From the NCBI GenBank assembly GCA_023382535.1, contig JAHDWA010000078.1, positions 1 to 38,712 on the forward strand: a stretch of 38,712 nt of DNA, read 5' to 3'. This DNA is from Anaerolineae bacterium. GTDB taxonomy: Bacteria > Chloroflexota > Anaerolineae > 4572-78 > J111. The notes under the pieces are model-generated. The model searched no databases. It saw nothing but the letters and a program-made list of their open reading frames with translations, and was not told the DNA's origin. How positions within the stretch are numbered: the stretch's first letter is position 1; every line of letters starts with the position of its first letter. Shown here one piece after another: positions 1-38,712 of the stretch. A program made the translations under genes and the position numbers.

Positions 1-39
1 CATCCTGGCCTATCGTTTTGGTGGAGTCAAACTTGGCTC

Positions 40-70
40 TTGAACCAGCATCGTTCAGATTGGGTATAAT
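40..70 (+). promoter_or_regulatory. candidate promoter of the catabolic operon
   Basis: A perfect -10 hexamer TATAAT lies at 65-70, with a weak -35-like TTGAAC at 40-45 (19-bp spacer). It is about 80 bases ahead of the first gene and no other gene start lies between. The operon could instead begin upstream of the window. Confidence 0.4.
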
Positions 71-148
71 TGCCACCCATCCCCCGGATATTCAGCAGAC
101 GAAGCAGCCAATTTTACCAGCAGCCGTGACGTCTGAAAGGAATGAAAT

Positions 149-1471
149 ATGGACAGCGTAGCTATTACGTTACCTGGCTCGGGGATGAAATATCAATTCC
201 GTGTGCCGGCCCGCAACCTGGGAGAGGTTCTTTCACCGGCAGCGGTGCCGGCGCCAGCGGATTCCCAAACCCTGGTTAAACGTGCCTTGACCGAGCCGGT
301 TGGCTGTGTGCCCCTCGCGGAGATGATCAAACCAGGGCAAAGGCTTCTGATTGTGGTGGACGATATCACCCGGACGACCCCAACCCGTGAGCTTATCCCG
401 GTTTTGCTCGACTATCTGGCTGAACTCGGCTGTCGAGCCGAGAATATTACTTTTGGCCTGGCCCTGGGAGCGCACCGGCCGATGACCGAGGCTGAAATCG
501 AGTGGAAATTGGGCCGAGATGTCGCCCGGCGTTTCCCCGTGATTAATACCCCGGCTCAGCACCAGGATGTCTTTGTTGATACCCAACAATCTTGGGCGGG
601 CGTGCCGATTGAAGTCCACCGGGCTGTCATTGAGGCCGATATCGTGATAGGGGTGGGCAGTGTGGTGCCTCATGCCGATGTGGGCTGGTCCGGGGGAGCC
701 AAAATCATCCTGCCAGGGATGTGCAGCGAACGCACGGTCAATGAGAACCATTTCCTGGCGGCGGCTTTTCCCGAAAATATGCTGGGGCGTGAGACGACGC
801 CTATCCGGGAAAATATGGAAGCCGTGGTGGAGCTTATCGGCCTGGATTATATCCTGAACGTCGTCATGACGCCCGCCGGGGACATCACTGCCGTCATGGG
901 GGGGCATTTTGTCGCAGCCCAACGTGCTGCCGTTCGCGCCGCTAGAGCTATCTTCAGTGTACCCTTCAAGGAACGCTACGAGATTGTTGTGGCTAACGCC
1001 TATCCCAAAGATATTGATTTCTGGCAGTCGAGCATGGCTGTCTGGGCCGGAGAGTTAATGGTTAAACCCGGTGGAGTGATTATTCTCAATGCCCCCTGCC
1101 GTGAGGGAGTGGGACCTCATCCCGAGTTCTTATGGCTTATGGGGCTGAAAGCCGAGGAAGTGATTGACGCGGTTAACAGCGGTCAACTAACCGATAAAAG
1201 TATGGCCGCCGAAGTGTTGCAGATGGCCCGGATGTTGCAGCATATGCGCTTGACCCTTGTGACAACAGGTTTGAATGAAGTAGAGGTCAGAGATGTTGGG
1301 TTTGGCTATTTTGCTTCCTTGCAGGAGGCTGTTGACGCCCATTTGGCGGAGGCTGGCCCAGAGGCAAGAATCGGCGTGCTGACTCACGGCGGCTATACCT
1401 ACCCGATCCAAATTAGCCCTAATGTTCCATCTGATTTTGATTATGCAAATAAGGAGAAAGCTAGTATATGA
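149..1471 (+). CDS. LarA-type nickel-dependent 2-hydroxyacid racemase/epimerase homologue (DUF2088)
   Basis: 440 aa, the usual LarA length. The lactate racemase motifs are intact and nearly co-numbered with Lactobacillus LarA: DDITRTTP (72-79), H109 in GAHRP and H175 in PHADVGWSGG (the two catalytic histidines), K185 in GGAK (site of the covalent nickel-pincer cofactor) and H201 in ENHF (nickel ligand). LarA homologues epimerise C2 of lactate and other 2-hydroxy acids, including sugar acids. Placement at the head of a sugar-type catabolic operon makes a sugar-acid substrate more likely than lactate (inference). No larB, larC or larE cofactor genes are nearby, so cofactor synthesis must be encoded elsewhere. 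AAGGAA precedes the ATG. The stop overlaps the next start by 4 bases (ATGA), so translation is coupled. Confidence 0.85.
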   Translation: MDSVAITLPGSGMKYQFRVPARNLGEVLSPAAVPAPADSQTLVKRALTEPVGCVPLAEMIKPGQRLLIVVDDITRTTPTRELIPVLLDYLAELGCRAENITFGLALGAHRPMTEAEIEWKLGRDVARRFPVINTPAQHQDVFVDTQQSWAGVPIEVHRAVIEADIVIGVGSVVPHADVGWSGGAKIILPGMCSERTVNENHFLAAAFPENMLGRETTPIRENMEAVVELIGLDYILNVVMTPAGDITAVMGGHFVAAQRAAVRAARAIFSVPFKERYEIVVANAYPKDIDFWQSSMAVWAGELMVKPGGVIILNAPCREGVGPHPEFLWLMGLKAEEVIDAVNSGQLTDKSMAAEVLQMARMLQHMRLTLVTTGLNEVEVRDVGFGYFASLQEAVDAHLAEAGPEARIGVLTHGGYTYPIQISPNVPSDFDYANKEKASI

Positions 1472-2634
1472 AATTAACCAGTGTCCGCGCTCATATCTTA
1501 AAGAACCGCCGCTTTGATAACTGGAAGAGCGAAGTCGAAGGCCGGTGGAAATTTGAAGATTTACAGGCCGACGAAGGTTACTGCCACGATTGGATTTCAT
1601 TCGACTGTCTGGCCTGGGATGAAGCCTCGCAGCGCCTCTACCTGGGCCTGACGGCGATTGATACCGACATCTTTTACGTTTACGAGCCGGCCCGGGCCAA
1701 GTTCACCTCGTTGGACTTTCCCCGGATCAGCGCCCCCTTTGATGTCAAATTTCATCGTTCGTTAGAAATAGACGCCGACGGCGCCATTTACGCCGCCACT
1801 GCCCTGCTGCACGATGGCGACCGGCAGCATGAAGCCAAAGGGGGTAAACTCCTCAAATATGATCCCCAAGCGGACACTTACGAGATTCTGGCCGTTCCTG
1901 TGCCGCCCTTTTTCATTCAATCCATTCTCCTGGACCGGCAGCGCCGCCTTATCTACGGCTTTACCTATCCGGCTGAATATTTTTTTCAATATGATCTAAC
2001 TACCAAAGAAAGTAAGACCCTGGCCTTTATTGGCAGCGGCATCATGATGAGCCAACCCCACTGCGCCGCGCTTGACCGGCGGGGGCGCTTATGGGGCACC
2101 TGGGGTGAGAGCCGGGCGTTTGAATATGCGCTAAGTTCGGTTCCGGTCCGGATTTTCTGCTATGACCCCGATCAACAGCGTTTTACCTGGTTTCAACACG
2201 GCTTCCCCAAAACAGATCCCGCCGACCCGGCCCGCATTGATCACATGTTCCTGGCCAATGACGGCTTCATCTATGCCGGAACGGTTGCCGGGGGCTTGAG
2301 CCGCCTGGACCCGGAAACTGGCCAGGTAGAATCTCTGGGCAAACCCTTTCCGGGTCAACGGCTGGCCGGTTTAGTCCAGGGGCCGGATGGATTGATCTAC
2401 GGCGCGGGCAGCGAGTGGGAAGGCCCGGACGGCGAAGGCGCAGCCCGGCTGTTCGTCTTTGATCCCGCCTCTGGCCGCCTGGAAGACCTGGGCCAGATTT
2501 ACGATGAGGCGCTCAAGGCCGGCGCGGTAAAAGTGCATATGCTCGTCGCTGCCAATGAGGGGACCTTGTACGCGGGCGAAAACGATAATATCTATCGTTC
2601 CTCCTATCTGTGGGAATGTAAAGTGACCCGGTAG
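1468..2634 (+). CDS. cytoplasmic beta-propeller protein, unknown substrate
   Basis: 388 aa without signal peptide or membrane segment. It is built from repeated blades, each ending in motifs such as DGAIYAA, RRLIYGF, GRLWGTW, DGFIYAG, DGLIYGA and EGTLYAG, followed by phrases like FDPASGRLEDLG or YDPQADTYEIL. These Y/F-DP-x-T/S motifs are typical of kelch, SMP-30-like and oligogalacturonate-lyase-like six- or seven-bladed propellers. I cannot assign it to a defined enzyme family. Candidates are a sugar lactonase, a lyase or a non-enzymatic scaffold. It is translationally coupled to the LarA-like gene, and the next gene begins 6 bases after its stop, so it belongs to the same operon. Confidence 0.7.
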   Translation: MKLTSVRAHILKNRRFDNWKSEVEGRWKFEDLQADEGYCHDWISFDCLAWDEASQRLYLGLTAIDTDIFYVYEPARAKFTSLDFPRISAPFDVKFHRSLEIDADGAIYAATALLHDGDRQHEAKGGKLLKYDPQADTYEILAVPVPPFFIQSILLDRQRRLIYGFTYPAEYFFQYDLTTKESKTLAFIGSGIMMSQPHCAALDRRGRLWGTWGESRAFEYALSSVPVRIFCYDPDQQRFTWFQHGFPKTDPADPARIDHMFLANDGFIYAGTVAGGLSRLDPETGQVESLGKPFPGQRLAGLVQGPDGLIYGAGSEWEGPDGEGAARLFVFDPASGRLEDLGQIYDEALKAGAVKVHMLVAANEGTLYAGENDNIYRSSYLWECKVTR

Positions 2635-2640
2635 AAATAG

Positions 2641-3405
2641 ATGATGACGCTCGATTTCTTTGATGCCTACTGCGCCCTGGGCCATTGGAGCGCGCCCGTC
2701 TTTAGCCAGGAATTTGCGACGGCGGCCGACTTATCTGCCGCGCTGGCCGAGGCTCACATCGGCGAAGCGCTGGTTTACAGCCCGGCGGCTTATGAGTATG
2801 ATCCCCCGACCGGCAACGTGCTGTTGCAGGCCGATATCGCCGGTCATGCCAATCTGCACCCCTGTTGGGTCTTACTCCCCCCGGCCACCGGCGAGATGCC
2901 GCCCCTGCCGCAGTTGCTTAACCTGATGCGGCAACAAAACGTGCGGGCCGTTCGCCTCTGCCCCAGTCCCGCCCGCAACAATTTCAGCCTGGCCGCCTGG
3001 TGCTCTGGCCCGCTCTTGCAAGCTCTGGCTGAAGCGGCGATCCCGCTTTTCGTGAGCATGGCCGAGGTGACATGGTCCGAGATTGCCGCCCTCCTCAGCG
3101 ACTATGAAGAGTTGCCGCTGGTTTTGACCGGCGTCACTTACCGTCTGGACCGGTACCTTTACCCCTTGTGGGCCAGGCGCCAAAATCTGTATGTCGAAAC
3201 CTCCGGCTACCAGGGCTACCGGGCAATTGAGGCCGTGGTTAAACGGTTTGGGCCGGAACGCTTGCTTTTCGGCACCAATATGCCCATCTTCAGCCCCGGC
3301 GCGGCGATAGCCGCCCTTACCTATGCCGCGATATCCGACGAAGCCAAATCATTGATTGCCGGGGGCAATCTACGCCGCTTGTTGGAGGCCGCCTATGCCG
3401 GTTGA
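2641..3405 (+). CDS. amidohydrolase-fold protein lacking metal ligands (probable pseudoenzyme)
   Basis: 254 aa, a short TIM-barrel protein of the amidohydrolase-2 (COG2159) type that aligns end to end with the protein encoded next. The metal centre is gone. The beta-1 motif is DAYCALG where the neighbour has DSHAHLG (HxH to Y10xA12), the strand that carries H145 in the neighbour has V138, the GHSGG strand reads TGVTY (H to V165), and the final GTDM is GTNM (D to N213). The fold core, the C-terminal GGNLRRLL helix and the GPERLLFGT strand are preserved, and the frame is open, so this is not simple decay. It may act as a partner of the active neighbour or as a metal-independent enzyme (inference). 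Tandem ATGs occur at 2641 and 2644. Confidence 0.75.
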   Translation: MMTLDFFDAYCALGHWSAPVFSQEFATAADLSAALAEAHIGEALVYSPAAYEYDPPTGNVLLQADIAGHANLHPCWVLLPPATGEMPPLPQLLNLMRQQNVRAVRLCPSPARNNFSLAAWCSGPLLQALAEAAIPLFVSMAEVTWSEIAALLSDYEELPLVLTGVTYRLDRYLYPLWARRQNLYVETSGYQGYRAIEAVVKRFGPERLLFGTNMPIFSPGAAIAALTYAAISDEAKSLIAGGNLRRLLEAAYAG

Positions 3406-4231
3406 CCCGCTGCGCGCAGCCGTTCTGGCGGGGCAGCCTCTGCCGGGTGAGTGGATCATTGACAGCCACGCCCACCTGGGCGTCTGGTTCAATTTTTACA
3501 TCCCGCCCTCATCCCTCGACGATTACGTGGGTTTGATGGATCGTTTGGGTATCCAGGTGAGCTGCGTGACCGGTATACCGGCTATCGGCCCTCAATCTCA
3601 CCAGGGGAATGCTCTGGTGGCGGAGGCGGTTGCGCGTTATCCCCGGCGTTTTGTGGCTTACTGCACGGTCAATCCCCATCGCCCCGAGGAAGCTAAAGAA
3701 GAGCTGGAAAACTGGCACATGCCTCTGGTGAAATTTCACCCCGCTACGCATCAATACCCGCTGGATGGACCGGGTTACGAACCTGCCCTGCGCTTCGCCG
3801 AGCGCCATCGCGCCACCATTTTGATTCACGTCTGGCAGGGCGATTATAACTGCGAACCGGAGCGCCTGGGCCGGCTGGCCGAAAAGTATCCAGCCGTGAA
3901 TTTTATCGCCGGGCACAGCGGGGGTACTGAAAAAGGCTTTCACCAGTGCGTCGAGTTAGCCTGCCGCTTTGCCAATATCTACCTGGACCCGACCGGTTCC
4001 CAGGTTTACGCCGGCAGCGTCGAAACTCTAGCCGCCGGTCCGGGACCGGATCGAGTCTTGCTGGGTACGGACATGGGCTTTTTGGACCCCCGGCCTCAAA
4101 TAGGCCGGATTGTTTTCGCCCGCTTACCGGAGCCGGTTCGAGGCCAGATCCTGGGTCAGAATATGCGCCGGCTGCTGCTGCAAGCCAGGCTTTTGCCCGG
4201 CCCGATGCGGGATTGGCTGGAAAAGGAGTAG
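3395..4231 (+). CDS. metal-dependent amidohydrolase (COG2159 type)
   Basis: 278 aa TIM-barrel hydrolase or decarboxylase. The full metal set is visible: D23-S-H25-A-H27 on strand 1, K113 in VKFHP, H145 in ILIHVWQGD, H174 in IAGHSGG and D226 in LLGTDMG. The family hydrolyses C-O or C-N bonds or decarboxylates; lactonases of sugar acids are one common role, which would suit this operon (inference). The frame opens earlier at 3356, but ATG 3395 has GGAGG at 3384-3388 with 6-base spacing, so I place the start there. It then overlaps the preceding gene by 11 bases. The pairing with a metal-less paralogue is notable. Confidence 0.85.
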   Translation: MPVDPLRAAVLAGQPLPGEWIIDSHAHLGVWFNFYIPPSSLDDYVGLMDRLGIQVSCVTGIPAIGPQSHQGNALVAEAVARYPRRFVAYCTVNPHRPEEAKEELENWHMPLVKFHPATHQYPLDGPGYEPALRFAERHRATILIHVWQGDYNCEPERLGRLAEKYPAVNFIAGHSGGTEKGFHQCVELACRFANIYLDPTGSQVYAGSVETLAAGPGPDRVLLGTDMGFLDPRPQIGRIVFARLPEPVRGQILGQNMRRLLLQARLLPGPMRDWLEKE

Positions 4232-4241
4232 CGATTAGGAT

Positions 4242-5570
4242 ATGAGTGTAGCCAGAGCCGGTTGGGCGGAAGGAGAAATTACCCCGCCCCTGGGGCTGCC
4301 CATGGGCGGCCGGGGGCCGCGTTTTGCGCCGGGTGCTGCCGTTTTGGATCCTCTGCTGGCGCAGGCGCTGGCCCTGGAAGACGCCGGCGGGAACCGCAGC
4401 CTGTGGGTTTCGCTGGACCAAGATGGTTTAGCGCGAGAGCGAGTGGTCAAGCTTCGGCACGACTTGGCCGCGCTGACCGGCATACCTTATGAAGCGGTCA
4501 TCATCAACTGCTCGCACACCCACAGTGGGCCAATGGGTAATTTTAGCATGCTGGCGACCCTCTTGCCCCCGCCGGAACCGTTAGTGGCTTACGAAAACGA
4601 GCGGGATCAGTATATGCTGCGCCTCGGCTGGGAAGCGGTTGAGAAACTCCAGCCAGTCAGGATAGCATGGCACTTGGGGCAGTCGCATATCGGCATCAAC
4701 CGGCGCAAACGCGATGCTGCCGGAGAGACGGTCATGGCCCCCAATCCAGAAGGCAGCTATAATCCCGATCTATGGGTGCTTTACCTGGCAGCCGTCAGCG
4801 GGGACGACTCCTGTATCCTGTTCAGCTATGGCTGCCACCCGGTCATTGTATACAAATTCTGTTGGGATGGCCTCTCGGCAGATTACCCGGGGGTCTGCCG
4901 CCGCCGGCTCAAACAAAGCCTGGGGCAGCGAGTTCACTGCCAGTTTATCCAGGGCCTGGCCGGCGATGTACGCCCCCGAATCTTGGCCGATCCAGATAGG
5001 GTCAATTTTCGCGACTCCAATCCGGCAGATGTGGAACAGGTCGGCGCGCAGTTGGCCGAGGATGTGCTGAATACGCTGGGAACGGAAGGAGAGATCCTTG
5101 ATCTCACTCTTAGGGCTGCATCCGGCTGGTTTCAAGCCAAACGAGATCCCCAGCGAATACCGCCGCTCAACTATTGGGAAACCCTGGCCCGGCAGGAAGA
5201 TGAGCTAACCCGGAACTTTGGACAGTATTGGCTCCAGCATCTGCAAGCCGGTCTGCCGACCGTGCGGACGGTACCGTGGGAGATTGGGCTAATCCGGCTG
5301 ACGCCCCAGCATCGTATTGCCTGGTTTGCCGGTGAGCCGCTGGCCGCATGGTTGAGCCAGCTACGTAACTGGTTGAATGGGGCGAACCTGATTGCCTGGG
5401 GTTACTGTCAGGATACTAGTGGCTATCTGCCAACGGATGAACAGCTCGCCGCCGGAGGATATGAAGTGGTTGAGTCGGCGCAGTTGTTCAAAACGGGTCC
5501 AGGGCCATTTGCGCTGGGTCTCGACCAGGCTGCAAAACAAAGTTTTCAGGCTCTGGCCAACTTTATCTGA
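4242..5570 (+). CDS. neutral/alkaline ceramidase-fold hydrolase
   Basis: 442 aa. The N-terminus (GWAEGEITPP.G.PMGG) and the metal-binding NCSHTHSGP motif (89-97, H92 and H94) plus GCHP (H199) are hallmarks of the neutral/alkaline non-lysosomal ceramidase N-terminal domain family. True ceramidases carry a serine in a GDVSPN-type motif; here it reads GDVRPR (241-246), with arginine at that place. The protein also lacks a signal peptide and the C-terminal Ig-like domain of secreted ceramidases. It is therefore unlikely to be a lipid ceramidase. Such proteins are common in sugar and cyclitol catabolic clusters of Chloroflexota and Planctomycetes, where their substrate is unknown. It lies 10 bases after the amidohydrolase gene in the same operon. 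Confidence 0.8.
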   Translation: MSVARAGWAEGEITPPLGLPMGGRGPRFAPGAAVLDPLLAQALALEDAGGNRSLWVSLDQDGLARERVVKLRHDLAALTGIPYEAVIINCSHTHSGPMGNFSMLATLLPPPEPLVAYENERDQYMLRLGWEAVEKLQPVRIAWHLGQSHIGINRRKRDAAGETVMAPNPEGSYNPDLWVLYLAAVSGDDSCILFSYGCHPVIVYKFCWDGLSADYPGVCRRRLKQSLGQRVHCQFIQGLAGDVRPRILADPDRVNFRDSNPADVEQVGAQLAEDVLNTLGTEGEILDLTLRAASGWFQAKRDPQRIPPLNYWETLARQEDELTRNFGQYWLQHLQAGLPTVRTVPWEIGLIRLTPQHRIAWFAGEPLAAWLSQLRNWLNGANLIAWGYCQDTSGYLPTDEQLAAGGYEVVESAQLFKTGPGPFALGLDQAAKQSFQALANFI

Positions 5571-5607
5571 AAGATTACCAGAACATAAAGGTTAAAGGGA
5601 ATAGGCA

Positions 5608-6816
5608 ATGACAGAAAAACTCGCGATTGAAGGCGGAGTGCCGGTCCGGCAGAATCCTTTTCCTCGCTGGCCCATTTGGGATGAAAAAGAGGAGAAATTG
5701 TTGTTAGAAGTTCTCCACTCCGGCGATTGGGGTATGCTGTCCGGAACCAAGGTTCAGGCTTTTGAACAGGCTTTTGCTGCTTATCAACACGCCAGACACG
5801 GCATCTGTGTGGTCAACGGCACGGCTGCCCTCGAGATTGCCTTAAGAGCTGTAGGTGTTGGTCCAGGGGATGAGGTAATTACCACACCTTACACTTTTAT
5901 TGCCACGGTTAATGCGATTATTACGGTTGGGGCGTTACCCATTTTCGTTGATATTGATCCCGAAACCGCAGCGATGGCTATTGACCGGATTGAAGAGGCA
6001 ATAACGGCTAAAACCAAAGCGATTATGCCGGTGCATATCGCCGGGCAGCCGGCTGATATGGATGGTATTTTGGCTATCGCCCAAAAGCACCAACTGCGGG
6101 TTGTCGAAGATGCCTGCCAGGCTTGGGGCGCAGAATGGCGGGGGCAGCGCGTCGGGGCGTTGGGTGAACTGGGCACGTTCAGTTTTCAGGCGAGCAAAAA
6201 TATTACCGCCGGTGAAGGGGGCATCCTTGTGACCAATGACGACTACCTGGCCGACCTGTGCTGGTCGCTGCATAATGTGGGCCGGCGCAAAGGCGGTTTA
6301 TGGTACGAGCACGTGCGGCAGGGGGGAAACTACCGCATGACCGAGTGGCAAGGCGCGATTTTGCTGGCCCAGTTGGAACGGGCTGACGAATTGGCCCGGC
6401 GACGGCACGAAAATGCTTTGCAACTGGACGAGACCCTCCGGTCAATCCCTGGAATTGATCCGCTCAGGGTTGACCCCAGGGTTACCCGCCATGCCTGGCA
6501 CCTCTTTGTATTTCGCTACAAACGAGAGGTGTTTGGCGGGCTATCCCGGCAGGATTTTATTGCCGCCTTGCAGGCTGAGGGTGTTCCTTGCACTCCGGGC
6601 TACGTCCCGCTGAATGAGTCGCCGGCGCTCCAGGACGGATTGAGGAAATTGCAGGCCTTTCATAAAGATATTTCTCCCCCGCCTGCCTGCCCTGTCGCCA
6701 GACGGTTGAGTCAGGAGGAAGCCGTTTGGCTGCCCCAGAATTTGCTGCTTGGCGGCGAGAAAGAGATTAATGATATTGTTGAGGCAATCGCCAAAATCAA
6801 GCACTGGCACAAATAA
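5608..6816 (+). CDS. DegT/DnrJ/EryC1/StrS-type PLP aminotransferase
   Basis: 402 aa, standard length. Visible fold-type I motifs: NGTAALEIALRA (70-81), DEVITTPYTFIAT (88-100), PVHIAGQPADMD (141-152), EDACQAWGAE (167-176) and the PLP-binding lysine K197 in FSFQASKNITAGEGG. The family transaminates keto sugars and keto-cyclitols, or runs in reverse on amino-cyclitols such as scyllo-inosamine. With a Gfo/Idh dehydrogenase and an SDR immediately downstream, oxidation of a sugar or cyclitol followed by transamination (or removal of an amino group) is a reasonable pathway guess. AGGGA precedes ATG 5608. The gene sits 37 bases after the ceramidase-like gene and 14 before the next. Confidence 0.9.
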   Translation: MTEKLAIEGGVPVRQNPFPRWPIWDEKEEKLLLEVLHSGDWGMLSGTKVQAFEQAFAAYQHARHGICVVNGTAALEIALRAVGVGPGDEVITTPYTFIATVNAIITVGALPIFVDIDPETAAMAIDRIEEAITAKTKAIMPVHIAGQPADMDGILAIAQKHQLRVVEDACQAWGAEWRGQRVGALGELGTFSFQASKNITAGEGGILVTNDDYLADLCWSLHNVGRRKGGLWYEHVRQGGNYRMTEWQGAILLAQLERADELARRRHENALQLDETLRSIPGIDPLRVDPRVTRHAWHLFVFRYKREVFGGLSRQDFIAALQAEGVPCTPGYVPLNESPALQDGLRKLQAFHKDISPPPACPVARRLSQEEAVWLPQNLLLGGEKEINDIVEAIAKIKHWHK

Positions 6817-6830
6817 CCGGAGAGAGGCAG

Positions 6831-7862
6831 ATGTTGCGTTTTTGTATCATTGGCGCAGGTTTTATTGGCGGCGTCCACGCCCAGGCGCTGGCAGCTATTC
6901 CGGAGGCGAAGTTAACCGTCGTCTGTAGCCGGAACGAAGAAAAGGCCCGCGCTCTGGCGCAGCCAGCCGGGGCAGTTTGGGTTAATGATTATCGTCAGGC
7001 CGTAGCCCGTTCTGATGTGGATGTCGTTTGCATCTGTACCCCAAGCGGCGCTCATGCCGAGATGGCCGAGGCCGCCGCCGCGGCGGGTAAACATGTTGTC
7101 GTCGAAAAACCAATCGAGGTGACCTTAGAGCGAGTAGATCGTATGCTTGAGGCCGCCGAAAAAGCGGGGGTAAAACTGACCTGCATTTTTCCCCTGCGAT
7201 TTATGCAGGGGCCAGCCCTGGCCAGGCAGGCGCTCGCGGCTGGCCGCTTGGGCCGGCTCACTTTGGCGGATGCTTATATTAAATGGTATCGCCCCCAGTC
7301 CTACTACGATACCAGCGACTGGAAAGGAACCTGGGCCTTAGATGGCGGGGGGGCGCTGATGAACCAGGGAATCCACCACATTGATCTGCTCAATTATTTG
7401 GCCGGACCGGTCATCAGTATCGTCGCCCGGACCGCTACCCTGGCTCACCGCATGGAAACGGAGGATACGGCTGTGGCCCTATTGACCTTTGCCAATGGCG
7501 CTTTGGGAGCCATCGAGGGCAGTACGGCAAGCTGGCCCGGCGATAGTGGCCGGTTGGAACTACACGGCGACGAGGGAACCATTGTTTTGGAGGACGGGCG
7601 AATTGTGAGATGGAAGCTGAATGATGCGACGTCGGATGAGGAGGAGCAGATGTTAGCCCTGGAAAGCAAGCAAGGTGGCGGCGCTGCGGCGGCCACCGCC
7701 ATTGGTTACGAACTCCATCGCCGTCAACTTGCCGATATGATCGAGGCCATCCTCACTAACCGCGCACCGGCGGTTACAGGCGCCGAGGCGCGCCGCTCCG
7801 TCGTGATCATCCGGGCTATTTATGAATCTCACCGTCAAAGAAAATGGATCGAACTGGGCTGA
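6831..7862 (+). CDS. Gfo/Idh/MocA-family NAD(P)-dependent dehydrogenase
   Basis: 343 aa. The N-terminal Rossmann motif IIGAGFIGGVHAQAL (6-20), CTPSGAHAEMAEAA (69-82) and the EKP motif (92-94, lysine in the active site) are clear. The C-terminal domain has GGGALMNQGIHHIDLLNYLAG, which supplies the catalytic histidine/aspartate. Family members oxidise sugars, inositols or amino-cyclitols to ketones, or open N-glycosidic bonds. GGAGAGAGG lies just before ATG 6831. Pairing with the preceding DegT aminotransferase is a recurrent arrangement in amino-sugar and aminocyclitol pathways. The exact substrate cannot be read from sequence. Confidence 0.9.
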   Translation: MLRFCIIGAGFIGGVHAQALAAIPEAKLTVVCSRNEEKARALAQPAGAVWVNDYRQAVARSDVDVVCICTPSGAHAEMAEAAAAAGKHVVVEKPIEVTLERVDRMLEAAEKAGVKLTCIFPLRFMQGPALARQALAAGRLGRLTLADAYIKWYRPQSYYDTSDWKGTWALDGGGALMNQGIHHIDLLNYLAGPVISIVARTATLAHRMETEDTAVALLTFANGALGAIEGSTASWPGDSGRLELHGDEGTIVLEDGRIVRWKLNDATSDEEEQMLALESKQGGGAAAATAIGYELHRRQLADMIEAILTNRAPAVTGAEARRSVVIIRAIYESHRQRKWIELG

Positions 7863-7905
7863 GACCTTGACGGCCAATATAGTTATGCTTGAGCGGGAGT
7901 GAGTA

Positions 7906-8667
7906 ATGACCGGCAATCCTTTTCGTTTGGAGAATCAATGGGCCCTGGTCACCGGCGGCGGCAGCGGGTTAGGTCTGGCTACCTGCCAGGCGCTGGTGGA
8001 AGCCGGTGCGCAGGTGATTCTGACCGGGCGGCGGGTCGAGCCGCTCCAGCAAGCCTGCGCTCAACTTGGCCCGGCGGCTCATTATCTGCGCCACGACGTA
8101 ACTGATTTGGCGTCCACGCCCGCCTTGATTGAACAGATCGAGCAGCAGTTCGGGCCTCTCGATATTCTGATCAACAATGCCGGGATTATTTCTAAAAAAC
8201 CAGCCATTGAAACAAACGATGTGGAACTGGCCCAGATCATGCAAACTCATCTGTTTGGCTCTTTTGCCTTGAGTCGAGAGTGCGGCCGCCGCATGCTGGA
8301 GCGCCAGCGCGGCTCGATTATTATGATTCTCTCGATGGCGGCTCTGTTCGGGATTCCCCAGATTTCCCCCTACACCGCAGCCAAGAGTGCCCTGCTGGGA
8401 TTAACCCGTGCCCTGGCGGTCGAACTATCACCCCATGGGGTTCGGGTGAATGCAGTCGCCCCTGGCTGGATCGAAACCGACATGACCCGCCGAGCCTTTG
8501 AAAGCGACCCGGCCAGAAAAGCGAAAGCACTGAGCCGCACCCCGCTGGGCCGGATGGGCGAACCCCTTGACATTGGCTATGCCATCGTCTATTTATGCTC
8601 GCCTGCTGCCAAGTTTGTCACCGGCGTGGTGCTGCCGGTTGACGGCGGGGCCAGTATCGGTTTTTAA
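7906..8667 (+). CDS. classical short-chain dehydrogenase/reductase (SDR)
   Basis: 253 aa, the classical SDR length. Cofactor motif TGGGSGLG (16-23), NNAG (90-93), catalytic S143, Y156 and K160 (YxxxK), then PGWIETDM and the C-terminal SPAAKFVTGVVLPVDGGASIGF signature of sugar-acid and gluconate-type SDRs (gluconate 5-dehydrogenase, 2-keto-3-deoxygluconate oxidoreductase and relatives). It is therefore likely to oxidise or reduce a sugar-derived hydroxyl in the operon pathway (inference). GGAG precedes ATG 7906. The gene follows the Gfo/Idh gene by 43 bases. Confidence 0.88.
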   Translation: MTGNPFRLENQWALVTGGGSGLGLATCQALVEAGAQVILTGRRVEPLQQACAQLGPAAHYLRHDVTDLASTPALIEQIEQQFGPLDILINNAGIISKKPAIETNDVELAQIMQTHLFGSFALSRECGRRMLERQRGSIIMILSMAALFGIPQISPYTAAKSALLGLTRALAVELSPHGVRVNAVAPGWIETDMTRRAFESDPARKAKALSRTPLGRMGEPLDIGYAIVYLCSPAAKFVTGVVLPVDGGASIGF

Positions 8668-8693
8668 TATTACCCTATCCTAAGGAAGGAAAC

Positions 8694-9470
8694 GTGAACT
8701 CAATGGAACCACTCAAAATAAGCCAGTATGACCAGCTTCCTGTCGCCATTTATCGCAGCAATCAGGAGTTGGGCCAGGCCGCGGCTCTGGACGCCCGTGA
8801 AATCATCAACAGGGCGATTGCCGAAAAAGGGGAAGCCAGCCTCATCCTGGCAACCGGCAACTCGCAGCTTACTTTTTTAGAGGCATTGAGAAACCTGCCG
8901 GGGATTGCCTGGTCCGAGGTTCGTATTTTTCATATGGACGAGTACCTGGGCCTCGACCCCGGCCACCCGGCCAGTTTTCCCGTATTTCTGCAGCGCCATT
9001 TTCTCGATTTTGTCACAGTCAAGGCCTTCTTCCCAGTCTCCGGCCAAACGGACGATGTCGAAACAACCTGCCGCGAATATGAAGCTCTGCTGCGGGCCTA
9101 CCCCCCTGATATGGTCGCCCTGGGCTGGGGTGAAAATGGCCATATTGCCTTCAACGATCCGCCCTACGCCCTGTTTAACGATCCTGTCTGGGTCAAAGTG
9201 ATCGAGCTGGCCGAAGCCAGCCGCCGCCAGCAGGTTGGCGAGGGTCACTTCGGCTCCCTGGCCGAAGTGCCCACTCACGCTATCACCCTGACCATTCCCG
9301 CTCTGCTGGCCCCGCGACAGATCTTATGCCTGGTGCCCGAAGCTCGCAAAGCCGAAGCGGTACGGGCCTGCCTGACCGAGCCGGTCAGCGAAGAACGCCC
9401 CGGCTCCATCCTGCGCCAGGTACAGCACGCCCGGCTTTACTTGGATGTAGACTCAGCCGCTAAATTATAG
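8694..9470 (+). CDS. NagB-like glucosamine-6-phosphate deaminase/isomerase family protein
   Basis: 258 aa of the glucosamine-6-phosphate isomerase/6-phosphogluconolactonase superfamily. Motifs: ATGNSQLTFLEAL (phosphate loop), HMDEYLGL with D82 (E. coli NagB D72), HPASFPVFLQRHF and GENGHIAFNDPP (146-157) with H150 (H143 in NagB). Two NagB catalytic-region residues differ: D141 becomes N148 and E148 becomes D155. It may deaminate a different amino-sugar phosphate or act as an isomerase or lactonase. Start: GTG 8694 has AAGGAAGG 4-5 bases upstream; ATG 8703 is the alternative. It suggests that the operon handles an amino sugar, consistent with the aminotransferase. Confidence 0.8.
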   Translation: MNSMEPLKISQYDQLPVAIYRSNQELGQAAALDAREIINRAIAEKGEASLILATGNSQLTFLEALRNLPGIAWSEVRIFHMDEYLGLDPGHPASFPVFLQRHFLDFVTVKAFFPVSGQTDDVETTCREYEALLRAYPPDMVALGWGENGHIAFNDPPYALFNDPVWVKVIELAEASRRQQVGEGHFGSLAEVPTHAITLTIPALLAPRQILCLVPEARKAEAVRACLTEPVSEERPGSILRQVQHARLYLDVDSAAKL

Positions 9471-9492
9471 GGGTAAGAGGGGGAGCATCGGT

Positions 9493-10614
9493 ATGAAAAT
9501 TACCAAGGTTGAAACTTTTATCCTCCATGTACCGGTCACCCGCAGTCAGATTGCCGATAGCACCCACCAGGTAACGCATTGGGGTGCGCCGGGCGTCATC
9601 CTCTATACCGATGCCGGGCTATCGGGATATGGCTACACCGGCACCCATGCTCACCTGCCCACCGATCGCCTCATCACTGATTGCATCGCTCATACTTATG
9701 GCCCCCTGCTGCTTGGCGAAAACCCCCTGGAAGTGCAGCACCTCTGGCGGAAACTGTATCACTTTCCCCCTTTGCAATGGGTGGGCCGCAGTGGGATTAC
9801 CCATTTAGCCCTGAGCGCGGTAGACATCGCGCTGTGGGATCTGAAAGCCAAAGCGGCCGGAGTGCCGTTATGGCAGTTGCTGGGCGGCAGCGCCTCAAAA
9901 AAGATCGAGGGCTACAACACCGACGGGGGCTGGCTGAACTGGTCACGGGAGCAACTGGTGGCCGACTGCCGCCAGTTGGTGGAGGAACAAGGCTATCAGG
10001 GCGTTAAAATCAAGGTGGGTAGCCCCAATCCTTATGACGACCTGGAACGGCTTGAGGCGGTGCGCCGGGCTATTGGCCCCCGGACCAAGTTAATGGTGGA
10101 TGCCAATGGTCGCTGGAACCTGCCCACCGCGCTGCATATCGGTCGCCACTTTGCCGATTATGAAGTCTACTGGTTTGAGGAACCGCTCTGGTACGACGAT
10201 GTGGGGGGGCACGCTGCTCTGGCTCGTCACCTGGCAACGCCTATTGCTTTAGGCGAGCAGCTCTATACCCTCGATGATTTTCGCAATTTCATTCAGGCGG
10301 GGGCTGTCCATTTTGTGCAGGCTGATGCCGTGCGGCTGGCTGGCATCACCGAGTGGCAGCAGGTAGCCGATCTGGCCCTGGCTCAGCGCCTGCCGGTGGT
10401 ACCCCACATCGGCGATATGATGCAGGTGCACCTCCACCTGGCCCTGGCTCATCCGGCCTGTTCCATGCTGGAATTCATTCCCTGGCTGCGGGATTGTTTT
10501 GAGGAGCCTGCTACTGTCAGTGAGGGCGCCTTCGTTACTCCCCACTTGCCAGGGGCAGGGACGACACTTAAGGCAACGGCGTTAAATTCATTAAATAGAC
10601 GTGTTGCGAAATAA
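9493..10614 (+). CDS. mandelate racemase/muconate lactonizing family enzyme, MR subgroup (acid-sugar dehydratase-like)
   Basis: 373 aa enolase-superfamily enzyme. Every mandelate racemase active-site residue is found at a constant offset of +8: K172 and K174 (KIK), metal ligands D203 (VDANG), E229 (WFEE) and E255 (LGEQ), and the H305/D278 dyad (VPHIG, QADAVR). This places it in the MR subgroup, whose members mostly dehydrate acid sugars (gluconate, galactonate, rhamnonate, mannonate types) to 2-keto-3-deoxy acids. It probably produces a keto-deoxy acid in the operon pathway (inference). GGGGAG precedes ATG 9493. It is the last gene of the operon; I see no convincing terminator after it. Confidence 0.9.
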   Translation: MKITKVETFILHVPVTRSQIADSTHQVTHWGAPGVILYTDAGLSGYGYTGTHAHLPTDRLITDCIAHTYGPLLLGENPLEVQHLWRKLYHFPPLQWVGRSGITHLALSAVDIALWDLKAKAAGVPLWQLLGGSASKKIEGYNTDGGWLNWSREQLVADCRQLVEEQGYQGVKIKVGSPNPYDDLERLEAVRRAIGPRTKLMVDANGRWNLPTALHIGRHFADYEVYWFEEPLWYDDVGGHAALARHLATPIALGEQLYTLDDFRNFIQAGAVHFVQADAVRLAGITEWQQVADLALAQRLPVVPHIGDMMQVHLHLALAHPACSMLEFIPWLRDCFEEPATVSEGAFVTPHLPGAGTTLKATALNSLNRRVAK

Positions 10615-10640
10615 GGATAAAACGATAGACCAGGAAAAAT

Positions 10641-11078
10641 CTAATCCTTGACGATGCCCAAAAAGCCCAAATCCACCCAAACGCCGACATCGTCTGGGAT
10701 AACCTCACCTAAACCTGATTGCTTGAACCGAAAGTAATCTTGCCGGGCGCCGGGTTTCGTCTGGGTCAGACATAAAATACGCTTGGCTTCATCGCTGACC
10801 ATCAGGTTTTTGAGAGGATGCTCTTGTTGCTTGCCTGAATAGTGTTCCTGTTGCGCTTTGGCCTGGCGAGGGCGTTGGATCGGTCGTTCGGTGCCATCGG
10901 CAAAAATATCTTTGACCGCCGGAAAACGCTGAATGAATTCTTCCAGGGAGCCAATCCGCCGTTCAGGCAGCACCAGTTGCCACCCTAACCCAACCTCCAA
11001 CACGGCTAACAATGCTTTGACCGAGCGTTGGGTTTGCGAGCGGTCGACGTCATACAATAAACAGGTAAAAATGCATTT
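10641..11078 (-). pseudogene. truncated DDE transposase remnant (IS5-like/DDE_Tnp_4 group)
   Basis: About 138-145 codons remain open. The core reads FADGTERPIQRPRQ, then QQEHYSGKQQEHPLKN and VWVDLGFLGIVKD, typical of the DDE catalytic domain of IS5-related transposases (first Asp in DGTERP; YYSGKKKxHTxKN; D-x-GFxGI). Upstream, FTCLLYDVDRSQTQRSV resembles the end of the helix-turn-helix segment. The N-terminal part and everything after the second Asp, including the catalytic Glu region, are missing, and there is no good start codon (TTG at 11,057 at best). No terminal inverted repeats are recognisable. The remnant lies exactly between the catabolic operon and the stress-protein gene whose stop it touches. 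Confidence 0.75.
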
Positions 11079-11079
11079 C

Positions 11080-11982
11080 CTACGGCAAACCTCTCACCGC
11101 CAGTACCGAACAGCCGGCTGAGTGAATGAGTTGGCGAGAGAGGCTGCCCCGCAGCCAGCCTTCGATCTTGCCGAAACCCCGCGAACCCGTTACGATCAAA
11201 TCTATGGCTTGAGTTTGACTGTAGGCCGCTATCTCAGTAGCCGCATTGCCCCGGGTGAGAACACTTGTCGCCGCTTTCCCGGCAATTCTCAGGGTCTTTA
11301 CGGCTTGTTCCAGGATGGCTCGTCCCTCGCTCTCTTTATAGGCAATCTCCTCGTCCATGGCCTTGGCCGCCTCCTCAGTAATCAAGGGGGGAGGCAGACC
11401 ATCCGAACCGGTGGGAAAGGCAAAAGGGTAGGAGACAGTGGCGTGCCGGGGCGGCAGGACATGCATCACCCGCACCTGGGTGCGGGTCGGGAAGGGTAAA
11501 CGAGCCAGGTAGTTCACGGCAGCCCGGCTGTGGGCTGAACCCTCAGCAACCAGGAGGATTCGGCGCAAGCCCCGGCAAGGCGAACGGACGACCCACACCG
11601 GCCGGTCGGCTTTTTCCACCACCTGCTGCGCCACTCCGTCGAGCAAGACACCCAAGACGGCCCGCAGCCCGCTTGCCCCCATTACAATCAAATCCGCTTG
11701 AAGACATTTGGCAAATTCAGGGAAGGCTTGCGCCGGATGACCGGGGAGGTGTTCCGTCGTCGTCCGTACCTTGTCCCTTAAAAGGAGTTGAATCTCGCTC
11801 AGCGTGGCAGACAGCCCCACCTGGCCTGATTTCTGGCCCTGGGTGACAACACAGGCGGCGATGACATGACTGCCCGGTGGCAGCGGTAGATAGCAGAGCA
11901 GTTGCACCGCCGCCTGCGTGTGTTCTGAGCCATCTACGGCCAAGAGGACTTGCAGGGGTGGATAATTTTTAGGGATGAACAT
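11080..11982 (-). CDS. tandem-domain universal stress protein
   Basis: 300 aa with two UspA domains, about 10-142 and 147-300. Each starts with a strand of the type VLLAVDGSEHTQAAV / ILLVAEGSAHSRAAV. The C-terminal domain carries the ATP-binding signature GSRGFGKIEGWLRGSLSRQLI (G-2x-G-9x-G-S); the N-terminal copy, GASGLRAVLGVLLDGVAQQVV, is a weaker variant. Usp proteins are cytoplasmic ATP-binding proteins induced by stress. ATG 11,982 is preferred; TTG 11,985 is possible, with AAAGGAG upstream. It lies 39 bases downstream of the mannosylglycerate phosphatase gene on the same strand and is probably co-transcribed with it. Confidence 0.88.
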   Translation of the reverse strand: MFIPKNYPPLQVLLAVDGSEHTQAAVQLLCYLPLPPGSHVIAACVVTQGQKSGQVGLSATLSEIQLLLRDKVRTTTEHLPGHPAQAFPEFAKCLQADLIVMGASGLRAVLGVLLDGVAQQVVEKADRPVWVVRSPCRGLRRILLVAEGSAHSRAAVNYLARLPFPTRTQVRVMHVLPPRHATVSYPFAFPTGSDGLPPPLITEEAAKAMDEEIAYKESEGRAILEQAVKTLRIAGKAATSVLTRGNAATEIAAYSQTQAIDLIVTGSRGFGKIEGWLRGSLSRQLIHSAGCSVLAVRGLP

Positions 11983-12021
11983 CAAAGACAGGCTCCTTTC
12001 CGGCTCTCATCCGTCCTCCTG

Positions 12022-12891
12022 TCAAACTGCTAGCAGCTTATCACCGTTACCACGCTTACCCCTCTTTCGGAAAAGCCGAAAGATCACGCTCTGCCAGCCG
12101 GCCGGGCCCACGCCCTGGACTTTTTCCAAGTGAGGCAGATTCAAACTGAACCAACTATGGTCCGGTTTTTGCACCAGGTAGGCGTAATCTACCAGGGCTA
12201 AAAAGGGAGCGTCATTGGGGCTGTCACCCAGGCCAACGCTAATAACTGTGCCAAATTTGCGCCGGAACAAATTCACCAGCAGGCGGACGGCCTGACCTTT
12301 GTCGCTCCTTTGACCGCTAATCGTGTAAAAGCTGCTCCCGGTGATACAAGCTAATCCTCGCCGGGCCAGCGCCGCCTGGAAGCGTTTTAAGGTTTGGGGG
12401 GTAAAGTTGGATTTCAGCAAGGTTTCGCTGTACTCGCGCTGGCAGGCCCGCCGGGCCTGGTTCTCATCCAGGCCGGTCAACTGGCAAATCTCCAGCAGCG
12501 ATAAATCGGCATATCCCCAGTAGCTAAAGCCCAGGTCGGCCCGGATTTCGCTCAGCGCTTGTCGAATCTTGGCCACAGGCACACCCATCTCGATGACCCG
12601 ATAACCGGGCGGCGCGCGATGATAAGGGTAGGCAAAATCGAAATAATCCTCAGGAATAAAGATGGCGCTGCCATTTTCAACGATAAACGGCGCCTCTACC
12701 TTTAAGGCCTGCCGGTAAAATTCCTGCTCGGCCCGGGTTTTGGAAGAGCAGAAGACCAGGGGAACCTGCCGGGTGTTAAGCCACTCAACGGCAGCTTGGG
12801 CCTGATCATAAGCATAGGTTTCCAGCTCAAGCAGGGTGCCGTCCAGGTCGGTAAAGACTACCCACAAGATCGTGCCCTTGTGCCTGACCAT
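12022..12891 (-). CDS. mpgP: mannosyl-3-phosphoglycerate phosphatase (HAD-IIB)
   Basis: 289 aa. HAD motif I is FTDLDGTLL (D15 and D17), motif II is FCSSKT, and motif IV is GLGDSPNDAPFL. VENGSAIFIPEDYF and the Cof-type cap are typical of mannosyl-3-phosphoglycerate phosphatases, which remove phosphate to give 2-alpha-O-mannosyl-D-glycerate. The frame extends to 12,942, but ATG 12,891 follows the stop of the synthase gene by one base (TAGGATG), so this start fits translational coupling. Its neighbour is the matching synthase, which makes the assignment strong. The lysine/arginine-rich tail (RKRGKRGNGDK) is of unknown meaning. Confidence 0.9.
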   Translation of the reverse strand: MVRHKGTILWVVFTDLDGTLLELETYAYDQAQAAVEWLNTRQVPLVFCSSKTRAEQEFYRQALKVEAPFIVENGSAIFIPEDYFDFAYPYHRAPPGYRVIEMGVPVAKIRQALSEIRADLGFSYWGYADLSLLEICQLTGLDENQARRACQREYSETLLKSNFTPQTLKRFQAALARRGLACITGSSFYTISGQRSDKGQAVRLLVNLFRRKFGTVISVGLGDSPNDAPFLALVDYAYLVQKPDHSWFSLNLPHLEKVQGVGPAGWQSVIFRLFRKRGKRGNGDKLLAV

Positions 12892-12892
12892 C

Positions 12893-14311
12893 CTAGTTCT
12901 CCAGTTCTTCAGGAGGGACGACAAAGCCCGGCGCCTGGGCAATCTTTAAGAGCGGTCCTCCATTTTCCAGCACGCCCAACACCGAGGCTGCTGTCTTTGA
13001 GACTGAGGCGGGCGGGTCGGGGGCAGAAGGGATTAGCTTGTCTGTGGCGAGTGGCTCTACAGCTAAGGTTTCAATTGAGCTGGCCGGACCGGGAGCTACT
13101 TCAATGTCTGGGGGTGAAGGCGGGCAGAGCAGGTCGGCAAACGCTTCGTTTTGCAGGGCCTGGCAGAAACACATCAGGTTGGCCCTGTTCAGTGGAGGAT
13201 AATAAGTGGGCCGGGCCGGCTCTTCCCCCTCCTGAATAAAGTTGCGCTGCCGCATCTCCCGCCGGAGTTCTTCTTTAAGGGGAGCAGGGCAGATGGGAGA
13301 GTGATAGACGACCTGCAGGGCGGCATAGCTCATGTCCTCCACGTGCTCTTCCCCTTTGATTTCGTGCAGGTGCGGATTGCGCGACTCGATCTGGAAAATC
13401 TCAATGTGCGCCTGCATCACCTCCGGCTCAGGGCTGGGCATGATGCCGCCAAACTTCTCCCACAAATCAATGAAGTGATACGGCTCAATCGCATACCCCG
13501 AGGCATAACTCAAGCGCATGGCTAACTCCATGCTCAGGGCGTGCTCCCCGGCATTGCCGGTTTTGATCACCTCGGTCCCAAAGCCGGTAAACTGGCTGAT
13601 CAGGTCATTCAAAACCTGGTTGGTGCGCACCGACACCCGGCCCCGTTTCGGAAAAAACAGGCTCGACTCGACCACCTTGGGCTTGCTGTGCCAGGAAATC
13701 CGCACCATATTGTAGGGCGAGCGGCTCAGGGCAAAGCCGGCGCTGAAGGCCCGGATATATTCCAGCACTGCCCCCGGAAAGTAGTTATCGGAGTCGACAA
13801 AGCCCAGGTATTTTTTGCCCGCCAGTTTGGCCAGGAGCGTGCCGACGATCATGCCCTCGGCTTTGCCGTTTTTGACCAGCCCCTGTTCATCCAGCAGCTC
13901 CGGGTAACCGGCTTCGATAAAAGCCTGGGACAGCGCCGGGTCTTTTTGGTGAATCACCAGGATCTTTTTGTTGATGAACTTGCCCAGGTGCTCGATCGCC
14001 GTTTTTTCCATGTAAAACCGGTCTACCGGCTGGCGGGGACTGTTGGAGACCACAATTGTCAGACAATCGTGGGGAATGCCCGACAGGACGCCCTCAATGA
14101 GGCGAATACGCTCGTTGCGCACCGGAACCACAATCGCCATTTGCCGTTCGATCTCCTGCCGCAGTTCATAAGAAATACGCCAGATGATCGGGTTTTCGGC
14201 CGTTCTGGCCGTCTCGGTAGACAGGCCCGCGTCCAGTTCAAACACCTTCTGCACCCCGTAGAAAATGACGCCACCCAATCGTTCGGTCTCGCGAGGTAGT
14301 TCAATTCTCAT
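12893..14311 (-). CDS. mpgS: mannosyl-3-phosphoglycerate synthase (GT55)
   Basis: 472 aa. It transfers mannose from GDP-mannose to 3-phosphoglycerate, the first step of mannosylglycerate synthesis, a compatible solute of thermophiles and halotolerant bacteria. Visible motifs: VVPVRNER (61-68), VVSNSP, HQKDPALSQAF, KNGKAEGM, FVDSDNYFPGAV with the metal-binding DSD (173-175), and SPYNMVRISWHSKPK. The catalytic part ends near residue 397. About 75 further residues form a proline/alanine-rich, low-complexity tail unusual for the family. ATAGGAG lies 6 bases before ATG 14,311. The phosphatase follows directly; the GH38 gene is 68 bases upstream. Confidence 0.93.
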   Translation of the reverse strand: MRIELPRETERLGGVIFYGVQKVFELDAGLSTETARTAENPIIWRISYELRQEIERQMAIVVPVRNERIRLIEGVLSGIPHDCLTIVVSNSPRQPVDRFYMEKTAIEHLGKFINKKILVIHQKDPALSQAFIEAGYPELLDEQGLVKNGKAEGMIVGTLLAKLAGKKYLGFVDSDNYFPGAVLEYIRAFSAGFALSRSPYNMVRISWHSKPKVVESSLFFPKRGRVSVRTNQVLNDLISQFTGFGTEVIKTGNAGEHALSMELAMRLSYASGYAIEPYHFIDLWEKFGGIMPSPEPEVMQAHIEIFQIESRNPHLHEIKGEEHVEDMSYAALQVVYHSPICPAPLKEELRREMRQRNFIQEGEEPARPTYYPPLNRANLMCFCQALQNEAFADLLCPPSPPDIEVAPGPASSIETLAVEPLATDKLIPSAPDPPASVSKTAASVLGVLENGGPLLKIAQAPGFVVPPEELEN

Positions 14312-14379
14312 GTTATGCTCCTATCTGATTAAGTTAATTTTGCAGCTTCCGGCTATCCTCCTTGAGACACGCCAGCAAC

Positions 14380-17300
14380 TTAGCTTCCCCGTTCCGCTTC
14401 GAGCTGTTGTCGCAGCCAATTTTCATAGTAATGGACCAGATACTCCCCCGCCCGTTTTTTGGTTCTCGACCAGCCCATACTGGCTTCAATTTCTCCCAGT
14501 TCCGTTTCAATCTGGTTGGTGATGTACAGCCAGCGGTTGAGTAAGGCCGAGATACGGGCTTCGTTGACTTTGCGGGTCAGGGTTGCGACTTCGGTTTTTA
14601 GTTTTTGCAGCTCAAGTTGTTTGCTCAGCTCATCCTGCGCAGCGGTGCGCTCGATCTCGTCTTCCAGGGTAAAAACGCCGGCCTTGGCCTTTAGCAGGTC
14701 TGTTTCCAGGGCGGCCACCCGCTCTCGCTCGGCCTGGACTTCCTGCTCCGACAGCAGCGGCGGCAGCTCCACCGGCAGCAGCGTGTTGCCAAAGGAGAGA
14801 GGAGGCAGCAGCCGGGTTAAATCTGAGTTCTCGGCGTCTAGCAGGAGGCGGGGACTTAACTTCAGCTTAAGCGTGACAATTTCCTTGGGCCGGGCCTGAA
14901 CGGCGATGCTGCCGTTCTCCTGGTTTAACTCGACCAGTTCCTCTTCGTTGAGATTGGTTTTGAAAACCTGTGTCACCTGGTCCCACCACGTTTTGAGTTC
15001 GCCCCGGACGGGTTGATCCAGAGTATTAAAAAACCTGACGATGATGCCATCACCCGCTTCCGACCGTTTCAAGGACGTGATCCTGAAAGCCTGGGCCGGC
15101 TCATCACTCTGAAGAGAGACAAAGGCTAACTCATCCGGCAGTTTACCGGACTGGGACGAGGTTTGTACCACGCGGGGCCGGAGATTGTGCGACATGGCCT
15201 GGACGTGGGTTTTCTCTTCGGACCAATCGCCCTGGTGAGGGTAGACCGAGTAGTAGAAGACATGCCGGCCCAGGCACTGCGCTTCGGGAGTAAAGATGTG
15301 CGGCCCGACATCGCCAACCCGGGTCAGCAAATCATAGCGGGTCAGCCAGCCAACCGAGCGCAGCAGGGTCAGGGCAATCGCTCCGCTCTTTTCCGGCAAG
15401 ATCTCGTATTCCGTTACCCGGCGGCTGATCACGGCCAGCCCGCGCTGCCCATCGGTGTAATCCACAAAGTTTTGGAAAGGGTTGGTATTGACCGGAGACA
15501 TATAACGCCCGGCGGTCAGCAGGGCCTCTACTTCGGACAATTCCTCCGGCATTGGCTCGCCTTGAATGGGCCAGCGGGCCACATCGAACGGTTCTTCGGC
15601 ATAACAATAGTCCGCAGCCAGGTCGGTCGGAAAAAGCACCCGCAGCCGGTGATCTTTGACGACGTTTTGCACCACTGTCCTGATCTCGACCCGGCGCGAC
15701 CCAGCGGCTAACTCGACATAGGAGATAATCGGGTAAGGGCGAGTGTGCGAACTGCGCATCTGGCGATTTTCGATCAACGCCTCGGGCAGTTCTAAGGTGA
15801 TCTCGACCTTAAACTGGGCTAACAGCGGCCCGGCCTGGAGCAGGGTAATTTGGGCCGGTTTATTGAGGCTGGTAATGACATGGTCTTCCGGCGGGTAAGA
15901 GTAGTCGTAAGTATCGCCGGTATCGCCGCCATCCTCGAAATAGCCGAGGTTGCGATAGGTGTAACCGCTTTGTTTCTCGGTCACGTTCAAACTGCCATCA
16001 GGGTTAAGGCTGACTCTAAGCGCGTCATTTTCCATGGTGTTTGTTTCCGCCGAGGCAGTTACGGTAGGGTGAGCCTCAACTGCTTCTACACCCGGAGTCA
16101 AATAGTAGGTGCGATAGCCCAGGAAAGGCAGGTCAGCCGCGTAAAGGTACAGGTCAACCATGCTGCCATTGTGACCGGCAACCTGATAGGGAACTGCCTG
16201 CCCTCGTCCATCTTTGAGGCTAAAGGTATCCAGGCCGGCGGGCAGGTTCAGCCGAAACCCAAGGACCTCGCGCCGCTCGCGGGGGGAAGGGTTAAACACC
16301 ACCAGGGCCAGCAAATTTTCTCTTTGCGAGGTGTCAATACTGTTGGCAATGACCCGCAGGCTGGCCTCGGTAATTTCGCCGGCTCGCTGCTGCACCTGCT
16401 CAAAACGCGCTTCCATTTCCCGGGCAATCGGGTCAACGCAGCAGCCGCAGACATCGTCGTGGGTATGGTTGAGTAATAAAGTTTCCCAGGCCTTGTCCAG
16501 GCGGGTCTTGGGATAGGCGATGCCGATGGTCCAGGCCAGGGCGGCAAACGGCTCGGCCCAACGTTCCAGTTCGCGCTGACATTCGTTATTGAACAGTTTA
16601 AGCTGGCTGCGGCTGGAGTAAACCCCCTTGAGAATGGGCATGTAACGCCCGCTGTAGAAATAGCCCTGGAGGACGGGCAGCTCCGGCTGCGCCTGGCGCA
16701 CAGCGGCCACGTAATCCGGCGGAGTGCTCTGAACGCATCTGAACTGGCCGCCGGCAACCTCGTTGACGGCCTCAATGATCGGCAGCACATCGTCCGGCCA
16801 GGGGACCTGTTCGTAGCCGTTCATCAGCAGGACATTGGGCGTGGTCGCAAAGGGGCGCAGAGCCAGGGCTTCGGACAGGATGCGGTCAAGGGCAATCGGC
16901 CGGGTCAACGACAGGACCATACCATTGCGGTAGCTGTTGACCAGGAAGATGGCCAGCACCTCGGAGCCGTCCGGCGCTCGCCAGCAGAATTCCGATTTCA
17001 GCCCCTTCGACTCCATCGCCACACCCCGCCAGACAAAAACGCTGTCAATGCCAAAGCCCTGGTAGATTTGAGGCGCCTGGGCAATCTGGCCAAAATTGTC
17101 GAGCATCCAGCCCACTTTCATCACCGGCCCCCATTGGGCGGCCATCTGAACGCCGATCATCAGGTTGCGCACCAGGGCCTCGCCGCTGACCAGGCTCCAG
17201 TCGGGCTGCAGGTAGGCTGGTCCAATCATCAACTGGCCTGCCTGGGCGTATTGGCGAAGCAGGTTTTCCCGCTCAACCGCCTCTTCTTCAGGGAGCTGGC

Positions 17301-17547
17301 TTAGATAATCCTCGATGAGCCGGGTCTGGCCGTCCAGGACAAAACGGTAATCGGGCTGTATCGCCAGCATTTTGAAAAGGTTGTCAAAAAAAGGCCCCAA
17401 TCCCCGGTTGGTATACTTAGCCGTGAAAATCCACTCCCGGTCCCAATGGTTGTGAGAGATGAGGTGGATGGTTAATCCTGCCAATGATCCGAGGCCGTTG
17501 GCCTGGGCTGGTTCGTTCCTGCGCTGATTGAGCTTGGTCGCTGCCAT
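14380..17547 (-). CDS. GH38 alpha-mannosidase (MngB-like group; possible mannosylglycerate hydrolase)
   Basis: 1055 aa. Zinc and catalytic residues of GH38 are visible: H34 and D36 in SHNHWDREW, nucleophile D150 in MLDNFGQIAQAPQI, and the NHTHDDVCGC motif supplying the last zinc histidine, a form shared with E. coli MngB (mannosylglycerate hydrolase) and streptococcal mannosidases. There is no signal peptide, so the substrate is cytoplasmic. It is the first gene of an operon with mannosyl-3-phosphoglycerate synthase and phosphatase, so recycling of mannosylglycerate is attractive (inference); other alpha-mannosides remain possible. The C-terminus (about 930-1055) adds a long charged, heptad-like coiled-coil segment, making it about 180 aa longer than MngB. 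GGGAG lies 7 bases before ATG. Confidence 0.88.
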   Translation of the reverse strand: MAATKLNQRRNEPAQANGLGSLAGLTIHLISHNHWDREWIFTAKYTNRGLGPFFDNLFKMLAIQPDYRFVLDGQTRLIEDYLSQLPEEEAVERENLLRQYAQAGQLMIGPAYLQPDWSLVSGEALVRNLMIGVQMAAQWGPVMKVGWMLDNFGQIAQAPQIYQGFGIDSVFVWRGVAMESKGLKSEFCWRAPDGSEVLAIFLVNSYRNGMVLSLTRPIALDRILSEALALRPFATTPNVLLMNGYEQVPWPDDVLPIIEAVNEVAGGQFRCVQSTPPDYVAAVRQAQPELPVLQGYFYSGRYMPILKGVYSSRSQLKLFNNECQRELERWAEPFAALAWTIGIAYPKTRLDKAWETLLLNHTHDDVCGCCVDPIAREMEARFEQVQQRAGEITEASLRVIANSIDTSQRENLLALVVFNPSPRERREVLGFRLNLPAGLDTFSLKDGRGQAVPYQVAGHNGSMVDLYLYAADLPFLGYRTYYLTPGVEAVEAHPTVTASAETNTMENDALRVSLNPDGSLNVTEKQSGYTYRNLGYFEDGGDTGDTYDYSYPPEDHVITSLNKPAQITLLQAGPLLAQFKVEITLELPEALIENRQMRSSHTRPYPIISYVELAAGSRRVEIRTVVQNVVKDHRLRVLFPTDLAADYCYAEEPFDVARWPIQGEPMPEELSEVEALLTAGRYMSPVNTNPFQNFVDYTDGQRGLAVISRRVTEYEILPEKSGAIALTLLRSVGWLTRYDLLTRVGDVGPHIFTPEAQCLGRHVFYYSVYPHQGDWSEEKTHVQAMSHNLRPRVVQTSSQSGKLPDELAFVSLQSDEPAQAFRITSLKRSEAGDGIIVRFFNTLDQPVRGELKTWWDQVTQVFKTNLNEEELVELNQENGSIAVQARPKEIVTLKLKLSPRLLLDAENSDLTRLLPPLSFGNTLLPVELPPLLSEQEVQAERERVAALETDLLKAKAGVFTLEDEIERTAAQDELSKQLELQKLKTEVATLTRKVNEARISALLNRWLYITNQIETELGEIEASMGWSRTKKRAGEYLVHYYENWLRQQLEAERGS

Positions 17548-17623
17548 TGATTGTCTCCCTGTGACGATGGTTGTCGTAAACCTGCGGTCTTACTTCTAAA
17601 AGAGAAGGGTCATCGGGTTGAGT

Positions 17624-18502
17624 TTATTTTATAAAAGCTGCACTCAAATCCTGTTGTTCGGCCTTGGCCAGATCTATGGCCATGAAGTGATCCTCGCTGC
17701 CGGGGTCAACCACTACTTCACGAGCGACAGCCCGAGCCTGAGTTAGAGGGCCATCCACAAACACCCCGCTGAGGGTGAAGCCGAGAATACGCCCCGTTTG
17801 GCCCGGCTCAAAGATAATGTCGCCAATCGTGCCGATATGGGTGCCGCCGGGCGTATACACTTTCCGGCCTTTCAGGTCGCTCAATTTCAGCCACTGCTCT
17901 AATTCAGCCACCTGGTCACTGGTCACTATAGCCTCGGAATTGGTAACTAAGATCACATCAAACCCAAACAGCGCGATTTGGTCGCTTCGAATTAACTGGA
18001 ACTTGGGCTTAAACAGGTTTTGAAGCTTGAAATCAAACAAGCCCTCACTGCCAAGCTGAACGCCGGTGATGAACTCCAGGGTGCGATCCAGAAAAAATTC
18101 TTTGACAGTGCCGACTACCTGGCCGTTTTTGAGGTTGATGACCGGTTTACCCAACAAATTGTCCCCTGATTGCAAAGACCTCTTAATCTCTGTCTCTGGC
18201 GAGGTCTCCGCCGGGCCATACCCTTCAACCCAACCCTCCGTGTCTTCTGGCGCCTCGTCGGTTAGCCCTTCGGCCCAGCCGATTGAATTTTCCGGCGCTT
18301 CGGCGGCCATCCCTTCAACCCAGCCCTGTGAGTCGTCGGGCGCTTCACCGGCCATGCCTTCCGTCCAACCAATTGACTCATCGCTGCCTTCTTGGGCAGT
18401 TTCTTTGACCGGCTCAACTTCTTGCCGTTCTGGAGTTAGAGCGGTATTTACATCCGTTGGTTGAGCTTCCACTTTTTCCTGATTATCTTCCATCTTTGAC
18501 AT
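17624..18502 (-). CDS. PRC-barrel protein with tandem 15-residue repeat
   Basis: 292 aa. Two PRC-barrel domains, about 112-195 (LLGKPVINLKNGQVVGTVKEFFLD) and 207-290 (LKGRKVYTPGGTHIGTIGDIIFE), follow an acidic N-terminal segment with four 15-residue repeats (43-102). Core: SxGWxEGMxxEAPxx. PRC barrels are small beta-barrels found in stress, photosystem-assembly and RNA-maturation proteins, usually as binding adaptors. There is no signal peptide or membrane segment. AAAGGA precedes ATG 18,502. One of the 11-bp-repeat promoter modules starts only 67 bases upstream, with a predicted leader of about 38 nt, so it is the most directly connected member of the predicted regulon. Confidence 0.85.
   Translation of the reverse strand: MSKMEDNQEKVEAQPTDVNTALTPERQEVEPVKETAQEGSDESIGWTEGMAGEAPDDSQGWVEGMAAEAPENSIGWAEGLTDEAPEDTEGWVEGYGPAETSPETEIKRSLQSGDNLLGKPVINLKNGQVVGTVKEFFLDRTLEFITGVQLGSEGLFDFKLQNLFKPKFQLIRSDQIALFGFDVILVTNSEAIVTSDQVAELEQWLKLSDLKGRKVYTPGGTHIGTIGDIIFEPGQTGRILGFTLSGVFVDGPLTQARAVAREVVVDPGSEDHFMAIDLAKAEQQDLSAAFIK
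18197..18376 (-). repeat. 4 x 45-bp in-frame tandem repeat (15-aa SxGWxEGMxxEAP unit)
   Basis: Residues 43-57, 58-72, 73-87 and 88-102 of the PRC-barrel protein. Gly-Trp recurs at 45/46, 60/61, 75/76 and 90/91. The last unit is degenerate after WVEG. Confidence 0.9.
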
Positions 18503-18546
18503 TGTTACCGTCCTTTCTTCTGCTTTATCTACGTTCCCATAATAAA

Positions 18547-18611
18547 TGATAATCGAACATACACAGGCTTACCTCAAGTTAAGCTCAAGAAAACCTAAAG
18601 CTTTCCTAAAG
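18547..18611 (-). promoter_or_regulatory. 11-bp-period direct-repeat promoter module, copy 1
   Basis: Read on the minus strand: CTTTAGG, CTTTAGG, CTTGAGC, CTTGAGG, each 11 bp after the previous one (18,611 down to 18,572). After 19 bp comes TTATCA (18,552-18,547) as the -10. Predicted transcript start is about 18,540, giving a short leader to the PRC-barrel gene at 18,502. Confidence 0.75.
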
Positions 18612-18655
18612 AACGCCAACATTAAATCTTCATTACGGGGTAATGAGAAAACACC

Positions 18656-18685
18656 TTGACAAATTTATTCCAAAAGTAGTATAGT
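18656..18685 (+). promoter_or_regulatory. sigma-70 promoter of the lacI-type gene
   Basis: Perfect -35 TTGACA at 18,656-18,661 and -10 TATAGT at 18,680-18,685, 18-bp spacer. The predicted start, near 18,692, coincides with the operator at 18,693. Confidence 0.75.
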
Positions 18686-18692
18686 ATGGACA

Positions 18693-18704
18693 GGAAACGT
18701 TTCC
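18693..18704 (+). promoter_or_regulatory. LacI-family operator (GGAAACGTTTCC)
   Basis: A perfect 12-bp palindrome with the central CG typical of LacI/GalR-family sites, placed at the transcription start of the lacI-type gene. It points to negative autoregulation. I found no second copy in the window. Confidence 0.75.
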
Positions 18705-18759
18705 GGTACCTGGTCTTTGCAATAATGGGATTTGGGGCGGGAACAAAGGAGTTGTCATT

Positions 18760-19767
18760 ATGCCAGCAACCATCCACGATGTGGCCAAACGGGCAGGTGT
18801 GGGTATTGGCACAGTGTCCAGTGTTCTAAATAACAGCCGCCCTGTCCTTGAGGCGACCCGTCAAAAAGTCTTATCCGCCGTTGCCGAGTTGGACTTTATG
18901 CCAAACCCAATGGGGCGCCGCTTATCTAAAGGCAAAACCCAGACGGTGGCGGTGATTATCCCCTTCTTCACCGGACTGTCACAGGGAGAGCGTTTTCGGG
19001 GGGTGATGTCGGTTATTGCCGCGAGTGACTACGAAATTAATCTCTTTAGCTTTGAAACGGTTCCCCAACGTGATAAAATCCTGCAAAAAGTGCTGCATCA
19101 CGGCCAGGTAGATGGTTTACTTATCTTCTCTCTCAATCCCACCGAGGCTGATTTGCGCCGGATCTCTCGCGAAAATCTGCCCACCGTGTTGGTTGAGGTT
19201 GACAACCCCCATTTGTCCCGGATCGTTCGGGATGATGTGACGGCTGCTCGAAAGGCCACCCAGCACCTTATTGATCTGGGTCATCGCAAAATTGGCTACG
19301 TGGGAGACTACCTGGATGACCCGTTTGGCTTTCCTTTTAGCCGTCACCGTTACCTGGGCTACTGCCAGGCCCTCGAAACGGCCGGCATTCCTATCCGTCC
19401 GGCCTACCAACGTCAGGGAGGGTGCAGCCGCGAAGAAGGCCGGCAGATGGCCCTGGAACTTCTGCGCCTGCCTGATCCCCCCACCGCTATTTTTGCCTAC
19501 AGTGATGTGCATGCGCTGGGCATTATTGAGGCTGCCGGCGCTTTGAATCTGGATGTTCCGGGTGATCTGTCTGTCATTGGTTACGACGATATTGCCCCCG
19601 CCGATTTTGTTCGATTGACGACGATTCGCCAGCAACTGTTTGAGTCAGGCTGGCAGGGCATTAATCTGCTGCTAATGCTCATGGCCCAGCCCGACACACC
19701 CCCTGTCAAGCTCGAACTGCCGACCGAGCTGGTGGTTCGCCAGACTACGGCTCCACCTAAACGCTAA
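18760..19767 (+). CDS. LacI-family transcriptional regulator
   Basis: 335 aa. The N-terminal helix-turn-helix TIHDVAKRAGVGIGTVSSVLNNSRPV (4-29) with the hinge RRLSKGKTQTVAVIIPFF is diagnostic; a periplasmic-binding-like effector domain follows (about 62-330) with DLGHRKIGYVGDYLDD, PPTAIFAYSDVHALGII and DLSVIGYDDI. The effector is probably a sugar or sugar phosphate. AAGGAG lies 8 bases before ATG. It sits between the mannosylglycerate operon and the sucrose/mannosylfructose-type operon and has its own operator; targets elsewhere are not visible here. It converges with the GT4 gene, 64 bases apart. Confidence 0.93.
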   Translation: MPATIHDVAKRAGVGIGTVSSVLNNSRPVLEATRQKVLSAVAELDFMPNPMGRRLSKGKTQTVAVIIPFFTGLSQGERFRGVMSVIAASDYEINLFSFETVPQRDKILQKVLHHGQVDGLLIFSLNPTEADLRRISRENLPTVLVEVDNPHLSRIVRDDVTAARKATQHLIDLGHRKIGYVGDYLDDPFGFPFSRHRYLGYCQALETAGIPIRPAYQRQGGCSREEGRQMALELLRLPDPPTAIFAYSDVHALGIIEAAGALNLDVPGDLSVIGYDDIAPADFVRLTTIRQQLFESGWQGINLLLMLMAQPDTPPVKLELPTELVVRQTTAPPKR

Positions 19768-19831
19768 TCAAGGGTTAGATAGCCAGCTTGTCCAGTGATC
19801 ACTCAATTGAGCCGGTTTTTCCAAATCCCGC

Positions 19832-21115
19832 TCAACTAACACCCTGTTTAGCGACCATCTGCACCTGCTCAAAGATCGTCAGAATTCGGCGGGCAATGCC
19901 CGTCCAACCAAAGTTGCGCCGGGCAAAACGCGAGCCTTCAACCGAGAGTTCGTGCGCCAGATTGGGATACAGCATCGGCATGGCTAACATGGCCCCGAAT
20001 TCCACCGGCCGGTTTGGGTCGGCAAAGAGGGCATGCTTGCCAAACTCGATCAAATTCGACAGACCGCCGTGCACCGTGACGACGGTGGAGGTACCACAGG
20101 CCATCGCTTCAATCGCCGCCATCCCAAAAGGCTCATAGCGGGAGGACAGAGCAAACACGCCGGCTGCCCGGTAGTAGTTGGCCAGGTCTTCGTCGGGAAT
20201 ATATTTTACCCACTCCACTTTATCGGTAATACCTAACTCCTGGGCCAGGCCTTTCAACTCGGCAACTCCGGCCTCATCCTGTTCAGAGTTGTCACTGCCA
20301 ATGGCCGCATTGAGGCGAGCATCCGGGACCAGGGTCAGCAGGGTTGGCAGCGACTGGAGTAACAAATCATAGCCCTTATTCATCGCCATACGCCCTACGG
20401 TGAGAACATCATGCCCGTGCAGGTTGTAACGCTGCTGTAGGTTTTGCCATTCGGCCTGGCGCACCGGTGAAAAACGGTTTTCGTCCATGCCGGGGGGAAT
20501 GGCCGTCACGTGTCGTTCCAACACGTCATACTGCTCCCGCAAAAGCTGGCTTTGGGGTTCGGTCGTGGCAATGATATGGTCGCAGTTGCGATAGGTCAGA
20601 AATTCCTTGTGAATCCGTTCTTTGAAACGGTAGCGCTGTTCCATTTCCTGCGCGTCCATATCCATGCCCATGTTGTGCCGCTTCCACCAGCCCAGCGAGT
20701 GGGGCGTATGCACGTGGGGAATATCCAACTCCTCGGCAATTTTTTGGCCTGCCCAGCCGGCATCCCAATAGTGCGAGTAAACTACCCCATACTGCCGGCC
20801 CCGGTTATGAATGGCGGCCAGGCAGTTGGTTACAAAAACTCCAATGTAGTCATGCATATCCTCTTTGCGAATGAATTTTTTACCGCCAAAAGGAATGCGC
20901 CAGACCGCAAAGTTTTCGTTGACCTCGTCAAATTCGGGCTGATCTTCAAAACGCCGGGTCACCAGGTCAACTCTGTAACCTAGCCGGCTAAAGCGCCTGG
21001 CCAGTTCTAACACGTAGACCACCTGGCCGCCCGTATCGGGTTTACCCAGTTCCGGTTCAGCGCTCACGTAGCCGTGCAGCGAAAGCATAAAAATAGAATT
21101 AAGCCGGTTCATCAT
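19832..21115 (-). CDS. GT4 glycosyltransferase, sucrose-phosphate / mannosylfructose-phosphate synthase family
   Basis: 427 aa. It opens with MLSLHGYVSAEPELGKPDTGGQ, then VVYVLELARRF and SHYWDAGWAGQ, VHTPHSLGWWK, ATTEPQSQLL, IPPGMDENRF, LTVGRMAMNKGYDLLLQSLP and the donor-site RYEPFGMAAIEAMACGT. This is the bacterial sucrose-phosphate synthase group that also contains Agrobacterium mannosylfructose-phosphate synthase; the opening motif looks closer to the latter. It would transfer glucose or mannose from a nucleotide sugar to fructose-6-phosphate. A matching phosphatase is encoded just upstream. The frame opens at 21,202, but ATG 21,115 has GAGGAGG 5 bases upstream, so I use it (ATG 21,112 also possible). 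Which sugar it uses cannot be decided from sequence. Confidence 0.85.
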   Translation of the reverse strand: MMNRLNSIFMLSLHGYVSAEPELGKPDTGGQVVYVLELARRFSRLGYRVDLVTRRFEDQPEFDEVNENFAVWRIPFGGKKFIRKEDMHDYIGVFVTNCLAAIHNRGRQYGVVYSHYWDAGWAGQKIAEELDIPHVHTPHSLGWWKRHNMGMDMDAQEMEQRYRFKERIHKEFLTYRNCDHIIATTEPQSQLLREQYDVLERHVTAIPPGMDENRFSPVRQAEWQNLQQRYNLHGHDVLTVGRMAMNKGYDLLLQSLPTLLTLVPDARLNAAIGSDNSEQDEAGVAELKGLAQELGITDKVEWVKYIPDEDLANYYRAAGVFALSSRYEPFGMAAIEAMACGTSTVVTVHGGLSNLIEFGKHALFADPNRPVEFGAMLAMPMLYPNLAHELSVEGSRFARRNFGWTGIARRILTIFEQVQMVAKQGVS

Positions 21116-21149
21116 AGTTACCTCCTCGATTGAACCCTCTTTGAAAAAC

Positions 21150-21902
21150 TCAGTTTTGTACAACTTGCCAGAAGCGCAAGCCCTCCAACACGCCGGCGGC
21201 ATGGGCTGCTTGAGCGTGATAGATGCGCTCGCCTTGCTTTTGCTTCAGCTCAACAGAAGCGTTGGCAACGACTATCCCTTTGTAAGAGGCGGCAAACATT
21301 TCCAGATCATTACCGGAGTCGCCGGCCACCACGACCCGCTCCGGCGGAATACCCAATCGCCGGCGCAAGTACTCGACGGCGCTACCCTTGCCCGATACAC
21401 GGGGGATGATGTCAAGATTTTTGCCACCCGAGTAAATTACTTTGACTTCCAGACTGGTTGTGGCCAGGTAGTCAAAAACCTGAGGTAGAATGGCCGGATC
21501 AGGCAGATCGTAACTGACCTTAAAGGGCGTTTGATATTCGTCTGGGTGGGCAGTCAAGCCGAGCTTGTTGAGGAAGGTCACAATCAGTTCTCGATCCCAC
21601 AACCGTTCGCCCTGACTGAAGCAGGCCCGCTTGAGCATCCGGCCATAAGGCTCGATCACTTCGCCGGTAACACCTTTTTGAATTTCTGTTCCTAACGCCC
21701 CGATTAGATAATTGGGAAAGGGCAAACTAACGACTTGGGCTAAAGTTTGGCGTAAGCTGGCGCAGGGCCGGCTTGAATTGTAAACCGTAAGCAGATGGGG
21801 CCGAGCCTGCAACTTTAGGGCCAACTGGCGCAAGGCGACCTCGTCGCCCAGTAAGGTGTCGTCTACATCTGAGACAAATAACCATCGGCTTGGGGAGTTC
21901 AT
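21150..21902 (-). CDS. sucrose-6-phosphate phosphatase-type HAD hydrolase (active form)
   Basis: 250 aa, SPP family. All catalytic motifs are intact: SDVDDTLLGD (D12 and D14), NSSR, KVSYDL, VSGKGSAVEYL and AGDSGNDLEMF. It should remove phosphate from the product of the GT4 enzyme encoded next (sucrose-phosphate or mannosylfructose-phosphate), pulling synthesis forward. Its ATG overlaps the stop of the upstream fusion gene by 4 bases (ATGA), and the GT4 start follows 34 bases after its stop. The same fold appears in inactive form at the N-terminus of the upstream protein. Confidence 0.88.
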   Translation of the reverse strand: MNSPSRWLFVSDVDDTLLGDEVALRQLALKLQARPHLLTVYNSSRPCASLRQTLAQVVSLPFPNYLIGALGTEIQKGVTGEVIEPYGRMLKRACFSQGERLWDRELIVTFLNKLGLTAHPDEYQTPFKVSYDLPDPAILPQVFDYLATTSLEVKVIYSGGKNLDIIPRVSGKGSAVEYLRRRLGIPPERVVVAGDSGNDLEMFAASYKGIVVANASVELKQKQGERIYHAQAAHAAGVLEGLRFWQVVQN

Positions 21903-23944
21903 TTTTCCTCCTTGGCTGAATCAAACATGTTTTCTGTCAGCGGCTCAAAATCGGCGGCAATTTGCTCGTGATGAAGCGCCTGGTAAGCGGCCACGTAACT
22001 GGCTGCGCTCCAGGCCTGGTGAGCTTTACCCATCGGCCGTCCGGTCTGGCCATGGAGCCACTCATTAAATTCCCACTCCTGGTAGAGGCCCAGACGGCAG
22101 GCTTCAGCCAGGGCTTTCAATTCCTGGTGAGCCAATTCCGTGCGGCCTAATTGGGCCAGAAAGCGCACCCACAGCCCGCCGATAAAGGGCCAAATTCCGC
22201 CATTATGATAATGATCAGGCAGGTTGAGGAAGTTGGTCACAAAATAATCTTTCCAATCGCTGGCGCCTGAGTAGATGGCAGGGTAAAAACATTTGACCGG
22301 ATAAGGCGCATTGACCCCCACCCCCCATAAAAAGTGAAAGAGCTGTTCCATCTGGTGGTCGTCCAGCAAGCCGACCAGCGCGGCCAGCAAGTTGGCGTAG
22401 ACATCGCAGCGCCAGGAGAAACCAAACGGGCTGATCTGCGCCAGCAGGTATTGGGCATCGCCCAGGCTGAACTGGGTCTCGGCAAATGACTCGCGGGCAT
22501 CCGACAGCTTTTTGGCGGTGGGCCAAAACTGCCGGAGAATCTTGCGGCGAATCCGGTTCGTTAACTCCTGATAAGTCTGGGCATCTTCATTCATCACGGC
22601 CGTTATAACGCTGAAATCACGGCAGGCGAGGTACCACAGCACTTCGTCGTAGAGCACGTTGTAAGAGCGGGGAAAGAGGTCCATCCAGTCGGACGATTCA
22701 GGAATCTCGATCAGGCCACAATTGTTGCTGTCGTGAGCGGTGAGCCACTGCATGGCCCGCTTAAGATGAGGATACAGGCCGGTCAGAAAAGTCCGGTTGC
22801 CGGTGTAAGCCGCGTAACGACAGCCTCCAATGACAAACCAGAGGACCGAGTCGATCGAGGCGATATCGCCGATGCCGCCGTAATCGGGCCGGCCGGTTTT
22901 GATTTGAACGTTGGCCGGAATTTGGCCGCTCTCGGTCTGATGTTCGGCCAGCAGTTCCAGGGTGCGCCGAAAACAGGCGGTCAGGTCCGGGTCATTCAGG
23001 CCCAAACTCCATAACCCGGTTTTGATGCCATCCCGACCCCAGACGGCAAAATAGTTGGAGTCACTGGCGGTGAGGGCGTTATCTACCAGGCTGGCCGCCG
23101 AAAAACCCATCGGGGTGATATTGCGGTGCAGGGAATGGATGGCTTGCTCCAGGGCTTGCCGGGTTAGGTCGGCGGTGGCCGATGTCACGAGAGGGCCAAA
23201 AAAGTGATAATGTTCAAGGCCTTCCAGTAACCCTCCGGCATGGGCGGCCTGGCTAAAGTAGGCCTGGAGTTGGACCGCCTCCTTCAGTCTGGGTGTGGCG
23301 TTGCTAACCACAATACCGCGAAAGCCGTACTGAAAAAGATCAATATGGTTACCACTGTGTCCCCCTACAAAAACTTGGTTGGGCGATAAGACCAGGGAAT
23401 GAGACAGGAATTGGACGGCCGGGCCAATCCCGGCCCGCTCCGGGATAATATCCAGGTAGAGTTCAAAGGAGTAGACCAGCCTGACTGGTAACTGCGCTTC
23501 AAGCAGAGCCAGACGGAGTTCGTCTAACAGCTCCGGCGAGGCGTTCTTTAAGTGGTAACTCACCTTTAAGGGGGTTTGATACTCCGGAGCTTGTAACTCT
23601 AGCTGTGGATAGCGCCTGCCCAAAAAATCCACAACTGCCTGCCGGGTAAAGCCAACTTGAATGTAGCGAAACCATTCATGCAGCGGGTACTCGCCCGGCA
23701 GCCGGTGAATTTCGGTGCCGACCGAAGAGATGACGTAATCGGGCAACAGCAGTTCATTTTTCTCAATTTGTTTGAGTTGGCTGGGTAGCTTCTGCCCTGA
23801 AAAATAGACCAGTAAAGTTGACTCTCGCACCCGCTGGAGGGCCTGGTGCAGGCGCTGCCGGTCTTCTTCAGCACCGCCGACCAGAACGCCCTGCAAATCA
23901 GCCACCAGTAAGCGAGTTTCATCAACAGTGGACCGAACGCTCAT
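21899..23944 (-). CDS. fusion: inactive SPP-like HAD domain + (alpha/alpha)6 glycoside hydrolase (invertase/GH100- or GH133-like)
   Basis: 681 aa. Residues 1-250 align with the sucrose-phosphatase next door, but the active site is lost: DVDDT becomes DLQGV (second Asp to Q18), the motif III lysine becomes I173, and GDSGND becomes GHSGNH (H196 and H200). K127 (KVSY) remains. Residues 255-670 have the pattern of an (alpha/alpha)6 hydrolase: FAVWGRDGIKTGLWSLGL, DIASIDSVLWFVIGG, IPESSDWMDLF, YHNGGIWPFIGGLWV and the C-terminal GKAHQAWSAASYV. Related folds include neutral invertases and glycogen-debranching-type glucosidases. It probably hydrolyses the sugar made by its operon, with the HAD domain as a sensor or binding domain (inference). 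No signal peptide. Confidence 0.8.
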   Translation of the reverse strand: MSVRSTVDETRLLVADLQGVLVGGAEEDRQRLHQALQRVRESTLLVYFSGQKLPSQLKQIEKNELLLPDYVISSVGTEIHRLPGEYPLHEWFRYIQVGFTRQAVVDFLGRRYPQLELQAPEYQTPLKVSYHLKNASPELLDELRLALLEAQLPVRLVYSFELYLDIIPERAGIGPAVQFLSHSLVLSPNQVFVGGHSGNHIDLFQYGFRGIVVSNATPRLKEAVQLQAYFSQAAHAGGLLEGLEHYHFFGPLVTSATADLTRQALEQAIHSLHRNITPMGFSAASLVDNALTASDSNYFAVWGRDGIKTGLWSLGLNDPDLTACFRRTLELLAEHQTESGQIPANVQIKTGRPDYGGIGDIASIDSVLWFVIGGCRYAAYTGNRTFLTGLYPHLKRAMQWLTAHDSNNCGLIEIPESSDWMDLFPRSYNVLYDEVLWYLACRDFSVITAVMNEDAQTYQELTNRIRRKILRQFWPTAKKLSDARESFAETQFSLGDAQYLLAQISPFGFSWRCDVYANLLAALVGLLDDHQMEQLFHFLWGVGVNAPYPVKCFYPAIYSGASDWKDYFVTNFLNLPDHYHNGGIWPFIGGLWVRFLAQLGRTELAHQELKALAEACRLGLYQEWEFNEWLHGQTGRPMGKAHQAWSAASYVAAYQALHHEQIAADFEPLTENMFDSAKEEK

Positions 23945-24029
23945 GTCTATCTCCCCGGCTTCTGCGTAAACTGAAAAATCTATATTCTACCCCCAAAAAC
24001 CCTCCTCCCTATTGATACTTTTACAAATT

Positions 24030-24078
24030 ACGCAGTTGAGTTGCAGCCCCCAAGGGGCTAAACTAACCTGAACTGCGT
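24030..24078 (-). promoter_or_regulatory. structured leader of the fusion-GT4 operon
   Basis: An 8-bp perfect inverted repeat (ACGCAGTT at 24,030-24,037, AACTGCGT at 24,071-24,078) encloses a second hairpin with 6-bp arms (24,045-24,059). It lies in the predicted roughly 190-nt leader ahead of the gene starting at 23,944. There is no U-run after it, so it is not a standard terminator. Confidence 0.45.
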
Positions 24079-24139
24079 TCACATTGGCTCATTAACTGTG
24101 TCTGTAAGCTAAGAGTTCAATACTCAGAGCCAAAGGTTA

Positions 24140-24204
24140 GTCTAGCTGAAAATGAATGCCTTTACCTCAAGTTAAACTCAAGAAAACCTAAAGGTTTCCT
24201 AAAG
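24140..24204 (-). promoter_or_regulatory. 11-bp-period direct-repeat promoter module, copy 2
   Basis: Minus strand: CTTTAGG, CTTTAGG, CTTGAGT, CTTGAGG at 11-bp steps (24,204 down to 24,165). The -10 position (24,145-24,140) reads CTAGAC, the weakest of the five. The next minus-strand gene is the HAD-hydrolase fusion at 23,944. The first heptamer directly follows the U-tract of the mscS terminator. Confidence 0.7.
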
Positions 24205-24235
24205 AAAAAAGGGCCTGCTGCAACGCAACAAGCCC
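24205..24235 (-). terminator. rho-independent terminator after the mscS-type gene
   Basis: Minus strand: 11-bp stem (GGGCUUGUUGC with GCAGCAGGCCC, wobble pairs allowed), 3-nt loop, then six U. It starts 27 bases after the channel gene stop. Confidence 0.85.
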
Positions 24236-24262
24236 GACTAAATTGGGTGAGGCGCAGAAAGT

Positions 24263-25183
24263 TCACCCAGCCTGATCAGGGTGGGCAGGTTTCGCCCCGG
24301 CTTTGCCTTCAAGTAGATTGTGGTAGAAGCGCTGGGTAGGATAAGCAAAATCTATATCCGAGTGCCGGGAAAACTCCAGCAGGACATCCTCCCAGATGGC
24401 CTGCTCGCTGCCGCGCCGCTGTGTTGGCTCACACAAGTAGCGAATGGCAAGCATAACCCCACTGTCTTTGACGCTGGTATACACGGTAGGGGTCAGGACA
24501 GAGTAGGTTATCAGAAATCTGCGTGATGCTTCCTTGACTTTTCGCTCAGCCGCCTCGCTCAGATGCGCGCTGTGTTTGGCCGCAATGGCTTGCAGCAGTT
24601 GTTTCGCTTTCTGCCAGTTACTTTCAAAGGTTAGCAGCACCGGCATTTCGTTCCAGATATACTCAAACCCACGGCTGTAATTGGCCACAACCTCACTGAA
24701 CACAGCTCCATTGGGAACGTGAAGCACCCGGCCGGTGCTCTGATCGGCATCCACCCAATTGCCAATCTCCATCAAGCTAAACTGAAAGAGGCGCAGATCA
24801 ATCACATCTCCCCGCTGCTGGCCTAACTGGATTCGATCACCCACACTAAAGGGCCGGCGCCAGACAATGAAAGCCCACCCGGCCAGATTAACAATGAGCG
24901 GCTGCAAGGCAATGGCCAGGCCGGCGGAGAGGAGACCGAAATAAGTGGCCGTATTGCCAAGCCCGCCAATCCACAGAGGCCCTACCAGGAGGACGATGAG
25001 CGCCACAGCTACATAATCCGAAATCTTCCGCCATTGATAACGGGTGGCCGCGCTGTCGAAACGTTGCAGGGCAATCCGCAGCAGGAGACGGCGGAGCAGC
25101 CAGACGGTCAGAATAATCAGCAGTGAGATAAACAGGTTCACCAGGAGAGAAGGTGTAAAGGTTATCTCACTTAACCACTGCAT
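24263..25183 (-). CDS. MscS-family mechanosensitive channel
   Basis: 306 aa. Transmembrane segments about 12-35, 57-75 and 80-105; the pore helix and beta domain show the MscS signature GLLSAGLAIALQPLIVNLAGW and RPFSVGDRIQLGQQRGDVIDLRL, then VLHVPNGAVFSEVVANYSRG. MscS channels open on membrane tension and release solutes after hypo-osmotic shock, fitting the osmolyte genes nearby. The frame begins at GTG 25,204, but ATG 25,183 has GGAG 8 bases upstream and is preferred. It ends with a strong terminator and may be co-transcribed with the response regulator, 148 bases upstream. Confidence 0.9.
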   Translation of the reverse strand: MQWLSEITFTPSLLVNLFISLLIILTVWLLRRLLLRIALQRFDSAATRYQWRKISDYVAVALIVLLVGPLWIGGLGNTATYFGLLSAGLAIALQPLIVNLAGWAFIVWRRPFSVGDRIQLGQQRGDVIDLRLFQFSLMEIGNWVDADQSTGRVLHVPNGAVFSEVVANYSRGFEYIWNEMPVLLTFESNWQKAKQLLQAIAAKHSAHLSEAAERKVKEASRRFLITYSVLTPTVYTSVKDSGVMLAIRYLCEPTQRRGSEQAIWEDVLLEFSRHSDIDFAYPTQRFYHNLLEGKAGAKPAHPDQAG

Positions 25184-25331
25184 GGGATTATCTCCAATCG
25201 GCACTATTGGGATTAAGGGGACAGGCGCTTATCGGGCCAAAATTGGGCCTATTTGAACAAAGAGGGCTTGGATTACTGTTGAAAACTGCCTGTCACCAAG
25301 TTTTTCACGAATTTGAAACGTGAGTGCTGTT

Positions 25332-26030
25332 TCAGGGTTCAAGCTCTGGGGCGACAAACTTGTAACCGACTCCCCGCACCGTTTGAATGTATTGGGGCTG
25401 GCGTGGATTTACCTCAATGTGTTCTCGCAGCCAACCGATATGAACGTAGAGAACCTGTACAGCTCCAGCAAATTCTTCACCCCAGATCGCGTCGAGGAGG
25501 TAATTGGTGGTCAGAACTGTGCCGGCGTTGGCCAGCAGCAAGCGCAAGAGTTCAAATTCTTTGGGCGGCAGGTCAACCGGCTCTCCCCGCACCCGGACCT
25601 CACGCCCGGCGGGATCGAGCCAGACATCGCCAACCCCCAGCACTTCATTCCCCGCCTGAAGCGGTTCTCGTGCCATCCGGCGCAGAACAACCCGAATGCG
25701 GGCCAATAGTTCGCGCATCCCAAACGGTTTGGTCACATAGTCCTCAGCGCCGAGTTCCAAACCGATGACAATATCGTTCTCCTGCCGGCGGCCGGTCAGA
25801 AAAATGATCGGCACATTCAGTTCGCGCTGCAAGATCCGGGCGATCTCCAGACCATCGCTTTCGGGCAGGCCAATGTCCAGCAGGATCAGGTCGGGCGGGT
25901 CAATGCGGGCTATGGTCAAGGCTTCTTCGCCGGTCTCGACCGTAACCGCCGTATAACCCTCCCGTTCAAGCCGGTGTTTAAGGCTCCGCCGGAGCAGCGC
26001 ATCGTCATCTACGACAAGTATTTTTGCCAT
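25332..26030 (-). CDS. OmpR/PhoB-family response regulator
   Basis: 232 aa. Receiver domain with acidic pocket D8-D9-D10, phospho-acceptor D52 (LILLDIGLP), T79 and K101 (VTKPFG), then a winged-helix DNA-binding domain (about 135-228) with ELLRLLLANAGTVLTTNYLLDAIWG and the C-terminal hairpin QYIQTVRGVGYKF. Such proteins bind direct repeats spaced 11 bp, exactly the spacing of the promoter modules in this window, so it is the best candidate for their regulator (inference). Its likely kinase is encoded 2 kb upstream, beyond the antiporter genes. Start: ATG 26,030; a TTG at 26,036 is possible. A motif shared with the kinase promoter lies at 26,080-26,107. Confidence 0.93.
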   Translation of the reverse strand: MAKILVVDDDALLRRSLKHRLEREGYTAVTVETGEEALTIARIDPPDLILLDIGLPESDGLEIARILQRELNVPIIFLTGRRQENDIVIGLELGAEDYVTKPFGMRELLARIRVVLRRMAREPLQAGNEVLGVGDVWLDPAGREVRVRGEPVDLPPKEFELLRLLLANAGTVLTTNYLLDAIWGEEFAGAVQVLYVHIGWLREHIEVNPRQPQYIQTVRGVGYKFVAPELEP

Positions 26031-26079
26031 GTTCAAAACCGTAAGCCAGTAACTTTAGCCAATTCAAGGCAAGACAGCC

Positions 26080-26107
26080 TCGATTATGCCTCACTTGAGC
26101 CAGATTA
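26080..26107 (-). promoter_or_regulatory. 28-bp motif shared with the kinase upstream region (copy A)
   Basis: Matches 24 of 28 positions of the sequence at 29,668-29,695. On the minus strand it contains a -10-like CATAAT and a single CTCAAG (reverse of CTTGAG), the core of the regulon heptamer. It lies 50 bases before the response regulator ATG. Confidence 0.5.
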
Positions 26108-26140
26108 CCCTATTATCCGCAGCAGTCCTCACCCGGATAG

Positions 26141-26500
26141 CTATCTCGGCCTGCGATTTAGACCCCATGCCTGTATCACCGGAATGACAAACAGGATACC
26201 GGTGTCCGGCTCGTCGAAGACGCCGGTGATTTCCTCGGTGGCGGCCACCAATGCATCTATATCAAAACCATCCGGCACAACGGCAAATAGGGTCCGGTGA
26301 GGCTCCTCCCGGCTGCGGAGCAGGTCCTCCAACGAGGGAAAGAGGGGTAAATCATCCCGCAAGGCGCGCCGGCCAAATTCATGACTCAGGCCGGAACTGT
26401 CGAGAATGGTCGCCCCTGAGACGCCCACGGTCACCCAGGCGGCCAGCACCTCTTCGGTTTTATCAGGGTCATCAAGCACTAACACGACGAGTTGGGTCAT
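26141..26500 (-). CDS. PII-like small regulatory protein linked to the antiporter
   Basis: 119 aa. The pattern beta (MTQLVVLVLDD), helix (PDKTEEVLAAWVTVGV), beta (SGATILDSSG), a long variable loop, TLFAVVPD, helix and IGTV-like end (GVFDEPDTGILFVIPVIQAWG) is that of PII-like ferredoxin-fold proteins. Relatives are often encoded beside transporters, which they regulate by binding nucleotides or ions. It starts inside the 3' end of the antiporter gene (29-base overlap, AAGGAGGT 5 bases before ATG), so the two are co-expressed. Role as an antiporter regulator is inference. Confidence 0.65.
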   Translation of the reverse strand: MTQLVVLVLDDPDKTEEVLAAWVTVGVSGATILDSSGLSHEFGRRALRDDLPLFPSLEDLLRSREEPHRTLFAVVPDGFDIDALVAATEEITGVFDEPDTGILFVIPVIQAWGLNRRPR

Positions 26501-27692
26501 TACTGACCTCCTTTCCTTGAAACGCCAGTCGCAACATAGGTGGGGTAGCCAGGGTGGTGACCAGCACCATAATCACAACGACGGTGAACACGTCGGCCTC
26601 AATGACCCCGCTCGACACCCCCACCCCGGCAATAATCAAACCGACTTCTCCCCGCGAGGCCATCCCGACGCCAATACGCAGCGCCTCGCGCCAGGTTGTA
26701 CCGCCGAGTTTGGCTCCGGCGCCCCCACCGATCAGCTTGGCCAGAATAGCGACCAGGCTAATAACCAGGGCAAAGCCGAGACTATTGGCCGACAATAAGC
26801 GGGCATTGGCGGTCAGCCCAATTCCTACCAGAAACAGGGGAACAAAGAAGGCATAGGTCAGGGGGTGGATGCCCCGCTGAATATCATCCTGCAAGTGACT
26901 GCCGGAGAGAGCTACTCCGGCGATAAAGGCGCCGGTGATCGCCGCCACCCCGCCAATGGCCTCCGAGGCCCAGGCGGAAACCAGGACACTGACCACCACG
27001 AAGGAGATGAGCGGCTGGCTGACAGGCAGGCGTCTGGCCCAGGTTGCGGCCCTGGGTAGGAGCCAGGTGGCCAGCCAAAACACGCCCAGCAGGAAGAGCA
27101 GCATGCGGGCGATAATCCAAACCAGGCTCCCCACTCCCCCACCTCCGCCGGCGGCGATGGCGATGAAAGCTGAGAGAACCGCGATAGCCAGAACGTCGTC
27201 CACCACCGCCGCCCCTAACAGGATCAATCCTTCCCGGCTGCGCAGAAACCCCAGTTCCATTAAGGTCTGAGCCGAGATACTGACCGAGGTGGCGGCCAGC
27301 ACAATGCCCAGAAAGACGGCCTGGTTGACGGTGTAACCAAACGGCAAGGCCACGGCCACGCCCAGGCCAATCGGGACGAGGACGCCTAACACGCCAACCA
27401 GCACGGCCGGCTTACCTGTTTTGGTCAGGTCCGATAGGTGGATTTCCAACCCGGCGGTAAACATCAGAAAGATCACGCCCAGCTCGCCCAATTCGTGCAG
27501 CGTATCAACAGTATGGGCGGCCTCGAAGTAAGGCTGGCCGAAGACGTTTAATACCGACGGCCCCAGCAACAACCCAACGACGAGTTCACCCAGGACAGGG
27601 GGCTGGCCAAGCTGGTTAGCCAGCCACCCGCCCGCTTTGGCCAGAGCGATGATGAGCGCCACGGCCAGGAGTAAAGGGATAATAGTTGGCAC
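26472..27692 (-). CDS. CPA2-family cation:proton antiporter (NapA/Kef type)
   Basis: 406 aa with about 12-13 hydrophobic segments. Diagnostic motifs: GQPPVLGELVVGLLLGPSVL, FLMFTAGLEIHL, LAATSVSISAQTL, the ion-binding pair in GAAVVDDVLAIAVL, TGAFIAGVALS and GMASRGEVGLIIA. The Asp-Asp pair is typical of electrogenic Na+/H+ exchangers (NapA-like) rather than KefC. The frame is open from 27,764, but GTG 27,692 has AAAGGA 6 bases upstream and starts at the natural N-terminal helix. There is no C-terminal TrkA-N domain; the PII-like protein encoded next may take over regulation. The gene belongs to an operon beginning at 27,933. Confidence 0.9.
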   Translation of the reverse strand: MPTIIPLLLAVALIIALAKAGGWLANQLGQPPVLGELVVGLLLGPSVLNVFGQPYFEAAHTVDTLHELGELGVIFLMFTAGLEIHLSDLTKTGKPAVLVGVLGVLVPIGLGVAVALPFGYTVNQAVFLGIVLAATSVSISAQTLMELGFLRSREGLILLGAAVVDDVLAIAVLSAFIAIAAGGGGGVGSLVWIIARMLLFLLGVFWLATWLLPRAATWARRLPVSQPLISFVVVSVLVSAWASEAIGGVAAITGAFIAGVALSGSHLQDDIQRGIHPLTYAFFVPLFLVGIGLTANARLLSANSLGFALVISLVAILAKLIGGGAGAKLGGTTWREALRIGVGMASRGEVGLIIAGVGVSSGVIEADVFTVVVIMVLVTTLATPPMLRLAFQGKEVSNDPTRRVSA

Positions 27693-27723
27693 GGATATTC
27701 CTTTCTGCAAAGAGTACGGTTTA

Positions 27724-27933
27724 TCAACGCAGTAGCAGGTACATGACGAGCAGTCCCAGGACAAAGGCGCCCAGCATCATGCCTCCCCAGACCATAAAGG
27801 TATCACCCTCGTAGGAGAAGCTGGAAAAACGGCGATGAATAAAGGCGGCGATAGGTTCGGAGAATACGCCCCCGACAATCAACAAGCCGATGGCGATGAC
27901 CAGGACGAGCAGCACCGCTGTGATTGGATCCAT
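27724..27933 (-). CDS. small two-helix membrane protein, antiporter operon
   Basis: 69 aa: helix 1 about 5-27 (AVLLVLVIAIGLLIVGGVF), a short basic/aromatic loop (HRRFSSFSYEG), helix 2 about 45-68 (VWGGMMLGAFVLGLLVMYLLL). I do not recognise a family. It is the first gene of the antiporter operon, 31 bases before the antiporter start, with GAGG ahead of the ATG, and it is directly downstream of a direct-repeat promoter module (leader about 57 nt). An accessory subunit of the antiporter is possible. Confidence 0.65.
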   Translation of the reverse strand: MDPITAVLLVLVIAIGLLIVGGVFSEPIAAFIHRRFSSFSYEGDTFMVWGGMMLGAFVLGLLVMYLLLR

Positions 27934-27996
27934 CAGGTGACCTCGACAAGACAGGCGGCAGATAAATCTTCTGCCAATTCAGGATTTTCACTCTCA

Positions 27997-28061
27997 GGAT
28001 AACTAAAAATACCCCCGCTTACCTCAAGTAAAACTCAAGAAAACCTAAAGCTTTCCTAAAG
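27997..28061 (-). promoter_or_regulatory. 11-bp-period direct-repeat promoter module, copy 3
   Basis: Minus strand: CTTTAGG, CTTTAGG, CTTGAGT, CTTGAGG at 11-bp steps (28,061 down to 28,022), then 19 bp and TTATCC (28,002-27,997). It drives the antiporter operon starting at 27,933. Confidence 0.75.
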
Positions 28062-28091
28062 AAAAAGGAGCTGGTAACGGCAACAAGCTCT
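28062..28091 (-). terminator. terminator after the sensor kinase gene
   Basis: Minus strand: GAGCU/AGCUC stem with an extra interrupted pair region, followed by five U and the first heptamer of promoter copy 3. It lies 22 bases after the kinase stop. The stem is weaker than the two sister terminators. Confidence 0.65.
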
Positions 28092-28113
28092 GGCGTAAAC
28101 TCTGTCTGTTGGG

Positions 28114-29547
28114 TTAAGACAGAGATGGCCCCTGGATGACCTCCACAACTTTGGGCAAGGTAAAAGTAAAGCGGGTGCCCTGGTTCGGTTCACTCTCAAC
28201 CCAGATTTGTCCTCCGTGCGCGGTGATGATTTCACGACAAATCGCCAGCCCCAGGCCCATCCCCTGTTTTTCAGGGGGGCGCGATTCATTACCCCGATAA
28301 AACTGTTGGAAGACATACGGCAATTCCTCAAAGGCAATGCCTGTCCCCGTATCCGCGACGCGCACCCACAGGGCGTCGGTCTGCTCCCCGGCTTGTACCG
28401 TAACCCGCCCCCCGCGCGAGGTGAATTTGAGCGCATTATCCATCAAATTAGTTAAGACCTGAATTAAGCGATCTTCATCTGCCTGGACCCAGGGCAGATG
28501 GCGCGGTATTTCGACCGACAAAGCAACGCCTAAGTGAGCGGCGATAGGTTCAAAATTAGCCACACTGGCCCGAATGACCCGTTCGAGCGAAATGTTAGTT
28601 TGATCCAACTGCATGGGTCGAAGTGTCTGCTGCTGCCGGCTATGGAGGGTGGCAACCAGCCGTTCGAGCCGGGCCACTTCCTCTTCGATGCCGGTAAACA
28701 AAGCATCACGGATTTCGATGTCGGCGTCTGTATCCTCGTGAAGCGTCTCTACCGCTGCCCGTATGCCGGCCAGCGGCCGGGTCAATTCGTGGGCAATCGC
28801 CGCCAGTTGGCGGGCGCGGGTCTGCTCAGCCTCTTCAAGCCGAGCAGCCATCTGGTTGAAACTTTGAGCCAGGCTGCCAATTTCGTCCCCGCTGCGAGCG
28901 GTCACACGCGCCTGATAATTGCCCCGGGCAATGTCCTGAACCCGCTCGGTCAATTCGCGCACGGGGCGGGCGATGGTGGTGGCCAGGCCCAGGCTCAAGC
29001 CCAGGCCAAGGATCACGGTCAGGATCACTCCTTCCAGGATGACCCATTGCAGGCGGCTAAAAGCCGTGCGCAGATAGGCCACTTCGTATGACACGCGTAA
29101 TGCGCCGATTGTATCGCCATTCCGCTGCAAGGGCAGCACCACGTAAGCCACTTCTGTCGAAAAACCCGGCCCAATGCCCTGGGCCGGCTCTCCCCGCAGC
29201 GCCTGGGCGACGGCTGCATCCTGGTACGATTGCCCCAGGCGACTTGCATCCTCAGCCCGGTTTGAGGCCAGAACGGTCCCTTCCTTTGACAATAGTAACA
29301 CTCGGGCGTCGCTTAAGCGGGCTATCTCTGCCAGAAAACGCTGCGCCGCCAGGCGGTCCTCAATCAGCTCCGGTTGGCGCTCTGTCTGGTCGAGCAGCAG
29401 GCGAGCCTGAAAGGTGAGTTGCTGCAGCAAGGTTTGGGAGAAAAGTTCTTCCAGGGAATAGAAGAGAAACAGGCTAAGGAGCGGCGCCAACAGAAAAATA
29501 GGCAGCGTATTGCTGACCATGAGCTTGATGCGCAGGTTTGGCTTCAT
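28114..29547 (-). CDS. membrane sensor histidine kinase (HAMP-HisKA-HATPase)
   Basis: 477 aa. Transmembrane helices about 10-30 and 168-190 enclose an extracytoplasmic sensor region (35-165). HAMP spans about 190-242, the phospho-acceptor is H253 in AAIAHELTRPLAGIR, the N box is LTNLMDNALKF, with G1 DTGTGI and G2 GMGLGLAICREI. The conserved HELRTPL has become HELTRPL, a common variant. It probably phosphorylates the OmpR-type regulator encoded 2 kb downstream on the same strand; the antiporter operon lies between. Signal unknown; osmotic or envelope stress is suggested by the neighbours. GGAG lies 8 bases before ATG. Confidence 0.92.
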   Translation of the reverse strand: MKPNLRIKLMVSNTLPIFLLAPLLSLFLFYSLEELFSQTLLQQLTFQARLLLDQTERQPELIEDRLAAQRFLAEIARLSDARVLLLSKEGTVLASNRAEDASRLGQSYQDAAVAQALRGEPAQGIGPGFSTEVAYVVLPLQRNGDTIGALRVSYEVAYLRTAFSRLQWVILEGVILTVILGLGLSLGLATTIARPVRELTERVQDIARGNYQARVTARSGDEIGSLAQSFNQMAARLEEAEQTRARQLAAIAHELTRPLAGIRAAVETLHEDTDADIEIRDALFTGIEEEVARLERLVATLHSRQQQTLRPMQLDQTNISLERVIRASVANFEPIAAHLGVALSVEIPRHLPWVQADEDRLIQVLTNLMDNALKFTSRGGRVTVQAGEQTDALWVRVADTGTGIAFEELPYVFQQFYRGNESRPPEKQGMGLGLAICREIITAHGGQIWVESEPNQGTRFTFTLPKVVEVIQGPSLS

Positions 29548-29667
29548 CCATCCAACTCCTCGATAACAAGCTTACGACTTGCCCGCGCGGTTTCAACCTT
29601 ATCCCAGGGGTGGGAGTCTTCCCAAAAGAAGCCAACACCCTCAGTCAATGCCGCCACGGGATGCACT

Positions 29668-29695
29668 TCAATTATGGCTCACTTTAGCCAGATTG
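29668..29695 (-). promoter_or_regulatory. 28-bp motif shared with the response-regulator upstream region (copy B), likely kinase promoter
   Basis: On the minus strand: ATGACA (-35-like), 17-bp spacer with CTAAAG (reverse of CTTTAG) and CATAAT (-10). 24 of 28 bases match copy A at 26,080-26,107. Confidence 0.5.
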
Positions 29696-29731
29696 TCATT
29701 TTCGGCAACAAGTCCCCGCCCAACCTCTTTT

Positions 29732-29796
29732 CTTTAGGTAAACTTTAGGTTTTCTTGAGGTCAACTTTAGGTAGAGAACTTTATCTTCAATTATCC
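29732..29796 (+). promoter_or_regulatory. 11-bp-period direct-repeat promoter module, copy 5 (plus strand)
   Basis: CTTTAGG at 29,732 and 29,743, CTTGAGG at 29,754, CTTTAGG at 29,765, then 19 bp and TTATCC at 29,791-29,796. Opposite orientation to the other four, and it faces the only plus-strand target, the membrane protein gene at 29,937. The rest of the 389-bp gap (29,548-29,936) holds the kinase promoter motif and an unremarkable leader of about 130 nt. Confidence 0.75.
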
Positions 29797-29936
29797 TACA
29801 TATAGGCTAGAGAAGCGGTGTAACTCATGTAATTTACGACTTACTTTGTTTACGCGTTCTCTCCCCCTCATTTAACAACTTTGGCCATGAACCAAAGGGT
29901 TAATGTCAAACAAACTCAACCCAAAAAAGGAGCAAA

Positions 29937-30665
29937 ATGAATAATTTACAGAAGATGGGCGGTGTTGCTGCCCTGTATGAGGCGGCAGCATACGTATTGG
30001 GTATGATGTTCTTTATCTTCATAGTGGATTATGCTGGTGTGGCCAACCCTGTCCAGAAGGTGGCTTTACTCGAGGACAACCAGGCTATCATGTATATGAT
30101 GACTCTGCTCATCTATGTGGTCTTCGGCGTCTTTCTGGTTGTTCTGGCGCTGGCGCTTTACGAGCGCTTGAAGGCCGGCTCACCAGCGATGATGCAGGTG
30201 GCGACTGCCTTTGGGCTGATCTGGGCCGGCGTAGTGATTGCTAGCGGTATGATCTTTAACATCGGCATGGGCGTCGTCATCGAACTGTATGGCGCAGACC
30301 CGGCTCAAGCCGCGACGGTCTGGTTGGCAATTGATTCTGTGATTGAAGGATTAGGGGGCGGGGTTGAGATTTTAGGCGGTTTATGGCTTCTCTTGTTAAG
30401 TTGGGCAGCTTTGCGGGTAGGAGAGCTTCCCAAGGCACTGAACTACCTGGGCGTGGCGATTGGTGTGGCCGGTATTCTCTCGACTGTCCCGGCTCTCGGC
30501 GAACTGGGAGGGCTCGTTTTTGGGCTGGGCCAGATCGTGTGGTTTGTATGGGTAGGGGTTATCCTGGTCCGCCGGAGCCCAAGCGTGGTGCAAAAACTGG
30601 ACGCATTTGTGGTTGCAGATATATCTCTGCAATCACCGGTTAATCAATCAGCCAAACAATCTTGA
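29937..30665 (+). CDS. multi-pass membrane protein, DUF4386-like
   Basis: 242 aa with about six or seven hydrophobic segments (for example VLGMMFFIFIVDYAGV, MTLLIYVVFGVFLVVLALAL, GLIWAGVVIASGMIFNIG, ILGGLWLLLLSWAAL and GLVFGLGQIVWFVWVGVIL). Topology and the N-terminal GGVAALYEAAAYVLGMM resemble DUF4386 proteins, whose function is unknown. AAGGAG lies 5 bases before the ATG. It sits downstream of plus-strand promoter module copy 5, so it belongs to the predicted regulon. The following gene is a second, clearer DUF4386 protein, so the two may be distant paralogues. Confidence 0.7.
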   Translation: MNNLQKMGGVAALYEAAAYVLGMMFFIFIVDYAGVANPVQKVALLEDNQAIMYMMTLLIYVVFGVFLVVLALALYERLKAGSPAMMQVATAFGLIWAGVVIASGMIFNIGMGVVIELYGADPAQAATVWLAIDSVIEGLGGGVEILGGLWLLLLSWAALRVGELPKALNYLGVAIGVAGILSTVPALGELGGLVFGLGQIVWFVWVGVILVRRSPSVVQKLDAFVVADISLQSPVNQSAKQS

Positions 30666-30758
30666 GGAATATTTATGATGCGACTATATGCATAAACGGA
30701 AATGTCGTAATCGCTGGGGGACACACTAACAGAACTTAACAAATGAGGAGGAAATGAA

Positions 30759-31496
30759 ATGACAAACCGTATTATCAATACATCACCGCAGCAGACTGCC
30801 AGGGTCGCGGGGGTGTTGTATCTAATCATCATCGTCGCCGGCATCTTCGCCGAATTTTTTGTTCGCCAGAGCCTTATTGTGCCCGGAGATGCCGCAGCCA
30901 CGGCCAATAACATTGTGGCTTCCGAGGGGCTATTCCGCGCCGGTATTGCCGGTGATCTCGTTATGATTATGAGCGATGTTGCCCTGGCCCTGGTTTTTTA
31001 CGTATTGCTCAAACCGGTCAGTAATTCACTTTCTTTGCTTGCGGCATTTTTCAGGCTGGCCCAGGCCGCTATTTTGGGCATCAATTTGCTTAACCTGTTC
31101 TTTGTGTTGCAGCTTGTAAGTGGCGCTGGCTACCTGGCCGTTTTTGGCGCAGATCAGTTGCATGCGCTCGTGCTGTTGTTTCTCAAGGGGCATAGCCTGG
31201 GATATGCGATTGGCCTGGTACTTTTTGGCCTTAGTCTCTTTGTCCTTGGCTATCTGGTTTTCAAGTCGGGCTACCTGCCCAGAATTCTGGGCGTCTTGTT
31301 GATCGTTGCCGCGTCAGGTTATTTAATTGATAGTTTTGCCAGCTTTCTTTTGCCTACCTACGACAACTACGAAGCAGTATTTGCCCTGGTGGTTTTCCTG
31401 CCGGCGTTTATTGGGGAGTTGTCAATGTGCTTGTGGCTTTTGCTGAAAGGCGTAAAAATTCAGCAGACGCACTTGCGGCCCAGCCACGTTGCTTAG
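30759..31496 (+). CDS. DUF4386 family membrane protein
   Basis: 245 aa, six predicted helices. The N-terminal ARVAGVLYLIIIVAGIFAEFFVR, the central VMIMSDVALALVFYVLLKPVSNSL, RLAQAAILGINLLNLF and the C-terminal GYLPRILGVLLIVAASGYLID are characteristic of DUF4386. Function unknown; family members are frequent in Chloroflexota and Bacteroidota genomes. GAGGAGG lies about 6 bases before ATG 30,759. It is separated by 93 bases from the previous membrane gene and 56 from the next. Confidence 0.85.
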   Translation: MTNRIINTSPQQTARVAGVLYLIIIVAGIFAEFFVRQSLIVPGDAAATANNIVASEGLFRAGIAGDLVMIMSDVALALVFYVLLKPVSNSLSLLAAFFRLAQAAILGINLLNLFFVLQLVSGAGYLAVFGADQLHALVLLFLKGHSLGYAIGLVLFGLSLFVLGYLVFKSGYLPRILGVLLIVAASGYLIDSFASFLLPTYDNYEAVFALVVFLPAFIGELSMCLWLLLKGVKIQQTHLRPSHVA

Positions 31497-31552
31497 CGGG
31501 GTGTCAGGACAATCTTTAAAATATACCATCAATCGAATAAGAAGGAATACTT

Positions 31553-32524
31553 ATGAAAGCTATTGTCTATACAAAATATGGATCACCGGATGTTCTTCAA
31601 CTTAAAGAGATCGAAAAACCTACGCCCAGGGACAATGAAGTCCTGATAAAAATCTGTGCGACAACCGTAGAGACAACAGACACTATCTTTCGGCGGGGCA
31701 AGACGCTTTCGGCAAGATTATTCACCGGTCTCTTTAAACCCAAATTTACGATACCGGGGGGTGAGTTTGCCGGAGTAATTGAAGCAGTGGGCAAAGATGT
31801 CACCCGATTTAAAGAAGGTGACCGGGTCTTTGGAACGGCCGGTACCGGTTTTAGTACGAGTGCGGAGTACATCTGCCTGCCTGAAAACGGCTCGATGGCC
31901 TCAAAGCCGGACAACATGACCTACGAGGAAGCCGTGTCCATTCACCCGGGGGCATTAACCGCACTGCCAAATCTGAGAGATGCCGCAAATATTCAGCGCG
32001 GGCAGAAAGTGCTTATCAACGGCGCTTCTGGCAGTATCGGAACCAGTGCGCTCCAGCTTGCGAAGTACTTCGGGGCGGAAGTAACCGGTGTATGCAGCAC
32101 GGCGAATGTAGAGCTGGTGAAATCCCTGGGGGCCGATGGGGTCATTGATTACAAGCAAGAGGACTTCACCAGAACCGGTCAGACCTACGACATCATTTTC
32201 GACACGGTCGGCAAGAGTTCATTTTCACGTTGTAAGGATGCGCTAAAGCAAGGCGGCATCTATCTTACCACTGTCATCACCCCGGCCATTATGTGGCAGA
32301 TGCCGTGGACTTCAAAGTTTGGTAGCAAAAAGGCAGTGATTGTCTTCGCCGGTTTGCGGTCAGCCAGCGAAAAGAATGAAGATCTGGCCTTCTGCCTTGA
32401 GCTTGTTACGGCGGGGGCGCTTAAGCCGGTCATTGATCGCTGCTTTCCATTGGAACAGATTGCCGAGGCTCACCGGTATGTCGAAAAAGGACACAAAAGG
32501 GGAAGTGTCGTCATAACTGTGTAA
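31553..32524 (+). CDS. zinc-independent MDR oxidoreductase (quinone oxidoreductase-like)
   Basis: 323 aa. GroES-like N-terminal domain ([20 protein letters not shown]) and Rossmann domain with [29 protein letters not shown] (NAD(P)H binding), KEGDRVFG and the C-terminal [24 protein letters not shown]. The structural and catalytic zinc cysteines of alcohol dehydrogenases are absent, placing it with zeta-crystallin-like NADPH:quinone or enone reductases, which detoxify reactive carbonyls. AAGGAA lies before ATG. It follows the DUF4386 gene and converges with the permease gene. Confidence 0.88.
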
Positions 32525-32547
32525 AGCGTACTATCCGGGGCGCTTTT
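32523..32547. terminator. possible bidirectional terminator between convergent genes
   Basis: AAAGCG at 32,523-32,528 and CGCTTT at 32,541-32,546 form a 6-bp stem with A/T-rich ends on both strands, between the convergent oxidoreductase and permease genes. The 12-nt loop makes it weak. Confidence 0.35.
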
Positions 32548-32577
32548 CATCGTCAGGTTCGCTGGACCTAAGTCGCT

Positions 32578-34896
32578 TTAGATGTTTCTGGGGGCAGAAC
32601 TAGGCTGCAAAATCATCTCGCGTAGTAAAGATTTAACCGGGCCGTGGCGACGCTTAACCATGATGGTGGTCACCTTGGCGCGGACGGCCACCTGTTCCGG
32701 AATATTGCCCATGAGCAAGTTCTTGAAGAGCGGCTCGTTGGTGGCTCCAATGACGATCAAGTCATAGTCCTCAGCCACCTGGAGGATGGTTTCGACTACA
32801 TTGTTCCCCTCAATAACCTGCCGGTCAAACTCATAGGGCAGACCGTCCACCGATTGAGCAATATCCTGCCAGGCCCGCACCCACTCCGGCTCTGTCGCGC
32901 CCGGACGGATAACGCGAAGGGCGGTTACCTTGACCGGGCCGTTGCTTTCTTGAATGGCCATGTTGGCTGCCATCTGGGCGGCCCGCCGGCTGTTTGGCCC
33001 ACCGGCAACCGGGGCCAGGATCGCTTTGAGCGGACGATATTCGCGGTAGCGGACCACGGCAATGTCCGTCGGCGGGTTGTCCACAATATTGTCAATCACG
33101 CTGCCAAAAACGCGGCCCGCCGTGTTGGTGTAGCCCGGCCAACCCAGAACCATTAAATCAGTGGCGTTTTCCTGGACGGTTTTTCGGACGGCCTTGGCTA
33201 CATCACGGCCCAGGCGGATCATACTGTGGACCGGCACGTCCCACGCCTTCGCTTCCTTAATCACGATTTCCAACGAGGGGCGGCCTTCTTTGAGAAAAGT
33301 CCGGCCCTCCCTCAAGTCCAGTTGAGGCGGAACACGAGCCACATGCAGCGCGAGGAGTTCTCCATCGTGCTGTTTCGCCAGAACTGCTCCAATCCGGCCC
33401 AGAATGTGCGCCTGTCCCTGCGTCGCCACCGGCACCAGCACCGAATAGTTTTTGCTGACCAGGACCTCTTCCAGGAGAATTTCTTTGGGTTTTTCCAGTT
33501 TTTCGATCCTGGTAAAGTAGCCCCAGTAGAGCAGTATTCCGGCCACAATCCAGGCCACCGCCACATACCAGCCAGTCGGGCTAAAGGTGAACAAGAAGAG
33601 CGCCAGAGCGATCATGGCGATGATGGCCAGCAGGGGAATTAGCGGAACAAAGGGGGTGATGAAACCCCGGTCCAGATCGGGCCGCTGCTGGCGCAGGCGC
33701 ATCATCGAGATATTGACCTGGATAAACAGGAACAGAAACATCAAGTCGGCCGCCGCCGCCACGTCTTCGATGGGCAAAGCCCAGGCCATCCCCGTGATGA
33801 GCAGGCCGGAAAGGAGCACGGCCCAGTAGGGCGTATGCCGGATGGGGTGGATGGCGGCAAACAGTTTCGGCAGGTTATGATCGCGGCCCATGGCAAAGGA
33901 GACGCGCGACGAAGAGTAGGTGGTGGCGTTCAGGGCCGACATGGTAGAGGCCAGGGCACTGATGAGCAAAATCAGCGCGCCATAGGGCATCACCTGTGCG
34001 GCCGCTTCGACAATCGCCACCTCTCCTTTGGCCCCTAAATACTGGTAGGTCCGCATTCCTGCCGGGGCCGTAATGGCCCCGATGGCCACAAAAGCTACCA
34101 GGATATAAATTAACACGACCCCGACAATTGAGATAAACGTGGCGCGGGGCAGATTACGCTTGGGGTCTTTGATCTCTTCCCCGGATTGGGCAATGATCTC
34201 GTAGCCTTCAAAGGCAATAAACGTCAGCCCCATTGCCACCAGGACCCCGCTCCAGCCGTTGGGCAGAAAGCCGGTGGTAAAGCGGGTCGTCCAGCCTTCC
34301 GGATGCTGAAACATAGCTACCAGGCCAAAACCACAGAAGAGGGCCAGGATGATCACTTTAGTCACCGTCACCACATTGCCGACCGTGCCTGTCTCTGAAA
34401 CGCCGCGATAGTTCAGGGCAGTGAAAATGACGATGATGAGGGTCATAAATACCAGTTGCCAGGTTTCCAGGATGAAACCAAAGCCAGGGAGACCCGCCAG
34501 GAGGTAAAGCTCGGCGGCAAAGCGGCCAAAGGCTAAAGCGTAAAGGCTGCCGGCAACCGCATGCGCAAACCAACTCATCCACCCCCCCAGAAAGCCCTGA
34601 GTGCCTCCCAACGCTTCTTTCACCCATAAGTAGCCGCCGCCCGCTTCCGGGAAAGCCGAACCTAACTCGGCATAAGCCATAGCCGTCAGCGTGGCCACCA
34701 CGCCGTTGAGAAAAAAGGCCAGGACCAGGGCCGGACCTGCCGCGCCCGCTGCTACACCGGTCAGTACAAAAATACCGGCGCCAATCATCGCCCCAACACC
34801 GATCATTGTTACATCAAACAGACTCAGGTCGCGGCTTAAGGTTACTTCAATAGGGTGATGAGAGCCACTATCCTCTGATTTATGGTTGGTTCTCAT
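32578..34896 (-). CDS. APC-family amino-acid permease fused to two universal-stress domains
   Basis: 772 aa. Residues about 15-475 are an APC transporter with 12 helices: DLSLFDVTMIGVGAMIGAGIF (first helix with the G-A-G substrate loop), AYAELGSAFPEAGGGYLWV, FIAFEGYEIIAQSGEEIKDPKRNLP and SALNATTYSSSRVSFAMGRD. Residues about 490-628 and 636-755 are cytoplasmic UspA-like domains (LVPVATQGQAHILGRIGA; AILAPVAGGPNSRRAAQMA, ending DLIVIGATNEPLFKNLLMGNIPEQVA). APC-Usp fusions are known; the Usp part is thought to regulate transport. The gene lies about 90-100 bases after the -10 of promoter module copy 4, so it belongs to the predicted regulon. The substrate could be an amino acid or another compatible solute. 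Confidence 0.92.
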   Translation of the reverse strand: MRTNHKSEDSGSHHPIEVTLSRDLSLFDVTMIGVGAMIGAGIFVLTGVAAGAAGPALVLAFFLNGVVATLTAMAYAELGSAFPEAGGGYLWVKEALGGTQGFLGGWMSWFAHAVAGSLYALAFGRFAAELYLLAGLPGFGFILETWQLVFMTLIIVIFTALNYRGVSETGTVGNVVTVTKVIILALFCGFGLVAMFQHPEGWTTRFTTGFLPNGWSGVLVAMGLTFIAFEGYEIIAQSGEEIKDPKRNLPRATFISIVGVVLIYILVAFVAIGAITAPAGMRTYQYLGAKGEVAIVEAAAQVMPYGALILLISALASTMSALNATTYSSSRVSFAMGRDHNLPKLFAAIHPIRHTPYWAVLLSGLLITGMAWALPIEDVAAAADLMFLFLFIQVNISMMRLRQQRPDLDRGFITPFVPLIPLLAIIAMIALALFLFTFSPTGWYVAVAWIVAGILLYWGYFTRIEKLEKPKEILLEEVLVSKNYSVLVPVATQGQAHILGRIGAVLAKQHDGELLALHVARVPPQLDLREGRTFLKEGRPSLEIVIKEAKAWDVPVHSMIRLGRDVAKAVRKTVQENATDLMVLGWPGYTNTAGRVFGSVIDNIVDNPPTDIAVVRYREYRPLKAILAPVAGGPNSRRAAQMAANMAIQESNGPVKVTALRVIRPGATEPEWVRAWQDIAQSVDGLPYEFDRQVIEGNNVVETILQVAEDYDLIVIGATNEPLFKNLLMGNIPEQVAVRAKVTTIMVKRRHGPVKSLLREMILQPSSAPRNI

Positions 34897-34993
34897 ACAT
34901 TCTTCCTTACGACAGGAGTACCAGGATCATATCTCTCTTATAAAGCAGCTACGAATGCAATAAAACGTACAAGAAATCACAGCTTCTATTTCA

Positions 34994-35058
34994 GGATAAT
35001 TGAAGGTAAAGGTATTTACCTCAAGCCGACCTCAAGAAAACCTAAAGCTTTCCTAAAG
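34994..35058 (-). promoter_or_regulatory. 11-bp-period direct-repeat promoter module, copy 4
   Basis: Minus strand: CTTTAGG, CTTTAGG, CTTGAGG, CTTGAGG at 11-bp steps (35,058 down to 35,019), then 19 bp and TTATCC (34,999-34,994). It precedes the permease-Usp gene (34,896). Confidence 0.75.
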
Positions 35059-35088
35059 AAAAAAGACTTGTTTCTAGCGAACAAGCCC
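35059..35088 (-). terminator. terminator after the YetF-type gene
   Basis: Minus strand: 9-bp stem (GGGCUUGUU with AACAAGUCU, wobbles allowed), 6- to 7-nt loop, then a run of six U that runs into the first heptamer of promoter copy 4. Confidence 0.8.
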
Positions 35089-35163
35089 CTTGATATCTAA
35101 TTTGACTCCGCCGAAACTATACCTTCGGCATTTTCCATAAAAGTTGACATCGTACTGGCGATA

Positions 35164-35736
35164 CTATTCAATCTGGATCCGAATCGTCTGTACTCCTTCC
35201 CTGACGGTTACCTCCAAAATTTTTGGTTCTTGATTGGCTCGGATCACACTGATATTACCACTACGCTCCAGATGGGCTTCTTTGACTTCGTCTGGAGAAG
35301 AGGTCCGTGCTTCGGAGCGCAGTGCACCCAGTAGGTCATTCTGGCTGATATTACTTTTACGCATGGCTGTCCACCTTATCTCGCCGTTCTTGACCAGCAG
35401 CCGGGTTCTCCCTTTAATTAGCGTACCAAACCAATCGGAGTGAAAGGCGAGAACTGCGAAGAGCCAGTGTAGCCCTACTAGAACAAATCCCGCTCCTAAT
35501 GTTGACCAGAACCCGGCCGAGCCGTTAATCGCCCGGCTGACGACGGAGCCGAGGATGATGCCCAGAATAACATCAAACGCGGTGTTTTTTCCCAGAAATC
35601 GTTTTTCCCCCAGGCGGACCATTACTAGGGCAGCGATGTAGACGATGAGCGCGCGCAAGGCCATCTGTCCCCCAGTAAGCTCGTCCGCTGCTAAGCCTAA
35701 TACCCAGTTTAGACCTTCCCAGATTGCTTGCGTCAC
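35164..35736 (-). CDS. DUF421/YetF family membrane protein
   Basis: 190 aa from GTG 35,736 (GAGG 4 bases upstream); TTG 35,769 would add 11 residues. Three N-terminal helices (ALRALIVYIAALVMVRLG, FDVILGIILGSVVSRAI and FWSTLGAGFVLVGLHWLFAVLAF) precede a cytoplasmic domain with LIKGRTRLLVKNGEIRWTAMRKSNISQNDLLGALR, the DUF421 signature. The family includes Bacillus YetF and YdfS; its function is unclear, with proposed roles in the spore or envelope. It ends with a good terminator and stands alone. Confidence 0.88.
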   Translation of the reverse strand: MTQAIWEGLNWVLGLAADELTGGQMALRALIVYIAALVMVRLGEKRFLGKNTAFDVILGIILGSVVSRAINGSAGFWSTLGAGFVLVGLHWLFAVLAFHSDWFGTLIKGRTRLLVKNGEIRWTAMRKSNISQNDLLGALRSEARTSSPDEVKEAHLERSGNISVIRANQEPKILEVTVREGVQTIRIQIE

Positions 35737-35857
35737 CGCACCTCGCTTTAATTTGGTTGAACAACCCAATCCTGTTCTGTATCAGTAGCATCGTTTCCCG
35801 GGACTCTTAAACCAATCCTGTTCACATGCTGCAGATCATTGGAGGCCTCGTTAGGCC

Positions 35858-36425
35858 CTAGCTTATCTTCTGGCCGGTTTCGATCTTGACCCCGTCGAAT
35901 TCTACCGTGACTGGAGTGGCAAAACGCTGGCCGTTGATCTTATCGTGACGCATAAAATCAGGCGCTTCGACCCGCACCCGCAGGGTGTACTGCCCGTCGC
36001 CGGGCACGTGCCAGTTGCGGCCGTAGTGGTACAGCCAGGGATGCCACAGGAACGGCTGCTGATGCGTGCCAATTTCACGCCCAGCACTGTCAAGGAGGGT
36101 GGCGTAAACGGTCAGGCCGGGAATAAAGCGGCCGTCGGCAGCGTCACGGACCACAACTTCAACGTGGGCATTTTCGTCCGCTTGGGGGTTTTCCCACTTG
36201 AGTTGCCCATCGTGGAGATGGTATCATGCCCTCGGCGTGTTCAACGGCGTAGCCAATCAGGTAATCGGCTACTTGCTTCTCAGCGCCATGGGCTTCCTTT
36301 TGAGTCATATGTTCAACCGCCTTCTGAAAGGCGTTCCCCTGTTCCTTAGCCAGGCGCAACTGTTCCTGGGTAGCTTCATCGCTCGAGCGCATGGGCGGTG
36401 TCTTTAGTTGAGTTTTGGTTTGCAT
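35858..36425 (-). pseudogene. frameshifted iron-transport-like protein (single extra base near 36,224)
   Basis: Two adjacent minus-strand frames form one protein. From ATG 36,425 (AAGGAGA 7 bases upstream) the first frame reads LRLAKEQGNAFQKAVEHMTQ and GYAVEHAEGM, then drifts. Dropping one base (T at 36,224 on the plus strand) continues as YHLHDGQLKWENPQADENAHVEVVVRDAADGRFIPG, LTVYATLLDSAGREIGTHQQPFLWHPWLYHYGRNWHVPG and a clean C-terminus. The restored product would be about 188 aa. It resembles proteins annotated as iron transporters or metal-binding domains of bacteria and haloarchaea; I hold this family call lightly. Either a recent inactivation or a sequencing/assembly error. Confidence 0.7.
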
Positions 36426-36502
36426 AAAAATTCTCCTTATATCTCCTGTTATAAAGTGACTGTTGCCAGATGGTGGAAACACTCGAGTTCAGGCACACCA
36501 GT

Positions 36503-36685
36503 TTAGACCAGAATGCTGATGCCGAGCGCAACCAGGATAAATAAGATGATGGCAATGATCAGGAAGATACCGAATAGCCACTTGGCAACCGTTGCCGCGC
36601 CCTGAGCCACACCGGTAAAACCCAGTCCGCCGGCAATTAAAGAAACGATAAAAGCAACAATTGCCCAGCCTAAAAGATCCATCAT
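36503..36685 (-). CDS. DUF1328 (YtjA-type) small membrane protein
   Basis: 60 aa, two helices: [28 protein letters not shown] and [24 protein letters not shown]. The [16 protein letters not shown] sequence is the DUF1328 signature. Function unknown; members are often stress-induced. An AAGGAGG site precedes ATG 36,685 (start at 36,682 also possible). Confidence 0.88.
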
Positions 36686-36804
36686 AACCTCCTTAGTGCT
36701 AATTATTATCTAATAAACTACAGGTCTGAATTCCTTCAGTCTCTACTTTTAGGGTACCTTCTTGATTCCATCCTGCCCATACTCACCTGGGTAGTAAGGA
36801 GCCC

Positions 36805-36830
36805 AAAAAAGAGCTATCTTTCAATAGCCC
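36805..36830 (-). terminator. strong minus-strand terminator without an obvious gene
   Basis: GGGCUAU pairs with AUAGCUC (7 bp, one wobble), 6-nt loop, then six U. No recognised minus-strand gene lies upstream up to the window end; see the short open frame at 36,821-36,910. Confidence 0.7.
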
Positions 36831-36910
36831 TTTGGGTGCTGGCCGAAGCCCTTCGGCTGTTTCTCATGTTCATTTTTATACTGTTCTCCAGCGATAATTC
36901 TGTCGCCCAA
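36821..36910 (-). CDS. possible 29-aa small protein ending at the orphan terminator
   Basis: A short frame from TTG 36,910 reads GDRIIAGEQYKNEHEKQPKG then FGQHPKGY, stop inside the terminator loop. AAGGAA lies about 12 bases upstream. I recognise no family. Very short, with a non-ATG start, so weakly supported; it might instead be part of a small non-coding RNA. Confidence 0.2.
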   Translation of the reverse strand: MGDRIIAGEQYKNEHEKQPKGFGQHPKGY

Positions 36911-36995
36911 TCCGGGTAACTTTCCTTACTATTTTTACTCAGGTGGATGAGTAGAAATCACCCATCGGGTTGATGGCCTGCCCTTCTTAATATGA

Positions 36996-37124
36996 TATGA
37001 TAGAGAAGTTACAGCGCTGGCTGCGGCCATCGAAGCCGGGGCGAACAATAGCTATGGGGTCAATATGGCGCCCGGCCGGCTTGAGGTAACGGTGCGCTTA
37101 GAAGTCACTTGCGTGATGGAGTAA
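36996..37124 (+). pseudogene. C-terminal fragment resembling a SIMPL/DUF541 protein
   Basis: A frame with no start codon after its upstream stop (36,993-36,995) reads DREVTALAAAIEAGANNSYG, then VNMAPGRLEVTVRLEVTCVME, stop at 37,122. The AIEAGAN..YGV..........VRLEVTY-like ending resembles the last strands of SIMPL-domain proteins. The rest of the gap 36,686-36,995 contains only the terminator, an inverted repeat and no other gene. The stop lies 3 bases before the next ATG. Confidence 0.35.
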
Positions 37125-37127
37125 AAA

Positions 37128-37607
37128 ATGGAACCAATCCATTGCGAGGGAAGTATATACATTAATCATCCGATAGAAGAGGTCTTTGAATTTCTGGCCA
37201 ATCCAAGCGTCAAGCCGGAGGAGTTGACCCCACTGGAGGATCGGGTGGAGGAACGGGAGGAAGTTCGCGGGGTTGGCGCCGAACGTCGCGCGACTGTCGA
37301 GTTTGCCGCCCGCGTGCTAGAGTATGTGGCCCGCTGTACCGAATACAAGCCTCCCCACCGGCTGTCCTCGCGGTTCGAGGGTGATGTGGAAGGTAACGAA
37401 ACCTGGCAGCTTGTCCCCGAAGGCAGCGGCACCCGGGCCCAACTGACGATTGACTTTGTCAGGCCAGAGTGGACGCCGGCCTACTTGCGGAATAACACCA
37501 CGGCGGACCGGTGGGGCCAGATGCTGGTTGACCAGACCCTGGCAAATGTCAAGGCTGCTCTGGAGCAGGCGGCTGATCAGACTGATAAGGGTCGGCCCTA
37601 TGACTGA
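37128..37607 (+). CDS. SRPBCC (polyketide cyclase/START-like) family protein
   Basis: 159 aa. N-terminal strand CEGSIYINHPIEEVFEFLANPSVKPEEL is the SRPBCC opening; the cup strands ERRATVEFAARVLEYVARCTEY, RLSSRFEGDVEGNETWQLVPE and TRAQLTIDFVRPEW follow, with the long C-terminal helix GQMLVDQTLANVKAALEQAA. Such proteins bind hydrophobic ligands in a deep pocket; no specific role can be assigned. There is no clear ribosome-binding site ahead of ATG 37,128, which follows the SIMPL-like fragment by 3 bases and may use translational coupling inherited from it. Confidence 0.82.
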   Translation: MEPIHCEGSIYINHPIEEVFEFLANPSVKPEELTPLEDRVEEREEVRGVGAERRATVEFAARVLEYVARCTEYKPPHRLSSRFEGDVEGNETWQLVPEGSGTRAQLTIDFVRPEWTPAYLRNNTTADRWGQMLVDQTLANVKAALEQAADQTDKGRPYD

Positions 37608-37691
37608 CTTTTTAGAGGATTTTTATCCCCTTATCCAACGAGGTTACCCGGGGCTTTCTAGACCGCCAGCAGAAGGGAATGAGGAGATGAT

Positions 37692-38261
37692 ATGCAGCAA
37701 ACATGTGAACCAAATCGTTGGAAAGGCTTTATTTGCGGGCTACTGGGTAGCGTGGCCGGATTAACGGCCATGAGTCTATACTGGCAGTATGTCGCTCCGG
37801 CCTTATCGGACGAAAGTTCGAATAACCCAGGTGAGAAAAGTGGAGAAGACAGGCTTCAACCCCTCGACGATATCTCCCTCACCGGGAAGCAGTACCGGGA
37901 CGGCGAGTCTTCGACGGCGGCGCTCGGCCGGATCCTCTATCAGCAGGTGACGGGACAGGAGCCGAAGTCGCCAGAAACCCGGACAGCCCTGAGCTACCTG
38001 GTGCATTGGGGGTATGGTCTGGGCCAGGGAGGTCTTTACGGCGCAGCCAGAAGTTCCGTCAATAATCTGGACCTGGCGGGTGGCGTTATGTTTGGCGCCG
38101 GCCTCTGGCTCTTGGGCGATGAACTGGTTGTGCCGCTGCTGGGACTGCAAGGTGGACCAACAACCGTTTCGTCCGCACAGCACACTCACCGGCTGGGCGC
38201 GCATGTGGCCTATGGGTTGGGTCTGGCAGCCGCCACCCAGTTATTACGGCGATTATTTTAA
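37692..38261 (+). CDS. YagU/DUF1440-like inner-membrane protein
   Basis: 189 aa. One hydrophobic segment at about 10-30 (GFICGLLGSVAGLTAMSLYW), then a polar acidic stretch, then YLVHWGYGLGQGGLYGAARS, DLAGGVMFGAGLWLLGDELVVPLLGL and HVAYGLGLAAATQLLRRLF. The HWGYGLGxGxxYG...G.......GDE...P motif is that of DUF1440/YagU-like membrane proteins (function unknown, linked to acid resistance in E. coli). GAGGAG lies just ahead of ATG 37,692. It is probably co-transcribed with the SRPBCC gene 84 bases upstream. Confidence 0.75.
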   Translation: MQQTCEPNRWKGFICGLLGSVAGLTAMSLYWQYVAPALSDESSNNPGEKSGEDRLQPLDDISLTGKQYRDGESSTAALGRILYQQVTGQEPKSPETRTALSYLVHWGYGLGQGGLYGAARSSVNNLDLAGGVMFGAGLWLLGDELVVPLLGLQGGPTTVSSAQHTHRLGAHVAYGLGLAAATQLLRRLF

Positions 38262-38712
38262 AACACTCCATCCACCTAACTGCTGGTGAAATCTTTACGA
38301 ACTTCGTAGGCAATTCTTAATAAACTGGGGTACCAGACAGGTGGTAGAGAATAGTTGGAAGAATAATCCTTCTGTCTCTGTTAAATTATCCGTTTGAGTA
38401 TGGACAGATAGAGATAGGGCTTGGTACTATAGTAATACCGGTAACATTGTGAATACGTGGGAGTTTTTACCTTAAACAGGCAGTCTCGCGAAGTCAATGC
38501 CATAACGATCCGGCCACGGCGGCTCCAGATCGGACAGACAACGTTGTAAATTCGCCAAGGCTCGACCCGACCCGATTGAAATTTGATAATCGTTTTTGTT
38601 AGAGGACACATTCAGCGATGTTGTCCTCATCCTGTCCCGTTTCCTCGAGTTTGGTAACAAGCTGTTTGTTATTCCCCAAAGCTCTACACAGTTGAGTCGT
38701 GAGGATGAAGTA
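38262..38712. other. 451-bp end region without a supported gene
   Basis: A/T-rich stretch after the YagU-like gene. The only candidate is a minus-strand open frame at 38,472-38,630 (52 aa, MRTTSLNVSSNKNDYQ... ending FARLPV) with a segment GRALANLQRCLSDLE faintly like a KaiB-type helix. Without context I do not call it. Confidence 0.4.

Follow-up and report, generated by a model that had tools for sequence, protein, structure and literature searches.

What reads five nearly identical direct-repeat arrays in one contig of an Anaerolineae bacterium, and which genes would they switch on? The window, that is, the whole 38,712-nucleotide stretch analysed (contig JAHDWA010000078.1 of assembly GCA_023382535.1), carries these arrays among genes that include a response regulator and a sensor kinase. 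A preliminary description, made from this sequence alone, had proposed an OmpR/PhoB-type regulon with class II geometry. Our analysis supports that proposal: the regulator and kinase genes lie among the copies, and like arrays are found 3′ of orthologous kinase genes. The arrays are probably operators of the neighbouring two-component system that activate osmotic-stress genes, a reading to which we give a probability of about 0.65.

Five arrays and a constant −10 position

The five copies are present at the coordinates and on the strands originally reported (four minus, one plus), with heptamers starting at positions 0, 11, 22 and 33 in each.

18572..18611, minus: operator copy 1 (module 18,547-18,611), four heptamers at an 11-bp period; −10 TATCAT at 18546-18551
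24165..24204, minus: operator copy 2 (module 24,140-24,204); −10 TAGACT at 24139-24144; hairpin and T-run immediately 5′
28022..28061, minus: operator copy 3 (module 27,997-28,061); −10 TATCCT at 27996-28001; weak hairpin and T-run 5′
35019..35058, minus: operator copy 4 (module 34,994-35,058); −10 TATCCT at 34993-34998; hairpin and T-run 5′
29732..29771, plus: operator copy 5 (module 29,732-29,796); −10 TATCCT at 29792-29797

Among the 20 heptamers, CTTTAGG occurs 11 times, CTTGAGG six times, CTTGAGT twice and CTTGAGC once. Scored with their own matrix, the 43-bp cores reach 68-75 bits, against 2.4 for the best non-overlapping place in the window. Beyond the core the copies have little in common except a T-run on its 5′ side and the −10 on its 3′ side. 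A terminator was considered as a constant part of the module and rejected, as the hairpin with T-run precedes some copies and not all; where present, it more probably marks where the preceding gene ends.

The hexamer TTATC(C/A) after a 19-bp gap, noted earlier in four of five copies, is literally there, but its phase is off by one base. TAnnnT lies 20 bp past heptamer 4 in all five copies, including the one formerly counted as the exception, and with this re-phasing heptamer 4 moves from −38 to −32 to about −39 to −33. The predicted site thus reaches the −35 region at a constant distance from the −10, a class II-like arrangement. Each copy faces a start codon, as had been claimed, with predicted leaders of 37, 188, 56, 90 and 133 nt for copies 1 to 5.

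The neighbouring two-component system and its relatives

Two genes among the copies supply a candidate binder and its partner.

25332..26030, minus: OmpR-family response regulator, the proposed binder; receiver and Trans_reg_C domains, receiver Asp present (LLD, residue 52)
28114..29547, minus: sensor histidine kinase; HAMP, HisKA and HATPase_c domains, H-box HELTRP

Two marks of an OmpR/PhoB-family operator are found here: a regulator with a receiver and a winged-helix Trans_reg_C domain encoded nearby, with orthologues placed likewise, and direct-repeat half-sites at an 11-bp period, the exception being one 10-bp step in L148 and L168, both sites of genome G418. Copy 3 lies 52 bp past the kinase stop codon. 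In all five close loci (L001, L147, L148, L149 and L150; regulator identity 68-71%, kinase identity 54-62%) an array is likewise found 35-98 bp past the kinase stop, and the same holds for L137, where the regulator is 51% and the kinase 32% identical. Only one of 17 loci with distant kinases (32-42% identity) has an array, namely L097, the same place as L137, and the link therefore holds for close orthologues. The L173 array is 2.3 kb from the kinase gene, no regulator was detected near the L174 array at E<=1e-8, and no array was seen 3′ of the kinase in the distant systems L002 and L003; the L004 locus as a whole scored 4.2. L138 and L139 carry a different 11-bp array (CTTTAAC, TCTTAAC, TCTTAAT, TTTTAAA) in which, judged by eye, TAnnnT stands at 21 bp.

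The preliminary description had also proposed, as a check, a scan of this genome and relatives with a matrix from the five copies for sites with the same gap. In relatives, such a matrix-and-gap scan succeeds where a close two-component system exists and yields few hits elsewhere; the gap fails at some of the further sites, as detailed below. One matrix comprised the window's 28 heptamer columns alone, with neither spacers nor −10, and was run over 1.45 Mb in 90 loci (L002-L080 and eleven others), loci repeating the same places being left out. Sites in L149, L147 (both), L167, L166, L001 and L137 scored higher than any of the ten shuffle maxima, of which the largest was 22.6; in this 1.45 Mb, L150 (18.2), L148 and L168 (15.6 each) did not.

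Across the phylum, the consensus with two mismatches matched 42 of 400 genomes; many of the listed places were TTAAGG or TTCAGG arrays, the pattern being too loose, and model R1 was therefore used instead, with L148 excluded for its one-base gap. In the nearest order, to which G001 belongs, R1 matches 3 of 20 genomes at E<=0.001, the same three that have a kinase match at E<=1e-80; two of them gave sites to R1, which leaves G418 alone as independent. Phylum-wide, it matches 3 of 400 genomes at E<=0.001: two that contributed to the model (G001 and G219), and G026, whose match is a simple 11-bp tandem repeat. A genome has only a few sites, with between 1 and 6 at E<=1 in the four genomes counted. 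The negatives of the phylum and class kinase scans are weak, since no more than four candidates were scored in each genome.

Of the 19 sites examined, 15 carry TAnnnT exactly 20 bp on, namely all five of the window and 10 of the 14 others, compared with a mean local frequency of 0.013; for L150 the four-box register was picked among two. Four of the eight sites outside R1 have it (L148, L168, L166 and L173), the R1 match itself extending to the −10 in L166 and L173. The four that lack it are all weak: L167 (TATCAA), L174 (at 21), L169 and L170.

A phage origin was also considered and rejected. T7-type phage terminal repeats carry CCTAAAG heptamers, and one contig (L164/L165), which a nearby T7-type promoter suggests to be T7-like, has CTTTAGG/CTTGAGG in steps of 11 bp. 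In viral_contigs, the exact pattern matched only two stretches of this one contig, which has a tandem end repeat; the likeness was judged to be chance, and no link to a regulator was seen in it.

Could the copies be a recently duplicated or mobile repeat with no regulatory role? Their almost identical cores, including a TTTT spacer shared by all five, suggest recent copying or gene conversion. This origin is nonetheless very hard to credit, because conservation is confined to the operator and −10, and because the spacers drift in relatives but the order of the half-sites and the 20-bp distance are retained there; every copy, moreover, points at a gene start. A repressing regulator, or binding by another OmpR-family paralogue, is somewhat less remote and still improbable. 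Genomes encode many OmpR-family regulators, and the phylum has other 11-bp arrays (TTAAGG, TTCAGG). Yet every array stops upstream of the −10 and none covers the start site, the geometry of an activator. The 5 of 5 close loci with an array 3′ of the orthologous kinase gene likewise argue for the neighbouring system, as do altered half-sites in L150 and L137, which in these few cases accompany altered recognition helices. Binding and activation by this two-component system are very probable on the sequence evidence. The whole reading stands lower because it adds the osmotic stimulus.

Compatible-solute and stress genes behind the arrays

The genes 3′ of the window copies, with their predicted operon companions, are as follows.

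17624..18502, minus: PRC-barrel protein, first gene 3′ of copy 1
14380..17547, minus: GH38 alpha-mannosidase-like protein, collinear past the PRC gene with a 76-bp gap
12893..14311, minus: mannosyl-3-phosphoglycerate synthase (MpgS; PF09488, E 2.2e-151), collinear with a 68-bp gap
12022..12942, minus: HAD phosphatase, probably mannosylphosphoglycerate phosphatase by its position
11080..11985, minus: universal stress protein with two Usp stretches, collinear
21899..23944, minus: sucrose-phosphatase-like domain fused to a glycoside-hydrolase-like domain, first gene 3′ of copy 2
21150..21902, minus: sucrose-phosphatase (S6PP) protein, over the Pfam and under the NCBIfam cut-off
19832..21202, minus: GT4 glycosyltransferase, sucrose-phosphate-synthase-like, under the NCBIfam cut-off; mycothiol MshA scores higher
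27724..27933, minus: 69-aa membrane protein, first gene 3′ of copy 3; no Pfam family at cut-off
26472..27692, minus: Na+(K+)/H+ exchanger, CPA2 type, under the NCBIfam and over the Pfam cut-off
26139..26500, minus: P-II-like small protein, weak Pfam match under cut-off
24263..25204, minus: MscS-type mechanosensitive channel, downstream of the regulator and without its own array
29937..30665, plus: DUF4386 membrane protein, first gene 3′ of copy 5
32578..34896, minus: amino-acid permease fused to Usp domains, 3′ of copy 4

The first genes named earlier are correct as to the starts faced, except that the 69-aa membrane-protein gene behind copy 3 had been overlooked; homologues of its product (48-51% identity) are encoded by the first gene 3′ of the array in L149, L148 and L166. 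The sets described as HAD-fusion and PRC-barrel targets are better called sucrose-type and mannosylglycerate (compatible-solute) genes, the latter tied to copy 1 by collinearity only. Elsewhere, OtsA (GT20) and a trehalose phosphatase lie 3′ of the L168 site, a c-di-AMP receptor (PF06153) lies 3′ of sites in L001, L147, L148 and L166, and the gene 3′ of the L167 site encodes a MutL/B12-binding protein. By their predicted functions, the S6PP, GT4, MpgS, antiporter and Usp genes, together with trehalose OtsA/B and c-di-AMP receptors in relatives, point to osmotic stress. The first DUF4386 gene behind copy 5 is followed by a second and by an alcohol dehydrogenase, which provide no argument for it.

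The same operators might instead answer cell-envelope or general stress, which we consider unlikely. An HtrA-type protease is a target in L137 and L173 and suggests envelope stress, Usp domains turn up repeatedly in the window and also in L149, and WalK and BaeS are among the closest kinase profiles, all of which fall under cut-off. Weighing against this are three kinds of compatible-solute enzymes, a cation antiporter and c-di-AMP receptors behind the sites; the regulators of the two HtrA loci, in addition, are less closely related (46 and 51% identity).

A predicted activation mechanism and its place among known operators

On the osmotic-stress reading, the kinase (28114-29547) would sense osmotic or ionic stress and phosphorylate the regulator (25332-26030), two dimers of which would bind head-to-tail on the four half-sites. 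The downstream dimer, reaching about −39 to −33, would replace the −35 box and recruit sigma-70 RNA polymerase to the TAnnnT −10 a constant 20 bp past the array. Mannosylglycerate and sucrose-type compatible-solute synthesis, cation/proton exchange and stress proteins would thereby be switched on, and copy 3 possibly drives expression of the regulator itself.

The kinase departs from typical bifunctional HisKA kinases, whose H-E/D-x-x-T/N motif places Thr/Asn four residues past the phospho-histidine, a residue whose role is treated in an excerpt of PMC3510030. HELxRP is found instead in the window kinase and in six loci; of the best 120 among 271 kinase homologues, 119 have it too. These kinases appear to lack the conserved phosphatase residue (HELxRP, not HExx[T/N]P), and something else may reset the switch.

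A distance of 11 bp between half-sites is documented for PhoB and KdpE in excerpts of PMC4415409 and PMC3264566. The PhoB pho box, as excerpts of PMC4415409 and PMC3348028 describe it, consists of 11-nt direct repeats (seven well-conserved and four less-conserved nucleotides), bound head-to-tail and covering the −35 region, which the window arrays also reach. Its half-site is CTGTCAT, whereas the window has CTT(T/G)AGG, in four half-sites at a constant 20 bp from the −10; the regulator, at 194.5 bits, falls far short of the PhoB cut-off of 296.2 bits (NCBIfam TIGR02154), and no phosphate genes were seen behind the array sites examined. KdpE, among the nearest solved structures to the regulator, recognizes T-rich 6-bp direct repeats with 5 bp between them (TTTATA/TTTACA, first two T invariant) in the excerpted PMC3264566, and shares with the window the T-rich repeats and the theme of osmotic balance. 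Its operator has two half-sites rather than four, the regulator scores 176.3 bits against a cut-off of 325 (NF007820), and no kdp genes were seen behind the sites examined. Actinobacterial MtrAB offers a further likeness: an excerpt of PMC13189361 has this OmpR-family regulator activating the ectoine operon under osmotic stress from direct repeats with a 5-bp spacer, again spaced repeats and compatible-solute control. MtrA differs in half-site (GtnAcC), phylum and targets, and the window regulator reaches 207.9 of the 300 bits required (NF040689).

The literature matches listed, which cannot exclude one, contain no described box with this heptamer sequence, nor any mapped operator of a Chloroflexota two-component system, the latter being weak evidence of absence. 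The arrays look like an undescribed example of the well-known PhoB/KdpE/MtrA-like kind of operator. A broader idea is tentative, and we are doubtful of it: that a distinct OmpR-family lineage of Chloroflexota combines a four-half-site osmotic regulon with kinases lacking the phosphatase residue, reset perhaps by way of the P-II-like proteins that bind c-di-AMP and are found repeatedly among the targets. Joint change of recognition helix and half-site would, under the same tentative idea, separate parallel paralogous systems, such as the three of G416.

Sequence alone here yields a regulator, a sensor, an operator, a promoter spacing and a list of targets. If the osmotic-stress reading is true, compatible-solute synthesis (sucrose, mannosylglycerate and trehalose) and c-di-AMP receptors would be linked under one signal in Chloroflexota, a phylum common in the environment, and the paralogous systems described here provide material for tracing joint changes in the specificity of regulators and operators.

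Putative operator arrays and promoter geometry

The preliminary description had placed five sites in the window, each with four heptamers at 11-bp steps, and all were confirmed at those positions. Genes for a response regulator and a histidine kinase are located among them.

18572-18611, minus strand: operator array, copy 1
24165-24204, minus strand: operator array, copy 2
25332-26030: OmpR-family regulator (Pfam)
28022-28061, minus strand: operator array, copy 3
28114-29547: kinase with HAMP, HisKA and HATPase domains (Pfam)
29732-29771, plus strand: operator array, copy 5
35019-35058, minus strand: operator array, copy 4

The half-sites are ordered, with CTTTAGG at positions 1 and 2, CTTGAGN at position 3 and CTTGAGG at position 4, except in copy 5, where the fourth is CTTTAGG. 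Under a matrix of their own, the 43-bp cores score 68-75 bits, and the top non-overlapping place in the window reaches 2.4 bits. Their flanks have little in common beyond an upstream T-run and a downstream -10. This -10 had been read as TTATC(C/A); the element is present, and its phase was one base out, the predicted hexamer being TAnnnT at 20 bp after heptamer 4 in all five copies. At 24140-24204 and 34994-35058, and in the related loci L137, L147 (9320) and L149, a hairpin and T-run stop right at the first heptamer, and terminator and operator abut.

Arrays beside orthologous kinases

Scanning genome contigs with the regulator gave 540 confirmed loci. Among the best 80 of these, the closest regulator is that of locus L001 (71% identity), which also holds the top three places of the window-core matrix over all 80. 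Its array (12141-12246) is enlarged to ten heptamers at 11-bp steps, in which a 33-bp unit recurs roughly three times. Kinase orthologues at E<=1e-80 were found in 3 of 20 genomes of the order of genome G001, namely G416 (62, 56 and 54% identity in three copies), G001 (59%) and G418 (58%). G416 holds three paralogous copies of the system (L147, L149, L150), each with its own array. With only four candidates scored per genome, the class-wide search matched 6 of 396 genomes (the same three and three at 35-36%), and the phylum-wide search at E<=1e-60 matched 15 of 400, with identity of at most 42% in all except G001. A protein search with the kinase returned 271 homologues at E<=1e-50; the names, where given, among the best 120 include Chloroflexota, Caldilineaceae and Anaerolineae, so that the window itself probably belongs to Chloroflexota.

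The distance from kinase stop to array is 52 bp in the window (copy 3), 35 bp in L001, 80 in L147, 91 in L148, 98 in L149, 67 in L150 and 56 in L137, a more distant system. L147 has a second array, which precedes a divergently oriented gene for a DksA-type zinc-finger protein. On the five close loci, the heptamer matrix gave four-box scores of 39.8, 31.4, 39.6, 16.0 and 10.3, the last from the G418 locus, whose array has a one-base gap. As a control the same matrix was applied to 17 loci whose kinase is distant (32-42% identity), 14 of them from the phylum search and 3 from the class search; the score exceeded 12.1 in L097 only (21.3), which is the L137 place. A window-only matrix of 28 heptamer columns was scanned over 1.45 Mb in 90 loci; L149, both L147 sites, L167, L166, L001 and L137 exceeded 22.6, the largest maximum among ten shuffles, and L150 (18.2), L148 and L168 (15.6 each) did not.

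Alignment of eleven sites left 20 of 66 columns invariant, with TAnnnT at offset 20 in 11 of 11 and at every other offset from 8 to 35 in at most four. Model R1, built from 11 sites by sequence only, includes sites from G001 and G416 and none from G418. At E<=0.1 it matched 4 of 20 genomes of G001's order, the three with the kinase and G407 (0.0067); G418, independent of the model, yielded two matches (2.4e-5, 7.4e-5). Across the phylum, 3 of 400 genomes matched at E<=0.001 (G001, G219 and G026), and the G026 match was rejected as a simple tandem repeat. In G219's family 3 of 41 matched (G219, G761, G772). The G761 site has TATGAT at 20 bp, lies 2.3 kb from a kinase (33%) and is accompanied by a regulator (46%) and an HtrA-type gene; no regulator was found near the G772 site at E<=1e-8. 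With all later sites added, TAnnnT stands at 20 bp in 15 of 19, its mean local frequency being 0.013. It is absent there in L167 (TATCAA), L174 (at 21), L169 and L170, which are four of the eight sites outside the model.

Four-repeat TTAAGG and TTCAGG arrays with 11-bp steps occur in other Chloroflexota genomes (G077:C1:1298393-1298442, G380:C55:59-108) and are perhaps sites of other regulators. CTTTAGG/CTTGAGG at 11-bp steps is also found in a phage end repeat, presumably T7-like (L164 75-118, L165 14789-14832).

Regulator and kinase

The nearest solved structures to the regulator are RegX3, KdpE and MtrA. It scores under every NCBIfam equivalog cut-off among the best 25 of 104 matches, and is therefore not filed as any of the three. 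Its recognition helix is AGAVQVLYVHIGWLRE; the helix is DGAVQVLYVRINWLRE in L150 (altered half-sites), GEPQVLYVHIRWLRE in L137 (CTTAAGG type) and GDPKTLDVHIHWLRQ in L138 and L139 (CTTAAC type). These few cases fit a co-change of helix and half-site. No array follows the kinase in L002 and L003, which have QVVYV helices. The L138/L139 system is related to that of the window with a different array sequence; its post-kinase 11-bp array (CTTTAAC, TCTTAAC, TCTTAAT, TTTTAAA) precedes a small membrane-protein gene.

The kinase H-box reads HEL(A/T/G/V)RP in the window (HELTRP, near residue 253) and six loci, and HEL-any residue-R-P in 119 of the best 120 of 271 homologues. The arginine occupies the Thr/Asn position of HisKA kinases; in the HisKA proteins examined in one study, that residue was required for phosphatase activity and dispensable for kinase activity (PMC3510030). 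The glutamate on which kinase activity depends is retained. The protein is predicted to have lost phosphatase activity.

Genes behind the arrays

The first genes after copy 3 encode a membrane protein of 69 aa, a cation/proton exchanger and a P-II-like protein. Next, in the same orientation, come the genes for the regulator and an MscS channel, which makes positive feedback on the regulator through copy 3 possible. Of the three overlapping genes that copy 2 faces, two carry sucrose-phosphatase domains and the third encodes a sucrose-phosphate-synthase-like GT4; all score under NCBIfam equivalog cut-offs. Copy 1 leads into a PRC-barrel gene and then, collinearly, a GH38 enzyme, mannosyl-3-phosphoglycerate synthase, HAD phosphatase and Usp protein; the first two spacings are 76 and 68 bp, the next pair of genes overlaps by 50 bp and the last two lie 36 bp apart, with no minus-strand terminator-like site in the gaps. 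The mannosylglycerate set (synthase, HAD, Usp; 11080-14311) shares the window with the sucrose-type genes. Divergent from copy 1, a strong sigma-70-like promoter (18656-18685, plus strand, 11/12 matches) precedes a LacI-type gene. Copy 4 faces an amino-acid permease-Usp fusion, and copy 5 DUF4386 genes.

In relatives, a c-di-AMP receptor (PF06153) lies behind the sites of L001, L147, L148 and L166, DksA-type zinc fingers behind those of L001 and L147, a Usp-glycosyltransferase behind that of L149, and HtrA-type proteases behind those of L137 and L173. Behind the L168 site are genes for a GT4 enzyme, a trehalose-phosphate synthase of family GT20 (E 1.1e-140) and a trehalose phosphatase (E 4.8e-30), and behind the doubtful L167 site one for a MutL/B12-binding protein. 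In the window and in L149, L148 and L166, the gene directly after the array encodes a membrane protein of some 70 aa, the relatives' versions sharing 48-51% identity with that of the window; by eye L168 has a shortened form.

The proposal of an OmpR/PhoB-type regulon is supported by the sequence, with the -10 shifted by one base and a specific regulator/kinase pair put forward that would act on the arrays. The literature searched, which included PMC3264566, PMC4415409, PMC13189361 and PMC3348028 and missed most subscription journals, yielded neither this box nor any Chloroflexota operator; within it, box, lineage and regulon appear undescribed. The system is of a familiar kind, and its candidate targets centre on osmotic stress, with some pointing to general stress.
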